In this document: positions 1 through 64,000 of the stretch, one piece after another
Layout of the letters: each line of letters begins with the position of its first letter
Numbering within the stretch: position 1 is the stretch's first letter
Assembly (NCBI RefSeq): GCF_015711015.1
Contig: NZ_CP064653.1
Span: forward strand, 1,302,001 to 1,366,000
Source: Methylomonas sp. LL1
GTDB taxonomy: Bacteria > Pseudomonadota > Gammaproteobacteria > Methylococcales > Methylomonadaceae
DNA length: 64,000 nt
Direction of reading: 5' to 3'
Notes under the pieces: model-generated
Seen by the model: the letters and a program-made list of their open reading frames with translations, nothing else
Database searches by the model: none
What the model was told of the DNA's origin: nothing
Position numbers and translations under genes: made by a program

Positions 1-1337
1 GGCGAGGAAAACACCTGCCATAAGGCTCTGATGTCGTTGCGGGTAGTGGTTTCGTCCAGCGAAATTCCGATATGATCGGCATCGATAATCCGCAAATTGA
101 TGCCGGCCTCTTCCGCCCTAGCCGCTACCCGCCTGGCCCGATTCGGCATCCTGACCAGCAAGGTGTCAAAATAGCAGTGGCCGAGCACCTCATGGCCGTA
201 ATGACTAATGCCGGCCGCCAGAATCCGCGCATAGCGATGAACCCGCCCGGCGATCATGCGCAAGCCGTCGGCGCCGTGATATACCGCGTAAAAACCGGCG
301 ATCACCGCCAACAATACCTGCGAGGTGCAAATATTACTGGTAGCCTTGTCGCGGCGAATATGTTGTTCGCGGGTTTGCAGGGCCATCCGTAGCGCGGCCT
401 GGCCGTGGCTATCTTTCGATACGCCGATCAACCTGCCCGGCATGGCCCGGACGAAAGCCTCGCGAGTAGCGAAAAACGCCGCATGCGGGCCGCCGTAGCC
501 CATCGGCACGCCGAAACGCTGGGCGCTGCCTATCGCAATATCGGCGTCGAAAGCCGCCGGCGGTTTCAACAATACCAGACTCAACAGATCGGCGGCCACC
601 GTCACCAGCGCCTGTTTACGATGGGCGCTAGCGACCGTAGCGGTCAAATCACGAATTTCGCCTTGAGAGCCCGGATATTGCAGAATCAAACCAAAAAAAT
701 CGTATTGCTCCAGCCCGGCATACGGATTAATTTCCAATACCCGATAGCCCAGCGAAGCCGCGCGGGTTTTCACCACCGCGATCGTCTGCGGATGGCAATC
801 CTGATCTATCAACACGGTATTCGAGCTGCTTTTGGCCAGCCTACGCGACATGGTCATCGCTTCCGCGGCAGCGGTGGCTTCGTCCAACAACGAGGCATTG
901 GCCAGTTCCATGCCGGTTAGATCGATGATCATTTGCTGGAAATTCAACAAGGCTTCCAGCCGGCCTTGGCTGACTTCGGCCTGATACGGGGTATAAGCGG
1001 TGTACCAGCCAGGATTTTCCAGCACATTGCGTTTGATTACCGCCGGCATGATGGTGTCGTAATAGCCCATGCCTATCATGGATACCAGTACCTTGTTGCG
1101 TTCGCGCATATTGCGCAGGTATTTGATCACCGCCCGTTCGCTGATGGTTTCGGTCAGTTTCAGCGGTTCGTGATTCAAGATATTGGCCGGGATGACTTTT
1201 TCGACTAAATCCTCCAGCTGGCTCAACCCCAACTCGGCCAACATGGCCTGAATTTGCCGCGGATCGGGACCGATATGGCGCGGAATAAAACTGCCGCGCA
1301 TTTCCAATTGTTCAAGACGGGGACGATTCGAGGCCAT
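1..1337 (-). CDS. gcvP: Glycine dehydrogenase (decarboxylating), P protein, N-terminal part
   Basis: This is the pyridoxal-phosphate P protein of the glycine cleavage system, which decarboxylates glycine and passes the aminomethyl group to the lipoyl H protein. The reading frame is open on the minus strand from the ATG at 1337 to the window edge, about 445 of the usual ~950 residues. It reads like the single-chain proteobacterial GcvP: the starting region contains FIPRHIGPD, followed by NPGWYTAYTPYQAEVSQGR, SLLDEATAAAEAM, FGSAQRFGVPMGYG-like and TREQHIRRDKATSNICTSQ segments typical of the family. The ATG lies 5 bases after the gcvT stop, so the two genes are co-transcribed. No gcvH lies between gcvT and gcvP, unlike the common gcvTHP order. 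The PLP lysine lies in the C-terminal half, outside the window. Confidence 0.96.
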   Translation of the reverse strand, partial: MASNRPRLEQLEMRGSFIPRHIGPDPRQIQAMLAELGLSQLEDLVEKVIPANILNHEPLKLTETISERAVIKYLRNMRERNKVLVSMIGMGYYDTIMPAVIKRNVLENPGWYTAYTPYQAEVSQGRLEALLNFQQMIIDLTGMELANASLLDEATAAAEAMTMSRRLAKSSSNTVLIDQDCHPQTIAVVKTRAASLGYRVLEINPYAGLEQYDFFGLILQYPGSQGEIRDLTATVASAHRKQALVTVAADLLSLVLLKPPAAFDADIAIGSAQRFGVPMGYGGPHAAFFATREAFVRAMPGRLIGVSKDSHGQAALRMALQTREQHIRRDKATSNICTSQVLLAVIAGFYAVYHGADGLRMIAGRVHRYARILAAGISHYGHEVLGHCYFDTLLVRMPNRARRVAARAEEAGINLRIIDADHIGISLDETTTRNDIRALWQVFSS

Positions 1338-1342
1338 GGCAA

Positions 1343-2431
1343 TTACCTGCGGTAACGATGAGGGACGAAGGGTAAATGACTGACGCCGAGTGTAATCCGC
1401 TGGTCGCGAACGGTCGCGGATAACTCGGCGCCGATCCCGGCAAATTCGCGCTGGACCAAGGCCATGGCCACCGGCCGGTTCAAACTGGGGGAAAAACCGC
1501 CGCTGGTGACATAGCCGACCGGATTATTGTGGGCATCGCAGATAGTGCAGCCTTCCCTGACCGGAATTCTGCCGTTGACCAGCAATCCGACTCGAACGAG
1601 TCCTGGGCCTTGCCGTAATTGCGGTAAAATTTTATCGGCACCGGGAAAATCGGCATGGCCGGTTTTAAACAGCCATTGCAAGCCGGCTTCGCCGGGCGTG
1701 ATGGATTCGTTCAGTTCATGGCCGTACAAACAAAGTCCGGCTTCCAGTCGTAAGGTATCGCGCGCGCCCAGACCAATCGGTTCCACGCCCTGCTCCGCCA
1801 ATAACCAGCGCGCGACTTGCTCGACATCGGATTGCGCCACGGAAAGCTCGAATCCGTCTTCGCCGGTATAGCCGCTACGGCTCACACTACAGGCAACGCC
1901 ATTCATGGTTGACGAGCAAGCCTGCATGAAGCGTAAACCGGGCGCATCGGCACAGAATTTTGCCATCACCGCCGCTGATCCCGGCCCCTGCAATGCAAGT
2001 AACGCCTGATCGGCAAGCTCTTCAAACCGGCATTCGGCCGATAGTTGCTGCCTAAGATAGGCAAAATCCTTATCCTTGCAACCGGCATTGGCGATGATGC
2101 CGACCCCGGCATCGAGGCGGGTAACGATAATATCGTCGATGACACCGCCTTCCGGATTGGTCAAAACCGTGTATTTTTGGGCGCCGACCGCCAGATCGAG
2201 AATGCCGCCGGGAGTCAGCCTTTCCAGTTCGGCCGCAGCCTTATCGCCCAAAATCCGGCACTGTCCCATGTGGGAAATATCGAAAAACCCGGCCTGGGCG
2301 CGGCAATGCAGATGCTCGTGAATGATGCCTTTTGGATAGTGTACCGGCATGGCGTAACCGGCGAAGGCGGTCATTTTGGCGCCGAGTTGGAGATGTAAAT
2401 CATGCAAGGCTGTTTGTTTCAGTTCCGACAC
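1343..2431 (-). CDS. gcvT: Aminomethyltransferase, glycine cleavage T protein
   Basis: GcvT transfers the methylene group from the lipoyl-bound aminomethyl intermediate to tetrahydrofolate and releases ammonia. The protein is 362 residues, normal for the family. It shows the N-terminal FAGYAMPVHYPKGI and FDISHMGQ segments, the central SRSGYTGEDGFEL motif, and the GLGARDTLRLEAG and LYGHELNE segments that line the folate pocket. The start is a GTG at 2431 with a GGAG Shine-Dalgarno 7 bases upstream. It sits 35 bases after a c-di-GMP protein gene and just before gcvP, forming the distal part of a minus-strand operon with mfnB and DUF447. Family assignment is secure. Confidence 0.97.
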   Translation of the reverse strand: MSELKQTALHDLHLQLGAKMTAFAGYAMPVHYPKGIIHEHLHCRAQAGFFDISHMGQCRILGDKAAAELERLTPGGILDLAVGAQKYTVLTNPEGGVIDDIIVTRLDAGVGIIANAGCKDKDFAYLRQQLSAECRFEELADQALLALQGPGSAAVMAKFCADAPGLRFMQACSSTMNGVACSVSRSGYTGEDGFELSVAQSDVEQVARWLLAEQGVEPIGLGARDTLRLEAGLCLYGHELNESITPGEAGLQWLFKTGHADFPGADKILPQLRQGPGLVRVGLLVNGRIPVREGCTICDAHNNPVGYVTSGGFSPSLNRPVAMALVQREFAGIGAELSATVRDQRITLGVSHLPFVPHRYRR

Positions 2432-2466
2432 GGCTTATCTCCGGCAAAGTGGTTAGCGGTGAGTCA

Positions 2467-5004
2467 TCAGAGAGTATCAAGCTGGCTTAGCAATGCATCG
2501 AATTCGTCGGCCGGCACCGGTCTTGAAAACAAATAACCTTGGCCGAAATCGCAGCCGGCATTGATCAACAAATCGAATTGTTCGGCGGTTTCTATCCCCT
2601 CCGCGACCACTTTAATCCCCAGTTTATGCGCCATCACGATAATCGCTTCGCATAATGCCATATCGCTGGATTCGGCGCTTAAATGGCGGACGAAGGCCTG
2701 ATCGATTTTCAAGTAATCGATATCGAACTTTTTCAGATAAGCCAGCGACGAATACCCGGTACCGAAATCATCCAACGCGACTTGCATGCCGGCATTGCGG
2801 AACGTCAGCAGTTGCTCGTTGATCAGACTCCCGGCTTCCAGCAACAAGCCCTCGGTAATTTCGATGACGATACTCTGCCCCGGCAAATCGAACTGCCGCA
2901 ATTGCCTGGGCCAATGTTCCCGGTCGTAACGTTCGTTGCGAAATTGTACCGGGGATTTGTTGATGCTGACTTGAAATTGCGGGTGATACTGTTGGCGCCA
3001 AAGTTTGACTTGTTGCGCGGCCGTATTGAATACCCACTCGCCGATATCGACGATCATGCCGGTTTCTTCCGCCAACGGAATGAATTCGGCCGGACTGATC
3101 ATGCCCAAATCAGGGTGCCGCCAGCGCAGCAAGGCTTCGGCCTTGCAGATCTTGCCCGACGGAAATTCCACGATAGGCTGGTAATACACCATAAACTGCT
3201 GCTTTGCCAGCGCACCATGTAGTTCGTTCAGCAAACGCATCCGGTTTTGGGCGATCCGCTGCATTTCCGGGGTGAAAAAACTGTAACGATCACGCCCCTG
3301 CTTCTTGGCCTCGAACATGGCCTGATCGGCTTTTTTCAATAATTCCGCGCTTTTGTCGGCATCGTCCGGATAAAAAGCGATGCCGATACTGGCCGACAAA
3401 TAAACGGTTTCGTCGCCGAGGTCAAAAGGTCGGGCCAAACTTTGCAGAATGGCTTGGGCTATCGCGTCGACACCAGGATGGTTTTCCAGGTCGCCGATGA
3501 TCACGGTGAATTCATCGCCGCCCAGACGGGCCGGGCTAGGCTGACTGTCGCCAACAGCCTCCCGCAAACGCTTACCAGCCTCTCTGAGCAATATATCACC
3601 GCTAACATGCCCGAGGGCGTCGTTGACATCCTTAAACCTGTCCAGATCGATAAACAGCAAAGCCAAGCGCTGGTCCAGTTTTCGGGCCTGGTTCATTGCC
3701 TGCGCCAATTTATCCAGAAACTGGTTGCGGTTGGGCAGTTCGGTCAATGGATCAAGGTAGGATTGCCGCCAAATCAACTGCATGGTTTCGACCCGCTCGG
3801 TAATATCCTGTAACAGAATGACCTGCTGGCTGGCGAATGCATCGCCGAGAAAGGCGATATTGATCAATATCGTGTGTTTGCGGCCATCCTTGCCGCACAC
3901 ATCCAACTCCATCGGCGCCAGGGAGAGTTTGTTTTGTCCGACACGCTGCAAATGCCGGCGCCAATGAGATAGGCAAGCTTGGCGGTACTCCGGGTCGGGG
4001 AAGGCTTTTAACCACCAATCGGACCAGTTCGGCAAATCGGCCATGGTAAAGCCGAAGGTATTGATAAAGGCTGGGTTCAAAAAACTGATGCGCTGTTGGT
4101 CATCGTACAGTAGATAGGCTATCGGCGACTCGTTAATAATCGCTTGAAACTTGGCCTCGCTCGCCCGCAAGGCTCGATTAACCTGATAGAGCCGTTGATA
4201 GGGAAGCTCGACGCTGTTGATGAACACCGAGCGGTAAATCATTCCGTAGGCAATGACTTTATAGATGTGCCCGAGTAGGTTGTATATATCGGCGACATCG
4301 GCATACAGGGTAAAAAATACCTCGCTCATCGCCATCGTCGCCGAAGCGCCGAACAAACAGACCCCGTCGTAAACCTTGGGATCGCGTGTTTTCCGGAACA
4401 GGCGGACGGGCATCACGGCATAAGCCGTAAACAGCAGATATTCGGCGTTTTTCTTGAAAGGTGTCAGGCCCCGCCCTTCCAGGAAGGTTCGCGGAAGCCA
4501 GTTCTGATGCCATAACACAATCCAGTTGATTAGTCCCACCACGACCAGAACGCTGATCAACATCCACCAACGGCTTTGCCGTTTTGTTAACAATCGATCC
4601 GGCAAAAAGGCGACGCTGAACAGGGCCAGCGCGGCAAGAGCGCGGGCCGCCAACCAAAAATCGATGGCCTTTTCCGGCCCGCTGGCGGTAACCCAATCCG
4701 GCATGCCGGCGTAGGACAGGGTGTGCATAAAATCGAGTAGCGCCACACCCAGAAAACAACAGGCCAGCAACATCAAATTGCCGGAGCCTTCCTTTTGATA
4801 GACACTCCAGCCGACCGCAAACACCAGCGCCGAAATGACGATGGCGCCAACTTCCATCGCGGTGTGCAAGGGCAGGTAATTTAGCAAGCCTTGCCAGCCA
4901 TGGAGCGACGGTGACAATGCGCTGCCTAGCTGTAACAAAAACAACAACAGCAGCAACTTGATAACCGAACTTAAGCCTATGCCGCCAGTCTGGTAACGGA
5001 ACAT
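2467..5004 (-). CDS. Membrane MASE3-PAS-GGDEF-EAL c-di-GMP protein
   Basis: This protein probably makes and/or breaks c-di-GMP in response to a membrane signal. Residues ~10-245 are a multi-helix membrane domain resembling MASE3 (HTAMEVGAIVISALVF, LLDFMHTLSYAGMPD, WLAARALAAL segments). A PAS domain follows (~285-405), then GGDEF (~410-570, intact GGDEF) and EAL (~585-835, EALLRW and DDFGTGYSS motifs intact). The RxxD inhibitory site that normally precedes GGDEF by five residues is replaced by DSQP, so product feedback at that site is probably absent. The start is taken as the ATG at 5004; a TTG at 5010 is possible and neither has a strong Shine-Dalgarno. The gene begins about 10 bases after the mfnB stop and is followed by gcvT, placing a signalling enzyme inside a C1-metabolism operon. 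Confidence 0.9.
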   Translation of the reverse strand: MFRYQTGGIGLSSVIKLLLLLFLLQLGSALSPSLHGWQGLLNYLPLHTAMEVGAIVISALVFAVGWSVYQKEGSGNLMLLACCFLGVALLDFMHTLSYAGMPDWVTASGPEKAIDFWLAARALAALALFSVAFLPDRLLTKRQSRWWMLISVLVVVGLINWIVLWHQNWLPRTFLEGRGLTPFKKNAEYLLFTAYAVMPVRLFRKTRDPKVYDGVCLFGASATMAMSEVFFTLYADVADIYNLLGHIYKVIAYGMIYRSVFINSVELPYQRLYQVNRALRASEAKFQAIINESPIAYLLYDDQQRISFLNPAFINTFGFTMADLPNWSDWWLKAFPDPEYRQACLSHWRRHLQRVGQNKLSLAPMELDVCGKDGRKHTILINIAFLGDAFASQQVILLQDITERVETMQLIWRQSYLDPLTELPNRNQFLDKLAQAMNQARKLDQRLALLFIDLDRFKDVNDALGHVSGDILLREAGKRLREAVGDSQPSPARLGGDEFTVIIGDLENHPGVDAIAQAILQSLARPFDLGDETVYLSASIGIAFYPDDADKSAELLKKADQAMFEAKKQGRDRYSFFTPEMQRIAQNRMRLLNELHGALAKQQFMVYYQPIVEFPSGKICKAEALLRWRHPDLGMISPAEFIPLAEETGMIVDIGEWVFNTAAQQVKLWRQQYHPQFQVSINKSPVQFRNERYDREHWPRQLRQFDLPGQSIVIEITEGLLLEAGSLINEQLLTFRNAGMQVALDDFGTGYSSLAYLKKFDIDYLKIDQAFVRHLSAESSDMALCEAIIVMAHKLGIKVVAEGIETAEQFDLLINAGCDFGQGYLFSRPVPADEFDALLSQLDTL

Positions 5005-5014
5005 GGCCAATCGC

Positions 5015-5752
5015 TTATGGGCAAGTCAGTGGCTCGGCGATAGCGGCTAGGCTATTGCCTTGATCATAGGCTTTAACGCCGCCCAGTAACCGTCTGATTC
5101 GGCTGAGCTGGCCAACATCCAGCCGCGAGGTACGGCAATGTTGTTGGCATAATGCGCCGCGAAACCCCAAATAATCCGGCCCAAGCGGCAGCAACCCCCC
5201 GATGTCGTCCTGTCTCAGCGATCCGGCCAAGCCGGCCAACAAGCCGAGGGATTTAGCCATCCGGACAAATTCCTCCAGTTGCTTTACGTTCATCAATTGC
5301 ATTAAAGATCCTTTTTGTTTGTCCATGGTATCGAGCATTACGCCGCGAAAACCGGCTTGATCCAGCGCCTCGATAATCGTCAAGTCCGGCAGGGTATCGG
5401 CAAACAACACCGCGATCAAGGCATGCCTCCGCGCCGCCAATTCGGCTAACCCGGCGATGCAACCCGGCCAATCGCCGCCCGGAAAAAAGCCGATCTTGAC
5501 GTAATCGACCCCGGTGGCCGCCATGGCCTCGGCGGCCTGAAACACCAAATCGGGCTGCATCGGTAAATCGCCTATCGTGGCGCTGATCACGCTGTCCGGA
5601 TTAAGGCCGGCTACGATCTCGGACACTTGTTTTACCTCCAAGGCTCCCAAGGCACCTTGCGCAGGTTGTTTCAGATCGATCACATCCACCTTAAACGACT
5701 CGACCAACAAGGCTTCTTCCAGGCTATTGACGCTGGCTAACATTTTACTCAT
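5015..5752 (-). CDS. mfnB: (5-formylfuran-3-yl)methyl phosphate synthase (MfnB family)
   Basis: MfnB condenses two molecules of glyceraldehyde 3-phosphate into the furan phosphate precursor of methanofuran. In methylotrophs the homologue belongs to the tetrahydromethanopterin-linked formaldehyde oxidation gene set. The 245-residue protein has the TIM-barrel family motifs: DVIDLKQPAQGALGA near the N terminus, where K28 aligns with the Schiff-base lysine K27 of the archaeal enzyme; SATIGDLP; VKIGFF; and GVMLDTMDKQKGSL with K145. The ATG at 5752 overlaps the DUF447 stop as ATGA, which fixes this start over an in-frame upstream option at 5800. Co-transcription with DUF447 is clear. This gene is the best single indicator that the host is a methylotroph. 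Confidence 0.93.
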   Translation of the reverse strand: MSKMLASVNSLEEALLVESFKVDVIDLKQPAQGALGALEVKQVSEIVAGLNPDSVISATIGDLPMQPDLVFQAAEAMAATGVDYVKIGFFPGGDWPGCIAGLAELAARRHALIAVLFADTLPDLTIIEALDQAGFRGVMLDTMDKQKGSLMQLMNVKQLEEFVRMAKSLGLLAGLAGSLRQDDIGGLLPLGPDYLGFRGALCQQHCRTSRLDVGQLSRIRRLLGGVKAYDQGNSLAAIAEPLTCP

Positions 5753-6315
5753 AACAATCTGATTCCCGGACGCCGTTGTTCGATAACCTCCATCAACCAA
5801 GCCCAGGCTTCAAGCTCCCTGTCGCCGGCGCACTTATTCAGGCCGATACCGAGATAATCCAGTTCGGATTGAATCTTGTCCCAGGGCAATCTATCCAGAC
5901 GGCTGATTAAAATCGCCGCTTCCAGTACCGCGAACTGAGCGCGGTTAAAACCTTGAAACGGGCTATGATTAACCGTATGCACGGCCTTGCAAATCAATCT
6001 GGGCCTCAGCTCGTCGTCTTCCACACACTGCAGCTTCAGCTCGGTATGCGCCAAACTGGCGGCCAGATAAAAACCCTTGATCCGCTCGGCCGATTTTAAA
6101 GCCCAGTCGCGCCGTCCGGTCAGACAACCGGCGAATATTCGCACATCGTCACAACAATTGACGACAGCGGCACCGGTTTCCAGTAAATTGTTTAAGGTAG
6201 TGGAAGGCTTGAATGGCAAAATGCTAAAGTCCACGCCATCGACATGCACGCCCATCGGCGCAATATGGACGATGCCGGCCGCGCTGAGAGTGGTTACTAT
6301 GGTTTCTTGTATCAT
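5749..6315 (-). CDS. DUF447 family protein (H4MPT-associated, flavin-reductase-like split barrel)
   Basis: A 188-residue protein of the DUF447 family, found in archaea and in methylotrophic bacteria beside tetrahydromethanopterin and methanofuran genes. Visible features are the N-terminal IQETIVTT and IAPMGVH strands, FKPSTTLNNL, AAVVNCCDDVRIFAG, and a C-terminal helical part. The family resembles flavin-binding split-barrel proteins, but its reaction is not established here. The start is taken as ATG 6315; a TTG at 6330 would add five residues. The stop overlaps the mfnB start by four bases. It is the first gene of the minus-strand operon and faces the divergent two-receiver gene across about 60 bases, which must hold both promoters. 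Confidence 0.85.
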   Translation of the reverse strand: MIQETIVTTLSAAGIVHIAPMGVHVDGVDFSILPFKPSTTLNNLLETGAAVVNCCDDVRIFAGCLTGRRDWALKSAERIKGFYLAASLAHTELKLQCVEDDELRPRLICKAVHTVNHSPFQGFNRAQFAVLEAAILISRLDRLPWDKIQSELDYLGIGLNKCAGDRELEAWAWLMEVIEQRRPGIRLL

Positions 6316-6375
6316 TGTTAAAAAGGTCAATCCCTATTGTTCATCTTCTATCAATATCTACCAGAATAACATCAC

Positions 6376-7182
6376 ATGCACTCCGTAAACATCCACGATT
6401 TGGCTATTCTGTTGATCGAGCCGTCCATCACTCAACTGAAAGTCATCATGCAACACTTGCATAGCGAAGGCATCACCCATATCGAAGGTGTTGCCAGCGG
6501 CAGTGAAGCCTTGGCCTCCTTGCGCACCCATCGTCCGGATCTGATCATCAGCAGCCTGTATTTGCCGGATATGACGGCTGTCGAACTGCTGGAACAAATC
6601 AAACATGACGAGACCCTAAGCCAGATTCCCTTCATGCTGGTTTCCAGCGAATCCAGTTTCCGGATACTCGATGCGGTCCGCCAGGCCGGCGTGGTGGCTA
6701 TTCTACCCAAACCCTATGCGCATAAGGACTTGAAAAACGCCTTGCGGGCGACCATAGAATTCATCGATCCGCAAGAAATCGATCTGGCTCATTACGATGT
6801 CGAGAATATCAGAGTGCTGGTGGTCGACGATAGCGTTTTGGCCCGAAAGCATATTTGCCGGGTATTGAACAACATGGGTATCGTCAAGATTACCCAGGCG
6901 GCCGACGGCAAGCAGGGCGCGGAGATTTTTGTCCAATCCCAGGACGAATTCGACCTGATCGTCACCGACTTGAATATGCCGGTAATGGACGGCCAAGCCT
7001 TGATCCAATACATCCGGCGGGATTTGGGCAACGCCATCATCCCGATTCTGATGGTCACCAGCGAAGACAATCAAACCCGACTCAGCAATGTCTACAAGGC
7101 CGGCGTGTCCGGCATTTGCGACAAACCGTTCGACCCGCAGACCGTGAAGGAAATGTTGTTTCGGGTGCTGGACGACGATTGA
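6376..7182 (+). CDS. Two-receiver response regulator (degenerate REC plus active REC)
   Basis: A 268-residue protein made of two receiver domains and no output domain. The first (~10-130) is degenerate: the acidic pair is IEPS instead of DD, and the phospho-acceptor position reads LIISSLYLPDM, with serine where aspartate is expected. The second (~142-265) is canonical: VLVVDDS, LIVTDLNMPVMDG, LMVTSED and CDKPF carry the acidic pair, phospho-aspartate, threonine and lysine. Such proteins usually relay phosphate or act as scaffolds for a kinase or chemosensory system. It diverges from the DUF447-mfnB operon and converges with the NUDIX gene. No cognate kinase is adjacent, so its partner is unknown. 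Confidence 0.88.
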   Translation: MHSVNIHDLAILLIEPSITQLKVIMQHLHSEGITHIEGVASGSEALASLRTHRPDLIISSLYLPDMTAVELLEQIKHDETLSQIPFMLVSSESSFRILDAVRQAGVVAILPKPYAHKDLKNALRATIEFIDPQEIDLAHYDVENIRVLVVDDSVLARKHICRVLNNMGIVKITQAADGKQGAEIFVQSQDEFDLIVTDLNMPVMDGQALIQYIRRDLGNAIIPILMVTSEDNQTRLSNVYKAGVSGICDKPFDPQTVKEMLFRVLDDD

Positions 7183-7263
7183 TTTAGCCAAACGCCGTCA
7201 TCGTTTTGGATTTTGCTTTTTGAATCTCTCCGCCCCAACCGAAAAATGTGCGGGCTAAAAGAC

Positions 7264-7704
7264 TCACTCAAGCCGTAGCGGCGTGACTTTACCGGTGGAG
7301 AGGTAATGCCGGTAATCGGCCAACACCTGGGCATGATCGAAAGCCAGTTGTTCCGGCAAGTTATCAAAACTAAATAAGCCGCAGTTTTTGGCGTCGTCGG
7401 CGGCCAACGGCGTACCGTGGGCTTGTCCGACATAGACGGCCGTAACCGTGTGATTGCGTGGGTCGCGCTTGGGGTTGGAGTATAGCCCGAGCAAGGCGGT
7501 CAGCGTAACTTCCAGCCCGGTTTCTTCCTTGGCTTCGCGTACCGCCGCATGCTCCACGGTTTCACCGACATCGACAAAGCCGCCGGGCACTGCCCAGCCA
7601 TAGGGCGGAAACGCGCGCTCGATCAACACAAACGGCCGTTGCGGATGGTCGATCAATTCGATCAAAATATCGGCGGCGAGTAGCGGTGTAACGGGTTTGG
7701 CCAT
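7264..7704 (-). CDS. NUDIX hydrolase (ADP-ribose pyrophosphatase type)
   Basis: A 146-residue hydrolase expected to cleave a nucleoside-diphosphate-linked substrate, possibly ADP-ribose. The NUDIX box is complete: [21 protein letters not shown] followed by TG, matching GX5EX7REUXEEXGU. The [14 protein letters not shown] lead-in and YSNPKRDPR segment are typical of the ADP-ribose/NADH pyrophosphatase branch. The start is the ATG at 7704; the frame stays open upstream to 7968, but that stretch overlaps the neighbouring GGDEF-EAL gene and carries no NUDIX features. It lies 180 bases downstream of that gene, so it may have its own promoter. The true substrate cannot be read from sequence. Confidence 0.93.
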
Positions 7705-7883
7705 GCTGTGTCTCGAGAAAATGACTAAAGCGGCTGATTTTAGAAGGTTGTCCGAATTTACACCAGTAATGGGTCGGGTATTTGTAATTTTTCCTGCCGT
7801 AGGGCCGAATTCATTCGACCAGAAATAGCGGCAAGGAGACCCAAGAGCACAAGTCAAGCCGATCAACCTGCTTGGTTTAAATT

Positions 7884-10800
7884 CTAAGCCATCCCATTGC
7901 CGACAACCGCAAAAAACATATCCGCCTCCATCGGCTTGGCATATAAATAACCCTGTACGTATTCGCACCCCACCGCCGCCAGCAAATCGCGTTGCCCCAA
8001 GGTTTCCACGCCTTCGGCTATCACCTTTAGGCCTAGCCGATGCCCCATCACCACAATCGCTTCGGCTATGGCCCGGTCGCCGGGATCGCTTTCCAGGTCG
8101 CGGATAAACGATTTGTCGATCTTCAGGTAATCGATATTGAATTTCTTCAGATAGGCCATCGCCGAATAGCCGGTGCCGAAATCATCCAGCGCCAGTTGCA
8201 TGCCGGCGTTCTGAAAACTGCGCAACTTATTCATCACGTCGGTCTGATCGTCGAGCAGCAAGCCTTCGGTAATTTCTATCACAATCGCCGCCGGATTCAG
8301 ACCGATCGAGTGGATATAGTAGAGACAAACGATATCCGGGTTGCCGCGTACGAATTGGCGCGGCGAAACGTTGACGCTGATCTGTCTCAATACACCGTCC
8401 GAGCATAACCGATTCCAGCGTAGCGCCGTTTCGGCGGCCCGATAAAATACCCAGGCACCGATGTCCTGAATCAAATCGATTTCCTCCGCGATCGGAATGA
8501 AATGATCGGGCGGCACCATGCCTAGCTCGGGATGCCGCCAGCGTAGCAAGGCTTCGGCCTTCAGCACCTTGCCACTGGAAATATCGACTATCGGCTGAAA
8601 ATGCAGTTCGAGCTGGCCCTTGTCCAGCGCATCGCGCAGGTCAGCGGCCAATTGCAGCCGGTGCTGGACGTGTTCCAGCATGCCGCGCGTAAAAAAGCTG
8701 AAGCCGTTGCGGCCGCTAGCCTTGGCTGCGTACATGGCCTGGTCGGCGCAACTAATCAGGGCTTCGGCATGCACGGCGTCGCCAGGATAAAAGGCAATAC
8801 CGATACTGGCGGACACAAACGCGGCCTGTCCGCCGAAATGGAAGGACTCGGACATCGCGCTTACCAAGCAGTGCGCGATCCGTTCCAAGGTATCGTCGTC
8901 GCCGGCTTCGGGTAAAATCACCACGAATTCGTCGCCGGCCAATCGCGCCACCGTATCGGATTCGCGCACCCGCTCGCGTATGCGTTGGGCCGCTTCCGCC
9001 AGCAGACGGTCGCCAATTGCGTGCCCCAAACTATCGTTGACTTCCTTGAAGCGATCCAGGTCAATAAACAGCAGAGCCAGACTATAGCCGCTACGTTCGG
9101 CCCTGGCGATTTCATCGTGCAGCCGATCGGCGAACAGGCGGCGGTTGGGTAAACCGGTCAGCGCATCGTAGCTGGCCTGCCGATAGAGTTGTTGTTCGGT
9201 ACGCTTGCGTTCGATCGCAATCGCGCTCAAATGCGAGGCTTGCAACAACAAAGCCAGATCGGCCGGCCCCGGAGCGCCGGGCCGGTCTTGATAGAGGCTC
9301 ACCACGCCCAATAAGCGGTTGGCCGAGGAATAAATCGGTTCCGACCAACAGGCGGCCACGCCGGTATCGTCGATGAATGTCCGGCAAGTCGCCAGACAAG
9401 CATGCTGTCGCAGATCCTCCACCAGGATGCGCTGGTTTCCGGCTACCACCGCCCCCCAGCCGGGACAGTGGTGATTGCCGCCCGACAAAATACGGTCCAG
9501 GTTTTCACGATAGGCCGGTGGAAACGACGGCGCGGCGGCGCTTTGCAGATACGTGCCCTCTTCGTCCAGCAGCAGGATCAGACAGCGCCGCCCGGCTCTG
9601 GAGGCTTCGACATACAGTGCCACCTGGCACAAAATTCCATCGAGATCGTCACCGTGCGCCACGCGTTCGAATACCCGCTGCCGCTCGGCCTCCAACAATT
9701 GCTGACGCCGGCGCTCGGTGACATCAAAACCCAAGATCAGCAAGCCCCGTGCTTCGCCGTCGTGGCCGAACTCCGGTGCGATACGCACGATATGACTGAC
9801 GAATCGGCCATCCTCGTGGGTCCATTCCAGCGGCACTTCCTGCTGTTCGCCCAATATCAGCACCGCCCTCAGAATCTTGATATAAGCCCCCGCCGACAAA
9901 TTGGTCGCCCGCCAGAACTGGCCGGCATGCGTCCCCAGCAATTCCTCCTCGGGAACCCCTATCGACGCCACATAGGCCGGATTGACGTAAAGCCGGCGCA
10001 GTTTCCGGTCCAGCCTTACCACATAGGTCGGCAGGTTTTCCACCAGCGTGCGGAATTCGCGTTCGCGGGCCCGCATGGCCTGTTCGGCGCGAACCCGGGC
10101 CGAAATGTCACGGGCAAGGGTCAATACGCTGACCACTTCGCCATTGTCGCCGAATTCGGGAACGCCGCGCAGCGCGTAACACACAGGCAACCCGTCGGTG
10201 TTGTTCCAGCGCAATTCCCATTCGTCTTCCCGGCCGGTTTCCAACACCTGGCGCAGTTTGTTCATGAAATCCTCGGCCTGTTGCCGGCCGGTCGGCACTC
10301 CCCAGTCCTGCAACGGCGTCTTACCCAGCATCTGGTGCCGAGGTTTGCGGCTCAAGGCTTCGTGGGCGGCATTCAGGTAAATACGCCGGCAATCTTTATC
10401 GTAGCGGACGATGATGTCCGGTGAATTATCCAACAACGAACGGATTTCCTGTTCTTGCTGACGCTGCACGGCTTCCACCCGCTTGCGTTCGGTAATGTCG
10501 CGGCCTATGCCCAATACGCCGACGACAGTGCCGTCGGCGCCCTGCACCGGTAACTTGCGGGTTTCCAGCAGCACTCGCCTGCCCTCGCCGGCAACCGTCA
10601 CCCATTCCTCGTTGATCCGGATGCGGCCGGCATCGATGGCCTCGCGGTCTTTTTGCCGGAAGAAATCGGCCGAGTCGCGGTCGACAAAGTCGTAATCTGT
10701 CTTGCCGACGATCTCGGATTCGCTGGCACCATACAGATTTTCACATGCCTGATTGCACGCCAGATAAACCCCATTCAGATCCTTCAACCAAACATAATCG

Positions 10801-13214
10801 GGAATTGTCTGTAGTACCCCGAGCAGGCGGTTGCGCGTCTCCTGAAGATGACGTTCGGTTTGCTTGAGCGCGGTTATATCCTTCAAAATGCCGACCAGGA
10901 CCGGCAACCCGGTGTCATCGGTAAAACAAGCCTTTCGGGTGACGATGATTTTTTCGATACCGTTCGCGTCGGTGATCGTCTGTTGGTTGACGCTCTCCAG
11001 GCCGGTTTCGAATATCCTTTCGTCGCTCCGCTGAAATGCAAGCGCCTGATCGGCGGAAAAAAAGTCAGCATCGGTTTTACCGAGTATGGCATCCCGTGAC
11101 TGCCCAAGCAGTTCGCTACAGGCCTGATTTACCAGTATCCAACGATGTTGCCTATCCTTGACGACTAGCGGATCGCCGATGGTATCGATCACCTGCTCCA
11201 GGAAACGCCGGGACCGGGCCAATGCCTGCTCCGATTGTTCGCGCTCCAGTTCCGCCGCCGCCCGCGCCGCCACCAATTGCAAGGTCGATGATAGCGTAGC
11301 CGTATCGTGCATCGGCCGGCTGTCCATCAGCGCGATCAAGCCGATGACCTTGCCTAACGAATCCCACAGCGGCAAGCCGATATAGCTTTCGACCCCCATC
11401 TCCACCAGCAGGGTATCTTCGGGAAACAAGCGCCAGACATCGGCCGGATAACTGCATAACCCGCCTTCCATCACGTTCGCGCACGGGGTGCCGGCCAGGC
11501 TATATTGCAGATTGGGCACTATCTCGCCCTTGGCATACAGGGCGACGGTCTCGGCCCGGGACGAATCGGCGGACAGTTTGTCGACGGCCACATAATCGAC
11601 CGCCAAGTTCCGGCCCAAATAACGCGCCAGTGCGGCCAGAAACGATTCGCCGCCCTCCTTCCAACCGCGCCGGCCGATGAAACCGAGGGTATCCTCCAGT
11701 CGTTTACGATCGGCGATATTGCGTATCAGCGTCAGATTGAAGCTCTTGCCGTAAAACTCGAAATAGTTGGCATTGATTTCTACCGGAGAAATCGTCCCGT
11801 CCTTGGCCCGATGCCGGGTTTCGAAAATCAGCGTTTCGTTGGCCTTAAGTTCACGCCAGTGGCCGGGCCAGCGTTGCGCCTGAAAATCGGGGTCAAAATC
11901 CGGCACAGACAAGGCCAGTAATTCGTCCCGGCTGTAACCGAGCGAGCGGCTGAAGGCTTCGTTGACGTAATGCAGGCTGGAATCCTCGCCCACCAATGCC
12001 ACCGCCTCCTTGACATGGTCTAGCGCATAATTCAACAACTCAAGCTGCTTTTCGGCCGCCTTTCGTTCGCTGATGTTGCGGGCCACTACCTGAACAAACG
12101 CCACCCGCCCGCTTTCGTCGCGTTCGGGTACGATATGAATCGAGGTGTCGATCATGCAACCATCCGCTATCCGAACCGGATGTTCGAACTCGACCGCCCG
12201 CCCGTATTGCAACGCCAGTTTGACCCTTTCCTCGAAAAACCCCGCGTCCGGTAGGCTGGGTACCTGGGTCGGTGTTTTACCCAGCACGTCTTCCATGCGA
12301 ACGCCGAACAATTGCTCGAATTTGGCATTAACAAACACAAATCGGCCGTCACTGTCGTAACGCACCATCACTCCGGGCATGTTTTGCACCAAGGTGCGAA
12401 ATTCCTGCTCGCGATGGGGCTGGCGCGAATTCATCGGCTTGGGTTCGCCTACGGCCACGCTGAGGCCGATCAGACGATGAATGCGGCCGCATCCGTCACG
12501 GACCGGAATCAAGCGCGATTCGAAGGTTTTCGGGCCTCCCGGAAAATCCACGCTCACCGAATAACAAATGGGACCAGCCTGTTCCAGGCAGCGACGGTAA
12601 TTGGCCAGCAGGATTTTCACGGAAGCCGCCGGCACGATGTCGTCGACGTAACATCCCAGCACCTCGGCCGGCATCAACCCGGCCATGGCGCGGATGACCG
12701 GATTGGTGCCGGCCAGCCGGAAGCGGCCACCCTCGTCCACATCCAACAAAAAGATGCCGTCCGCGACGTTTTCGTAGATTTCCCGGTAACGCAGTTCGAC
12801 CTCGCGGTTGGCAATATCGTCGCTCAAGCGCCGGCATTCGGCCTGCAAGGCCCGGCGTTCGCTGATGTCGCTCGGATAACCCGCCATCAGCGTTTCGCCG
12901 CCCAAGTGCAAGACACTGAATCTACAGGCAATGGCGATGCGTTCGCCGCGTCTGCCGCGTAATTCGGTTTCCACGGTTGCCATGCCGGATGCCGATACCT
13001 CCAGCCATAACGCTTTCAATCCGTCCGGCCCCAGTTCAGGGATACTGCCGGATAAACCTTCCTCGCAGCCACCGAGCAATGCCGATGCCGAGGCACTGCA
13101 AAATATCAGCCGATAATTCCGCGCCGGATCGATGGCGAATAGTGCCGGCCCGGCCGGGTCATCCAGCATCCGCTCGATCAAATCATGAGCAAATCCTCGG
13201 TCTACTCTTGGCAT
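7884..13214 (-). CDS. Giant multi-PAS/GAF GGDEF-EAL sensor protein
   Basis: At 1,776 residues this is a soluble, multi-input c-di-GMP protein. Reading from the N terminus there are about eight PAS modules and two GAF domains (about residues 520-690 and 1180-1330), then GGDEF and EAL. The cyclase motif is AGDEF, a variant still active in some enzymes, with an intact RESD inhibitory site. The EAL half keeps [29 protein letters not shown] and AEGVET, so phosphodiesterase activity is plausible. No membrane segment is evident. The ATG at 13214 has AAGGAGA six bases upstream and overlaps the stop of the upstream GGDEF-EAL gene by 13 bases, so translation is probably coupled. Several PAS repeats share the pattern ENxPDxIxRYDRxCRR seen in other proteins of the window. 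Confidence 0.93.
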
Positions 13215-15691
13215 AACCACTCTCCTTCTAGGCCGTCGGCCCGTTGGCGCGTCAACCTGTTATCGGTGAACGGCGATTGGCTAACAAAGGCCATAAACTG
13301 TTCGGCCGGCATTGGTCTGGCATACAGATAACCCTGCACATATTCACAACCCACGGCCGCCAACACCGCTTGCTGCGCCTCGGTTTCAACGCCTTCGGCG
13401 ATCACTTTCAGGTCCAGGCGGTGCGCCATCACCACAATCGCTTCCGCAATGGCCCTATCGCCCGGATCGGTTTCCAGATCGCGCACGAAGGATCGGTCGA
13501 TCTTCAGGTAATCGATGTTGAATTTCTTCAGATAAGCCATCGACGAGTAGCCCGTGCCGAAATCATCCAGCGATATTTCGATTCCGGCATTGCGCAGCCT
13601 TTCCAGTTGTCCGGTAATGTCGCGGCCGTCGTCCAATAACAGGCCCTCGGTTATTTCGATGGCAATGTGCGATGAGGCCAGCCCGCAAGCCCGCAAACAA
13701 TCGATGGCCATCCGGTCGCCATTGCCCTTGGCGAATTGGCGGGGCGACATGTTGATACTGATTTGGCGGCTGTGGTCCGGCCCCGCCAGCGCGTTCCAAC
13801 GTTTGGCGAGCAACACCGCTTCGCGAAACACCCAGGCGCCTATCGTCTCGATCAAGCCGGTTTCCTCGGCGATGGCAATAAATTGATCGGGCGGTACCAT
13901 GCCCAAACGAGGATGACGCCAACGCAGCAAGGCTTCGGCCTTGACCGCTTGTCCGCCGGTGATTGTCATAATCGGTTGGTAATGCAGCTCGAACTGGCCC
14001 AGGGCTAGCGCCTCGCGTAAATCGCCGGCCAATTGCAAGCGCTGCTGCGCCTGTTCCAGCATGCCGCCGGTAAAGAAACGGTAGTTGTTACGCCCGTCTT
14101 CCTTGGCAAAATACATGGCCTGGTCGGCGCAACCGATCAGGGTTTCGGTATCGCCGGCATCTTGCGGATAGATGGCTATACCGATACTGGCCGACACAAA
14201 AGCGTTAAATTGGCCCAAATGAAACGGTTGGCCGATGCCGGCAACCATGGATTGGGCAATCCGTTCCAATGTATCGATACCGCCGTTCTCGGCGACAATC
14301 GCCACGAATTCGTCCCCGGCCAGCCTCGCCACGGTATCGGATTCGCGGACACAGGCCTGGATCCGGCGCGCCGCCTCCACCAGCAACTGGTCGCCGACCC
14401 CATGTCCCAAGGTGTCGTTGACTTCCTTGAAGCGGTCGAGATCGATGAAAAACACCGCTAGGCCCTGGCGGTGGCGCTCGGCCCTGGCGATTTCCTCATG
14501 CAAGCGCTGATTGAACAAGCGCCGATTGGGTAGCGCGGTCAAGCTGTCGTAACTGGCCTGATGCAGCAATTGCCGCTCGGCGGCCTTGCGTTCGGTGACG
14601 TCGCGGCCGATCGCCAGGGTACCAATCACTTGCCCACCGGCGTCATATTCTGCCACCACATACATGTCGTGACTCACCCATCGCCCATCCGGTCTGGTCC
14701 ATTCCAGCAGAATCAAATCGGGCGCGCCGCTATCCATGACTTGTTGCAGCCGGCGCCGGTATTCCCGGCTCGGCATGTCGGGCAGCCAGACTTCGGCGTC
14801 GTCCAGGCTTGTATTCAGGACTCGAATGACCGGATTACCGGTTTCCCGGCAGTAGGCGCGATTGACGAATACCCGCCGGCAATCCCTGTCGTAGCGGACG
14901 ATGATATCGGGTGTGTTTTCCACCAGGGTCCGAAATCGGCGTTCGTTCAAGGCAATGTCTTCCCGCATCGTCTGCTCGGCGGCCAATAAGCTATTCATGC
15001 TGTCGATGATCTGGTTAAAGTCATGGGCCAACTGGCCGATCTCGTTATCTGCATTACCCTCCGGCGGGATGACGTGTTCGCCGCTGCTGATGCAAATACC
15101 ATGCGTACGGTCGGAAAGCGCCCGGATCGGCCCGACTACCCGCCGCATCATCACCAAGGCCACCGCCCAGGCCGACGCGATCACCTCCAGCATCAACACC
15201 ACCGAACTCATGATGGAATATTCAACCGCCTGCCCCTGTATGAAGGCATTGTCGACCGACAGCTCGATCTCGCCCACGGTTTCATCGGACCCAAACGGCG
15301 ACGAAACCGCTCGATGCACTACGTTGTTCTCCAGCTCCATAGCCCCAGTTCGGCGATGTTCGGCCAATATCCGATCCCCGGATTTGATGTTCACCGCCGC
15401 GATCAGGCGGTTGTTCAACAAGCCACTCGCGACATCGGATGCCAAAGTGACATCGCTGGTAAAACACGCCACGCGAACCGCGCTCTCGACCGTGGACAGC
15501 AGTTCGTCCACATGCCCCATCATCCGTTGCGTTTCATGCATGCGGATAAAGCGCATGCTGGCCAATGCAAACAATAAGGCAAGACCGACCCCCACCAGGA
15601 AAATTTTGATGGTGCTGTCGACGACCAGACTGCCACGGCGCCATCGCTTAAGATTCCATCGCCGTATGTTGCCTGACCGGTTTGCCTTCAT
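13202..15691 (-). CDS. Membrane HAMP-PAS-GGDEF-EAL c-di-GMP protein
   Basis: An 829-residue inner-membrane signalling protein. One membrane helix is near residues 28-48 and another near 160-185, enclosing a ~110-residue periplasmic sensor (VESAVRVACFTSDVTLASDV region) that resembles CHASE8-type sensors found in other diguanylate cyclases. HAMP (~185-240), PAS (~250-370), GGDEF (AGDEF with RESD inhibitory site) and EAL ([15 protein letters not shown]) follow. The gene starts 9 bases after the stop of a PstS-like periplasmic protein and overlaps the next GGDEF-EAL gene. That order suggests the periplasmic protein presents a ligand or envelope signal to this sensor, by analogy with YfiBNR-type systems; this link is inference. 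Confidence 0.92.
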   Translation of the reverse strand: MKANRSGNIRRWNLKRWRRGSLVVDSTIKIFLVGVGLALLFALASMRFIRMHETQRMMGHVDELLSTVESAVRVACFTSDVTLASDVASGLLNNRLIAAVNIKSGDRILAEHRRTGAMELENNVVHRAVSSPFGSDETVGEIELSVDNAFIQGQAVEYSIMSSVVLMLEVIASAWAVALVMMRRVVGPIRALSDRTHGICISSGEHVIPPEGNADNEIGQLAHDFNQIIDSMNSLLAAEQTMREDIALNERRFRTLVENTPDIIVRYDRDCRRVFVNRAYCRETGNPVIRVLNTSLDDAEVWLPDMPSREYRRRLQQVMDSGAPDLILLEWTRPDGRWVSHDMYVVAEYDAGGQVIGTLAIGRDVTERKAAERQLLHQASYDSLTALPNRRLFNQRLHEEIARAERHRQGLAVFFIDLDRFKEVNDTLGHGVGDQLLVEAARRIQACVRESDTVARLAGDEFVAIVAENGGIDTLERIAQSMVAGIGQPFHLGQFNAFVSASIGIAIYPQDAGDTETLIGCADQAMYFAKEDGRNNYRFFTGGMLEQAQQRLQLAGDLREALALGQFELHYQPIMTITGGQAVKAEALLRWRHPRLGMVPPDQFIAIAEETGLIETIGAWVFREAVLLAKRWNALAGPDHSRQISINMSPRQFAKGNGDRMAIDCLRACGLASSHIAIEITEGLLLDDGRDITGQLERLRNAGIEISLDDFGTGYSSMAYLKKFNIDYLKIDRSFVRDLETDPGDRAIAEAIVVMAHRLDLKVIAEGVETEAQQAVLAAVGCEYVQGYLYARPMPAEQFMAFVSQSPFTDNRLTRQRADGLEGEWLCQE

Positions 15692-15700
15692 GCCTAGCCC

Positions 15701-16138
15701 TTAATTCGCCAGTCTGTAAACGACTTTCACCCGACCATCCAGGTGCGCGCTGTCGACATAACCGATGACGGTCTGGTCGCGGGCTATCTTATCCAGCACA
15801 TCGTCCTGGCTATCCAGAGACACGGGCGGCGAGGTACGGCCGGAGAACACCAGCCTGGCCCAATAGGCATTGATTTCGGCCAGACTCTTGTCCAGCAGTT
15901 TTTGATAAAAGTCGCGCCGCTCCGGCGAGTCACCCTTGACATCGATCGGCTGCACCGAGCCGCCGTCCGCCAATTTACGGTAGCGCCCCATAAAGATATT
16001 GACGACTTCTTGCTTGGAAATACTTTCGATTTCACGGCCGGCGTTGACGATCACCACCAATTCGGCCGGCGCCGACTCGGCAAGCGCCATCAGAATAATC
16101 AGCAAGGCGATACGGCGGATAGTGGCGGGCTTGGCCAT
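15701..16138 (-). CDS. PstS-like periplasmic substrate-binding-domain protein
   Basis: A 145-residue secreted protein with a signal peptide (hydrophobic run ALLIILMALAESAPA, cleavage near residue 25) and a short type-2 periplasmic binding-like domain related to phosphate-binding PstS. Motifs include VVNIFMGRYRKLADG, the DVKGDSPERRDFY loop, AYWARLVFSG and IGYVDSAH near the end. It is much shorter than transport-type PstS (~320 residues) and no ABC permease is nearby, which argues for sensing rather than uptake. The ATG at 16138 follows the porin stop by 2 bases. It sits between an outer-membrane barrel gene and a membrane GGDEF-EAL gene and probably serves as their periplasmic partner. Confidence 0.85.
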   Translation of the reverse strand: MAKPATIRRIALLIILMALAESAPAELVVIVNAGREIESISKQEVVNIFMGRYRKLADGGSVQPIDVKGDSPERRDFYQKLLDKSLAEINAYWARLVFSGRTSPPVSLDSQDDVLDKIARDQTVIGYVDSAHLDGRVKVVYRLAN

Positions 16139-16140
16139 GG

Positions 16141-17394
16141 TCAAAACACGAAATCCAGGGCCAGGGAGAACACGGTCAGCGAGTGCCAGGTTCGGCTTTC
16201 AGCCGCCTCGGCCGACAACGCATTATCGATCAAGCTTTCCGGGTCCCGATAACGAATATGGTCGACTTGAAGCTTGAGCGCCATGTTGTCGATAAAATCG
16301 TAACGCGCCCCGATTGCCATGCCGGTCTGATTGATCATGGTACCGGCCTGGGCCGATGCCACGGTCCGGTTCAGCGCATCGTAGCCGATGCCGTCGGGAA
16401 TCCCGCTTGAGACAAAATCCCTGGAAGAGCGTTGGCTGGAATAAGAAATGTAGGGTGTTACCTTGCCCAGGTGATAGCCCATATTGGCGTAAAACAAGTG
16501 GCGATCCGACCAGCCGGGCGACGACAAAATGCTATAACTGGCCACGGCTTGTATCGGTCCAGAGTCGTAGGCCAGCGCCAACGAATGATAGTCTACCTGG
16601 CGATTTTTCATCGTGGTGGCGGCGATGACGGATTCGGCATTGGGCAGACTATCAAGCGCGGCCCGCGTCGCGCTACCCGGCTTTAACTCGTTGACTTCGT
16701 CGTACAGCCTCAGACGGCCCATCGAGAAACGCCCGGTCCAGCCGTCCAGCGCATATTCCAGACCGAAGCCGAGCAATTGGGAACCGCCGGTATCGTAAGG
16801 TTCGCCGAACCCGATCAACTCGCCCTGGGTCCAACCGGCCATGCCTTTCAAGCGTATCGTGCCGCTGCCCAACGGCTGGGTGATTTCCGCATCCATGCCA
16901 TCGAAAGTGCGCGGATAGAAGATAACCGGTTGCCGGATCAGCAGATTGGCATAACCGATTTCGGCCGAGTCGCCTTGCAGATAGGTTTCGACACCCAGGC
17001 GTCCGAAACGTAATGCGCTATCTTCGGTGGGTTTGAATTTCAGATAGCCCCAGGTCAGTACCGGCTCGAAATTGTTCTCGGTGGTCAGGCGGCTGACCGC
17101 CTGTGCCGACAATTCGAACTGTTCGGAGGGATAAAGAGTGAGTTGGGCGCCGAACATGGAATCCTGCGCCAACGAAATCCGATTCGCCTTGGCGCCGCCG
17201 TCTTGTGAGATGTCGCGGCGGTATATCACCCCGTCGTCGTTGTGATATACCCCGCCTAGGGTGCCGAAGCCGCGCAACGCATAATTGGGCGTATCGCCAC
17301 TATCGGTTTCCGCGTAAGCAATTAATCCCCGCAGCAGCAACACGGCGGCAATTCCCATTCGCCGAAACCGCGTGGGTGAAAAATCGATTGGCAT
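16141..17394 (-). CDS. Outer-membrane beta-barrel (porin-like) protein
   Basis: A ~417-residue outer-membrane protein with an N-terminal signal peptide (hydrophobic core IAAVLLLRGLIAYA, cleaved before ETDSG) and a long series of alternating hydrophobic/aromatic strands. It ends in LALDFVF, the terminal phenylalanine expected for Bam-dependent insertion. Strands such as LRFGRLGVETYLQGD, IRLKGMAGWTQGEL and KVTPYISYSSQRSS are porin-like. The start is given at ATG 17394; an ATG at 17412 adds six residues. It is the first gene of a minus-strand unit with a PstS-like protein and two GGDEF-EAL proteins. Substrate specificity is unknown. Confidence 0.82.
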   Translation of the reverse strand: MPIDFSPTRFRRMGIAAVLLLRGLIAYAETDSGDTPNYALRGFGTLGGVYHNDDGVIYRRDISQDGGAKANRISLAQDSMFGAQLTLYPSEQFELSAQAVSRLTTENNFEPVLTWGYLKFKPTEDSALRFGRLGVETYLQGDSAEIGYANLLIRQPVIFYPRTFDGMDAEITQPLGSGTIRLKGMAGWTQGELIGFGEPYDTGGSQLLGFGLEYALDGWTGRFSMGRLRLYDEVNELKPGSATRAALDSLPNAESVIAATTMKNRQVDYHSLALAYDSGPIQAVASYSILSSPGWSDRHLFYANMGYHLGKVTPYISYSSQRSSRDFVSSGIPDGIGYDALNRTVASAQAGTMINQTGMAIGARYDFIDNMALKLQVDHIRYRDPESLIDNALSAEAAESRTWHSLTVFSLALDFVF

Positions 17395-17588
17395 TAGGCC
17401 CCCGTTAACCATCGTTCTTACTTACCCACTACCTTGACCCTCACGGGCTGTTTATTTGTCTGTTACGTCAATCCATGCGCCGCGACCTTGATATGCAGGG
17501 TCCAATGTTAACGATATTAGCTGTTTGGGCAATCGGCTAATGCCGAATTTCCGGGGGAAACGCCTTACAAGAAATAAATGCCGCCAAG

Positions 17589-17604
17589 GTAGGGAAAGGA
17601 CTAC
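17589..17604. promoter_or_regulatory. GTAG-N8-CTAC dyad (possible NarL/FixJ-type regulator site)
   Basis: A short inverted repeat, GTAG then eight bases (GGAAAGGA) then CTAC. The same spacer and right half recur at 30203-30218, and a second dyad of the same geometry is at 17752-17767. The geometry resembles sites of LuxR/NarL-type response regulators. The identity of the regulator is inference. Confidence 0.4.
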
Positions 17605-17750
17605 AACAACACGGTCGCATTCCTGAAATCAATGAGTTAAAACGAGGATCAGCGATGCTTGCATGATCCGGCAAGCGGCTAAAACCGCCAATGTCGCAAT
17701 CGGCTAAGAATGCCGCAAACTTTCCATCCCTATTCTGCCGGCCGGCAAAA

Positions 17751-17768
17751 TGTAGGAAATACCCTACA
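17751..17768. promoter_or_regulatory. TGTAGG-N6-CCTACA palindrome (GacA-box-like site)
   Basis: A perfect 6-base inverted repeat separated by six bases. It has the architecture of the GacA box (TGTAAG-N6-CTTACA), a site for a NarL/FixJ-family response regulator. It lies about 130 bases upstream of the ETR-type kinase start and on the far side from the porin gene. Binding by the NarL-type regulator at 47.5-48.1 kb is a testable guess. Confidence 0.45.
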
Positions 17769-17895
17769 AAAACTCAGTGATCCCTGATTGCGCACGCCTG
17801 CCGCATGCTTCAAACTCGAGACGCGCGAGTGGCTGGAGCTGGATGTTTATCCGCCCGGCACCGGATAACTCAACATGTAGTCCATAGAACATACC

Positions 17896-20214
17896 TTGAC
17901 CATACAGCCCTTGATCGATTCCCTGGGAGCCAATGGCTTCATCCCGCACGGCGTTTGCCTAAGCTGGAGTCCTGGACTGTTATGGCTGCACGTCCTGTCG
18001 GATGCGCTGATCGTGTTGGCCTATTATTCTATCCCACTGACGCTGATTTATTTCATCAAAAACCGCAAGGACCTGCCCTACCCCTGGTTGTTTACCATGT
18101 TCGGGCTGTTCATCGTGGCATGCGGCACCACCCATCTGCTGTCGGCCATTACCATTTGGATTCCGTTATATTGGCTGGATGGCGCGGTCAAGGCCATCAC
18201 CGCCGTGGTATCGGTGGGGGCGGCAATAGCGACCTATTGGGTAATTCCAAACGCGCTGCAATTGCGCGGTCCGGCCCAGCTCGAAGCCGAAGTGCAACAC
18301 AAAAGCCGCGAATTGGTAGCCATGATCGCCGAGCTGAAGAAAACCCAGGCCGCCCTGCAAGCCAGCGAACAACGGCTGAAACTGGCGGTTGCCTCGGGCA
18401 AAGTCGGCATTTGGGACTATAACCTGCAAACCCAGGAACTGATCTGGGACGACACCATGTTCGCGCTGTACGGCGCCAAGCGGGAGGCGTTTTCCGGCGC
18501 CTACGACGCTTGGTCCACCCGCCTGCACCCGGACGACAAATCCTCCACCGAGGCCGCGCTGCAAGACGCCGTCGCCGGCATCAAGGATTACGCCCCCGAA
18601 TTTCGCGTGATCTGGCCGAATGGCGAAGTCCGCTATATCAAGGGCCATGCCACGGTCGTCCGTGACGACAACGGCACCCCGCTACGCATGATAGGTACCA
18701 ACTGGGATAACTACGAACACGCCAACGCACTGCACCAACTGCAGTTGGCGCATACGGCTATTAACAACAGCCAATGCGCCTATTTCTGGATTAATCGGCA
18801 CGGCGAGGTCATCGACGCCAACGACTACGCCTGCCGCGCCCTCGGCTATCAGCGCCGGCAACTGATCGGCCTGCTGCTATGGGATTTCGACGCCGAGTTT
18901 TGCGCCGCGTCCTGGCCCGGGGCTTGGGCCAAGCTGAAGCAACACGGCATGCGCAGCTTCGAGTCGAGGCACCGGCGCAAGGACGGTAGTACGTTTCCGG
19001 TGGAGCTGACCACTAATTACCTGGCCGTCGGCGGTGAAGAATATTGTTTTTCCTTCAGCCTGGACATCACCGAACGCAAACAAGCCGATCTAGCCCTACA
19101 AGAAAGCCAAAATTTGCTGAAAACCCTGATCCGGGCGATTCCGGATCTGATCTGGCTGAAGGACCGCGAGGGGGTGTACTTGTTTTGCAATACGCGTTTC
19201 GAGGATTTTTTCGGCGCGGCCGAAACCGACATCACCGGCAAGACCGATTTCGACTTCGTCACTCCGGAACTGGCCGACGCCTTCCGCCATTACGACCGCC
19301 TGGCAATCGTGGAAGGCCGGTCGACGGTCAATGAAGAATGGATTACCTTCGCCCGCGACGGCCACCGCGAATTATTGGAAACCACTAAAACTCCGTTATT
19401 CGACGCCCAGGGCCGAACCATCGGCGTAATCGGCATCGGCCACGACATCACCGGCCGCAAACTGGCCGAACAAAAGCTACAAGATGCCTATGCCGCCTTA
19501 CAGCAATCGCAAGCGATGTTGATCCGGCAGGAAAAGCTGGCGGCGATGGGGACGCTGGTCGGCGGCGTGGCGCACGAAGTCAACAACCCGTTAATGGGTA
19601 TCGGCGGCTATATCAACTTTGCCTACGAAAGCATGGACGACGGCAAGCCGCGCGAAATGCTGGGCAAGGCACTCAAGGAAGTCGAGCGCATAGCGCGTAT
19701 CGTCCGCGGCATGCTGGTATTCGGCCGCCAGACCGATCCGAGCAAACAGGAAGCCGACGTAATTGCGGTGCTGGACAGCCTGGCCTCGCTGATTGCGGCG
19801 GAATACAAGGAATGCGGCGTGACGCTAAGCATGGACACGGCCTCGCGGCCGCCGCCGGCCGCCATCAATGACGACAGTTTGCAACAGGTGCTGCTCAACC
19901 TGCTTCTGAACGCGCGCGACAGTCTTGCCGGTATACCGCCACCGCGCGAAGTGACAATCAGTACCGGCCTGAGCGATAGCATGCTGGAAATCGCCGTTTG
20001 CGACAACGGCCCGGGGGTTGCGGACGCCATCATTTCGCGAATCTTCGACCCTTTTTTTACCACCAAGGATCCGGGCAGCGGCACCGGGCTAGGGTTGGCG
20101 GTTTCGCGGCAAATGGCCGAGGAAGTCAACGGTAGTCTGGAATATCGGCCCGGCCCGGCCGGCGCCTGTTTTATTTTGCGCCTGCCCACGCTTAACAGCA
20201 AAACTGAAGGATAA
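17896..20214 (+). CDS. Ethylene-receptor-like (ETR domain) PAS histidine kinase
   Basis: A 772-residue membrane histidine kinase. Residues ~25-120 form three membrane helices matching the copper-binding ethylene domain of plant ETR1. All seven residues important in ETR1 (D25, Y32, I35, P36, I62, C65, H69) are present at a constant +11 offset: D36, Y43, I46, P47, I73, C76 and H80, with the CGTTH motif. Three PAS domains follow (~150-250, 270-380, 390-505), then HisKA with H560 in GGVAHEVNNPL and HATPase_c with DNGPGV and FFTTKDPGSGTGLGL. There is no attached receiver; one is encoded 4 bases downstream. The start is probably TTG 17896, since a stop lies at 17878 and no upstream ATG is in frame. 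Ethylene sensing is strongly suggested but not proven by sequence. Confidence 0.93.
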   Translation: MTIQPLIDSLGANGFIPHGVCLSWSPGLLWLHVLSDALIVLAYYSIPLTLIYFIKNRKDLPYPWLFTMFGLFIVACGTTHLLSAITIWIPLYWLDGAVKAITAVVSVGAAIATYWVIPNALQLRGPAQLEAEVQHKSRELVAMIAELKKTQAALQASEQRLKLAVASGKVGIWDYNLQTQELIWDDTMFALYGAKREAFSGAYDAWSTRLHPDDKSSTEAALQDAVAGIKDYAPEFRVIWPNGEVRYIKGHATVVRDDNGTPLRMIGTNWDNYEHANALHQLQLAHTAINNSQCAYFWINRHGEVIDANDYACRALGYQRRQLIGLLLWDFDAEFCAASWPGAWAKLKQHGMRSFESRHRRKDGSTFPVELTTNYLAVGGEEYCFSFSLDITERKQADLALQESQNLLKTLIRAIPDLIWLKDREGVYLFCNTRFEDFFGAAETDITGKTDFDFVTPELADAFRHYDRLAIVEGRSTVNEEWITFARDGHRELLETTKTPLFDAQGRTIGVIGIGHDITGRKLAEQKLQDAYAALQQSQAMLIRQEKLAAMGTLVGGVAHEVNNPLMGIGGYINFAYESMDDGKPREMLGKALKEVERIARIVRGMLVFGRQTDPSKQEADVIAVLDSLASLIAAEYKECGVTLSMDTASRPPPAAINDDSLQQVLLNLLLNARDSLAGIPPPREVTISTGLSDSMLEIAVCDNGPGVADAIISRIFDPFFTTKDPGSGTGLGLAVSRQMAEEVNGSLEYRPGPAGACFILRLPTLNSKTEG

Positions 20215-20218
20215 GGCT

Positions 20219-20599
20219 ATGTCCAAGTATATTTTGGTGATCGACGACGAACCCGGCGTGCGGGATGCATTCGAACTGGCGCTGACAGTGCTCGGCTACG
20301 ATGTCGGCGGCGCGGCGGACGGCCCGGCCGGCATCGAGGCGGCTACCCTTCGCCGTCCCGACCTGATCTTTCTGGATCTGAGGATGCCGGGCATGGATGG
20401 GGTGGAAACCTTGAAGCATCTAGCGGTACTGCACGACACCCCGCCGCCGGTATACATCGTCACCGCCTTTGCCCGCGAATTCGTGGCGCCGTTACAACAG
20501 GCCCGCGAGCTGAAACTGGCTTTTCAACTCGCCGCGAAGCCGCTGACTACCGAGCAAATTCGCCAGATAACCCGCACGGTGATCGGTGAGCCGGCATGA
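20219..20599 (+). CDS. Stand-alone receiver domain protein
   Basis: A 126-residue single receiver. The acidic pair is in VIDDEPGV, the phospho-acceptor is D53 in LIFLDLRMPGMDG, and the conserved threonine and lysine are in VTAFA and AAKPLT. It begins 4 bases after the ETR-type kinase and overlaps the next gene by ATGA, so it is the likely direct phospho-partner of that kinase. The C-terminal tail (LTTEQIRQITR) is nearly identical in style to that of the next receiver, showing the two arose by duplication. Confidence 0.92.
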   Translation: MSKYILVIDDEPGVRDAFELALTVLGYDVGGAADGPAGIEAATLRRPDLIFLDLRMPGMDGVETLKHLAVLHDTPPPVYIVTAFAREFVAPLQQARELKLAFQLAAKPLTTEQIRQITRTVIGEPA

Positions 20600-21105
20600 A
20601 CGATACGCCGAAATTCGTGCTGACGCTTTACGTATCCAGCGTCGACGACAACACCGAACAACGCATCAAAACTCTGCATAACCTGCTCGGCGAGTGCTTC
20701 GAGGACGATAGCTGGAAGCTGAGCAGAGCCAAGCATGTATTGGTGATCGACGACGAAGCCAGCGTGCGCGATGCGTTCGAGTTGGCGCTGTCGTCGGCCG
20801 GCTATCAGGTCGAGTGCGTGGCGGACGGTGAAGCCGGCATCGCGGCCGCCGCCCGTTTCCGTCCCGACATGGTCTTCGTCGATCTAAAAATGCCGGGCCT
20901 CGACGGCCTGGAAACCTTGCGCCGCCTGCTGGCCCGTTACGAATCGCCGCCGCCGGCCTGCATCATCACCACTTTTGCCCATGAGTATGCGGCTCCCTTG
21001 CAACAGGCCCGCGCGGAAAAACTGGAGTTCCAACTCGCGTCAAAACCCTTATCCACCGATCAAATCCGCCGAGTAACCCGCGCGGCCTTAGGAGTCCATG
21101 CATGA
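20596..21105 (+). CDS. KaiB-like N-terminal half fused to a receiver domain
   Basis: A 169-residue chimera. Residues 1-~42 (KFVLTLYVSSVDDNTEQRI through ECFEDDSWKL) match the first half of the KaiB-like protein encoded immediately downstream, then the sequence switches at about residue 44 into a complete receiver (VLVIDDEASV, D96 in VFVDLKMPGLDG, SKPLS) that matches the receiver encoded immediately upstream. The second half of the KaiB thioredoxin-like fold, including the ATPTL region, is missing. The simplest origin is tandem duplication of a receiver-kaiB pair followed by an in-frame deletion. The start overlaps the previous stop and the stop overlaps the next start by four bases each, and no internal ATG begins the receiver alone. 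Confidence 0.88.
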   Translation: MNDTPKFVLTLYVSSVDDNTEQRIKTLHNLLGECFEDDSWKLSRAKHVLVIDDEASVRDAFELALSSAGYQVECVADGEAGIAAAARFRPDMVFVDLKMPGLDGLETLRRLLARYESPPPACIITTFAHEYAAPLQQARAEKLEFQLASKPLSTDQIRRVTRAALGVHA

Positions 21106-21392
21106 CCGCCAGCCCTAAATTCATTTTGACGCTGTACGTGGCGTCCATTGACGAAACCACTCGACAGCAAATCGAAAATTTACGCGCCGCATTGAGCGAC
21201 TGTTTCAACGGTGATAGCTGGGTATTGAATTTGGTGGAAGTGATGGATAAGCCGGAAAAGGCCGTAAACAACGATATTTTCGCGACCCCGACCTTGGTCA
21301 GGGAGTCGCCCAAACCGGTGGTTAAGGTGCTGAACGGGCTGAACATGATTCCGCAAATGCTGAGCGTCATCACTCGGATCAACCCAAACTAA
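21102..21392 (+). CDS. KaiB-like thioredoxin-fold protein
   Basis: A 96-residue protein with the KaiB pattern: FILTLYVASID at the N terminus, then LNLVEVMDKPEKA, the NNDIFATPTLVRESPKP segment that includes the characteristic cis-proline region, and VKVLNGL. Classical KaiB works with KaiC in the cyanobacterial clock, but no kaiA or kaiC is in this window. KaiB-like domains also occur as sensor domains of kinases such as SasA, so here it may modulate the ETR-type kinase or its receivers. It overlaps the chimera gene before it and lies 3 bases before a GGDEF-EAL gene. Confidence 0.88.
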   Translation: MTASPKFILTLYVASIDETTRQQIENLRAALSDCFNGDSWVLNLVEVMDKPEKAVNNDIFATPTLVRESPKPVVKVLNGLNMIPQMLSVITRINPN

Positions 21393-21395
21393 GCC

Positions 21396-23390
21396 ATGAC
21401 AGGTCTAGCCCCCAACGTACAATTATTCCCGATCGAGTCCATTCTCGACCTGGTCACCGATGGCGTACTGGCCATTGATCAGCGAGGATACGTGCTGTAT
21501 GCCAACGCCACCGCGCATCAATTACTGGGTCGCAAGGAGCTGGTCGGTAAAAACTGCGGCCTACCGGCGGCGCATGGTGTCGGCGGCACCGATCTGCAAC
21601 TGGTTCGGCGTGGCGACATGATCTGGGCGCAAATGCGTTCCTTGCCCATTCAATGGTTGGAGCAGGCCGCCTATGTCATCACCCTGACCGACATCACCGA
21701 GCGCAAACGCGCGGAAGAAAATTTGCGCATTACCGCCGGTGTGTTCGACAACAGCCGGGAAGCCATCCTGATTACCGACAGCAACAATATCATCGTCGAT
21801 GCCAATCCGGCGTTTAGCCATATCACGGGTTATAGCCGGCTGGAAGTGTTGGGGCGAAATCCGAGCCTGTTGAACTCCGGCCGCCAGGACAAACAATTTT
21901 ATGCCGAGATGTGGAAAACCTTGAATCATCAGGGCGCATGGCGCGGCGAAATCTGGAATCGGCGCAAGTCCGGCGAGGTCTATGCCGAGTTGCTGTCGAT
22001 CTCGGCGATTAGAGACGACAGCGGCAATGCGCAACGTTATGTCGCCATTTTTTCCGACATCAGCTATCTGAAGGAACATGAAGCCAAATTGCGCCATGTG
22101 GCCCATTACGATGCGTTGACCGGCATTCCGAACCGGGTATTGTTGGCCGACCGCATCAAGCAAGCTATCGCCCATGCCAGCCGCGATCGGCACAAGATCG
22201 CGGTTTGCTACCTCGACCTCGACGGTTTCAAACCCATCAACGACAGCATGGGCCATGAAACCGGCGATCAAGTGCTGATCGAAGTCGCCCGCCGGATCGA
22301 GCATAGCTTGCGCGGCGGCGATACCGTCGCCCGCCTGGGCGGCGACGAATTCGTGGTTTTACTGAGGCTGGAGAAGGATCATGAATGCCTGGCGAGCCTG
22401 GATCGGCTGCTGGCTTTGATCTCTCAACCGATCACCCTCAAGGGTAGTTCCTATAAGGTGGGTGCCAGTATCGGCGTCAGCATTTATCCACGGGACAACG
22501 GCGATGCCGATACGCTACTACGGCATGCCGACCAAGCCATGTACATCGCCAAGCAGTCGGGTAAAAACTGTTTTTACATCTACGATCCGCTGGCGGATCT
22601 GCGCATCCGCAGCCAAAACGAATTGTTTAAATCCATCCGGCAGGCACTGGAACACAATCAGTTCGAAATGCACTACCAGCCCAAGGTCCATTTGCGCAGC
22701 AAACAGTTGCTGGGCGTGGAAGCCTTGATCCGCTGGCGACACCCTACCCGCGGCCTGCTGTCCCCACTGGAGTTTCTAAGGCCGATAGAAAACACCGAGC
22801 TGGACATCCTGATCGGCAATTGGGTGATCATGACGACGTTAGCGCAGTTCGACAGTTGGCGCCGTAACGGTCTGGAAATCGAGATCAGCATCAACATTTC
22901 CGCTTACCATCTGGAATCGCCGGGCTTTGCCCATAATCTACGCCAACAAATGGCGCTATACGACATTCCGCTCGGCGGATTGCAGATCGAGGTTTTGGAA
23001 ACGGCGGCGTTGGCGGACATTGCCACGGTCAAGAACATCATCGAACAATGCCGCCGGTTCGGGGTCCGCTTCGCGCTGGACGACTTCGGCACCGGCTATT
23101 CGTCCCTGTCATATCTGAGCAGGTTGCCGGTCGATGTCCTCAAAATCGATCAATCGTTCGTCAAGAACATGCTGGAACAACAAGCCGACAAAACCATCGT
23201 GCAAGGCATCATCGCGCTGGCCCGAGCGTTCGATCGGCAGATCGTCGCCGAAGGCGTGGAAACCGAACAGCAGGGCGAGGCTTTGTTGAGCATGGGCTGC
23301 GAAATCGGCCAAGGCTACGGCATCGCCAAGCCCATGAAGGCGGAACAACTGCAAACATGGCATCAGCCGGCAATTGAAAAAACCCGATGA
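21396..23390 (+). CDS. PAS-PAS-GGDEF-EAL c-di-GMP protein
   Basis: A 664-residue soluble protein and the last gene of the ETR-kinase operon. PAS domains lie at ~10-110 and ~115-235 (second with NPAFSHITGYSRLEVLG), then GGDEF (~240-400) with intact GGDEF and RGGD inhibitory site, then EAL (~410-655) with [23 protein letters not shown] and AEGVET. The SISYLKEHEAKLRHVAHYDALTGIP-type linker is shortened but normal. It is the likely output of the operon, turning the ETR kinase/receiver/KaiB-like signal into a c-di-GMP change. Which activity dominates cannot be told. It converges with cheD, 34 bases away. Confidence 0.93.
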   Translation: MTGLAPNVQLFPIESILDLVTDGVLAIDQRGYVLYANATAHQLLGRKELVGKNCGLPAAHGVGGTDLQLVRRGDMIWAQMRSLPIQWLEQAAYVITLTDITERKRAEENLRITAGVFDNSREAILITDSNNIIVDANPAFSHITGYSRLEVLGRNPSLLNSGRQDKQFYAEMWKTLNHQGAWRGEIWNRRKSGEVYAELLSISAIRDDSGNAQRYVAIFSDISYLKEHEAKLRHVAHYDALTGIPNRVLLADRIKQAIAHASRDRHKIAVCYLDLDGFKPINDSMGHETGDQVLIEVARRIEHSLRGGDTVARLGGDEFVVLLRLEKDHECLASLDRLLALISQPITLKGSSYKVGASIGVSIYPRDNGDADTLLRHADQAMYIAKQSGKNCFYIYDPLADLRIRSQNELFKSIRQALEHNQFEMHYQPKVHLRSKQLLGVEALIRWRHPTRGLLSPLEFLRPIENTELDILIGNWVIMTTLAQFDSWRRNGLEIEISINISAYHLESPGFAHNLRQQMALYDIPLGGLQIEVLETAALADIATVKNIIEQCRRFGVRFALDDFGTGYSSLSYLSRLPVDVLKIDQSFVKNMLEQQADKTIVQGIIALARAFDRQIVAEGVETEQQGEALLSMGCEIGQGYGIAKPMKAEQLQTWHQPAIEKTR

Positions 23391-23424
23391 GCGCTCGGTT
23401 GTAAACGAAAGAGCAGTGGCCCTG

Positions 23425-23955
23425 TCAAGCTAGCGGCTTTTGTGGGCAATATTCGGCTGAACCCGCGGCATGATTGAGCCACACATTCCCGCACCAAACA
23501 TCGAAAATGACGTTGCGAGGCCCGATACCACCCGAATGTTCGGCCTTGAGAGTGAATCCGTGTTGCTTCAGCAGTTTGCGCCCGACCTCGACATTGTTAT
23601 CGGATACGTTGATACGGCTGTTCCCGGCATGATCGGGAAACTGGTTGCCACCGCCGAACAGCTTGACTTCGTAATCAACCGGGCGGCTGGCATTTTTTTC
23701 CAACTCGCGCATGAACAGGCTTATTGCATCGCCGGCATAACGCCCATCGAGGCCATGCTCCTTGCCTCGGCCCCGGCTCTCGGCCAATAAATAATGACAC
23801 ATGCCGCCTACTTGCAGGCGGGGATGCCACATCGTAATAGCCACGCAGGAGCCCAGCACGGTTCTGATCCTGGTTTCCCGGCCGCCGAAATAAAATTCGC
23901 CCGGCTGCAAAAAAACATCAACGAATTGCGCGGGCTGATGCGCATGACTACTCAT
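23425..23955 (-). CDS. cheD: Chemoreceptor glutamine deamidase CheD
   Basis: CheD deamidates glutamines of chemoreceptors and can bind CheC or CheY-type phosphatases. The 176-residue protein shows the family core: the FYFGG strand, LGSCVAI with catalytic C37, GGMCHYLL with H54 (17 residues apart as in characterised CheD), the AGDAISLFM helix, and VKLFGGGNQF. The C terminus is about 20 residues longer than usual. The ATG at 23955 overlaps the cheR stop by eight bases. Together with cheR it supplies receptor-modification functions for the chemosensory genes on this strand. Confidence 0.93.
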   Translation of the reverse strand: MSSHAHQPAQFVDVFLQPGEFYFGGRETRIRTVLGSCVAITMWHPRLQVGGMCHYLLAESRGRGKEHGLDGRYAGDAISLFMRELEKNASRPVDYEVKLFGGGNQFPDHAGNSRINVSDNNVEVGRKLLKQHGFTLKAEHSGGIGPRNVIFDVWCGNVWLNHAAGSAEYCPQKPLA

Positions 23956-24838
23956 TGCCGGGCTTACGGTAAATCGACGGCATAATCATCTGTAAATCAC
24001 TGTTCATGCCGTTCAGCGACTCGGAATGGCTGATGAAAAAATAACCGCCCGGCCTCAGGTAATATTGGATACGTTCGACCAGCCTCTGCTTGGTGGGCAT
24101 ATCGAAATAAATCATCACATTGCGCAAAAAAATGACGTCGAAGCTGCCGATGTCGGGCAGTCTTTCGATCAAATTGGCTTGCATGAACTTGACGCGGCTA
24201 CGCAATGCCGAGTCGATCAGCAGAAAACCGTCGTATTCGCCGCTGCCCTTCAAGCAATACTTCTTCAACAACGGCAGCGGGATTTTGTCGGCCGCGCTCA
24301 ACGGATAGAGGCCATTGCGGGCTTTTTCCAATACGCGGGTGGACAGATCGGTACCGAGAATTTCCCATTGTCCGGTTCTGGAGTGTTCCGCGGCCAACAT
24401 TGCAAGCGTGTAAGCCTCTTCACCGCTGGAACTGGCCGCGCTCCAAAATCGCATCGGCCGGCCGGGAGGGGACACGGAAAAAAAATGCGTTTGCAAAAAC
24501 TCAAAATGCTGGGGTTCGCGAAAGAAATAGGTTTCGTTGGTGGTCAGCAAATCGATGGCCATCACGGTTTCCTGTTCGTATCCAGGCTTACCCAGCAAAC
24601 TAAAATATTCGGTGTAACTGGTCAAACCGTGGAAACGCAGACGCTTGTCCAACCGGCCCGATACCAAGGCCTGCTTGCTGTCGTTCAGCACGATGCCGGC
24701 ATGTTGGTATAGATAGTCCTTGATCCAGACAAACTCATGCCTATGCAACACCGCCACCCCGAACGACCGAAACTGGGCCATGGCTTCATCGGCGGCGTGC
24801 GTATTGGGCGGGTTAGGCATGGTTCGGCCCATCCGCAT
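23948..24838 (-). CDS. cheR: Chemotaxis protein methyltransferase CheR
   Basis: CheR methylates glutamates on chemoreceptors using S-adenosylmethionine. The protein is up to 296 residues. The N-terminal helical domain (~35-95) is followed by LLTTNETYFFREPQHF, a CheR signature, and the SAM-binding segment FWSAASSSGEEAYTLAM. DVIFLRNVMIYFD and GGYFFISHSESL complete the methyltransferase fold. Start choice among ATGs at 24838, 24832 and 24820 is uncertain; all overlap or abut the end of the upstream HAMP gene. No cheA, cheB or cheW is in the window. Confidence 0.95.
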   Translation of the reverse strand: MRMGRTMPNPPNTHAADEAMAQFRSFGVAVLHRHEFVWIKDYLYQHAGIVLNDSKQALVSGRLDKRLRFHGLTSYTEYFSLLGKPGYEQETVMAIDLLTTNETYFFREPQHFEFLQTHFFSVSPPGRPMRFWSAASSSGEEAYTLAMLAAEHSRTGQWEILGTDLSTRVLEKARNGLYPLSAADKIPLPLLKKYCLKGSGEYDGFLLIDSALRSRVKFMQANLIERLPDIGSFDVIFLRNVMIYFDMPTKQRLVERIQYYLRPGGYFFISHSESLNGMNSDLQMIMPSIYRKPGNE

Positions 24839-25397
24839 TCAATTCGGCAAGCACTTGGCTCAACTCTTCCAGCGATTTGCGCTGTTGTGGATTCAGGTTA
24901 TCGCAGCTACGTAAAACATCGAGATGTTGATCGAGCCTAACCAACAGTCCGGCTTGCCGCTCCCGCCGTTCACGCAGTTTGGTCACCATGGACGAGAAGG
25001 CTTCGGCCAGTTCCTGTAACTGATCGTCCTCGCGCAAGCGGGTAACCGGATCGAGATTGCCGTCGCCGACCTCTTGGCACAAGGTTTCGAAACGGTACAA
25101 GGGGCCGGCGATCTTATGCGAGGCATACAGGGTACTGGCTACGCCGGCCGCGCCGGCCACCAGCACCGCGACCAAGTTACCCAGCAAAATGGACAGTCCC
25201 AAGCGCTCCCAGGCTGTGACGATACTGGCGTGGGCCGATTGAGATTGGGCCAGCAAATCGCCGCCGGTGATCCAGTAAATCAGCAACGCCGAACTCAAAC
25301 TGGACAATAGGATCAAGCCGACCACGCCGGCCATGAAACGGGCTTGAAAAGCCTTTTTGATAAAAACGCGGCGGCGTTGGCTGGCTGCATTATTCAT
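24813..25397 (-). CDS. HAMP-domain membrane protein (receptor-like, no signalling domain)
   Basis: A 194-residue inner-membrane protein with two helices (~20-46 and ~66-90) around a ~20-residue periplasmic loop, then a HAMP domain (ASHKIAGPLYRFETLCQEVG ending with DDQLQELAEAF) and a C-terminal coiled coil. It has no methyl-accepting hairpin, kinase or cyclase domain. Its periplasmic loop is too short to be a normal ligand domain, so it may take its signal from the cytochrome-like protein encoded just upstream (four-base overlap). It lies directly before cheR and cheD. Confidence 0.75.
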   Translation of the reverse strand: MNNAASQRRRVFIKKAFQARFMAGVVGLILLSSLSSALLIYWITGGDLLAQSQSAHASIVTAWERLGLSILLGNLVAVLVAGAAGVASTLYASHKIAGPLYRFETLCQEVGDGNLDPVTRLREDDQLQELAEAFSSMVTKLRERRERQAGLLVRLDQHLDVLRSCDNLNPQQRKSLEELSQVLAELNADGPNHA

Positions 25398-25596
25398 GAC
25401 ATGGAACCTTGATTGACGATGTAGCAGTTAAGACACAATTCGCCGTCGCTGTTGTCGCGGCGAAGCAAATAACTTATATGCCGCCGTTCGACATTGAACA
25501 GACGGTCCATAAGGCTGAAACCGGCCCACGGTTTATCGCTGTTAAGACTACCCTGGGCGTAGTGGCAGGTCAAACAAGTATTGTCGGAGCGTGAAA
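25394..25596 (-). pseudogene. 5'-truncated cytochrome c-like gene, cut by the IS element
   Basis: The last ~67 codons of a haem protein gene remain, including a CLTCH haem-attachment motif and a second CLNCY that lacks the histidine. The frame runs into the left end of the IS at 25597. On the far side of the IS only about 13 in-frame codons occur before a stop at 26902-26904, and no signal peptide or start is found, so the 5' part appears deleted. The stop overlaps the HAMP gene start (TCATGA), showing it was part of that operon. Any residual product, if made from an IS-derived start, would lack a leader. Confidence 0.7.
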
Positions 25597-25620
25597 TGGT
25601 CAAATAACTCCGGACACTTC
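25597..25620 (+). repeat. IS left inverted repeat
   Basis: Begins TGGTCAAATAACTCCGGACA. It matches the reverse complement of 26838-26861 at the terminal seven bases and at the CCGGACAC block. Confidence 0.88.
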
Positions 25621-25655
25621 TAAAGGCAGAATTTATACTGCTAGCAGAGGTGACC

Positions 25656-25970
25656 ATGAGTAACGACAAAAAACACAATCGACCAAAATACAGCCTGGAA
25701 TTCAAACAAGATGCCGCCAGACTGGTTCTGGAAAAAGGCTATACCCAACAGCAGGCTGCCGATCATTTGGGTATCTCGCAAAGCGCCCTGGGACGCTGGG
25801 TACGAGCGGAACGCAAACCTTCGGCCAACGAATCGGCGGTAAAAAAGTCCTGCCTGAACCTGGGGGATCATGACGAATTGATCCGATTGCGCAAGGAAAA
25901 CGAACAGCTGCGGATGGAGCGCGAGATATTAAAAAAGGCCGCCGTCTTCTTTGCGAAAGAAGCCGAATAA
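25656..25970 (+). CDS. IS3-family transposase OrfA
   Basis: A 104-residue helix-turn-helix protein that binds the IS ends. KYSLEFKQDAARLVL, YTQQQAADHLGISQSALGRWV (HTH) and the leucine-zipper-like RLRKENEQLRMEREILKKA segment are standard. The ATG at 25656 has GAGG five bases upstream. The last codons overlap a slippery A AAA AAG sequence, so part of the translation should shift into orfB to make the active transposase. Confidence 0.93.
   Translation: MSNDKKHNRPKYSLEFKQDAARLVLEKGYTQQQAADHLGISQSALGRWVRAERKPSANESAVKKSCLNLGDHDELIRLRKENEQLRMEREILKKAAVFFAKEAE
25931..25937 (+). promoter_or_regulatory. Programmed -1 frameshift site A AAA AAG
   Basis: The heptamer is in the correct phase of the orfA frame (A, AAA, AAG). 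After a -1 slip the frame is open from 25937 through to the orfB start at 25988 and on to its stop at 26836, which is the expected arrangement for OrfAB synthesis. Confidence 0.85.
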
Positions 25971-25987
25971 AGTACGGGTTTATTCAG

Positions 25988-26836
25988 GTGCAACAGAAGA
26001 CGTACCCAGCGACCGTGCTGTGTCGAGTCATGCAGGTGAGCACCAGTGCCTACTACGCATGGCTCAAGGCTCTGCAAGATGACGACAACAAACGCCAAGA
26101 TCAAAAACTTGCCGAAAAAGTGAGGCAGATTTTTACCGACAACAAGCAGTGCTTTGGTTCGCGTCGTTTAGCGAATCACTTGCAGAAACAAGGTTTTGCC
26201 GTCGGCCGCTTTAAAACGCGGCGGATCATGCGAGACTTAAAGCTGAAGGTTCGCTACCCCAAACGCTTTAAAGTGACCACGGACAGCAACCACAGCGAGA
26301 CCATATCCCCCAACCGGCTGGATCGCCAATTCAAGGTCGCTCAGCCGAACCAAGTCTGGACCACGGATATTACCTATGTCTGGACGTTACAGGGCTGGCT
26401 GTATGTCGCGGTCGTTATCGATCTGTTCTCCCGCCAAGTGGTGGGCTGGGCCATTGACGACCATATGCGGACCTCGCTCTGTATCAAGGCATTACAAATG
26501 GCCTTCTGGCGCCGCAAACCGCCGCCTAGTCTGCTACATCACTCGGATCGAGGCAGCCAGTATGCCAGTCGGGAATATCGGCAACATCTGGCGGTGATGC
26601 GCATGGAGCAGAGCATGAGCCGGAAAGGCAATTGTTGGGATAATTCGCCGACGGAACGCTTTTTCCGTAGTTTGAAGCATGAACAGCTCAACTACGAAAA
26701 ATTCAAAACCCAAGAGGCGGCGAAACTGAGCGTGATCGACTACTTAGCTTTTTACAATGGCCGTCGATCCCACTCAACATTGGGTTATCAATCCCCGATC
26801 GAATTCGAGCGGGAATTTTCGAGAGACGCTGCCTAA
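25988..26836 (+). CDS. IS3-family transposase OrfB (DDE integrase domain)
   Basis: A 282-residue catalytic part with an HTH_21-type N terminus and an rve integrase core. The DDE triad is visible: aspartate in WTTDITYV, aspartate in HHSDRGSQYAS, and glutamate in DNSPTERFFRSLK. The end (FYNGRRSHSTLGYQSPIEFE) is typical. The frame begins with GTG at 25988, but the functional product is probably the OrfAB fusion made by frameshift at 25931-25937. It looks intact. Confidence 0.95.
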   Translation: MQQKTYPATVLCRVMQVSTSAYYAWLKALQDDDNKRQDQKLAEKVRQIFTDNKQCFGSRRLANHLQKQGFAVGRFKTRRIMRDLKLKVRYPKRFKVTTDSNHSETISPNRLDRQFKVAQPNQVWTTDITYVWTLQGWLYVAVVIDLFSRQVVGWAIDDHMRTSLCIKALQMAFWRRKPPPSLLHHSDRGSQYASREYRQHLAVMRMEQSMSRKGNCWDNSPTERFFRSLKHEQLNYEKFKTQEAAKLSVIDYLAFYNGRRSHSTLGYQSPIEFEREFSRDAA

Positions 26837-26837
26837 A

Positions 26838-26861
26838 CAGGTGTCCGGTTTTTGTTGACCA
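26838..26861 (-). repeat. IS right inverted repeat
   Basis: Reads on the minus strand as TGGTCAACAAAAACCGGACA and pairs with the left end at 25597-25620. Confidence 0.88.
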
Positions 26862-26892
26862 TTACAGCGGCATCAGAGAACCGCAAAAATTG

Positions 26893-26911
26893 CCTCTCCC
26901 GCTAGGAGAGG
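26893..26911. repeat. Short GC-rich hairpin
   Basis: A perfect 7-base inverted repeat, CCTCTCC, CGCTA, GGAGAGG, just beyond the IS right end. It resembles short intergenic hairpin repeats common in proteobacteria. There is no following U-tract, so it is not a clear terminator. Confidence 0.5.
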
Positions 26912-27170
26912 GAGCTTTTAGGACAGCTTCCGGAAGTTTTATAGGCTCCCTTTAACAATGTTTTCCTTAGACCGACTTTGTAACACTCCCATTCATTAAA
27001 TAATCTGGCACATGCCCCAGTCTATTAAGTTATTTCACACACCTTTAGCTCATTGTTTTGCTAATCATTTTTTATGGATTAGCAACAAACCAGTAATTTA
27101 CTTCACCAAAATCCATTATCTCTAGGATTTGTCACGTAAGATTCTGTGTTAGCCAAAAAATCTTTAAAAG

Positions 27171-27186
27171 TGGCATATTAACTGCG
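27171..27186 (+). promoter_or_regulatory. Possible sigma-54 (-24/-12) promoter
   Basis: TGGCATATTAACTGCG has GG and GC at exactly the spacing of the RpoN consensus TGGCAC-N5-TTGC, with three mismatches. It lies ~225 bases upstream of the PEP-CTERM gene, implying a long leader. PEP-CTERM/exopolysaccharide genes are known in other bacteria to be under RpoN and PrsK/PrsR control, which makes the site plausible but unproven. Confidence 0.35.
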
Positions 27187-27412
27187 TATAACACTCCGTG
27201 TGAAAAACCGTTTTGCACAACATGCTTTGAAAAGAGGCACAACAGAATGACGTGACTGCATACGAACGACGGCGGGAGGGGGATAGTTTGTCATTTGGTC
27301 ATCAAGTTTTCACGAACAGCAAAAACATAGATGCGAGGCTAAAGCTTCACCTCCAAAAGCACCTATGGTTAATTCCGTGTCATTCAAAATAATTCATTAT
27401 CAAAGGAAAAAA

Positions 27413-28264
27413 ATGACAACACCACGCAATTCAATATCGATCATCCTTACCGGCTCTGCGTTGGCAATGGCTCCGAACATGGCAGCGGCGAGTACATCGT
27501 TTACCATGTACAACACCTTTGGCCAAGGTTTACACAGCGTCGGCACCAATAAACAAGGGGCGGCAGATGGCATCCGTGCACCTTGGGTGGGAACAGCGAC
27601 AAGCACGACCTTGCCTTTCGGTTTTTCCGGCAGCATGGGCTTGAATTGGGCCGTAGAAATCGGCGGCGACACCGACGCGGTGGAAATATCCACCGCCGAT
27701 GCCCTGACTAGGTATAACCTCGATGCCGACATCGATACCGCCAAGGGCGCATGGTTTGACGGTAAACAAGGCTGGGCGCACAATACCGATTACGGGTTGC
27801 TGCGATCTTCGGTTGACAGCAAAATCACTATCACCCCGTCATCGGTAAACAATCAGTTTTCTAATTTCGGTATCACCATCTTCACCGGTATGGATGTTGG
27901 CGCAACCTACGATCGTCATACCGCATGGAATGGCGGTTTGGGCTATGCCTACGACCAGAATGGCGATGTGTACTACTATACGGCGACCAAGACTGATTCA
28001 AATCCAAGCGGCACGCAAGGCCTCGATTATTTAACTCACAGTGAAAATGGAGATATTTCATTTGTCGCAAGAGCTAACCAGATTTATACCATTGCCTTAG
28101 GAGGAAACGATGGTAAAGGCAATTTCGGACCTCATGATGGATATGTACTAAACATTCAAGCCTCACCTGTTCCAATTCCTGCATCTATCTGGATGTTAGG
28201 CAGTGGACTTATTGGTTTACTTGGTTTTGGTCGCAGAAAGCAACGCGATAACGTGCGCCTATAG
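27413..28264 (+). CDS. PEP-CTERM sorting-signal exported protein
   Basis: A 283-residue secreted protein. The N terminus carries a signal peptide (IILTGSALAMAPNMAAA), and the C terminus has a VPIPASIWMLGSGLIG... anchor followed by GFGRRK, the PEP-CTERM/exosortase-type tripartite signal (motif, membrane helix, basic tail). The middle is glycine-, threonine- and asparagine-rich with no catalytic motif recognised. The ATG at 27413 has AAGGA six bases upstream; an in-frame ATG-like start at 27365 lacks such a site. Exosortase genes are not in the window. Such proteins usually go to the cell surface together with exopolysaccharide, fitting the glycan cluster 2.4 kb away. Confidence 0.88.
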   Translation: MTTPRNSISIILTGSALAMAPNMAAASTSFTMYNTFGQGLHSVGTNKQGAADGIRAPWVGTATSTTLPFGFSGSMGLNWAVEIGGDTDAVEISTADALTRYNLDADIDTAKGAWFDGKQGWAHNTDYGLLRSSVDSKITITPSSVNNQFSNFGITIFTGMDVGATYDRHTAWNGGLGYAYDQNGDVYYYTATKTDSNPSGTQGLDYLTHSENGDISFVARANQIYTIALGGNDGKGNFGPHDGYVLNIQASPVPIPASIWMLGSGLIGLLGFGRRKQRDNVRL

Positions 28265-28584
28265 GATGCTGCCGACATAAGGAAGCGCATCGTTCGCGCC
28301 ACTAATTGTGAGACTCTTCTGATTAGCAAGCCGCTTCAGTTAATTCAAAGGCAGGTCTTGCAAGTCATCGTTTCCGCAGGGATTGCCGAAATCCGGAATA
28401 GTACATGGATAGCTCAAAGCTTGCCATCCATGGCACTGGATGCCCGCATCCCTGCGATGCATGACGGACTTTTTTGATTTAGCTAAAGATTTTACCGTTA
28501 ATCATCAGATTTCTAAGGAAATTAATTTACGTAAGACATTGAAAGTCTTATAAAACACTTTTCATGAATTCCGAGAACAGACAT
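28265..28584. other. Intergenic region between convergent PEP-CTERM and cheY genes
   Basis: About 320 bases with no gene recognised. It contains an imperfect inverted repeat around 28426-28447 (gccatcca and tggatgcc halves) that could act as a hairpin for either strand; no U-tract makes it a firm terminator. Confidence 0.5.
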
Positions 28585-28953
28585 TCAAGGCAAAATCAGT
28601 TTCGATACCGCCGCCAGCATTTTCGCGGGTTGAAACGGCTTGACGATCCAGACCTTGGCGCCGACGGCTTGATTGCCCTGTTTTTCGTATTCCCCTGTAT
28701 CGTTGGTCAGCATGATAATCGGAGTAAATTTGTAGGCGGCCAGTTTTTTGGCCTCATTGACAAAGGTAATGCCATCCATGTTGGGCATGTTGACGTCGGA
28801 AATGATCAGATGAATTTTTTGCCTATCCAGCTTGTCCAGAGCATCCTTTCCATCGACGGCTTCTATTACACCGTAACCCGCGGCCTTCAATGCAATCGCG
28901 GCCACCTGCCTCACCGAGGCGGAATCGTCTATGATCATAACGGTTTTTGACAT
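28585..28953 (-). CDS. CheY-like single receiver
   Basis: A 122-residue CheY-type receiver. MIIDDSASVR holds the acidic pair, LIISDVNMPNMDG the phospho-aspartate (~D54), MLTND the threonine and VKPFQP the lysine. AGGAG lies six bases before the ATG at 28953. It follows an MCP-like gene by 9 bases, so it is the likely output of that chemosensory pathway. CheA is not encoded here. Confidence 0.93.
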   Translation of the reverse strand: MSKTVMIIDDSASVRQVAAIALKAAGYGVIEAVDGKDALDKLDRQKIHLIISDVNMPNMDGITFVNEAKKLAAYKFTPIIMLTNDTGEYEKQGNQAVGAKVWIVKPFQPAKMLAAVSKLILP

Positions 28954-28962
28954 AGTGAACTC

Positions 28963-30036
28963 CTAAAACAAGGTAATTTCCGCTTCCCGTAACTGAGTAG
29001 GCCGGCCGGTGCCGTGCGTATCATGCTCTTCGCCCATCGTGTAACTGCCTTGCAGTTCGGCCAGCATGGCATCGGTATCGAGTGCTATCAGCATATCCGG
29101 CCCGCCGCCGCGGCAGCGATCCAGATAGTTGGGAAACTGATTTATGCTGTCGCGGACATGCGATAAGGTCTGGCTAATACGATCCTGAAACTGTAATTGC
29201 ATCAAGGAATGGTCCACTTCGGCCTTAATGCCCTGGGTCACGATACCAAGATGGTCCGAACTGTGTTTCAGATCGTCAAACAGTTTGCCCAGATCGCTCA
29301 ACACCCGCCGGATTTTGTCATGCGAATCGACAACCGACGACGCATCGCTCAGGGCATTCTTTTCCGCCACTGCGAATGCCGCGGTAATCGCTTGGCTGAC
29401 TTGCTCGACTTTAGCGGTGATGTGATGGCCGGTCGCGCCGGAAATAGTGGAGAGTTTCCTGACTTCGTCGGCTACTACCGCAAACCCGCGACCCGATTCG
29501 CCCGCGCGCGCCGCTTCGATGGCCGCGTTCAGTGCCAGCAAATTGGTTTGATCGGCAATCCGGGCGACTTCCCCGGCCATGCTTTTCATTTCGGAGATAA
29601 AGCCGACCAGGCCGCGTATTTCTTCCAGCATATGTTGCTTGTCTTGCAATGCCTGATCCAGGCTAACAACCACCTCGTCCAGTCTTATGCGGCTGGTCTC
29701 GAACGCCGATCCGTCAGCCTTGGACAGAACCGCGCGCGACTCTTGCAACAAGCGGTCGAGATTGGCGACGATACCGAGAAAGCGTTGCGTCAGGCCGGAA
29801 ACCGCCGTTTCCGACTGTAATCTGCTGGATTCGACTTGGGCCGACCAGACCGGAATTATCCGCCGGCCAAAGTCGTGAAATCCGGTCAAATAACGCTCTA
29901 TCGAGAATCGTGCTTGATCGATCGCTTGCGTTTGCGGTTCCATGGCCGCCGCCGGTCGGTTTCTCGCCCCCAGCCACCAGCCCAATCCGCCGAATACCAA
30001 GGCCGTCGATACCATTTGCAGTGCATAAATGTCCAT
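28963..30036 (-). CDS. Methyl-accepting chemotaxis-like signalling protein
   Basis: A 357-residue receptor with one membrane helix near the N terminus (~5-24) and no periplasmic sensor domain. The cytoplasmic part contains the MCP hairpin tip [20 protein letters not shown] followed by [15 protein letters not shown], which binds CheA/CheW. The tail after ~310 is unusual and ends in a hydrophilic region. The ATG at 30036 has a GAGAG site upstream; a longer TTG-initiated form to 30093 is less likely. It precedes cheY and is on the same strand as cheR/cheD, which lie beyond the IS and PEP-CTERM gene. Confidence 0.9.
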
Positions 30037-30093
30037 TAAACTCTCTTCGATCAAGCCAGTTGTGTTGTCAACTAGCGCGCTCGGTTTGGCCAA

Positions 30094-30681
30094 AACGGCC
30101 GGGTTGATGGGAGTGTTTAATTTGAACGATCAGGCCGGCGGCCACAATCGGCGAAGGCCGAATTCGATAGAGAATCGACCTACACGCGATGCCTGATGGA
30201 TTGTCGGGAAAGGACTACAACGAGGGCTATCGATAGCGTGTTATCCACCCCTCGCATGTGATCTATCTTGGCTTCACCTCATCTGGTTGACTTGATAGCA
30301 TGGGGTTTGCAGATTTTACTGTCACCATGGAAAGTATCCCGACCCAGTTTAAGCGCGTGCATCTCATCATCGGTGACGTTGATACCCTTGGGATATTGGT
30401 CACAAGGCTTACAACTTCCTTTTGAACACTGTCCAATATCCATTCTAAAGATACTGCCTCACACAAAGACTGCTATCCCAGTTCAAACGGCAAATAACCT
30501 AAAAAATTAAAGTTTGATGAAATTTAGTATTTTAATGAACCTTCCCTTGATGGTTCGGAATAAACGCAATGAGTAAAAATTATTTACCGATGTGCCTAAA
30601 CCGAACCGGGCGACAGATTTTCTTACCATGAAGCTATTTCTACCCGGCCACTGAATGACTTTAATACAAGGAAGCTGGCCA
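30094..30681. other. Intergenic leader upstream of the glycan cluster
   Basis: About 590 bases without a convincing gene. It must hold the promoters of the divergent MCP gene and the glycan operon. One degenerate copy of the GTxG-N8-CTAC site lies at 30203-30218. Short frames between 30263 and 30510 have no recognisable domain or ribosome site. Sequence around 30500-30600 is AT-rich and could hold the cluster promoter, but no clear -35/-10 pair was found. Confidence 0.5.
30203..30218. promoter_or_regulatory. GTCG-GGAAAGGA-CTAC site (third copy of dyad)
   Basis: Shares 15 of 16 bases with the dyad at 17589-17604, including the whole spacer and right arm, with an A-to-C change in the left arm. 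It lies between the MCP gene and the glycan cluster, consistent with one regulator acting on the ETR/porin promoters and on this region. Confidence 0.4.
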
Positions 30682-31938
30682 ATGACATTTTTAAACGAGC
30701 CCAAAAGAATCATCGTGTACTCACACGACACCTTCGGCCTCGGCAACATTCGACGGATGTTGGCAATTGCAAAATCCCTGGTGGATGCCAATCAGAATGT
30801 ATCCGTATTGATCCTCTCCGGTTCGCCGATGCTGCACGCCTTCCGCATCCCTGACCGTATCGATTACATCAAATTGCCTTGCTTATCTCGCGGTGTCAAA
30901 GGTGACTATTCGGTGAAGTTTCTGGATATGGAATACGAACAATTGGTCAAATTACGCAGCAACATCATTCTCAGCGCGGTGCTGGATTTCGATCCGGATT
31001 TGATTTTGGTCGACAAAAAACCTTATGGCGTCAGCGATGAATTGGGCGCTGCCCTTCATCTTATGCAACGGCGTAGTCACCGTGCCAAACTAGTCTTGCT
31101 TTTGCGCGACATTCTCGACAGTCCGGAAAGCACGATACCGGTGTGGAAAAAAAACGGATATCACGACGCCATCCAATGGCACTATGACAAGATACTGGTA
31201 GTCGGCTCACCGGAAATTTACGACTTGTGCAAGGAATACGAATTTCCGAAAGCCAGCCACGACAAGGTCCGCTTCTGCGGTTATATCGCTCGCGAACGTA
31301 GCGACAAACGTAGTGGCGAAATTCGTCAGCAAATCGGCTGCGCCAAGGAGCGTCTGGTGCTGGTCACCGCAGGCGGTGGTGAAGACGGCTATCAATTGCT
31401 GCACAGTTATCTGGAAGGTTTGAGTCGGCAGGATCTGGGCGACAACAGCATAACCCTGATGATTTGCGGCCCGGAAATGTCGGAAAGCCGCCGCCACCAA
31501 ATCGAAGTTTTGGCTCGCAGTTGCCGTAACGTGGTGGTTCAAGAGTTTAACACCGACATGATGGCCTGTATGGAAGCAGCGGATTTGGTGGTCAGCATGG
31601 GCGGTTACAACTCTACCTGCGAATTATTGACCTTGCGTAAGCGCGCGATATTGGTACCTCGCGTCAAACCTTCCCAAGAGCAATGGATACGTGCGGAACG
31701 TCTGGCGCTACAAGGCTTGGTTCGCGCAATCCATCCAAACAATCTGACGCCTAAATTATTGATGGACACGGTCCGTGAAGAGTTGGGCCGCACCAACGTC
31801 CATCACAGCCGCCTGTATCAAATCGACATGGGGGGGCTGCCACGTATCAGTGAATCGATCAGCGAATTGCTTTATGACTGCGACACAAAATTACCGGCAC
31901 CGATCAGAACTTCGAATCGTAGTGTCGCGGCCGATTAA
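30682..31938 (+). CDS. MurG-like (GT-B, GT28-type) glycosyltransferase 1
   Basis: A ~418-residue GT-B enzyme expected to add a sugar from a nucleotide donor to a lipid- or glycan-linked acceptor at the inner membrane face. The N-terminal glycine-rich loop is YSHDTFGLGNIRRML, and the C-terminal donor-site region reads MGGYNSTCELL, followed by an arginine-rich VPRVKPSQEQ segment, as in MurG-type proteins. The start is ATG 30682, with AAGGA nine bases upstream; a frame extension to 30655 is unlikely. It opens the 12-gene cluster and is one of three related enzymes in it. Sugar specificity is unknown. Confidence 0.88.
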   Translation: MTFLNEPKRIIVYSHDTFGLGNIRRMLAIAKSLVDANQNVSVLILSGSPMLHAFRIPDRIDYIKLPCLSRGVKGDYSVKFLDMEYEQLVKLRSNIILSAVLDFDPDLILVDKKPYGVSDELGAALHLMQRRSHRAKLVLLLRDILDSPESTIPVWKKNGYHDAIQWHYDKILVVGSPEIYDLCKEYEFPKASHDKVRFCGYIARERSDKRSGEIRQQIGCAKERLVLVTAGGGEDGYQLLHSYLEGLSRQDLGDNSITLMICGPEMSESRRHQIEVLARSCRNVVVQEFNTDMMACMEAADLVVSMGGYNSTCELLTLRKRAILVPRVKPSQEQWIRAERLALQGLVRAIHPNNLTPKLLMDTVREELGRTNVHHSRLYQIDMGGLPRISESISELLYDCDTKLPAPIRTSNRSVAAD

Positions 31939-32004
31939 CTTTTTCATCGTTTGAATAATCCTTCGGCCGGTGTGGGGCCGCCCGGACAATTTTTGGATTT
32001 TACA

Positions 32005-33360
32005 ATGCAAAATCATGACCACTCGGCGCAAGTCGCCTATATACTCAAAGGCTTTCCGCGCACCTCGGAAACCTTTATCAGTAACGAAATCCACTTGCTG
32101 GAAGTCCTGGGCCTGCAACTGTCGATTTTTTCGATCAAGCAGCTCGAGGGCCAAAAACATCACGCCGTTGTCGACGCCATCCGCGCGCCGGTGAGTTATT
32201 TACCGCAGGCCAGCGATCTGACCGGACACAGCTTTTTAGCCTGGCTCATCAATAACCTGCCGAAATTCACGCCAAGCCACGGCCGAGTGTTCCTTCAACG
32301 CCCGGCAGCCTACCTCGCCGCCTTGCTGGAATGTTTGGGCATGAGCCTTAAATATCGAAATGGCTGGCGGGAGTGGCCGCGCACGGTATTCATCAAGGAA
32401 TTTCTGCAAGCTGGTTATATCGCCGAATCGGTGTTGCAGAATCCGGCCATCAAGCATCTACACTCGCATTTCTGCCACGGCGCAACCACCGTTGCGATGT
32501 TCGTCAGCCGCATCAGCGGCCTGCCGTTCAGCTTTACCGCCCATGCCAAGGATATTTATTTGCGCGAACTGAATCCAGGCGACTTGCTGCAGATCAAAAT
32601 GCGCCGGGCAAAATTCGCCGTTACCTGCACCGGCGCCAATCAGGAACATTTGGATTCCTGCAAGGGTAGCGATATTGCCGTGCACCGGATTTATCACGGC
32701 CTGGATACCGATTTGTTTGTGCCGGCACCGCGCGAACAAAATGAGGCCGATCATATTTCGACCGTGCTGTCGGTCGGCCGATTGGTCGAGAAAAAAGGCT
32801 TTGATTATTTGGTCAGAGCCTGCGCAATTCTGCGCGATCGCGGCGTTCGATTTAACTGCCGCATCGTCGGCGGCGCGGATAAATACGCCCAAATCATCAA
32901 GCAACTGATCGCCGACTTGGATTTGCAAGACATCGTCAGCCTGCCCGGCGCGGTAACCCAGGAAGAACTGCGCGGCATTTATCAGCAAGGCGATGTATTT
33001 GCCTTACCCTGTCTGGTGGTCGATAACGGCGACCGCGACGGCATTCCCAATGTCTTGGTCGAAGCGATGGCGATGGAAATGCCGGTCATCTCGACCGACA
33101 TTTCCGGGATTCCGGAATTGATCCAGGATCATGTCAACGGCCTGCTGGTGCAGGAAAAGAATGCCGAAGCGATGGCCGATGCGATCGAAAGCTTGCTGAA
33201 AGATCAAGCCTTGCGCGAACGCTTGGGCCAAGCCGCGCGGCAAACCGTCTGCCGGGATTTCAATTCCCGCCACACAACCGTAGCCTTGAAAAAACTGTTC
33301 GACTCCTGCCTGGAAGGCCAAGCGGTGGAAGCTCATGTCTGCTGTGCTGAACACTCTTAA
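32005..33360 (+). CDS. Glycosyltransferase family 4 protein
   Basis: A ~451-residue GT4-type enzyme. LKGFPRTSETFISNEI is the typical N-terminal acceptor segment, SFTAHAKDIY precedes the linker, and the C-terminal half has SVGRLVEKKGFDYL, the PCLVVDNGDRDGIPNVLVEA nucleotide-sugar segment with its EX7E-type glutamates (DGIPNVLVEAMA) and STDISGIPEL. The start is taken as ATG 32005; TTG 31951 is less likely. It overlaps the first heparinase-like gene by 26 bases. It probably builds the repeat unit of the glycan together with the MurG-like enzymes. Confidence 0.92.
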   Translation: MQNHDHSAQVAYILKGFPRTSETFISNEIHLLEVLGLQLSIFSIKQLEGQKHHAVVDAIRAPVSYLPQASDLTGHSFLAWLINNLPKFTPSHGRVFLQRPAAYLAALLECLGMSLKYRNGWREWPRTVFIKEFLQAGYIAESVLQNPAIKHLHSHFCHGATTVAMFVSRISGLPFSFTAHAKDIYLRELNPGDLLQIKMRRAKFAVTCTGANQEHLDSCKGSDIAVHRIYHGLDTDLFVPAPREQNEADHISTVLSVGRLVEKKGFDYLVRACAILRDRGVRFNCRIVGGADKYAQIIKQLIADLDLQDIVSLPGAVTQEELRGIYQQGDVFALPCLVVDNGDRDGIPNVLVEAMAMEMPVISTDISGIPELIQDHVNGLLVQEKNAEAMADAIESLLKDQALRERLGQAARQTVCRDFNSRHTTVALKKLFDSCLEGQAVEAHVCCAEHS

Positions 33361-35344
33361 GTCCGATCCGCGTTTGCTGGCGCTGGCCGCGCCCTATTGC
33401 GACATGACGCCGGCGGTTCTGCTGGCGTATTTTCAAGGTCGTCGGCAGATTCGCTATTTTTCGGTGATCGACGAAGAGCAAAATACCCCGGAAAAACTGG
33501 ACGGTATTTTGCGCAACCGTTTCGAATTCAATCACCAGCCTTACCAGCTTGATGATGCATTCGATTGGCTGACTAATCCCAGTGCCGATGTCGAATGGCT
33601 GATTCTGCTGCACAAGTTTTATTACGCAGTCGGTTTGGGCAGACGATTCCAGCAAACCGGCGACACCCGCTACCGCGACAAATGGCAAGCGCTCACCCGC
33701 AGTTGGATCGACAACGTGCCGGTCGATTTTCTGTCTAGCGACGTCACTGGCCGCCGCGTACAAAACTGGATTTTTGCCTACCTCTATTTTGTCTCGGAGG
33801 CCGCCGAATTAGCCATCGATGCGGAATTTCATCTGGACTTTCTGGCCTCGCTGCAACAGCAGGTCGCCTATTTGTGCGACAACCTGACGCCAGCGCGCAA
33901 TCACCGTACCCTGGAGCTTTACGCGATTTTTCTGGCTGCGGTGGTATTTCCGGAATTGCGCGGTGCTGATGAATGGCTGAGTTTTTCGATTCGCGAATTG
34001 CAACGCAATCTGCAAACCGACTTTTTGGCCGACGGCGTGCATTGCGAACTTTCGACCGATTACCACCATATCGTGTTGCGCAATTTCCTGGGCATTCGCC
34101 GCTTGGCGATGATGAACAACATCGCGCTGCCAGCCGATATGGACGAGGCCATCAAAAAAGCCCTGAGCTTTTGCCTCCATGCGCATAAACCCGACGGCTT
34201 TATCCCGGCGATCAGCGACGGCGACAGCGCCAATTTCCTGGATTTGCTGCGGCAAGGCCACGAACTGTATCAAGATCAGGCGATGCTATATGTCGCCACG
34301 GCCGGTCAACAAGGCCAAGCCCCAGCGGAGCGTTCGAAAACTTTCGAGGCCAGCGGCTACAGCATCTTGCGCAGTGGTTGGGGTGATCAAGGCGATGCTT
34401 ATCAAGGCGAGCGCTACTTGTTTTTTGACTGCGCGCCCCTCGGTGCCGGCAATCATGGTCATCTGGACTTACTGAATATCGAGATGGCGGCTTACGGCCG
34501 GTCGTTGATTGTCGATCCAGGCCGCTATACCTACGATGAATCCGGCGACACCAACTGGCGGGTATTGTTTCGCGGCACCGGCTATCACAATACCGTGCAA
34601 ATCGACGGCAAGAACCAGACGCTGTATGCGCCGCATATTCGCAAATACAAGATCCTAGGACCGGAACCGACGCGTGAATTTAAATGCGCGCTACACCGGC
34701 CGGGTTTCGATTATCTGCACGGCATTGCCGCCAGCCATGAATACCCGGTGATTCACGAGCGCAAAATTCTGTTTGTCGCCTGCGAATATTGGCTGATCTG
34801 CGATTTGCTACGCGCCGAGCAAAACCACGATTACGAATTGCGCTTCCATCTGGATGCGTTGGCAGAGCAGTGCACCACAACGCACGTCAATTCAGCCGGA
34901 TTACGGGTCGACTCGCCGAATCTGGTTATCCTGCAAGCGCCGCAACCAAATACTAAATTGGCACTGGAGCCGGGCTTTGTTTCACCCAGCTACGGTTGCA
35001 AATACCCGGCGCCGGTCGTCAATTTTTCCGCGCATGCCGCCAATTATTGTTTTCTGACCGTGCTGTTTCCGTATCAATCGACCCCGCCGCGGCTTACGCT
35101 GGAACAATTGCCGGTAAGCCAAAATGGTCAAGCGGTCGGCAGCACTATCGCCAGTGCCGTGCGGATTCACAGCCAACAAGCCCAAGGCGAATACTACGAC
35201 GAGCTATTCCTGGCGAACCGCGCCGGTCTGACTTACAAATTTGCAGACCTGCAAACCGATAGCGCGTTTTTATTCCGTCGCCAGGATGGTCGGGGGCGAG
35301 TCTTGGCCTGGCATGCCGAGTCGGCGGCGGCACAGCGTGGATAA
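33335..35344 (+). CDS. Heparinase II/III family protein 1
   Basis: A 669-residue protein with an alpha-toroid N-terminal domain (~1-330) and a heparinase II/III C-terminal beta domain (~340-600). Key segments are ARNHRTLELYAIF and CELSTDYHHIV (the Asn/His and Tyr region of these lyases) and GAGNHGHLDLLNIEMAAYG followed by DPGRYTY in the beta domain. No signal peptide is visible, so it appears cytoplasmic, odd for a lyase acting on exported polymer. Family members often accompany exopolysaccharide operons, perhaps trimming or editing chains. Start overlaps the GT4 gene. Actual lyase activity is unproven. Confidence 0.88.
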   Translation: MSAVLNTLKSDPRLLALAAPYCDMTPAVLLAYFQGRRQIRYFSVIDEEQNTPEKLDGILRNRFEFNHQPYQLDDAFDWLTNPSADVEWLILLHKFYYAVGLGRRFQQTGDTRYRDKWQALTRSWIDNVPVDFLSSDVTGRRVQNWIFAYLYFVSEAAELAIDAEFHLDFLASLQQQVAYLCDNLTPARNHRTLELYAIFLAAVVFPELRGADEWLSFSIRELQRNLQTDFLADGVHCELSTDYHHIVLRNFLGIRRLAMMNNIALPADMDEAIKKALSFCLHAHKPDGFIPAISDGDSANFLDLLRQGHELYQDQAMLYVATAGQQGQAPAERSKTFEASGYSILRSGWGDQGDAYQGERYLFFDCAPLGAGNHGHLDLLNIEMAAYGRSLIVDPGRYTYDESGDTNWRVLFRGTGYHNTVQIDGKNQTLYAPHIRKYKILGPEPTREFKCALHRPGFDYLHGIAASHEYPVIHERKILFVACEYWLICDLLRAEQNHDYELRFHLDALAEQCTTTHVNSAGLRVDSPNLVILQAPQPNTKLALEPGFVSPSYGCKYPAPVVNFSAHAANYCFLTVLFPYQSTPPRLTLEQLPVSQNGQAVGSTIASAVRIHSQQAQGEYYDELFLANRAGLTYKFADLQTDSAFLFRRQDGRGRVLAWHAESAAAQRG

Positions 35345-35347
35345 GTC

Positions 35348-37483
35348 ATGAAACCTAGCTATCCCAGCACCGCTACACCGGCGTTTCTCGGCACGCAAAA
35401 CCCGTTGGCAAGTTCAATGCCCGTATTCCTGGAGCCGCGCTTCGCGGCAATGACGCCCGCCGAGCTGTTGACGCATTTTCGCCTGCGTGCCGTTACCAAC
35501 TATTTCCCGCTAAAGCCTGGCAAAGCCAAACATGTTGCTAGCGCGCAGCCGATTCTGAACAACGAATTTACCCTAAATAACGAAACCCATCGCTTGGGTG
35601 ACGAGTTTAATTGGCTGCATAACCCCAGTCCTGATCTGGAATGGCTGATAATGCTGCACAAGTTTTATTATTCCCGCGATCTGGCATTAGCTTACGATTA
35701 CAGCGGCGACGAGGGTTATGCCGATAAATGGGTGGCCTTGGTCGGTTCGTGGATTGAGCAGGTGCCTGACGGTTTCGTGAACAGCCAAGTCACCGGCCGC
35801 CGCTTGCAGCAATGGTTATTGGCTTACCATTACTTCGTACCGGGTCGGCATTGTTTTAAGATAACCGCCGATTTTTTGCTGACGTTGTTGAGCTCCATCC
35901 AGTCGCAAGCCCTGTTCCTCAGCAACAATTTAACGCCGGAAGGCAATCACCGCACTATCGAATTATCCGCAATTTTCACGGTGGCGGTTTTGTTTCCCGA
36001 GCTCAGTGCCTCGGCCAGCTTGCTGGCGTTTGCCCAACGCGAATTGCTGGACAATTTACGCCATGATTTTCTGGCCGACGGTGTGCAAAATGAGCTGTCC
36101 ACCGACTATCACCACACCGTCTTGAAAAACTTCCTGCGGGTCCGCGAGTTGGCGGATTTGAACGGACTGGCGCTGCCCGAGGCGTTCGATACCGTCATTC
36201 GCAAGGCACTGGAATTTTCAATTTACGCCCACAAGCCCGACGGCTGGCTGCCGGCTATCAACGATGGCGACATCAACAGTTATCTGTCCTTGCTACGCAA
36301 AGCCCAACGCTACTATCCCGGCGACGCGCTGAGTTATGTAGTCAGCCAAGGCGCACAGGGCAAGCCATCGACGCAACGCTCACGGTTATTTGCCGACAGC
36401 GGCTACTGCATTCTGCGTAGCGACTGGGCGGAGCGGCCTTATGCCGATGGCCGCTATCTGTTTTTCGATTGCAGCGACTTGGGCTTTGGCAGTCACGGCC
36501 ATTACGACCTCTTGAGTTTCGAAATGGCCGCCTATGGTCGTTCGCTGATCGTCGATCCAGGCCGTTACACCTATCACGAACATGACAGCGACGGCGTCAA
36601 CTGGCGGCATGCCTTCAAAGGCACGGCCGCGCACAACACCATCATGGTCGACGGTAAGGATCAGATGGCCTACCGATGCCATGAGCCGGTCGGCCCACAA
36701 CCACGGGCAGCGGTATTAAGCTTTGAATCGAACCAAGGCTTTGACTTCGTGCATGGCTGTGCCCTGAGTCCGCAATACGAGGTGCAGCATCAGCGCAGCA
36801 TTTTCTTTGCCGAAGCCGAATATTGGATTATCAGCGATCTGTTGCTTGCCTCCGACGCGCATCGTTACGAGCAGTTTTTCCATTTGGCACCGGAAGCACA
36901 AGGCCAAATCGAATGGCTGGAAGCCGAACAAGGCCACGGCATTCAGGCGCCCGATCTGTTGATCGCGCAAGCGAGGCGTGCCGAGGTTGCGACGAGTTTG
37001 GAGCCAGGTTGGGTGTCGCCGGAGTACGGCGTCAAGCACCCCGCGCCTGTATTAAGCTTTAGCCAGCAATGCAAGGGTAGCGGCTGGTTTCAAACCGTTC
37101 TGTATCCCTATAAAAACATTGCTCCGGCTTTGCATGTGGAGGGGATTTCAGTAACCAGTCTTGGCCAATCGGTGCCCGCTACCCAGGCTTTAGCGCTAAG
37201 TATCCTCATTCAATCAGAAACTACAACTTATCACGATTGCTTTTTCGTCGCCCATCAGCCCGGTTTAACGGAATACCACTTTGCCGATGTCATCTGCCAG
37301 GCACAAGTCTTGTTCATCCGCCGGGATGCCGAAGGCGGCATCCTCAGCGTTCGGGCTTATGCTGCGGAATGGCTGGAAATTGGCGGACGCAAACTGCTGG
37401 ACAGCATTGGCAAACCGGTTTGCCTGAATTACGCCCAGGGCCAGCTACAAATCGACGCTATCGACGGAAGTGTGCCGGCATGA
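35348..37483 (+). CDS. Heparinase II/III family protein 2
   Basis: A 711-residue paralogue of the preceding gene, product of a tandem duplication followed by strong divergence. The same segments occur: GNHRTIELSAIF, NELSTDYHHTV, GFGSHGHYDLLSFEMAAYG and DPGRYTYHE. The N terminus carries an extra ~25 residues and again has no signal peptide. It begins 3 bases after the first copy and overlaps the next kinase gene by ATGA. Having two different copies suggests either two linkages or a heteromeric enzyme. Uronate-containing glycan is a reasonable but untested inference. Confidence 0.88.
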   Translation: MKPSYPSTATPAFLGTQNPLASSMPVFLEPRFAAMTPAELLTHFRLRAVTNYFPLKPGKAKHVASAQPILNNEFTLNNETHRLGDEFNWLHNPSPDLEWLIMLHKFYYSRDLALAYDYSGDEGYADKWVALVGSWIEQVPDGFVNSQVTGRRLQQWLLAYHYFVPGRHCFKITADFLLTLLSSIQSQALFLSNNLTPEGNHRTIELSAIFTVAVLFPELSASASLLAFAQRELLDNLRHDFLADGVQNELSTDYHHTVLKNFLRVRELADLNGLALPEAFDTVIRKALEFSIYAHKPDGWLPAINDGDINSYLSLLRKAQRYYPGDALSYVVSQGAQGKPSTQRSRLFADSGYCILRSDWAERPYADGRYLFFDCSDLGFGSHGHYDLLSFEMAAYGRSLIVDPGRYTYHEHDSDGVNWRHAFKGTAAHNTIMVDGKDQMAYRCHEPVGPQPRAAVLSFESNQGFDFVHGCALSPQYEVQHQRSIFFAEAEYWIISDLLLASDAHRYEQFFHLAPEAQGQIEWLEAEQGHGIQAPDLLIAQARRAEVATSLEPGWVSPEYGVKHPAPVLSFSQQCKGSGWFQTVLYPYKNIAPALHVEGISVTSLGQSVPATQALALSILIQSETTTYHDCFFVAHQPGLTEYHFADVICQAQVLFIRRDAEGGILSVRAYAAEWLEIGGRKLLDSIGKPVCLNYAQGQLQIDAIDGSVPA

Positions 37484-38814
37484 ACCGCGACCCACGCTTC
37501 CCGCAAATGGCCGACGCGCTGAATCCGGCCGTGATGGGGCCGTTGCTGGGCTGGGTGCTGGGCATGCCTGGCATTAAAACTGGTCATGTTGAATGTTGCA
37601 TCAGCGAAAAACGTCATAAACCCGGTAAAAGTCTGGTGATTGGTTATCGGCTTAAAGCCCAATCGAACAAAGTTCTCCAATCGCGCTACGTGACCGGCCG
37701 TCTATGCCCGCCTGGCGCGGCCAGCCGGGAATGTGAATTGGCACGTAGCAAACGGCCCGATCTGGCGGCGGGCGCATTGATGTTTTTGCACGAGCCGGCT
37801 ATGCTGATTTGGGCGTTTCCTTACGATCGCAAGCTAATTAATTTGCCGGCCCTGTTGGATGCGGAATCCGTCAAAAGCCGGATTGGCGCGCCGGATTTAA
37901 CCGGGGATGATAGGGTCCTGGCTGTCGAATCCGAAGTGCTGCATTATCTGCCGGAGCAATCCTGCATGATCCGCTATCGGGTGTCGTTGGCTGGGTCCGA
38001 TCAGACTCGATTGTTGTATGCCAAAAATTACGCCGACGATAGCGGCCGCGACGTGTTCAAAGTGATGCGGCAACTGAGCAGCCAATTTAGCTGGGGCGCC
38101 AAGGCCCTGGCCTACGACGCTCAAACCCGCACGCTGTGGCAATCGCATGTCCCCGGCAGGACATTGTGCTGGGCCGATTTGCAAACAGCCAAGGGCTTGG
38201 CCTTGGCCGAACGCATCGGCCACTGCGCGGCGGCGTTTCATGCCTGCAAAATCGATACCGTACAACGTTTCAGTCAAAGCGATGTCACCGAAGGCCTGCT
38301 GGCCACCGTTAGACTCGCCGAACAAACCCGGCCGGAACTGGCGGAACCCATCGAAAGTAGGGTTGCAGGGTTGTTGGCGGACGAGCTTAATCTTCCAAAG
38401 CCAGCCCTGGCGACACTACACCACGACCTAAAGCTGAACAATTTTTTAGTCGACGGCGACAAGTTGGGCTTGATCGACCTGGATTGCGTCTGCCTGGGCG
38501 ACCCGCTGGCCGATTTGGCCAGTCTGATCGCCAACTTTTATCTGCACGGCTTGCGGGAAGGCGATTCAGTCGAGCAAGTGCATCCGCTGGTCAAGCAGTT
38601 AGTCGGCTCTTACATGGCCCATAGCGTCCATGCCGTTTCATTGCCTGCCTTGCATTGGCAGGTGGCCGCCGCGCTGATTCACGAAGTCACTCGCCGCAGC
38701 CTGCGGCAAATGGATGACTTGCGTATCGCGCATATCCAAAGTTATCTGACGCTCAGCGAAAGCTACCTGGCGCTCAGTAGACAGCCAACCGGAGCCGGCG
38801 ATGCGCTCATTTGA
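37480..38814 (+). CDS. APH/choline-kinase-fold phosphotransferase 1
   Basis: A ~444-residue kinase-like protein of the aminoglycoside-phosphotransferase fold. The catalytic loop LHHDLKLNNFLV keeps the HxDxxxxN pattern, and IDLDCVCLGDPLADLASL supplies the metal-binding aspartate. In this setting its substrate is likely a sugar or small alcohol used in glycan synthesis, not an antibiotic. The ATG at 37480 overlaps the preceding stop (ATGA), which rules out a longer frame reaching back to 37237. It overlaps the following histidine phosphatase by 14 bases; this kinase-phosphatase-kinase arrangement is unusual. Confidence 0.85.
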   Translation: MNRDPRFPQMADALNPAVMGPLLGWVLGMPGIKTGHVECCISEKRHKPGKSLVIGYRLKAQSNKVLQSRYVTGRLCPPGAASRECELARSKRPDLAAGALMFLHEPAMLIWAFPYDRKLINLPALLDAESVKSRIGAPDLTGDDRVLAVESEVLHYLPEQSCMIRYRVSLAGSDQTRLLYAKNYADDSGRDVFKVMRQLSSQFSWGAKALAYDAQTRTLWQSHVPGRTLCWADLQTAKGLALAERIGHCAAAFHACKIDTVQRFSQSDVTEGLLATVRLAEQTRPELAEPIESRVAGLLADELNLPKPALATLHHDLKLNNFLVDGDKLGLIDLDCVCLGDPLADLASLIANFYLHGLREGDSVEQVHPLVKQLVGSYMAHSVHAVSLPALHWQVAAALIHEVTRRSLRQMDDLRIAHIQSYLTLSESYLALSRQPTGAGDALI

Positions 38815-39445
38815 TCGCCCCTTACGTATTTATTTAGCCAGACACGGCCAAAGCGAGTTGAACCTTCAACAACGCATTTCCGGTCAGGCCGACACCCAGC
38901 TTTCGGCCCAAGGCCTGGAACAGGCCCAGGCCTTGGGCGATGTGCTGAAGCATGAAACTTTGAGTGCGATTTATTGCAGCAGCCTGACGCGGGCCATACA
39001 GACGGCCAGCCCCGCCGCTGCAATTCACGGCCTGCGGATTCAAGCGCTGGATGGTTTGCGTGAAATTGGCTTGGGTATTCTGGAAGGTAGACATATCGAT
39101 GAGCGCGATCCCGAGGCCTGCCGGCTATGGGCGGCGCGGGCGCATGATAAACACGGTTTCATGGTGCCAGGCGCCGAAATTTATTCGGCTTTCACGAACC
39201 GGGTGCTAAGCAGCGTGGAGCAAATCTTGGCCGATAGCAGCAGTGCGATTCTGATCGTCGGCCATCGCAATACCAACGAAGTGATATTGGCCCGGCTGCT
39301 GACTAACGACTTTGCCGGCGAGGCCGAGATTAACGTCAAAAACAAATACCTATACGCCATCGATTGGCATGGCAAGCCGCAAGTGATGACGATTCGGCTG
39401 GGCGGCGAACACCACGGCCGACATTACCCAGGGCTGCGCACATGA
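38801..39445 (+). CDS. Histidine phosphatase family (PhoE/GpmB-like) protein
   Basis: A 214-residue phosphatase with the LARHGQSELN catalytic motif (phosphohistidine), the second arginine in SSLTRAIQTA, the glutamate in LREIGLGILEG and the second histidine in VGHRNTNEV. It probably removes a phosphate from a sugar phosphate or lipid-linked intermediate. It is sandwiched between two APH-fold kinases with overlaps on both sides, so phosphorylation and dephosphorylation of one intermediate are likely coupled here. The precise substrate cannot be told. Confidence 0.93.
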   Translation: MRSFDRPLRIYLARHGQSELNLQQRISGQADTQLSAQGLEQAQALGDVLKHETLSAIYCSSLTRAIQTASPAAAIHGLRIQALDGLREIGLGILEGRHIDERDPEACRLWAARAHDKHGFMVPGAEIYSAFTNRVLSSVEQILADSSSAILIVGHRNTNEVILARLLTNDFAGEAEINVKNKYLYAIDWHGKPQVMTIRLGGEHHGRHYPGLRT

Positions 39446-40737
39446 GCAATCCACTGGCTCAATTTGCGCCCTTACTCGATGCCGAGCGGATGGCTGCAAC
39501 CCTGCAACGGCATTTGCCCGAATGTCTGGCCGGCGACTGGCAGGTAACGGGCTGCGAGATTCAACATCCGCGCTACAAAACCTATCGCCTTGCCGAAAAC
39601 CGCGAGCGCTCTTTTTTATCGCTGGTTTACCACTTGCAAGGCCGGCAATCGCCCTCATCTGCCGCCGAACAACGCATACTCTACGCCCGCGCCTATTTAG
39701 ACGGGCGCAGCCATCAGGCCTTTGTTGAAGCCCAAGCCAGCGGTGAAAAAGCGATTCATCTGGCCGAACTGGGCATGGTTGGCTGGCGCTTTCCGAACGA
39801 TCCGGCTATGCCCTGGCTGGCGGAACTCATGGATAGTGAGCAGGCTGCGACTTTGGTTCCGGCTATAGGCCGGCAGAAATTGTCGGCGATTGAGATCGTC
39901 AATTATCGGCCGGAGATTCGTTGTACAGCGCGCTACCGGTTCGCTCGAAGCGGCGTTGTATCTGCGCGCGTGGTTTACGGTAAAACCTACGCCGATGAAC
40001 GCGGTCTGGCTGTTTACGAGCACCTGCGCGCGCTGCAAATACAGTCTCAAACATACGCTGCTTTTATCATGCCGCGTGCCTTGGGTTACGACGCCGAACG
40101 CCACACATTGTGGTTGGAAGGCTTGCAGGGTCAAGCACTAGCGGAGCTGGACTTCGCTGTCGGTGTTTCACAGAAAATTCCGGCGTTGGCCAATGCACTT
40201 GCTGCTTTCCATCACCTAATACCACCGGTTCTCCCGGTCGTGACCTTGCAGCAACAATTGCAGGAGTGGCGCAAGAAAGCCGATAAGTTGAGCCACGCCT
40301 ATCCCGCCATCCAGCCGGCATTGGCAGCGTTGCTAATCCAATTGCAACAAAATCGCCCAGAGTTTGAAACACTCGGCTTGATCCACGGCGATTTTCACAT
40401 CGATCAACTGCTGGTTTTGCCAGACGGCAGTTTAGCTCTCGTCGATTATGACGAATTGGCGCTGGGCGATCCGTTGCAGGATTTAGCTAACTTCGCGGCG
40501 GATTTATACAACTACGCCTATGCCATTGCCGCCGTAGATCAACTCGTTCGGCAACTGTTCAAGGCCTACTCGGCTGCCAGCCACGGTCAAACCGATCCGC
40601 AACGTTTTGCCTGGCATCTGCGCGGACAATTGTTGACTCGCGCTTACCGAACCTTCATCCAGCAAAAATCGGCCGCGCCGCAACGTGTTGCCAAACTTAT
40701 CGACTTGGCACTGCGGCCTTGGCCGCTGGCCGGCTGA
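39442..40737 (+). CDS. APH-fold phosphotransferase 2 (altered catalytic loop)
   Basis: A ~431-residue paralogue-like protein of the previous kinase. The catalytic loop is IHGDFHIDQLLV: histidine and aspartate are kept, but the asparagine expected five residues after the aspartate is glutamine. The metal-binding LVDYDELALGDPLQDLANF is intact. The change could lower activity or signal a different substrate. The ATG at 39442 overlaps the phosphatase stop by four bases, which fixes the start. It lies just ahead of the ABC exporter gene. Confidence 0.82.
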   Translation: MSNPLAQFAPLLDAERMAATLQRHLPECLAGDWQVTGCEIQHPRYKTYRLAENRERSFLSLVYHLQGRQSPSSAAEQRILYARAYLDGRSHQAFVEAQASGEKAIHLAELGMVGWRFPNDPAMPWLAELMDSEQAATLVPAIGRQKLSAIEIVNYRPEIRCTARYRFARSGVVSARVVYGKTYADERGLAVYEHLRALQIQSQTYAAFIMPRALGYDAERHTLWLEGLQGQALAELDFAVGVSQKIPALANALAAFHHLIPPVLPVVTLQQQLQEWRKKADKLSHAYPAIQPALAALLIQLQQNRPEFETLGLIHGDFHIDQLLVLPDGSLALVDYDELALGDPLQDLANFAADLYNYAYAIAAVDQLVRQLFKAYSAASHGQTDPQRFAWHLRGQLLTRAYRTFIQQKSAAPQRVAKLIDLALRPWPLAG

Positions 40738-40757
40738 ATTCATCAGGAAAACCGTTT

Positions 40758-42560
40758 ATGACCAACCAAACTCAACCAACAAACCGCTTCAAGCAGATCG
40801 TGTTCGCGCATCTGCGTCGGGTGCGCGGCAGTATTTTTGCGGCCGTCGTCTGTATTCTCGGTTCCACGCTGACCAGCCTGATCGTGCCTTGGCCGCTGAA
40901 GCTGATCTTCGATCATGTGCTATTGAATCATCCGTTGCCGGCTCAGCTGGCAGCGGCGCAACCGCTGCTGTATGGCGGTAGCGAACAAGCCTTGTGGATA
41001 CTCTGCGGCAGCATGGTGGTGATTGCCTTGTTCAAAGGTATTTTTTCTTATTACCAACTGTTCCTGACTTCGCGCATCGGTTATTTGCTGGTTTATACCT
41101 TGCGCAGCGAGCTGTTCGACCATCTGCAACGCCTGTCGCTGGCGTTTCACAGCAGCACGCCGTCCGGCGAGTTATTGAACAAACTCACCAGCGATACCAA
41201 CACCTTGAAGGACGTTTACGCCGACTCGGCCTTGACCTTTACCACCCACGTGCTAACCGTACTGGGTATGTTCGCAATCATGTTCAGCCTGAGCGTGAAA
41301 CTGAGTTTGATCGTGCTGGCCAGCTTTCCGCTGCTGTGTCTGGCCATCGTGATGATTTACAGCCGGGTCAAACGCTCGGCGCGCAAACAACGCCATAACG
41401 AAGGGCGTTTGGCATCGCGAGTCAGTGAGTTATTGAACGCTGTGCCGCTGGTGCAAACCTACGGCATGGAAGATTACGAACGCGAGCGCTTCGATGCCGA
41501 AAGCAGCCAATCGATGACCGAAAGCGTGCGTACCGCCCGCATCGAGGCCGGGGCGACGCGGATGATCGAAATCATCAGCGCGATCGGCACCGGCATCGTG
41601 GTGCTGTTCGGCTGCCTGCAAGTGTTTGCCGGGGTACTGACGCCGGGCGACGTGCTGGTATTTAGTTCGTATATAGCCCAGATGTATCAACCGATTCGGC
41701 AAATCACCCGCTTGTCCACCCGTTTTTCCAAGGCCAGCGTCAGTATCGAACGCATCAGCGAAATTCTCGATACCGAGCCGGATATTCAAGATCCGCCCGA
41801 TGCGGTGCTGCCGAAAGGCTTGCGCGGCGAAATCAAATTCAGCCACGTGTCCTTCGGTTATCCGACCGGCAAACCTATCCTGCGCGATATTTCCTTTCAC
41901 ATTCAACCGGGTGAACGGGTGGCTTTGGTCGGTGCTTCCGGGGCCGGTAAATCGAGCATCGCCCGCTTGCTGATCCGCCTTTACGATCCGCAACAGGGCG
42001 AGGTACGCATCGACGGTATCGAGGTTGGCCGTTATCAACGCGCCGGCTTGCGCCGGGAAATCGGTGTGGTGTTGCAGGATTCGATTCTGTTCGGCACCAG
42101 CATTCGTGAAAACATTGGCTATGGTAGCCCGGACGCCACGATTGAGGATATTCAAGCTGCCGCTCTGTTGGTGCATGCCGACGAATTTATCCGCAATTTG
42201 CCGGACGGCTACGACACGGTCTTGGGCGAAAGTGGCGGCAATCTGTCCGGCGGTCAAAAACAACGCCTGTGTCTGGCGCGGGCCTTGTTGCGCAAATCCT
42301 CGATTCTGATTCTGGACGAACCGACCTCGGCGGTGGATGCCCAGTCCCAGGCCCTGATCCGCGACGCCATCGACAATCTGCACGGCGGCAAAACCGTGTT
42401 GGTGATCGCCCATCAATTTCACACTATCCGCAATTTCGACCGGATTTTAGTATTGAAGCAAGGCGTGATTGTCGAGCAAGGCAGTCACGAGGCCTTGATG
42501 CGGATGGGCGGCCATTATCACGAACTGTATAAACTCCAACACGGGTTGCGTGCCGCATGA
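40758..42560 (+). CDS. MsbA-like ABC exporter (fused permease and ATPase)
   Basis: A 600-residue half-transporter that would work as a homodimer in the inner membrane. An ABC_membrane domain with about six helices (~20-310) is followed by the ATPase (~340-590): Walker A GASGAGKSS, signature LSGGQKQR, Walker B ILILDEPTSA and H-loop IAHQ. The ATG at 40758 follows an AGGA site. Exporters of this type move lipid-linked glycans, glycolipids or cyclic glucans. No other transporter, flippase or polymerase is in the cluster, so this is probably its inner-membrane exit route. The next gene overlaps by four bases. Confidence 0.95.
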   Translation: MTNQTQPTNRFKQIVFAHLRRVRGSIFAAVVCILGSTLTSLIVPWPLKLIFDHVLLNHPLPAQLAAAQPLLYGGSEQALWILCGSMVVIALFKGIFSYYQLFLTSRIGYLLVYTLRSELFDHLQRLSLAFHSSTPSGELLNKLTSDTNTLKDVYADSALTFTTHVLTVLGMFAIMFSLSVKLSLIVLASFPLLCLAIVMIYSRVKRSARKQRHNEGRLASRVSELLNAVPLVQTYGMEDYERERFDAESSQSMTESVRTARIEAGATRMIEIISAIGTGIVVLFGCLQVFAGVLTPGDVLVFSSYIAQMYQPIRQITRLSTRFSKASVSIERISEILDTEPDIQDPPDAVLPKGLRGEIKFSHVSFGYPTGKPILRDISFHIQPGERVALVGASGAGKSSIARLLIRLYDPQQGEVRIDGIEVGRYQRAGLRREIGVVLQDSILFGTSIRENIGYGSPDATIEDIQAAALLVHADEFIRNLPDGYDTVLGESGGNLSGGQKQRLCLARALLRKSSILILDEPTSAVDAQSQALIRDAIDNLHGGKTVLVIAHQFHTIRNFDRILVLKQGVIVEQGSHEALMRMGGHYHELYKLQHGLRAA

Positions 42561-43771
42561 ACCCATACAAACCAAGAATCCTCTTATATTGCCAGCACTC
42601 GCTGGGCATGGGGCACTGGGTCAGAGCGATGACCTTGGCCAATGCCTTGAGCCGGGAATTTCGGGTGATTTTTCTAAACGGCGGCCGCGCCCCCGATCAT
42701 CAGTCTGCCATTACCGATCTGGATATGCTGAATCTGCCGCCGCTGGGTATGGGCGAAGATCATCAGCTGTATAGCCAGGATGAGCGTTACAGCGTCAAGG
42801 AAGCATTGGCGATGCGCCGGCAACTGATACTCGATAGCTATGCGTTGTTCAGGCCGGAAGTGGTGTTGATCGAACTGTTTCCGTTCGGCCGCAAGAAATT
42901 GGCTGGCGAGTTGCTGCCGTTATTAAAAACCGCGCGCCGCGATACACAAGGCCGGCCGTTGGTGCTATGCAGCCTGCGCGACATTATGGTCAACGCCCGC
43001 AAGGATCAAAGCCGGCATGACGAACGCGCCCGTTGGATAACGGATCGCTATTTCGACGGATTGTTGGTACACGCCGATCCCAGGTTTGCCAGATTGGAAG
43101 ATAGTTTTCAGCCGCGTCATCCGTTGAAAACGCCCTTGCTTTACACGGGTTTTGTCGGTCCGCGTCGCACAACGGCAGCGATAAAACCGCCCTGGCGCGG
43201 TGTGTTGGTATCGGCTGGCGGCGGCATGGTCGGCGCGCTGTTGTTTCAAGCGGCAGTTCAGGCCCATGCCATCAATTGGGCCGTTGAAAATATACCGATG
43301 ACCATCGTCGCCGGGCCGTTTTTACCGGAAACAGATTGGCAGGATTTAGTTGCGCAAGCCAAAGATATGGAAGGTCTCACGCTGCTGCGTTCGGTGCCGG
43401 CGATACAGCCTCTGTTGGCGGCGCACAACCTGTCGGTCAGCCAATGCGGCTACAACACGGTGATGGATATCCTTGAATCTCGTACCCCGGCCCTGGTCGT
43501 GCCGTTCGTGCGTGGCCAAGAAGACGAGCAAAGCCAGCGGGCGCAAAAATTAGCGCAATTGGGTTTGGTGAAAGTATTGAATTCGGCGGAACTGACGGGC
43601 CAGCGTTTGGCCGAGCAGATTTTGCAATTAAGGGATTTTTCGCCCAATCCGGCCGGCCTGGATTTGGCCGGCGCGGACCATACCGTGCGTCTGATTCAGG
43701 AATTACTGACAAGCAGCAGACGGGACGCGAACGCAGAATCGCTATCAACGGAGTATGCCCATGCCTGCTGA
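42557..43771 (+). CDS. MurG-like (GT-B, GT28-type) glycosyltransferase 2
   Basis: A 404-residue enzyme related to those at the two ends of the cluster. The N-terminal loop reads YCQHSLGMGHWVRAMTLA and the donor-site region CGYNTVMDILE with VPFVRGQEDEQSQRA. VELFPFG-like (VLIELFPFGRKK) is shared with the third copy at 46.1 kb. The start overlaps the ABC exporter stop (ATGA), indicating tight coupling of synthesis and export. Donor and acceptor unknown. Confidence 0.88.
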   Translation: MNPYKPRILLYCQHSLGMGHWVRAMTLANALSREFRVIFLNGGRAPDHQSAITDLDMLNLPPLGMGEDHQLYSQDERYSVKEALAMRRQLILDSYALFRPEVVLIELFPFGRKKLAGELLPLLKTARRDTQGRPLVLCSLRDIMVNARKDQSRHDERARWITDRYFDGLLVHADPRFARLEDSFQPRHPLKTPLLYTGFVGPRRTTAAIKPPWRGVLVSAGGGMVGALLFQAAVQAHAINWAVENIPMTIVAGPFLPETDWQDLVAQAKDMEGLTLLRSVPAIQPLLAAHNLSVSQCGYNTVMDILESRTPALVVPFVRGQEDEQSQRAQKLAQLGLVKVLNSAELTGQRLAEQILQLRDFSPNPAGLDLAGADHTVRLIQELLTSSRRDANAESLSTEYAHAC

Positions 43772-44600
43772 TTGGCTGACTCCGGTCCGTGCGGCATTAG
43801 ATGCCAAAGAGCGGCCGATCGACATATTTTTTCGCGACGACGACGCCGGCTGGGATGATGGCCGTCTGTTCGAGCTACTGGATTGCTTTCAAGCCTGCGA
43901 GGTGCCGATCGATCTGGCCGTGATTCCTCAGGCTACCACCGAAAAGCTTGTCAAAGCGCTGCTGGCGCGCTGGCAAACAAAACCGACGATGCTGGGTTTG
44001 CACCAACACGGCTATAGCCATGATAACCATGAAGCTCAAGGCCGCAAATGCGAATTCGGTGAGAGCCGTAGCGAAGAGCGGCAATACCGCGACTTGCAAA
44101 TTGGCAAGCTACATCTGGAGCAATTGCTAGGGCCGGCGCTGGGCCGGATTTTCACGCCGCCCTGGAACCGTTGTAGCCAGGCCACGGCCGACAGCTTGGT
44201 TAAACTGGGTTTTCAAGCGCTGTCGCGCAACCGGGGAGCGGCCCCGCTCCATACCGGAACATTGCGGGAAATTCCGGTGGCTATCGACTGGTGCGGGATC
44301 AGAGTCAAATCCGCTCAACCCTGGCTTGCGCTTGGCCAAGCCATAGCGGATGTGTTGCATCCGGAGCATCCGGAACCACTGGGCATTATGCTGCACCACG
44401 CAGTGATGGACGCAGACGACCTTGAGCATCTGCAAGCCTTATTGCAACTATTCCGCGAACATCCCAATGCACATTGCCGCTTGATGCGCGAATTTTTAGA
44501 CGTCAGACAGGCTGCTGATGCACCGGGGTGTTCGTTTCAGCTTGAGTCCCAGGCTGTTCCGACAGCTATGCGGCCATGCCTCAATTTACCACACCACTGA
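43761..44600 (+). CDS. Polysaccharide deacetylase-like protein
   Basis: A ~279-residue protein of the NodB/polysaccharide deacetylase superfamily in a divergent branch. FFRDDDAGWDD gives the aspartate pair and LHQHGYSHDN the HxxGYSH metal-ligand pattern; FTPPWNRCS resembles the RxPY/W motif, and HHAVMD near the end supplies the late histidine. There is no signal peptide, suggesting action in the cytoplasm, perhaps on an N-acetylated sugar intermediate. ATG 43761 has GGAG seven bases upstream; ATG 43755 is an alternative. It overlaps the MurG-like gene by 11 bases. Confidence 0.83.
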   Translation: MPADWLTPVRAALDAKERPIDIFFRDDDAGWDDGRLFELLDCFQACEVPIDLAVIPQATTEKLVKALLARWQTKPTMLGLHQHGYSHDNHEAQGRKCEFGESRSEERQYRDLQIGKLHLEQLLGPALGRIFTPPWNRCSQATADSLVKLGFQALSRNRGAAPLHTGTLREIPVAIDWCGIRVKSAQPWLALGQAIADVLHPEHPEPLGIMLHHAVMDADDLEHLQALLQLFREHPNAHCRLMREFLDVRQAADAPGCSFQLESQAVPTAMRPCLNLPHH

Positions 44601-44614
44601 TTTGCCCTTCGTTC

Positions 44615-46135
44615 ATGAGCTTTAATTCCTTCATACTAAAAACCGGAAAAACGGTATTACTGGCCGGCGGTACCTTGCTGAGTTTATCGGTACTTGCAGA
44701 GACCACTAACGGGCAGGTGGCCGCGAACAAACCCAATGACAATGCCTTTCGCCAGGACAACGGCGACGGAGTCAGAAAAGAACCTTTGCGTATCAACCCA
44801 GGCGACAAACGGCCGGCCGACCAGTTTAAGGTCGATGTATTCGGCCACCCGTTGACCATCGGCGGTGCCTATGAGTTGGAACCGCGTTACGTGGAAGACA
44901 GACGGCTAGACCCGCGCCGCGACGACGACGTGGCTAATGTCTATCAAGATCTGAAACTGGAGTTGTTTTACCAGTGGTCAAAATCCTTGTCGTTTTTTGT
45001 GCAGTCCGATGTTTACTACGATCCGGAGGTCTACACCGAAAGCGGTCTGGATCAATACGAAGCCGGAATTAAACTGACCCAGGCCTGGCTGTTCATTCAT
45101 CAGATACTGGATTCGGGTTTTAGTCTGCAATTGGGCCGGCAACGCATTGCCGACAAACGTCAATGGTGGTGGAACGACGAACTGGACGCGGCAAGGGTGT
45201 ATTTTGGCGAAGACACGCTGTTTGCCGAGTTGGCGATTGCCAACGAATTGGGTTCCAAACAATCGGATCAGGATTTCATCGATCCGGTCAGCGACCGGGT
45301 GGTGCGGCTGATGGGCGACGTGGTTTGGCAATGGGCTCCGAAGCAAAATTTGTCCTTGTTCTTTCTGAGCCAGTTCGACAATTCGGATAACCAAAACCCC
45401 GGCGACTTGATCCAAGCCAATCGTAAAGACGCCAGCGACGGCGACCTGAATTGGTTCGGCGGACGGACGATGGGCAAGTTCAAAATCGAACATGTCGGCA
45501 AGATCGGCTATTGGCTGGATTCGGCGTTTGTATTCGGTGAAGAGACCACCCAAACCTTCACCGACATAAACAGCAATGTCTCCCGAGTTGGCGCGCAAAC
45601 CCCACGGCACGTCGCAGCCTGGGGCATGGACGCCGGCATCACTTGGTACAGCAATCTGTTCCTGGAACCTTACCTGACCTTGGGTTATGCCTACGGTTCC
45701 GGCGACGCCAATCCCGACGACGGCACCGACAGCAGTTATCGGCAATCGGGGATCCATAACAACAAAATCAAATTATCCGGCAGCCAGCGCTTTCGTTACT
45801 ACGGCGAATTGTTTCGGCCGGAATTGTCGAATTTAAACATCATGACCGCCGCCTTGGGCTTTCCGATCTCCGAGCAAAGTTCCATCGACTTGCTCTACCA
45901 CCACTACGAACAGGCCACGCCGTCGTCGGTGATTCGCGATTCGCGGATTCGCGCCACGCCCAACGGCAGAAGCGGCACGCTGGGCGACGAGTTCGACTTG
46001 GTATTGTCCCTGGACGAATGGAAACATTTGCAGGTGCAATTTGCCGGCTCGCTATTCATGGCCGGCCCGGCTTTCGGACAATTGGAAGGCAATAACTCCT
46101 TCCAGTTGGATCTGACCTTTAAATACAGCTTTTAA
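44615..46135 (+). CDS. AlgE-like alginate-export-family outer-membrane porin
   Basis: A ~506-residue outer-membrane barrel with a signal peptide (KTVLLAGGTLLSLSVLAETT) and C-terminal LTFKYSF. Barrel segments such as ELEPRYVEDRRLDPRRDDD, SLQLGRQRIADKRQWWW and DLVLSLDEWKHLQVQ match the alginate export family. In Pseudomonas, AlgE passes an acidic polymer through the outer membrane. The start is given as ATG 44615 to fit the signal peptide; an ATG at 44576 would overlap the previous gene. It is the predicted outer-membrane exit for the product of this cluster. No alginate polymerase (alg8/alg44) is present. Confidence 0.9.
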   Translation: MSFNSFILKTGKTVLLAGGTLLSLSVLAETTNGQVAANKPNDNAFRQDNGDGVRKEPLRINPGDKRPADQFKVDVFGHPLTIGGAYELEPRYVEDRRLDPRRDDDVANVYQDLKLELFYQWSKSLSFFVQSDVYYDPEVYTESGLDQYEAGIKLTQAWLFIHQILDSGFSLQLGRQRIADKRQWWWNDELDAARVYFGEDTLFAELAIANELGSKQSDQDFIDPVSDRVVRLMGDVVWQWAPKQNLSLFFLSQFDNSDNQNPGDLIQANRKDASDGDLNWFGGRTMGKFKIEHVGKIGYWLDSAFVFGEETTQTFTDINSNVSRVGAQTPRHVAAWGMDAGITWYSNLFLEPYLTLGYAYGSGDANPDDGTDSSYRQSGIHNNKIKLSGSQRFRYYGELFRPELSNLNIMTAALGFPISEQSSIDLLYHHYEQATPSSVIRDSRIRATPNGRSGTLGDEFDLVLSLDEWKHLQVQFAGSLFMAGPAFGQLEGNNSFQLDLTFKYSF

Positions 46136-46147
46136 GGGTTGGTTAGC

Positions 46148-47287
46148 ATGCATTCGAAACGCCGGAAAATCCTGTTTTATTGCCAAAGCCTGGTCGGTTT
46201 GGGGCATTTGACCAGCAGTCTGTTGGTGATTCGCGAGTTGTCGACTTACGCCGATGTCGATTTGATTCACGGTGGACAAGGCTTGCAACAAATGCCGGAA
46301 CTGCCCGGATTTAGGCATCTGCGTTTGCCAACTATCTTAATCGACAGTGCAACCGATGAGCTTTATGCGCCGGATAGCGATGATCCTATCGAAAACGTCT
46401 GGGCCGAGCGCGCCGCCGCTATCGAGCGCTTTTTAGATTGGCCCTACGACGCGGTGATTGTCGAGTTTTTCCCGTTCGGTCGGCGGCGCCTGAAAAAAGA
46501 GATTCTTGGGCTGTTTGCCACCGTTAGACAGCGTTGCGCGGCGGTACCGATTTTTTGTTTTGTCCGGGAAATTTTGGTGCCGGCGCCGCTGGACGCCGAA
46601 CAGCGCATGGTGAAACTGGTGCGGGAACACATCCATACCGTATTCGTGCGCGGCGACCCAAATATTGTTCACTTTGAGGAAACGTTTGCATTGACAGCCG
46701 ATATTTCCGATCGTCTGGTGTATGTGGGTTATGTCAGCCCTCCATTGCCAGGACAGTGGCCGATTCGCCAAAACAAAATTGTGGTCAGCCAAGGTGGCGG
46801 CGAAATCGGTATGAATTTGTTACGCTCAGCTATTCAAACCGCTCCGTTATTAGCCGAATACCAGTTTTTAGTGGTGACAAGTTCCAGAGCATCGACAACT
46901 GAAATAACTGAGTTGCAAGCGTTGATACGCAGCGAAAACGTCAAGGTGGTTTCCTTTTTGAGCAATTTTCAAGAAGAGTTACTGACCGCTGCGTTGTCCA
47001 TCAGTCTAGGCGGTGACAACACTTTGATGGACGTGATCTGCACCCGCACGCCTGCGCTAGCGTTTCCGTATGGCGGCAACAGTGAGCAAGGCCTGCGGAT
47101 TCAGAAGTTATCGGGTAAAGGATTTATAAGCGTCTTAAGTCAAACGGATCTGACTCCAGCACTTTTATGCACCAAAATCAGAGTGGCTATAAACCAACCC
47201 TACCCTGATGAAATTATCGCCATGAATGGCGCAGTAGAAATGAGCAATAGGATTGCTCTGATTATCGACGAGCTTGTAACGGTTTAA
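46148..47287 (+). CDS. MurG-like (GT-B, GT28-type) glycosyltransferase 3
   Basis: A 379-residue enzyme closing the cluster. The N-terminal YCQSLVGLGHLTSSLLVIREL and VIVEFFPFGRRRL match the second copy. The C-terminal donor region reads SLGGDNTLMDVICTRTPALAFP, with aspartate in place of the tyrosine seen in the other two copies (GGYN, CGYN). That change at the donor site may mean a different nucleotide-sugar. The start is ATG 46148, 12 bases after the porin stop. The GC content falls slightly towards its 3' end. Confidence 0.86.
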   Translation: MHSKRRKILFYCQSLVGLGHLTSSLLVIRELSTYADVDLIHGGQGLQQMPELPGFRHLRLPTILIDSATDELYAPDSDDPIENVWAERAAAIERFLDWPYDAVIVEFFPFGRRRLKKEILGLFATVRQRCAAVPIFCFVREILVPAPLDAEQRMVKLVREHIHTVFVRGDPNIVHFEETFALTADISDRLVYVGYVSPPLPGQWPIRQNKIVVSQGGGEIGMNLLRSAIQTAPLLAEYQFLVVTSSRASTTEITELQALIRSENVKVVSFLSNFQEELLTAALSISLGGDNTLMDVICTRTPALAFPYGGNSEQGLRIQKLSGKGFISVLSQTDLTPALLCTKIRVAINQPYPDEIIAMNGAVEMSNRIALIIDELVTV

Positions 47288-47468
47288 TGATGGGTATATC
47301 AAGCTACCAAGGCCGTATTTGCATCCAACAAATCGGCGTTTGGTGTCTGCGGCTTGCCAATCAGGATGCAACTGCAACAATAAAATGGGCCATCTTCCCG
47401 TGAATGAAAAGACCGTACTTTACAGTGAATAGTAGCCAGCCTGTTTCTAAACAGTATCCAGCTACAAG

Positions 47469-48101
47469 TTATACGGTCATGCCATGGGCTATGGCGTATT
47501 GCACCAGCTTGACATCGCTGTCGATATGCATTTTTTGCATCAAACGCGCCTTGTGGGTGCTGACGGTCTTGCTGCTGATATCCAGCTCCTGGGCAATTTC
47601 ATGGACTTTTTTGCCTTTGGCCAACATCCGCAAAATCATCAGCTCGCGTCCGGACAACAACTCATGCGGCACCAACGGCGCCGCGCTGCTGGCTTCGAAG
47701 GCAATTCTCTCGGCAATGTCGCCGGCGATATAACGTCCACCGGCGGCTACCTTGCGTATGGCTTCCAATAAATCCTTGGGCGAACTGTCCTTGGTGATAT
47801 AACCCGAAGCGCCGCTCTTCAGCTTGCGTTTGGCGATCTGCGGTTCGTTGTGCATGCTCAACACCAGAATCGGCGGGCTGTCCGGCATTTCCCTTATTTT
47901 CGCTATCAGCTCGACCCCATGAATACCGGGAATCGATAGATCGAGCAGAACCAAATCGATGTTCTCTTTTTGTAATATGGCCAGCACTTCCTCGCCGCTT
48001 GCGGCTTCCGCGCCGACAATGATGTCGTCCTCCCCCTCGAAAAGCTGCTTGAGCCCTTCGCGCATCAGTGCGTGGTCATCGACGATCATGAGGTGTATCA
48101 C
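47469..48101 (-). CDS. NarL/FixJ-family response regulator (REC-LuxR HTH)
   Basis: A 210-residue DNA-binding regulator. The receiver (~1-120) has MIVDDHALMREG and phospho-aspartate in LVLLDLSIPGIHG; the HTH (~145-205) has LSGRELMILRMLAKG and SSKTVSTHKARLMQK. The start is a GTG at 48101 with AGGAG seven bases upstream; a 17-residue longer form from 48152 would overlap the kinase stop (TAATG), so it cannot be excluded. It is the cognate regulator of the NarX-type kinase upstream. Dyads with GacA-box geometry at 17.6-17.8 kb and 30.2 kb are candidate targets. Confidence 0.93.
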   Translation of the reverse strand: MIHLMIVDDHALMREGLKQLFEGEDDIIVGAEAASGEEVLAILQKENIDLVLLDLSIPGIHGVELIAKIREMPDSPPILVLSMHNEPQIAKRKLKSGASGYITKDSSPKDLLEAIRKVAAGGRYIAGDIAERIAFEASSAAPLVPHELLSGRELMILRMLAKGKKVHEIAQELDISSKTVSTHKARLMQKMHIDSDVKLVQYAIAHGMTV

Positions 48102-48151
48102 GTTGTTGCTCCTAGTTTTGTTGATGTAGTTTACCCAATCGCGCAAAGCCA

Positions 48152-51100
48152 TTATCCCTGCCCTTGCACGACGCAGGGCTTGGCCGTCTGATTGATCGGA
48201 ATACGCAATTTTAATACCGTACCACCCGTCACCGCCGTCGCAATCTCCAAGGATCCCTTCAATATCAGCGCGCGTTCGCGCATGCCGACTATGCCATAGG
48301 AATTCGGCCTGCCGGCCGTATCCGGATCGAAGCCCTTGCCGTTATCATGCACTTCCACCTCGCAGACACCAGCGTCGCTATGAATGAAAATATCGACGCG
48401 GCTGGCCTCGGAATGCCGCAGCACATTGGTCAACGATTCCTGCACGATACGAAATACCACCATCGCCCTATCCTCGTCCAGCGGCACATCCTCGCCGGGC
48501 ACATGTAATTCGCACGCTATGCCCGTGCTTTCGGCATATTCTTGCACCAACCATTCCAATGCCGACACGATACCCGCGCTCAGTACCGCCGGCCTGAGCC
48601 GGCTGGCCAGACTGCGCACCATCTGTATCGCCCGATCGACGATACCGACCATTTTTTGGGTTTTATCGCGTAAAGCCGGATTGGCGTCGCCGAAGCGAAA
48701 ATCCAGCGTCGTCACATTCAAGCGCAATACATTCAGCAATTGCCCCAACTCGTCGTGAATTTCGCGGGCGATGCGTTTGCGCTCTTCCTCGCGCGCCTCT
48801 TCGCGCTTGGCGGTAAGCACGCGCAACTGAGCGCGCGATTCTTCCAAGCGCCGCTCGGTCACCTTAAGATCGGTAATATTATGGCCTATCACCAACACCC
48901 CAATAACCTGGCCGTCTTCGTCATATTCCGCTACCGCATGCATGTCATGACTCGCCAAATTGCCGTCGGCACCATACCATTCCAACAAGATACGATCCGG
49001 CGCTCCGGTTTCCATCACCTGTTTTAAGCGCCCCATGTATTGTTCGGCCCGCATCATCGGCTTCCAAACTTCGGTCGGACTTTTGTTCCAGGCAGTTTCC
49101 AACAAAATGCCGGTTTCCCGTTCGTAGGCCGGATTAAGGTACACGCGACGGCAATCGCGGTCATAACGTACGATCATTTCCGGCGAGTTTTCCGCCAAGG
49201 TCCGAAACTCCAACTCGCTCTTGCGCAGCATGGCTTCCATCCGTTTAATGCCGGTTATGTCATGGCCTATGGTCAACACACTGACGATTCGATTGCTCTC
49301 GTCGAACTCCGGCACCATCGAAACGGTGTAATAAGTCGGCGAGCCATTCTGACCGGAAACTTCAAGCAGTAATTCGTCAGCCTCGCCACTGGTCATCACC
49401 CGTTGCAGCCGCTCGGTATATTCCTCGGCCGTCGGCGAGGCCGGCCACCGGGATTCCAACGTCTTATTAGCCTGGGTTGGACTGGATTCATCGGGCGCGA
49501 TCTCGAAATAGCTCCGATTGGAGTAAATCCGCCGACAGGCCCGGTCATAACGAATGATAATATCGGGCGAATTTTCCGCCAGACTGCGAAACTCGCGTTC
49601 GCGCCGGATTAACTCCTGTTCCAGCCATTTTTGCTCCGTGTAATCGCGGCCGATGGCAATCGCCCCCACCACGTGCCCATGGTCGTCCAACTCCGGCGCG
49701 ATCCGAATAAAATCGTACAAAGCTCGCCCCCCGCCCAGCGGCCCGCTAATCAACTCGAATTCGGCCGGTTCGCCAGTGGCAATCACCTTTTCCAGCACGT
49801 TCTGGTAACACAACATGGCCTGATTTTCGGGAAAGATTTCAATCGAGCGCTTGCCTACCACCTGTTCGTTGTTCAAACCCAGGGTGCGCTCCAGTATCCG
49901 ATTGATATAGGTCACCCGAGTATCCCTGTCGTAACGTCCTATATTGTCCGGTGCATTTTCGGCCAGGGTACGAAATTCGCGTTCACTGTTTAACAAGCGG
50001 GTTTCGATTTGCCGGCGTTCTATCGCAATCGCGGCAAAATGGCTGGCGCGGCGCAGCAGTTCTAAATCGGCGGGACTCGGCCCCCGCGCCTGACGCCGGT
50101 AAATACCCAGGGTACCTAACACTTTGCCGGCGGAATCGAAGATCGGCTCGGACCAACAGGCCAACAATCCGGCCTGTAAGGCCACCTGCTTGTAAGCCCC
50201 CCAATAAGGATGGCTACCGATATCGTCGACAATCACGGTTTCCCCGCGCCAGACCGCGGTACCGCAGGAACCTGCACCGTCGCCGACCTCGATGCCGTTG
50301 ACGGCCGAGGTAAAATCGTCAGGTAGATGGGGAGAAGCGAGTGCCCGCAAGTGTTTGCCGTCGGCATCCAATATCATGATGCTGCCTAGACAATCCGGGT
50401 TAGCTAGCTCGATATATTGGATCACCAGATTTAATATATCCAGCAGTTCGCCGCCTTGGGCCAAGCCCTCGAAAATTCGCCGCCGGGTTTCCTCCAGGGC
50501 TGCCTGTAACTTGCGCTCGCTAATGTCGCGCACCAGGCCCAGGTTGTACTCGGTGCCGAGATATTCGAAGTAGCTGGCGTTGACTTCGACCGGAAACAGC
50601 CGGCCGTCTCGAGCCCGATGCCGGGTTTCCAGCGTCACCGATCCGCGCTGTTTCAGGGTTTGCCAAAAACCAGACCACAGCGGCTGGGGCCAGTCCGGGT
50701 CGATATCGGCCACCCCCATGCCGAGCAGGGTTTCCCTATCGTAGCCCAACACCCGGCAGGCTTCGTCATTGACGTAATGAAAGCGGGCGTTATCATCGAC
50801 CAAATAGGCGGCCTCGCCAACATGATTCAAGGCAAAATCCATCAACGCCAGACGCTCCTGGGTCTGCTTACGCTGTTCTATTTCACCGCGCAACTGGGCG
50901 TTACTGGCAATGAGCTGGGCGGTGCGCTGCTCCACTTGCTGTTCCAGTTTCACCTGATAATGGCGTAACTGACGGTTTTGCTCCCGCAATTGCCGTTGCA
51001 TGGCCTTCATGCGCAAATGGGTCGAGACCCTGGCAAGCAGTTCATCGATCTGGATCGGCTTGGTCACGTAATCGACGCCACCGACCTTAAAACCGGCCAC

Positions 51101-51397
51101 TTTGTGTTCGATATCGTTCAGCGAGGTCATGAATATGACCGGTATATTAGCGGTTTCGGCCTGGCTTTTCAGTCTACGGCAGACCTCGAAACCATCCATA
51201 TCCGGCATCATCACGTCCAGTAAAATCAGATCGGGCTTGACGAAGGCCGCGCGTTGCAAGCCTTCTTCGCCATCCTGGGCCACTACCACCCGGTAGCCGC
51301 CGGCGTCCAGACTGTCCACCACCAACGCCAGGTTGACCGGAGTATCGTCTACGATCAGCAAGGTAGGTTGGTCGGAACTGTTATGTAATCTATGCAA
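48152..51397 (-). CDS. REC-PAS-GAF-multiPAS NarX-type (HisKA_3) histidine kinase
   Basis: A 1,081-residue soluble hybrid kinase. An N-terminal receiver (~10-130: LIVDDTPVN, LILLDVMMPDMDG, VTKPI) is followed by a coiled coil, a PAS (~185-300), a GAF (~305-465) with GDGAGSCGTAVW, and three PAS modules of the ENxPDxIxRYDRxCRR type (~470-845). The HisKA_3 H-box is RIAREIHDELGQLLN (about H882), and HATPase_c shows ESLTNVLRHS and HDNGKGFD and YGIVGMRERA. It phosphorylates the NarL-type regulator encoded directly downstream. No membrane segment is seen, so inputs are cytosolic or from the N-terminal receiver, which may be loaded by another kinase. Confidence 0.94.
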   Translation of the reverse strand: MHRLHNSSDQPTLLIVDDTPVNLALVVDSLDAGGYRVVVAQDGEEGLQRAAFVKPDLILLDVMMPDMDGFEVCRRLKSQAETANIPVIFMTSLNDIEHKVAGFKVGGVDYVTKPIQIDELLARVSTHLRMKAMQRQLREQNRQLRHYQVKLEQQVEQRTAQLIASNAQLRGEIEQRKQTQERLALMDFALNHVGEAAYLVDDNARFHYVNDEACRVLGYDRETLLGMGVADIDPDWPQPLWSGFWQTLKQRGSVTLETRHRARDGRLFPVEVNASYFEYLGTEYNLGLVRDISERKLQAALEETRRRIFEGLAQGGELLDILNLVIQYIELANPDCLGSIMILDADGKHLRALASPHLPDDFTSAVNGIEVGDGAGSCGTAVWRGETVIVDDIGSHPYWGAYKQVALQAGLLACWSEPIFDSAGKVLGTLGIYRRQARGPSPADLELLRRASHFAAIAIERRQIETRLLNSEREFRTLAENAPDNIGRYDRDTRVTYINRILERTLGLNNEQVVGKRSIEIFPENQAMLCYQNVLEKVIATGEPAEFELISGPLGGGRALYDFIRIAPELDDHGHVVGAIAIGRDYTEQKWLEQELIRREREFRSLAENSPDIIIRYDRACRRIYSNRSYFEIAPDESSPTQANKTLESRWPASPTAEEYTERLQRVMTSGEADELLLEVSGQNGSPTYYTVSMVPEFDESNRIVSVLTIGHDITGIKRMEAMLRKSELEFRTLAENSPEMIVRYDRDCRRVYLNPAYERETGILLETAWNKSPTEVWKPMMRAEQYMGRLKQVMETGAPDRILLEWYGADGNLASHDMHAVAEYDEDGQVIGVLVIGHNITDLKVTERRLEESRAQLRVLTAKREEAREEERKRIAREIHDELGQLLNVLRLNVTTLDFRFGDANPALRDKTQKMVGIVDRAIQMVRSLASRLRPAVLSAGIVSALEWLVQEYAESTGIACELHVPGEDVPLDEDRAMVVFRIVQESLTNVLRHSEASRVDIFIHSDAGVCEVEVHDNGKGFDPDTAGRPNSYGIVGMRERALILKGSLEIATAVTGGTVLKLRIPINQTAKPCVVQGQG

Positions 51398-51429
51398 ATG
51401 AATTTACCCAATCGATGAAAATTGCCGCT

Positions 51430-51453
51430 GACTTCGACTACGCTCAGTCAACG
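51430..51453. repeat. Partial REP-like repeat copy
   Basis: A 24-base stretch, ACTTCGACTxCGCTCAGTCAACG, matches one arm of the inverted repeat at 57831-57897 with one mismatch. It lies between the NarX-type kinase and the GGDEF-EAL gene. Confidence 0.6.
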
Positions 51454-51471
51454 CTATAGTGACTTTTGCCC

Positions 51472-53697
51472 TCAAAAGCCATTCTCTGCCAGCCAGGCCT
51501 CGAATTCGGCCTGCGGCATCGGTTTAGCGAACAGATAGCCTTGGGCGACAAGGCAGCCGTGCCGTTTCAGATAATCCGCCTGTTGCTGGGTTTCCACACC
51601 CTCCGCCACCAGTTCCAGATTGAGGGCCTGGGCAATCGAAATAATGGCTTTCACCAGCTCGGCCTTATCCCGAGCTTCGGGAATGTCCCGCACGAACGAT
51701 CGGTCAATCTTAAGCTGGCTGACCGGAAAACGATGCAAATAACTTAACGACGAATAACCGGTACCGAAATCGTCGATGGACAAAGCCAGCCCCATGCCAT
51801 CGAAAGCCCGCAGCACGTCGAGAATATCGCTGCTATCTTCGAGCAGCAGACTTTCGGTGATTTCCAGTTTCAGCCATTGCGGCTGGCAGCCGGTTTCCAG
51901 CAGGGTTTGACGGACCGTGGCCAGCAAATCGTTGCGCAGAAACTGGCGGGTAGACAAATTGACGGCGATTTTGACCGGCGATGCGCGACCGGCATTCCAC
52001 AGCACAGCCGCCTCGCAGGCGGTCTTCAGTACCCATTCGCCGATGGCAATGATCAGGCCGCTATCTTCGGCCACCGGGATAAATTTCTCCGGGCCGACCA
52101 TGCCGCCGTCGCCCCGGTGCCAACGTATCAAGGCCTCGGCGCCGGTCATGCGGCCGCTAGCCAATTCGATCTGCGGTTGATAATACAATGCCAGCTCGCC
52201 GTTGGCGCGAGCGTGGCGCAATGCGGTTTCCAGTTGCATGCGCTCGCCTGAGCGGGCAGTCAGTTCCCGGGCATAAAACTGGAAATTGTTGCGGCCCTGC
52301 CTTTTGGCATGGTACATGGCCGAATCGGCGTAGCGGAACAAAGCGTCGATGTCGGCACTGTCGCTGGGATAAATGGCGATGCCGAGACTGGCGGAGATAA
52401 ACATTTCACGCCCGGAAATCTGGAACGGCTGATCGAAGGCCATAACCATCTTGCCGGCCATGGCGGCTATGGCATCGGCTTCCCACACCCGCGGCAATAA
52501 AATCGCGAACTCGTCGCCGCCTAAGCGCGCCACCATGTCGTGGCTACGCACACATTGCAACAACCGGTCGGCCGCCGCGCATAGCAGCAGATCGCCCATG
52601 CCGTGGCCCAGGGTGTCGTTGATCTCCTTGAACCGATCCAGATCCAGCAGCATCAGTCCGAACCGGTAACCGTATTGAGCGGCGTCGGCCACGGTATGCC
52701 GCATCCGCTCGACCAGCAGCGCGCGGTTGGGCAAGTTGGTCAGCGCGTCGTAAAAGGCCAGCCGATGGATACTGCGCCGGTACTGATCGATCTCGGTGAT
52801 GTCGCGTCCAACCGCCAGTACGCTACCCACGCTACCGTCGCCGGCGAGTTCGGGAATCAGACTGATAAAGCTGACAATCTGCCTACCGCCGGCGGTTTCC
52901 CAGGATAATTCGAAGTTGGCCGGCAAGGCGCTGGCGAGAACCTGCTCGATCCGGGCCTGATATTCAAGTGCCGATTGCCCGCCCGGAAACTCGGCCGGCG
53001 TCCGGTTAATCACTTGCTCGGCATCGCCGCCCAGCTGTTCGAGCATTTTTGGATTGGCATAAATCCGCCGGCATTTCAGATCGTAACGGGCGACGGTATC
53101 CGGGGTATTTTCGACCAGCGAACGGAATTGCCGTTCACTTTCCAGCAAGGCTTCCTCGGCGGTTTGCCGAACTTCGATTTCCGCTTCCAGCTTGCAATTG
53201 CTGACAATCAATTCGGCGGTTCGCGCCGCCACTTCTTGTTCCAGTAATTGCTGGTGCTGTTGCAATTGTTGGTTTTGTAGCTGCAGCTGTTTTTGCATCC
53301 GGCGCAACTTCAGATGGGTATCGACTCTGGCGATCACTTCGCCAATCCTTAGCGGCTTGGTAATATAATCGACCCCGCCGGCGGCGAAGCCGGCCAATTT
53401 ATCGTCTTCCTCCGACAGGGCTGTCATAAAAATGACTGGAATATCCCGCGTCGCGGCATCGGCTTTCAAGCGCCGGCAAATCTCGAAACCATTGTCGCCG
53501 GGAAGCATCACGTCCAGCAAAATCACGTCGGGTTGCACGAAGGTGGCGCGCCGCAGACCTTCCGATCCTTCCTGCGCTATCACCACCCGGTAGCCGTGGG
53601 CTTCGAGATTTTCGACCGCCACGCCCAGGTTAGCGGGAATGTCATCGACAATCAGTATGGTGGGAATCGCCACGCTCGTCGTATCGGCAATCATCAT
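51472..53697 (-). CDS. REC-PAS-GGDEF-EAL c-di-GMP protein
   Basis: A 741-residue response regulator with c-di-GMP output. Receiver ~10-130 (LIVDDIPANL, ILLDVMLPGDNG, TKPLRI), a coiled-coil linker rich in glutamine, PAS ~185-305 (ENTPDTVARYDLKCRR type), GGDEF ~315-475 with intact GGDEF and RSHD inhibitory site, and EAL ~485-735 with [23 protein letters not shown] and AEGVET. The ATG at 53697 overlaps the stop of the TPR hybrid kinase by four bases, making it that kinase's likely direct partner. Both catalytic halves look intact. Confidence 0.94.
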   Translation of the reverse strand: MMIADTTSVAIPTILIVDDIPANLGVAVENLEAHGYRVVIAQEGSEGLRRATFVQPDVILLDVMLPGDNGFEICRRLKADAATRDIPVIFMTALSEEDDKLAGFAAGGVDYITKPLRIGEVIARVDTHLKLRRMQKQLQLQNQQLQQHQQLLEQEVAARTAELIVSNCKLEAEIEVRQTAEEALLESERQFRSLVENTPDTVARYDLKCRRIYANPKMLEQLGGDAEQVINRTPAEFPGGQSALEYQARIEQVLASALPANFELSWETAGGRQIVSFISLIPELAGDGSVGSVLAVGRDITEIDQYRRSIHRLAFYDALTNLPNRALLVERMRHTVADAAQYGYRFGLMLLDLDRFKEINDTLGHGMGDLLLCAAADRLLQCVRSHDMVARLGGDEFAILLPRVWEADAIAAMAGKMVMAFDQPFQISGREMFISASLGIAIYPSDSADIDALFRYADSAMYHAKRQGRNNFQFYARELTARSGERMQLETALRHARANGELALYYQPQIELASGRMTGAEALIRWHRGDGGMVGPEKFIPVAEDSGLIIAIGEWVLKTACEAAVLWNAGRASPVKIAVNLSTRQFLRNDLLATVRQTLLETGCQPQWLKLEITESLLLEDSSDILDVLRAFDGMGLALSIDDFGTGYSSLSYLHRFPVSQLKIDRSFVRDIPEARDKAELVKAIISIAQALNLELVAEGVETQQQADYLKRHGCLVAQGYLFAKPMPQAEFEAWLAENGF

Positions 53698-56600
53698 CGG
53701 CTGGTCCGGTTCAATTCTAGGGTTTGTTCCACCAGCTCCAGAATCGCCTTGGACTGGTAGCCTTGGGCCAGACCGCGCAGTTGCTCGGCAAAAGGCCGGT
53801 AGCGCGGGTCGATTTCAATCAGTTGTTCGGCCTGTTGGATAATATCGCGCATGCTGCCCTCGCGGGCAAAATGGTGCAAAGCCTCCATGGCCTCCGGCGG
53901 AGGCAGCGCTAGCTGTTGCAGGATAGCCGATGGCCGCTCCGGTTCCACTAACGACGCCGCGTAGATTAATTCGAGATGTAACAGACCCGAGATTTTGCGC
54001 GGAAATGTGTTCATATCGATGGGTTTGGTCAGAAAAACAGCGGCTCCGGCTTCCATGGCATCGGCAACAGTCTTGCCGGATGAATCGTCCGAAATGGCGA
54101 TGATAGGCGTTTGCGCCAGAGCCGGCAATCGCCGCAAAGCCTGGATGGTTTGCGGACCGCCCCCATCGGTCAACATCATATCCACTACAATCAGGTCCGG
54201 CGGCGATTGTCGCGCCTGGTCCAAACACTCGGCCCCGCTGGCCGCCTCAATGGTTTCGAATCCCAAGCGGCCAAGCATCTCAACCAGCAAAACCCGTTGC
54301 TCGGGCAATGCCTCCGCCACCAGTACTCGCCGCCTTGGCCCCCGATAGCCGATGACCTCGGCTTGATCGCCGCCGCCCCCTACCGCTACTTCGGTGACCT
54401 CCAGATCGAACCAGAACCGGCTGCCCTCGCCCTCCCGGCTACTGAATTGAATGTCGCCGCCCATCAACCTGACCAGTTCCCGGCTGATCGCCAGTCCAAG
54501 GCCGGTACCGCCCTGATGGTAGCGGCTGTCCGCCGCCTGCTCGAACGGCTGAAAAATACTGTTCATTTGGTCGGCGGCTATGCCGATGCCGCTATCTTCA
54601 ATTTCAAAGCGTACCCGGCCCTCTTGCGGCGCCGTCACCCGTAGACTAACCTGGCCGAGTTCACTGTATTTGACCGCATTGGACAGTAGATTCAATAACA
54701 CTTGCCTGAGGCGGGTTTCGTCGGCGCGTATCATAACCGGCACATTCTCGGCAATCTCGCAGCGGAAGGCCAACTGCTTCTGCTCGGCCCTGACGCTGAC
54801 AATGCCGGACAGATTGCGCAAAAAACTCGCCAGCGGCACATCGCCGAGTTTCAAAGTCTGTTTACCGGCCTCGATTTTGGCGTAATCGAGAATGTCGTTG
54901 ATCAGATTCAGCAAGTGTTCGCCGCTTTGCTGGATCACGGTCAGCATCGCGGACTGGCGTTCCTCCAGACCGTTTTCCCTGAGCAACACCTGAGCGTAAC
55001 CCAGAATGCCGTTCAACGGGGTGCGCAATTCGTGACTCATGCGCGCCATGAATTCGCTACGCATGCGCACCAGCCGCACCGCCTCGGCCAGCGCGGCTTC
55101 GCGCGCCGCCTCCATGGCCTTGCGCTCGCTGATATTGCGCGCCACCCCGACAGTACCTAAAACGGCTCCGTTGTCGTCCAGCACCGGCACCTTGTCGATT
55201 TCTATCCAGATGTCACCGTCCGCGTTCGCCAAACGATCTTCGTAAATCTTGTGTTGTCGGCTGGCCATCACCGCCCTATCCTCGGCAATGTAGGCTTCGG
55301 CCCGCTCATTCGGCCAAAGATCGTAATCGTTCTTACCGACCATCTGTTCGACGCTGAGACGGCAGGATTTGGCGGTGGCCTGATTGACCAATACGAAACG
55401 GCTCTCGCTATCCTTGAGCCAAATCAACAGCGGCAGGGTGTCGATGATGGTGCGCAGGTAACGGGTCTGTTGCCGTAGCTCCTCCGTGCGTTCCAATACC
55501 CTTTGTTCCAGGCTGACATTTAGCGCCTGGATTTGTTGTTCCGCGCGCTTGCGTTCGGTAATATCCCTGGCAATGCCCAAAATCCGGCGGATTTGCCGAG
55601 ATTCGTCATACAGAGGAACCAGGGTCGAATGGAAATGGCGGCGCCCGCTCGGCAAATCGACCGTGGTCTCCTCCTCGATATTGCTGCCGGCTTCAAGGCA
55701 ACGGCGGTATTTGGCGACGATAGCGCGCTCGGGTTCTTCCGTCTCGCCATCCTCGCCAACCACGCTTCCGATGTCGATTCCGATCAATTGTTCGCGCGCT
55801 ATCCCCATGGATTGTTCGAAAGCGAAATTGAACGCCAGATTGCGGAAGTGTCCTTCCGGCGTGACTTCGACCAAATACAGAGCGTCCGAGGCGTTCTCGA
55901 AGATTTCCCTGTATCGCAACTCACTTTCTTGCAAGGCAGCCTCGGCGCGTTTGCGTTCGGTGATGTCCTGCACATTGGCAATACGGTGTAGAACTTGTCC
56001 GTCTATCCCCAGCACCGCCGTAACGTCCATGATTACCGGAAAAACCGTACCGTCCTTGCGCACATGTAATGATTCGAACACGTGATGATCGCTCTGGCCG
56101 GCTTGGCCTATTCTCCATGGATCCGCGTCACGGATTGCGGGTGCGAAAGCCTCGACGATCGACCGTTCCGACAACTCTTCCACGCTGTAACCGTGCATCC
56201 TGGCATAAGCCGGATTCATCAGTTCAATCGTTTTCCCGTCCGCGCTGCCCACGACGACGCCCCATTCGGCATGTTCGAAAACATCCCGCCAGCGCCGCAA
56301 CTGAATATTGGCGGCGCCAAGCAGGCGATTGACGCGGCGCTGTCGAGCTAGAAAGCCCGCGATAATCATCAGCATGGACAGACTACCGCCCAGCACCGTC
56401 CACAGCCAACGTTGCTGCAGGCTGCGATGGCTGATTTCCGCTTCTTGGCGTTCGTTGAGGCGGTTGAGTTCGCCGATCTGGCGCTGCTTGATTTCGTCCT
56501 GATAATGTTGGGCCAGATCGACCATGCGGGTACTGGCCTTTTCGGCCGCGGCCTTGGCCGACATTTCATCGGCTTCCGTCAGCAATTGATAAGCCCGTTT

Positions 56601-57698
56601 ATGATCGCCGCGAGCGGCGGCGATGCCGGCCAAACTCTTGGCGCTTTTACCCAGATACAGCGGAAATCCGATTTCCCGCGCAAGTTGGTAACCCCGTTGG
56701 GCATCGGCATCGGCCCGTTCGGTTGCTCCCAGGCTCAGGAAGTCGCCGCCGCGAATATATAGCGCCCACCACAGGCCTATCTTGTTATTGCCCTGTTGAT
56801 AAATACTCTCCGCCTCATCCAACAACACGACTGTTTCGCTAAGCCGGCCTTGCGTCCGCAGGCCCTCGGCCAAGCCAATCAGCGCGTGGGCAACATAAAA
56901 CGGTGCCCGCAGGGCGCGAAACATGTCGATGGCCCGGCGTATCTCCGCTTCGCCGCCGCTGAAATCGCCCATGCCAAAACGGCTGCTACCCGTGCCGAGC
57001 AAGGCCTCTGCCTCCAGGCGCTTGGAATGGGCCTCGATGGCTTTTCCGTGCATATTACGGTAATAGGCCAGGGCATCCGCATGCCGATGATTGAGGTCGT
57101 AAGCCGCCGCCATGCCTTGATAGGCATAGGTCAATGCCATGGCATCGCCGCTACGCTCAGCGATGTCCAATGCCTGTACCGCGATGGCGACGGAATCGTC
57201 GAGCTGCTCCATGCGCCGGTACATCATCGACGTGCGCAGCATGGCTTCGGCCAACAGATCGGAACGGTCGGCACCCTCGAGTACGGTCATGGCGTGAACT
57301 ACCGCTTCGTTCATTTTGTCGATTCGGGCCTGATTGACGCTAATCAATGCTCTGTTGAGATCGGCTTCGGCCTGACCGATCCGATCGTTGTGTTGCCGGG
57401 CCAGATCGAACGCCTGCCGGGCATGCTCGGCGCTCTGTTCGGTGTGGCCGAGATAAATCTCGATTCGGGCCAATACATTTAACAAACCTGCCCGGTCAGT
57501 CGGCGTGGCGTCCAGGGGAACTGTATTTTGTAAACGTTCGGCTTCGACCAGGGCAGCCAGGAAGTCGTTTTCCGCCAAGCGCCGGATCTCGACGATCTGG
57601 CCGCGCCATTGTTCCAATGCATTATCGGCATGCGCGCCAGTGCTCAACAATAACAACAACAGCATTGCCAGCATTGGAGGATAAAGCAAAGCCGTCAT
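53694..57698 (-). CDS. TPR-PAS hybrid histidine kinase with degenerate C-terminal receiver
   Basis: A ~1,334-residue envelope sensor kinase. A signal peptide (MLAMLLLLLLSTGAHA) leads into a periplasmic tetratricopeptide region (~40-400), a coiled coil, a membrane helix (~430-450: LWTVLGGSLSMLMIIAGFLA) and three PAS domains. HisKA has FMARMSHELRTPLNGIL and HATPase_c has EDSGIGIA and GGTGLGLAIS. The C-terminal receiver keeps the phospho-aspartate (LIVVDMMLTDGGG) and lysine (LTKPID), but its acidic pair reads VAEALP, so phosphotransfer there may be weak. A ~90-residue helical tail follows. The start is taken at ATG 57698 to fit the signal peptide; 57746 is possible. Stop overlaps the REC-GGDEF-EAL gene, its presumed target. 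Confidence 0.93.
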   Translation of the reverse strand: MTALLYPPMLAMLLLLLLSTGAHADNALEQWRGQIVEIRRLAENDFLAALVEAERLQNTVPLDATPTDRAGLLNVLARIEIYLGHTEQSAEHARQAFDLARQHNDRIGQAEADLNRALISVNQARIDKMNEAVVHAMTVLEGADRSDLLAEAMLRTSMMYRRMEQLDDSVAIAVQALDIAERSGDAMALTYAYQGMAAAYDLNHRHADALAYYRNMHGKAIEAHSKRLEAEALLGTGSSRFGMGDFSGGEAEIRRAIDMFRALRAPFYVAHALIGLAEGLRTQGRLSETVVLLDEAESIYQQGNNKIGLWWALYIRGGDFLSLGATERADADAQRGYQLAREIGFPLYLGKSAKSLAGIAAARGDHKRAYQLLTEADEMSAKAAAEKASTRMVDLAQHYQDEIKQRQIGELNRLNERQEAEISHRSLQQRWLWTVLGGSLSMLMIIAGFLARQRRVNRLLGAANIQLRRWRDVFEHAEWGVVVGSADGKTIELMNPAYARMHGYSVEELSERSIVEAFAPAIRDADPWRIGQAGQSDHHVFESLHVRKDGTVFPVIMDVTAVLGIDGQVLHRIANVQDITERKRAEAALQESELRYREIFENASDALYLVEVTPEGHFRNLAFNFAFEQSMGIAREQLIGIDIGSVVGEDGETEEPERAIVAKYRRCLEAGSNIEEETTVDLPSGRRHFHSTLVPLYDESRQIRRILGIARDITERKRAEQQIQALNVSLEQRVLERTEELRQQTRYLRTIIDTLPLLIWLKDSESRFVLVNQATAKSCRLSVEQMVGKNDYDLWPNERAEAYIAEDRAVMASRQHKIYEDRLANADGDIWIEIDKVPVLDDNGAVLGTVGVARNISERKAMEAAREAALAEAVRLVRMRSEFMARMSHELRTPLNGILGYAQVLLRENGLEERQSAMLTVIQQSGEHLLNLINDILDYAKIEAGKQTLKLGDVPLASFLRNLSGIVSVRAEQKQLAFRCEIAENVPVMIRADETRLRQVLLNLLSNAVKYSELGQVSLRVTAPQEGRVRFEIEDSGIGIAADQMNSIFQPFEQAADSRYHQGGTGLGLAISRELVRLMGGDIQFSSREGEGSRFWFDLEVTEVAVGGGGDQAEVIGYRGPRRRVLVAEALPEQRVLLVEMLGRLGFETIEAASGAECLDQARQSPPDLIVVDMMLTDGGGPQTIQALRRLPALAQTPIIAISDDSSGKTVADAMEAGAAVFLTKPIDMNTFPRKISGLLHLELIYAASLVEPERPSAILQQLALPPPEAMEALHHFAREGSMRDIIQQAEQLIEIDPRYRPFAEQLRGLAQGYQSKAILELVEQTLELNRTSR

Positions 57699-57746
57699 CA
57701 ATAGCGCACCATAACCATCGCGCCCACCTGAATATCGTTCATCCAT

Positions 57747-58393
57747 ACGCTTTGCGGCCGGGTTTCCACGCCGTAAGGTGATTTTTGAGAAAGTTTGTAC
57801 CCATTGCCAATGTCAAATATGTGTCGTTCGCTGAGCGGACTTGTGCCGAGCGAAGCCGAAGTAGCCGAAGCGAACGGTTGACTTCGACTCCGCTCAGTCA
57901 ACGGCAAATTACTTGGATTGGGTACATTTATTGCCATAAATCGCCTAATAGGAGTTACGCAAAATACCGAGTAAGTTCATGCCTTCAAGGGAAAATGTAA
58001 AATGGTCATGGATACGACAACCCGGCGAGTCATCCAGCCAGCCGTAATCTCGGCTGTATACCAATCTAGCCGGATGAATAAAACGGCTTAATGTCGGTTC
58101 CGGCTTGTAAAGGAGTAATAATTTACCACGAGAGCAGGCGATTAAAATCGCCCTACTCCGCCAAACTGAAAAAGCCAGGAACTTGGCCTGCGTAGCTTGA
58201 GGCTTAATAGTGATCCGCTGACAGGTTGCTCAGACAGTTTGCCGGACGGGTTCTCCGACGATACGGGGATCAAATTTACCTGATCTGGAAACCCAAGCCA
58301 TAACATGCTAAGTTGGTAGGCGACAGTATAGGCGGAAGCCGCCCGCGGTTAGCAGCCGGACCTATCGGTAGTTCCAATTTGTTGAGGTGATAT
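57747..58393. other. Intergenic region upstream of TPR kinase and HDAC-like gene
   Basis: About 650 bases without a gene; short frames here cross the repeat and have no domain features. It contains a REP-like inverted repeat (57831-57897) and a small palindrome around 58137-58153 (GGCGAT-TAAA-ATCGCC). It must carry the divergent promoters of the kinase and the HDAC-like gene. Confidence 0.55.
57831..57897. repeat. REP-like intergenic inverted repeat
   Basis: CTGAGCGGA at 57831-57839 and TCCGCTCAG at 57889-57897 form a perfect 9-base inverted repeat around a ~49-base spacer with internal CGAAGCCGAA/GTAGCCGAAG repeats. A related single arm is at 51430-51453. This looks like a dispersed repetitive extragenic element. 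Confidence 0.65.
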
Positions 58394-59338
58394 ATGACGA
58401 CGCTGTATTACAGTCATGCGGATTTTCTCAATCACGACACCGGCCCCAGTCATCCGGAGAGCGCGGACCGATTGCGCGCGATCGATCAGGCACTCGATAG
58501 CGCCGAATTTAAGTCCTTGCGCCGAGTTCCCCCTCCTATCCCCGACGACATTCAGCAAAAACTGGCGCTGATTCATAGGCCGGCGATGATCGCGCGGGTA
58601 TTGAGCGGGATTCCGGAGCACGGTCTGGCTTATTTCGATGCCGATACGGTGGCCTCGCCCGGTTCCAAACAAGCGGCCCTGCGCGCGGTCGGCGCGGTTT
58701 GCGATGCTGTCGACAAACTCTGCGGCGGCCAAGCCGACAAAGCCTTTTGCGCGGTGCGTCCGCCCGGACATCATGCGATGCCGGGTTATCCGATGGGTTT
58801 TTGCCTGTTCAACAATATTGCCATTGCCGCCGAGTACGCCCGCCGTCACTACGGCCTGGAGCGCATCGCGATTGTCGATTTCGATGTGCATCACGGCAAC
58901 GGCACCCAAGCCGCATTTTATGAACAGCCGCAGGTGTTGTACGCCTCCAGCCATCAATGGCCGCATTATCCCGGCAGCGGCGATCCGTTGGAAAATGGTG
59001 TCGGCAATATCATCAATGTGCCGTTGGCGGCCGGCACCGACGGCGCGGTATTCAGGACCAAGTACAGCGACATCATTCTTCCGGCGGTCACTAAATTCAA
59101 GCCAGAGCTGATTCTGATCTCGGCTGGCTTCGATGCGCACAAGGACGACCCATTGGCCTCATTGAGATTGGTCGAAGATGATTATCGCTGGGTTACCGCT
59201 GAACTGGTGGAGATTGCCGACGCTTGCTGTCAGGGCAGGATTATTTCGACATTGGAAGGCGGTTATAACTTGAAGGCATTGGCGGCCAGTGTTGCCGCGC
59301 ATGTCGCTGTATTGGCGGGCATAAGTGGGGGCGATTGA
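58394..59338 (+). CDS. Histone deacetylase/acetoin utilisation (HDAC-like) family protein
   Basis: A 314-residue arginase-fold zinc amidohydrolase that removes acetyl groups from lysine or polyamines. RPPGHHAMPG holds the catalytic histidine pair, DFDVHHGNGTQ and SAGFDAHKDDP give the Zn ligands (Asp, His, Asp), and LEGGYN the transition-state tyrosine. Typical bacterial length. The ATG at 58394 has GAGGTG seven bases upstream. It stands alone and converges with the cytochrome P460-family gene. Substrate not evident. Confidence 0.94.
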   Translation: MTTLYYSHADFLNHDTGPSHPESADRLRAIDQALDSAEFKSLRRVPPPIPDDIQQKLALIHRPAMIARVLSGIPEHGLAYFDADTVASPGSKQAALRAVGAVCDAVDKLCGGQADKAFCAVRPPGHHAMPGYPMGFCLFNNIAIAAEYARRHYGLERIAIVDFDVHHGNGTQAAFYEQPQVLYASSHQWPHYPGSGDPLENGVGNIINVPLAAGTDGAVFRTKYSDIILPAVTKFKPELILISAGFDAHKDDPLASLRLVEDDYRWVTAELVEIADACCQGRIISTLEGGYNLKALAASVAAHVAVLAGISGGD

Positions 59339-59347
59339 AGCGCCCCC
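59327..59347. terminator. GC-rich hairpin between convergent genes (possible terminator)
   Basis: GGGGGCG, ATTGAAG, CGCCCCC forms a perfect 7-base stem that contains the HDAC-like stop codon in its loop and sits between two convergent genes. No strong U-tract follows on either strand, so terminator function is likely but not certain. Confidence 0.5.
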
Positions 59348-59355
59348 GTAAAATC

Positions 59356-59844
59356 TTATTGCATGGCCGGAACGGTATAAACGTAATCGGCGTCTTTCAT
59401 CGGTGAGTGGCAGGCAAAACAGGTGGCGGATTTTTCCTTATCGTTCATCACCAGCTTGTCGCCTTCCCAATGGCCAAAGCCCCAACCACCGGTTTCGGCG
59501 AATTTTTTGCTGTCCTTGACCATCGCTTCGGCGCCGGCGAATTCACCGGGTACCACAGCTTGCGGCCAGTTTGGGTGGGTTTTTTCCTTCCAGCCTACCT
59601 TGGCGATAATGGTACCATCCGGCCAAGGCTTGGTGTTACCGGCGCGGGCGGCTTTGATGGCAATGTCGTTACCGACTATGCTGCGCACCAGTTTTTTATC
59701 CAGCCGGTGCGAGACGCTCAATGTCAGCCAGTCTTTATATTCGCCATGCACCGGCTTCTCGGCTTGCGCTTCGGCATGGAGTTGGGTAGCCGTCATCAGC
59801 ATGGCCGAAGCCAAAAGCCAGGAAACAATAGTGTTGTTTTTCAT
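59356..59844 (-). CDS. Cytochrome P460-family (cytochrome c'-beta-like) haem protein
   Basis: A 162-residue periplasmic haem protein with a signal peptide (WLLASAMLMTATQLHA) and one CFACH haem site near the C terminus. WPDGTIIAKVGWKEK, EFAGAEAMVKDSKKF and GGWGFGHWEGDKLV are family segments of P460/c'-beta proteins. These bind NO or oxidise hydroxylamine and occur mainly in methanotrophs and ammonia oxidisers. Whether it has the lysine cross-link of true P460 or the cross-link-free c'-beta type cannot be decided by eye. It is transcribed alone, with its start 40-60 bases from the end of an upstream gap. Confidence 0.88.
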   Translation of the reverse strand: MKNNTIVSWLLASAMLMTATQLHAEAQAEKPVHGEYKDWLTLSVSHRLDKKLVRSIVGNDIAIKAARAGNTKPWPDGTIIAKVGWKEKTHPNWPQAVVPGEFAGAEAMVKDSKKFAETGGWGFGHWEGDKLVMNDKEKSATCFACHSPMKDADYVYTVPAMQ

Positions 59845-59948
59845 GTCATCCTCCGTAATCTGCGGTCAAGTTGTTTACTATAGCGCTGGGGATTTTAACC
59901 AGTAAATGCTTAGACCGCTAAGGTAAATCGTCAACCTTGTTGCGAAAC

Positions 59949-61535
59949 TCAATGCCCGCCGGCGGCTTCGCCGGCATCGGCGGAAACTTTGCTGACCCAC
60001 GGCATCAATAGCAAAGCCAGTAGAAAAATCAACGCCAGGGTATGGAACAGGGTATTCATGGTCAGCACTTCGGCTTCACGCATTGCCATTCCGTAGAGCT
60101 GTTTCAGCGCCGCTGACTCTGCATCCGGCAATCCCGCCATCGAGAACCGTTCCCGCAAACCGTTCAAAAACGTTTGCGTCTGTGGCGAACCGGGCGTCAC
60201 ATGTTCCCGTATCCCCGCATAATGTTGTTTGTTGAGTTGTATCATCAGCGTGTTGGCCACCGCTAGACCGATTGCCCCACCCAGGTTGCGGGTCAGGTTG
60301 TAAAGCCCGCTGGCATTTTTCACCTCATCCGGCGGCAAGGTGCCCAGTGCCAGCGAGTTGATCGGCAAAAAACAAAACATCAACGAAAACCCTCGCACCG
60401 CCTGCGGCCAGAAAAACTCCCAGTAACCGGCCTCGTGAGTCAGATTGCCGTTCATCCAGCTGCCCAACGCAAAGCCGGACAGGCCTAACGCCAGCATCAA
60501 TCGGGAATCCAACACTTTCGCCAGCGGCCCGGCAACGAAGGCCGATAACAACTGAAACAAACCGGTGATCATGATGTATTGGCCGATCTGCAAACTGTTC
60601 AAACCCTTGACGCTGGCCAGATAGACAGGCATCAGAAACAGTAAGGTGAACAAACCGATACCGAGGACGAAACTGAATACACAACCCACCGCGAAATTAC
60701 GATTGCGAAACGCCCACAGATCGACGATGGGGTGTTCTATGCTCAGTTCGCGATAGAACATCGCGATGCCGGATAGCGCGGCGACCAGACTGAAAAATAC
60801 GATCTCCCGACTCTCGAACCATTGTTCGCGCACGCCTTCTTCCAACACAAATTGCAGACTGCCCAGAAAAATCACGATGTAGACAATGCCGAGAAAATCG
60901 ATCTTGTCCAGCAAGCCCCAATCCGGTTCGTCGACCCGCACGAACAGCCAGGTAGCAACGCACACCAGCAAACCGGGCACCAAGTTGATCAAGAATAAGG
61001 CCTTCCAGGACACCACTTCGGTCAGATAACCACCCAGTACCGGGCCGGCGGTTGGTGCGACGGTCACCACCATGCCGACCACGATCACCATCGCCGGCTG
61101 TAAACGAGGAGGGAACAAGGTGTAGATCACCGCGAACACGGTCGGTATCATCGCGCCGCCGAACAAGCCCTGAAAGGCGCGGAACACCACCATCGCCGGC
61201 AGATTCCAGGCCAGGGCGCAGCACAGACTCATCAGCGTAAAACCGCCGCAAGACAACACGAACAAAATTCGCGTCGAAAAAGCCCGCGCCAACCAACCGG
61301 ACAACGGGATGATCACGACTTCCGCCACCAGATAAGCGGTCTGCACCCAGGTGATTTCGTCCTGCGTCGCCGACAGCCCGGCCTGTATCTGTTCCAGGGA
61401 ACTGGCGACGATCTGGATGTCCAGAATTGCCATGAAAATGCCGAATACCATCGCGAAAAAACCGATCCATTGACCGGTACTAACGCTGAACGCTTCGCTT
61501 GAACTCGCTTGTTCAGGCTCGATTATCGTGGCCAT
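59949..61535 (-). CDS. EmrB-like DHA2-family MFS multidrug transporter
   Basis: A 528-residue inner-membrane proton-drug antiporter with 14 predicted helices. FMAILDIQIVASSLEQIQ is the first-helix family signature, QTAYLVAEVVIIPLSGWLAR the A-like motif, and GAMIPTVFAVI and PTAGPVLGGYLTE the antiporter motif C. It follows the EmrA-like gene with three bases between. Together with EmrA and the NodT-type outer-membrane protein it forms a tripartite efflux pump. Confidence 0.95.
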   Translation of the reverse strand: MATIIEPEQASSSEAFSVSTGQWIGFFAMVFGIFMAILDIQIVASSLEQIQAGLSATQDEITWVQTAYLVAEVVIIPLSGWLARAFSTRILFVLSCGGFTLMSLCCALAWNLPAMVVFRAFQGLFGGAMIPTVFAVIYTLFPPRLQPAMVIVVGMVVTVAPTAGPVLGGYLTEVVSWKALFLINLVPGLLVCVATWLFVRVDEPDWGLLDKIDFLGIVYIVIFLGSLQFVLEEGVREQWFESREIVFFSLVAALSGIAMFYRELSIEHPIVDLWAFRNRNFAVGCVFSFVLGIGLFTLLFLMPVYLASVKGLNSLQIGQYIMITGLFQLLSAFVAGPLAKVLDSRLMLALGLSGFALGSWMNGNLTHEAGYWEFFWPQAVRGFSLMFCFLPINSLALGTLPPDEVKNASGLYNLTRNLGGAIGLAVANTLMIQLNKQHYAGIREHVTPGSPQTQTFLNGLRERFSMAGLPDAESAALKQLYGMAMREAEVLTMNTLFHTLALIFLLALLLMPWVSKVSADAGEAAGGH

Positions 61536-61538
61536 GCG

Positions 61539-62555
61539 CTAGCGCACCTTGATTTTGACCACGGTCGAAAGGCCGGGTTTGAGTTTGCTCAAATCGGCGG
61601 CCGAATCGAAGCGTATCTTCACCGGCACCCGGCGCACGACCTTGGTGAAATTACCGGTGGCGTTTTCCGGCGGCAGTAGGCTGAATTCCGAACCCGACGC
61701 CGGCGCGAAACTGTCCACCCGGCCGCCAAACACCTGATCGGGATAGGCGTCGACTTTGATTGCCGCCGCCTGCCCCGGTTGCATTTCGGCAATCTGGGTT
61801 TCCTTGAAATTGGCTTCCACGAACAAGCCCTCGCTGGGAATCAGATAGCCCAATACATGGCCGGGTTGTACCAGTTGGCCAAGCTGCACGCTACGGTTAC
61901 CGATGATGCCGGCCATCGGCGCGGTAATCCGAGTGTTCGCCAGATCGATGCGGGCCAATTCCAGAACCGCCTGGGCCGCTTGCAAGCGGGCGCGGGTTTC
62001 ATTGATTTGGGCATCCAGAGCCGCTAATTGGCTTTCGGCTTCGGCGCGCGCCGACAGCACTTTTTCCCGTTGCGCGGCGGCTTGCTTGTGAACCGAATCG
62101 GCCGTATCGCGAGTCTGCGCCGATACCGCGCCCTCCTCGGCCAAATTGCCGAAACGTTTCGAATCCTTGGCGGCCCGGGTCAAATCGGCTTCGGCGGCGT
62201 TGATATTGGCCGCTTCCTGGCGAATCTTGGCGTTTTGGGTGTGCTTGTCGGTTTCCAGGGTTTGAATATGGGCGGTTTCGGTTTGCACCCGCGCCTCCGC
62301 CTCCGCCACCTTGGCGCGGAAATCGTGATCGTCGATGATCACCAATGCATCACCCGGAGCCACCCGCTGGTTATCCTGGAATAACACTTCCTTGACATAG
62401 CCGGTTTCCTTGGCGCTGATCAGGCTGATGTGGGCTTTCAGATAAGCATTATCGGTGCTCTCGAAAGGATGGACAGCCCGCCACCAATACACGACGCCGG
62501 CCGCGCCGATGGCCAGAAATAGGACAATACTTAAGAATTTTTTGCTGAATGGCAT
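61539..62555 (-). CDS. EmrA/HlyD-like periplasmic adaptor protein
   Basis: A 338-residue membrane fusion protein. One N-terminal helix (ILFLAIGAAGVVYWW-like region), then a biotinyl-lipoyl-like half (STDNAYLKAHISLIS, VAPGDALVIID), a long coiled-coil hairpin (~85-200), and TAPMAGIIGNRSVQLGQ. It bridges the EmrB-like transporter and the outer-membrane factor. It is the first gene of the minus-strand pair; its start lies next to a palindromic operator shared with the divergent tetR gene. Confidence 0.95.
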   Translation of the reverse strand: MPFSKKFLSIVLFLAIGAAGVVYWWRAVHPFESTDNAYLKAHISLISAKETGYVKEVLFQDNQRVAPGDALVIIDDHDFRAKVAEAEARVQTETAHIQTLETDKHTQNAKIRQEAANINAAEADLTRAAKDSKRFGNLAEEGAVSAQTRDTADSVHKQAAAQREKVLSARAEAESQLAALDAQINETRARLQAAQAVLELARIDLANTRITAPMAGIIGNRSVQLGQLVQPGHVLGYLIPSEGLFVEANFKETQIAEMQPGQAAAIKVDAYPDQVFGGRVDSFAPASGSEFSLLPPENATGNFTKVVRRVPVKIRFDSAADLSKLKPGLSTVVKIKVR

Positions 62556-62571
62556 GAATGACTCTTGCTTA

Positions 62572-62591
62572 ACTAAACGGTATAGTTTAGT
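62572..62591. promoter_or_regulatory. TetR-type operator between emrA-like and tetR genes
   Basis: A perfect inverted repeat, ACTAAAC, GGTATA, GTTTAGT, lies midway between the divergent starts (17 bases from the emrA-like ATG, 52 from the tetR ATG). Its length, symmetry and position fit the operator of the adjacent TetR-family repressor, which would control both itself and the pump. Confidence 0.75.
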
Positions 62592-62642
62592 CTACTCATC
62601 AACCCCACCTCGATGCAACTTTATTTTTTATTCCACAATCCG

Positions 62643-63251
62643 ATGAAGAAAACCGACAATCCCAAACGACAAGCCATACTCGACGCGGCCAAGCGTGCTT
62701 TTATTAGCCACGGCTACAGCGGCGCCAGCGTGGAAGCGATTGCAGAGGCCGCGCCGGTATCCAAACCCACCCTGTACAACCATTTCAAAAGCAAACAGGA
62801 CTTGTTCGCCGCCGTAATCGAATGCCAGTGCCAAGCCTTACTGAACACCCTCAACAGCGTACAAACCGAAGCCGACGATCCGGTGGTGGGTTTGAGCGCC
62901 ATCGCCCATGCCTTCGTCGATCTGGTTTATGCCGACGAAGCCTTGCAACTTTACCGGCTAATCATCGCCGAACAGCAGCAATTTCCGGAACTGGGCGAGC
63001 TGATTTACCGCTCCGGACCGGTACCGGTATTACGGTTAATGTCGTCTTATCTGGCCAAACTGCATGAGCGCAACATAGTCAATATCAGCGACCTGGAAAC
63101 TTCGAGCCATCTGTTCCTGGACATGTTGAACGGCGATCAACATTTCCGTTGCCTGCTGGGCTTGCAAACCGGTCTAACCAACCAGGAAAAACAGCGGCTG
63201 GTCGACTCGGTGGTTGCCTTCTTCCTGAAAGGACATGGCTATGAAGCCTAA
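62643..63251 (+). CDS. TetR/AcrR-family transcriptional regulator
   Basis: A 202-residue repressor. The N-terminal HTH (~8-52) reads AILDAAKRAFISHGYSGAS, VEAIAEAAPVSKPTLYNHF and KSKQDLFAAVI; the C-terminal domain has the TetR_C-type LYRLIIAEQQQFPELG segment. The start is ATG 62643; an upstream in-frame start at 62613 is out of register with HTH spacing. It is divergent from the EmrAB-like genes and overlaps the NodT-type gene by 11 bases, so the outer-membrane factor is in its own operon with the regulator. Release by a drug or metabolite is assumed. Confidence 0.94.
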   Translation: MKKTDNPKRQAILDAAKRAFISHGYSGASVEAIAEAAPVSKPTLYNHFKSKQDLFAAVIECQCQALLNTLNSVQTEADDPVVGLSAIAHAFVDLVYADEALQLYRLIIAEQQQFPELGELIYRSGPVPVLRLMSSYLAKLHERNIVNISDLETSSHLFLDMLNGDQHFRCLLGLQTGLTNQEKQRLVDSVVAFFLKGHGYEA

Positions 63252-64000
63252 GATCTACTTCTTTGTATTCCTGAGCTGGCTGAGCGGCTGTGCGATGGGA
63301 CCGGATTACCATGAAGAAACGCCAGTAGTGCCGGCACATTGGCAGGCTTCGGCGGCGGCCCAAAATTCGATAGTCTGGTCCAGCACCCCGGAAACGCTGA
63401 AAACCTGGTGGAAAAGCTTTGAAGATGCCGGCCTGGACAAGCTGATGGATAAAGCCTTGGCCGGAAATCTGGATGTAAAGATGGCACTGGCGCGCATCGA
63501 TCAAGCCCGAGCCGAACGCCGCGGTACCCGTGCCGAACTGTTTCCCAGCGTCAATGCCACGGTCGGCGGCCAACGTCAAGAGAATCCGTTCCCCGGCTTG
63601 GCGCCCGGTATCAAGTTCAATCTATTCGAACTGGGTTTCGACGCCTTGTGGGAAATCGATTTGTTCGGCCGCCAGCAACGCCGACTGGAAGCGGCGGCAG
63701 CCGATCTTGACGGAGCCCGGGAAGAATACCGGCAAACCCTGGTGATACTCAGCGCCGAAGTGGCACGCAACTATATCGACTATCGCAGCTTACAACGCCA
63801 GCTACTGATTACCCGTACCAACCTTGAATCCCAACGCCATACGCTGAGTTTGACCGAGAAATTGTTCAACGAAGGCGTCGGCACCAAGCATGACGTAGTG
63901 CGCGCCCGCGCCCAAACCGAAGCCACCGAAGCGCGGGTTCCGGCGCTGGAAGCCGGACAAATTGCCCACTTGCGGCAACTGGAATTGTTAATTGGCCAAC
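63241..64000 (+). CDS. NodT-family outer-membrane efflux lipoprotein, N-terminal part
   Basis: TolC/NodT-type outer-membrane factor; about 253 of ~470 residues are in the window and the frame is open at its end. The start MKPKIYFFVFLSWLSGCAMGPDY... carries a lipobox (LSGC), so it is a lipoprotein. TWWKSFEDAGLDKLMDKAL, NLDVKMALARIDQARAE and FELGFDALWEIDLFGRQQRR are family segments, with the repeat half FNEGVGTKHDVVRARAQ. The ATG at 63241 overlaps the tetR stop. It completes the pump with the EmrA/EmrB-like genes. Confidence 0.94.
   Translation, partial: MKPKIYFFVFLSWLSGCAMGPDYHEETPVVPAHWQASAAAQNSIVWSSTPETLKTWWKSFEDAGLDKLMDKALAGNLDVKMALARIDQARAERRGTRAELFPSVNATVGGQRQENPFPGLAPGIKFNLFELGFDALWEIDLFGRQQRRLEAAAADLDGAREEYRQTLVILSAEVARNYIDYRSLQRQLLITRTNLESQRHTLSLTEKLFNEGVGTKHDVVRARAQTEATEARVPALEAGQIAHLRQLELLIGQ

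What the first reader, a model, noticed from the sequence alone, without database searches (positions are those of the whole stretch)
30682..47287. Twelve-gene glycan cluster using an MsbA-like exporter and AlgE-like porin, without Wzx/Wzy, synthase or Wza/Wzc
The cluster has four glycosyltransferases, two heparinase-type proteins, two APH kinases with a phosphatase between, a deacetylase-like protein, one ABC exporter and one outer-membrane porin, tightly overlapping. None of the three standard export routes is complete. It may define a different assembly route, for example export of a short lipid-linked or phosphorylated oligosaccharide that leaves through an AlgE-like pore.
Basis: partly seen in the sequence, partly recalled or inferred. 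Interest (0 to 1): 0.8.

Follow-up and report, generated by a model that had tools for sequence, protein, structure and literature searches.

The report
Conserved acidic-glycan cluster with dedicated exporter
A twelve-gene operon in a methane-eating bacterium, found in recognisable form in several other bacterial phyla, appears to build and modify an acidic sugar chain inside the cell and ship it out with its own pump and outer-membrane pore, a parts list that matches none of the textbook export routes.

Summary
Twelve same-strand genes (30655-47287) overlap or lie within about 70 bp. No flippase, polymerase, synthase or Wza/Wzc was seen in the cluster or the other window ORFs scanned. The exporter is not the housekeeping MsbA, which sits elsewhere in the genome. 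The porin is a sequence homologue of Pseudomonas AlgE.

The cluster is a conserved system. A scan with one glycosyltransferase-like protein found 251 relatives. Of the best 80 loci, 52 also carry heparinase-type, APH-kinase and exporter genes, in several phyla; two Ca. Manganitrophus plasmids carry a similar set. In 53 spans with heparinase and exporter, one non-member multi-pass membrane ORF was seen, on the opposite strand.

Two new clues: in 12 of 52 eligible loci a UDP-glucose-dehydrogenase-type gene follows directly, so the product probably contains uronic acid; and the heparinase- and deacetylase-like proteins keep their key residues but lack export-signal-like N-termini, so they probably act in the cytoplasm.

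Best model: an acidic, processed oligo- or polysaccharide is completed in the cytoplasm, pumped by the ABC exporter and released through the AlgE-like barrel. The polymerising step, the kinases' substrate and the product are unknown. Nine literature searches aimed at it found no description.

The parts
30655..31938 (+). GTa: GT28/MurG-like glycosyltransferase (alternative ATG at 30682)
   Evidence: PF04101 48.9 bits; homologue in 39 of 80 relative loci
31951..33360 (+). GT4 glycosyltransferase
   Evidence: PF00534 134 bits; GT4 in 65 of 80 loci
33335..35344 (+). HepA: heparinase III (PL12)-like lyase or epimerase, no signal-peptide-like N-terminus
   Evidence: PF16889+PF07940; PDB heparinase III, best E 2.6e-28; catalytic residues conserved; N-terminus
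35348..37483 (+). HepB: second heparinase III-like protein
   Evidence: PF16889+PF07940
37480..38814 (+). APH1: APH-family kinase with extra N-terminal region
   Evidence: PF01636 61.5 bits; start chosen by me at the ATG overlapping the HepB stop
38801..39445 (+). HPase: histidine phosphatase branch 1
   Evidence: PF00300 150.8 bits; RHG and His155 conserved in at least 85% of 19 aligned rows
39442..40737 (+). APH2: APH-family kinase with duplicated N-lobe
   Evidence: PF01636 57 bits; AF2 model pLDDT 93; hhalign of the two N-terminal stretches 96.7%, E 3.4e-10, 83 columns
40758..42560 (+). ABC: half-size ABC exporter (PF00664+PF00005), MsbA/ABCB class
   Evidence: distinct from the genome's MsbA
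42557..43771 (+). GTb: GT28-family, GT-B-fold protein, probable glycosyltransferase
   Evidence: PF04101 51.1 bits; AF2 model pLDDT 87; Foldseek: GT1-type enzymes first, MurG and a UDP-sugar 2-epimerase also
43755..44600 (+). PDA: DUF2334 / polysaccharide-deacetylase-like protein, no signal-peptide-like N-terminus
   Evidence: PF10096 25.5 bits, cut-off 26; no PDB relative below E 1; DDD, HxHxxxH and PPWNR blocks conserved in at least 85% of 61 rows
44576..46135 (+). AlgE-family outer-membrane beta-barrel with signal-peptide-like N-terminus (start at 44576 or ATG 44615)
   Evidence: PF13372 120 bits; the three PDB sequences matched are all AlgE, E 2e-25
46139..47287 (+). GTc: third GT28-like glycosyltransferase
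   Evidence: PF04101 35.8 bits; assigned in 16 of 80 loci

Best explanation
The operon is a self-contained line for an acidic, uronic-acid-containing oligo- or polysaccharide. (1) Soluble glycosyltransferases GTa, GT4, GTb and GTc build the chain in the cytoplasm (families shown; activity inferred). (2) Still in the cytoplasm, the deacetylase-like protein removes acyl groups and the heparinase-III-like proteins act on uronic-acid residues, by C5-epimerisation or by length-setting cleavage (location and intact residues supported; reaction inferred). (3) The two APH-type kinases and the histidine phosphatase add or remove phosphate on the glycan, a primer or a precursor (inferred, weak). (4) The dedicated ABCB-type exporter moves the finished product across the inner membrane, as NdvA does for cyclic glucan or PglK for lipid-linked glycan (those functions recalled; the step here inferred). 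(5) In diderms the AlgE-family barrel lets the polyanion cross the outer membrane (inferred from homology and linkage).
For: Much the same gene set and order recurs in Methylomonas, Methyloglobulus, Rubrivivax, Ramlibacter, Aromatoleum and Nitrospira and on two Ca. Manganitrophus plasmids. 52 of 80 loci have Hep+APH+ABC near the GTb seed. Inside 53 spans with Hep and ABC one non-member ORF passed 4 predicted membrane segments, on the other strand; with 3 kb added on each side and a cut of 6, three did, all on the other strand. A UDP-glucose-dehydrogenase-type gene lies directly downstream on the same strand in 12 of 52 eligible loci; epimerase-like, TviB-like and galU genes also occur nearby. 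Heparinase residues N189, H190, Y243, H374 and H418 are invariant in 66/66, 66/66, 67/67, 68/68 and 69/69 non-gap rows of 70; N189, Y243 and H374 align with Asn240, Tyr294 and His424 of heparinase III. Export-signal proxy at KD 2.0: 1 of 67 Hep, 2 of 64 PDA, 10 of 12 AlgE. The barrel is an AlgE homologue, and is not found in the loci of the Actinobacterial isolates Nocardioides and Solirubrobacter. The exporter sits in a 45-row clade (SH-aLRT 99) apart from the genome's MsbA and three other ABCB exporters.
Against: No polymerising enzyme is identified. The window cluster itself lacks sugar-nucleotide genes (two dehydrogenases lie elsewhere), and 40 of 52 eligible loci lack the dehydrogenase directly downstream. 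AlgE is missing by profile search from some diderm relatives (L066, L072, L102, L107, L119). PF13372 is a broad family (five matches in this genome). Three Wza genes exist elsewhere, and Wzx/Wzy were not searched genome-wide, so use of another export path is not excluded. Eight loci use a different exporter type, and Actinobacterial and cyanobacterial exporters also fall outside the 45-row clade. Six cyanobacterial loci lack Hep, APH and AlgE. Nocardioides L087 lacks Hep; Solirubrobacter has only weak APH matches. An exporter 38% identical to this one sits on an Acidisarcina plasmid without the cluster. GT-B folds also occur in non-transferases: GTb matches a UDP-sugar 2-epimerase and PseG.
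Confidence: 0.55

Rival explanations
1. PglK-like lipid-linked route: the glycan is built on undecaprenyl or another lipid by GT28/GT4 enzymes, flipped by the ABC exporter, and polymerised or transferred by enzymes encoded elsewhere.
For: GT28-type proteins are distantly MurG-like, and MurG uses a lipid acceptor (recalled); ABCB-class PglK flips lipid-linked glycans (recalled); three Wza loci show other polysaccharide machinery in the genome.
Against: No membrane initiating transferase, polymerase or ligase was seen to recur in the clusters; inside 53 spans only one non-member ORF passed the cut of 4 membrane segments. That proxy could miss small initiators with few segments.
Confidence: 0.22
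2. Membrane glycolipid: GT28-like enzymes glycosylate a lipid, the APH kinases phosphorylate it, and the MsbA-class exporter flips it to the outer leaflet.
For: MsbA-class exporter; MurG among the fold matches; a CDP-alcohol phosphatidyltransferase gene lies near one plasmid copy, on the other strand.
Against: AlgE-family gene in 45 of 80 loci, AlgE being an alginate channel; heparinase and UDP-glucose-dehydrogenase linkage point to a uronate-containing chain.
Confidence: 0.1
3. Oligosaccharide secondary metabolite: kinases protect the producer by phosphorylation, the phosphatase reverses it, the ABC pump exports it.
For: APH2 model's top fold matches are antibiotic kinases; GTb matches antibiotic glycosyltransferases.
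Against: The phosphatase shows no export-signal-like N-terminus; wide distribution across phyla; AlgE and dehydrogenase linkage.
Confidence: 0.07
4. Catabolic locus: heparinases degrade imported uronate glycans and AlgE acts as an uptake porin.
For: Heparinase III is a degradative enzyme (name; function recalled); AlgE is a passive channel (recalled).
Against: Several glycosyltransferase-family genes, export-type ABC transporter without a binding protein in the cluster, no export-signal-like N-terminus on the heparinases, linkage to UDP-glucose dehydrogenase.
Confidence: 0.04

Closest known systems
Synthase-dependent alginate system of Pseudomonas (Alg8/44/K/X/E/L; component names recalled)
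   Same: AlgE-family outer-membrane barrel; heparinase/alginate-lyase-type enzyme; uronic-acid product (inferred here)
   Different: No Alg8-type synthase, no TPR protein, inner-membrane step by ABC exporter, lyase-like protein lacks a signal-peptide-like N-terminus
ABC transporter-dependent capsule/O-antigen export (KpsMT, Wzm/Wzt with PCP and OPX; names recalled)
   Same: Glycan finished in the cytoplasm, then exported by an ABC transporter (proposed here)
   Different: Exporter is ABCB class (PF00664), not ABC-2; no PCP or OPX gene in the cluster; AlgE-type barrel instead
ABCB-class glycan exporters: NdvA/ChvA (cyclic beta-glucan), PglK, cyanobacterial HepA
   Same: Same exporter class (NCBIfam matches), all below the curated cut-offs
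   Different: Those systems do not combine with AlgE, heparinase and APH kinases (recalled, not tested)
Composite OPX/beta-barrel translocon (EpsX/EpsY of Myxococcus; PMC9601211, passages)
   Same: AlgE-like barrel used outside a synthase system
   Different: That system pairs the barrel with a short OPX protein in a Wzx/Wzy pathway; no OPX gene in this cluster
Heparan/dermatan sulfate modification enzymes (deacetylase, C5-epimerase)
   Same: Logic of deacetylating and acting on uronates of a chain; dermatan epimerase has a heparinase-like fold (recalled)
   Different: Bacterial, no sulfotransferase in the window cluster; epimerase activity untested

Membership tests
Wzx/Wzy-dependent pathway | Wzx flippase and Wzy polymerase genes in the cluster | tested here: not met
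   None in the cluster or the scanned window ORFs; one non-member multi-pass ORF in 53 relative spans. The rest of the genome was not searched for them.
Wzx/Wzy-dependent pathway | Wza (OPX) and Wzc (PCP) in the cluster | tested here: not met
   None in the cluster; three PF02563 loci elsewhere, nearest about 370 kb away; Wzc not searched genome-wide
Synthase-dependent pathway | Membrane-embedded processive synthase | tested here: not met
   None of the four glycosyltransferase-like proteins is multi-pass (proxy segments 0, 0, 1, 0)
Synthase-dependent pathway | TPR periplasmic protein and 16-18 strand barrel (PMC9601211 passages) | tested here: not met
   AlgE-family barrel present, no TPR protein in the cluster
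ABC transporter-dependent polysaccharide pathway (Wzm/Wzt, KpsMT) | ABC-2 type transporter (recalled) | tested here: not met
   PF00664+PF00005 half-exporter, no ABC-2 family match
ABC transporter-dependent polysaccharide pathway (Wzm/Wzt, KpsMT) | PCP and OPX proteins (PMC9601211 passages) | tested here: not met
   Absent from the cluster
MsbA (lipid A exporter) | Score above TIGR02203 cut-off of 602 | tested here: not met
   448 bits; another gene of the genome scores 749.5
AlgE family | Sequence homology to AlgE over the barrel | tested here: met
   PF13372 120 bits; AlgE chains E 2e-25, residues 180-478
AlgE family | Transport of a polyuronate | not testable with these tools
   Needs mutants and glycan analysis
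PL12 heparinase III-like | Asn/Tyr/His catalytic residues | tested here: met
   N189, Y243, H374 align with Asn240, Tyr294, His424 and are invariant in non-gap rows; the offset of 24 between chain and published numbering is my count
Heparin-sulfate lyase HepC (NCBIfam) | Score above the cut-offs (700 and 600) | tested here: not met
   142 and 107 bits for HepA, 150 and 111 for HepB
Polysaccharide deacetylase-like (DUF2334) | Score above Pfam gathering score | tested here: inconclusive
   25.5 bits against a cut-off of 26; acidic and histidine blocks conserved; no PDB relative at E below 1
Maltokinase / glucosamine kinase | Same architecture and sugar substrate | tested here: inconclusive
   Weak profile matches, glucosamine kinase E 5e-6 and maltokinase E 1e-4; Foldseek aligns maltokinase at rmsd about 14-15 A; substrate not testable

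The most novel reading that the evidence does not exclude
A further, widespread route for polysaccharide assembly and export: the chain is completed, deacetylated and epimerised or trimmed in the cytoplasm by soluble enzymes, crosses the inner membrane through a dedicated ABCB-type exporter, and in diderms leaves through an AlgE-type barrel, without flippase, membrane polymerase, synthase, PCP or OPX protein.
Probability: 0.42. Interest if true: 0.82.

Novelty: new variant of a known kind. Interest (0 to 1): 0.66.

Why it matters
Bacterial polysaccharide export is usually sorted into Wzx/Wzy, ABC-2 and synthase routes, and searches for export loci look for those markers. A conserved cluster spread over several phyla that lacks all of them would be missed, so the capacity of methanotrophs, Nitrospira and the manganese oxidiser Ca. 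Manganitrophus to make acidic matrix could be underestimated. Heparinase-fold enzymes that work on a chain inside the cell would be a bacterial parallel to glycosaminoglycan modification and a possible enzyme source. The parts list makes the question testable by ordinary gene deletion.

Tried and rejected
Housekeeping MsbA: rejected, the genome has a separate gene above the curated cut-off. Catabolic heparin or alginate use: disfavoured, no export-signal-like N-termini and no uptake ABC system in the cluster. Sheath or stalk formation: the four papers listed by a search with stalk, sheath and heparinase terms contain no 'heparinase' (listing only). Pseudomonas acidic polysaccharide (Pap): passages of PMC7716237 describe a 16-gene pap locus with a UDP-glucose/GDP-mannose dehydrogenase and predicted deacetylases; the passages I saw do not describe this gene set, but I did not read the whole gene table. 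An Acidisarcina plasmid hit for the exporter proved to lie outside any such cluster.

Literature: ten searches, nine of them aimed at this system (asked for heparinase residues), found no paper that by its listing describes the cluster. The library is open-access PubMed Central, matching by words only. PMC12088678, PMC7716237 and PMC9601211 were seen as passages; all other papers only as listings.

Limits. The 80 loci are the best of 251 relatives of GTb, found through two short motifs, so the sample leans to near relatives. Many are metagenome bins whose names may be wrong (for example L061, titled Bordetella parapertussis, and the Nocardioidaceae bins L068 and L074); L100 and L101 are one strain number under two names. 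The export-signal and membrane-segment tests are Kyte-Doolittle proxies; the AlgE control was given a longer stretch than Hep and PDA and had only 12 usable rows. The membrane scan inside spans dropped ORFs overlapping a member by more than half. In the Hep alignment, rows from L026-L029, L034 and L046 were left out. Of the twelve dehydrogenases directly downstream only that of L049 went to NCBIfam; the rest are counted on 300 bits or more to the L076 ORF, which is itself one of the twelve. The ABC tree is a quick tree with long branches among outside rows; of five stretches fetched for other exporters, four gave usable rows. Several genes of the Ca. Manganitrophus copies are in broken frames, and L023 has radical-SAM genes and an extra weak GT4 match inside the order.


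Full report
What is there. The twelve genes reported are real, on one strand, at 30655/30682-47287. Pfam gives three GT28-like and one GT4 glycosyltransferase, two heparinase II/III proteins, two APH kinases around a histidine phosphatase, an ABC half-exporter, a DUF2334 protein just under its cut-off and an Alginate_exp barrel. Genes overlap by a few bases or have short gaps, as expected of one operon. Upstream lie an opposite-strand MCP-domain gene and, further up, a PEP-CTERM protein; downstream lie opposite-strand response-regulator and PAS-kinase genes. Among the other window ORFs of 200 aa or more that I scanned (eleven that overlap larger genes were left out), no Wzx, Wzy, synthase, Wza or Wzc was seen. 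The window is part of a 4.92 Mb genome in two contigs. Its nearest named relatives are Methylomonas (GTb 92% identical over 380 columns to M. methanica R-45363), so the genus is inferred, not given.

It is a conserved system. GTb homologues at 70% identity or more occur in 9 of 36 other genomes of the same genus. In two of these whose clusters were fetched whole (G031, G036) all twelve genes occur in the same order. In three genomes of the same order (G038, G045, G052) parts of the set occur, on short contigs or in two places, with a more distant exporter. A profile of GTb scanned against the genome collection gave 251 relatives, of which the best 80 were fetched. Inside those 80 loci, chosen by GTb alone, profiles of the window families find ABC in 67, GT4 in 65, APH in 64, Hep in 57, PDA in 56, AlgE in 45, GTa in 39, HPase in 20 and GTc in 16; 52 of 80 have Hep, APH and ABC together, and 40 of the 49 loci of at least 18 kb do. 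The single-sequence search (50 bits) gave 48 of 80 and 37 of 49 for GTb+Hep+APH+ABC. GTb itself counts 75, not 80, because each ORF is given to its best-scoring profile only, and some seed genes (for example in L108, L117 and L120) score best with GTc. Two Ca. Manganitrophus (Nitrospirota) plasmids carry, in this order, GTa, GT4, HepA, APH1, HPase, APH2, GTb, GT4, ABC and AlgE, several of them in broken frames and one copy with radical-SAM genes between. In Nitrospirota, Chloroflexi and Syntrophobacter the GTb ORF is about 660-740 aa; in the Manganitrophus copy that I read, L025, it is fused to a PDA-like half. An even draw of 398 genomes of the phylum, the window genome included, had a GTb-type match at E 1e-40 or better in 32.

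What the relatives lack. Inside 53 spans holding Hep and ABC, only one ORF outside the set passed a cut of 4 predicted membrane segments, and it is on the opposite strand. With 3 kb added on each side and a cut of 6, three ORFs passed, all on the opposite strand. The stricter proxy finds 4 segments in the window exporter, a class with 6 (recalled), so a Wzx or Wzy with 10-12 segments should have been seen; a small initiating transferase might not. The window's four glycosyltransferase-like proteins show 0 or 1 such segments.

The exporter. It matches MsbA at 448 bits, under the cut-off of 602, while a separate gene at 3.18 Mb scores 749.5. In a quick tree, cluster exporters from Pseudomonadota, Nitrospirota, Chloroflexota, Thermodesulfobacteriota and Acidobacteriota form a 45-row group (SH-aLRT 99) that excludes the genome's four other exporters of this class that gave usable rows, MsbA among them. 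Eight loci carry a different exporter type, and the Actinobacterial and cyanobacterial exporters fall outside the group too, so the slot is kept while the protein differs.

The product. In 12 of 52 eligible loci a UDP-glucose-dehydrogenase-type gene follows directly on the same strand, and 19 of 52 have some nucleotide-sugar dehydrogenase within 10 kb on either strand. By NCBIfam the L049 gene is a nucleotide-sugar dehydrogenase over its cut-off with TuaD (UDP-glucose 6-dehydrogenase) as best match; second dehydrogenase genes of L076 and L067 are nearest TviB (467 and 585 bits, cut-off 592); L096 has galU over its cut-off; the epimerase genes match the extended epimerase/dehydratase group without reaching any cut-off, and I read them as UDP-glucuronate 4-epimerase-like. 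This supports uronic acid in the product. The window genome has two such dehydrogenase genes elsewhere.

Where the enzymes act. HepA's nearest solved structures are heparinase III. Its N189, Y243 and H374 align with Asn240, Tyr294 and His424 of that enzyme (residues from a table passage in PMC12088678) and are invariant in all non-gap rows of 70. N-termini of Hep (1 of 67) and PDA (2 of 64) rarely show a hydrophobic stretch, while AlgE (10 of 12, given a longer stretch) does. So these enzymes probably act in the cytoplasm. That is unlike secreted heparinases, and it leaves lyase or epimerase as open options.

Kinases. Both APH families keep the HxD and DxD residues in at least 85% of rows. The APH2 model (pLDDT 93) is an APH kinase with an extra N-terminal domain; profile comparison shows that residues 20-132 resemble the N-lobe at 133-242 (96.7%, E 3.4e-10), whereas the C-terminal part gave no match. 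Maltokinase and glucosamine kinase are distant matches, behind other APH-fold kinases. In nine of the 80 loci a further ORF family occurs; in the two members scanned the C-terminal part is an APH domain, and the N-terminal part carries a nucleotidyltransferase-like GxFxPPHxxH motif (motif recalled, no Pfam hit for that part). It hints that some kinase product is turned into a nucleotide-activated building block.

Outer membrane. The barrel's only solved relatives by sequence are AlgE (E 2e-25). It is not found in the loci of the Nocardioides and Solirubrobacter isolates, which fits monoderm cells, but those clusters also lack Hep or strong APH matches. It is also missing from some diderm relatives, so it is common rather than universal.

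Judgement. By the definitions in PMC9601211 (passages) the cluster fails the tested features of the Wzx/Wzy, ABC transporter and synthase routes. What it works like is a cytoplasm-complete, ABC-exported glycan with an alginate-type exit pore. No literature hit describes the set, within the limits listed under Tried and rejected.

Noticed in passing
window 2467-5010, 7884-13220, 13202-15691, 21396-23390, 51472-53697: Five GGDEF/EAL proteins and several PAS histidine kinases flank the cluster, a c-di-GMP-rich setting that would suit matrix control.
   Followed up: no
window 27365-28264: PEP-CTERM (VPLPA-CTERM) protein with a weak CorA-like copper-binding match below its cut-off.
   Followed up: no
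window 25988-26836: Transposase with rve and HTH_21 domains (IS3-like, name recalled) about 4 kb upstream of the cluster.
   Followed up: no
window 17896-20214: Histidine kinase with an ethylene-receptor-like (ETR1_N) sensor domain.
   Followed up: no
window 59949-62555: MFS transporter next to an HlyD-type adaptor, an efflux pair some 12 kb away on the other strand.
   Followed up: no
L032 10632-13191 (G012, same genus): Only GTc and an AlgE-like gene in two adjacent pieces were found in the 20 kb stretch, apparently a decaying remnant of the cluster.
   Followed up: partly
G000:C2 about 1607266-1612374 and 4783553-4788661: Pairs of AlgE-family and ABC ATPase hits with identical scores at mirrored spacing suggest an inverted duplication of some 5 kb in this genome.
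   Followed up: no
L096 9779-11326, L111 2301-3962 and seven more loci: ORF family with a nucleotidyltransferase-like motif and an APH kinase domain inside or beside the cluster (two members scanned).
   Followed up: partly
window 39442-40737 and relatives: APH kinases of this cluster appear to have a duplicated kinase N-lobe.
   Followed up: yes
L108, L110, L112, L113, L114, L117 (cyanobacteria): Cyanobacterial relatives keep a smaller set of GT and (in five of six) exporter genes without heparinase, APH or AlgE.
   Followed up: no
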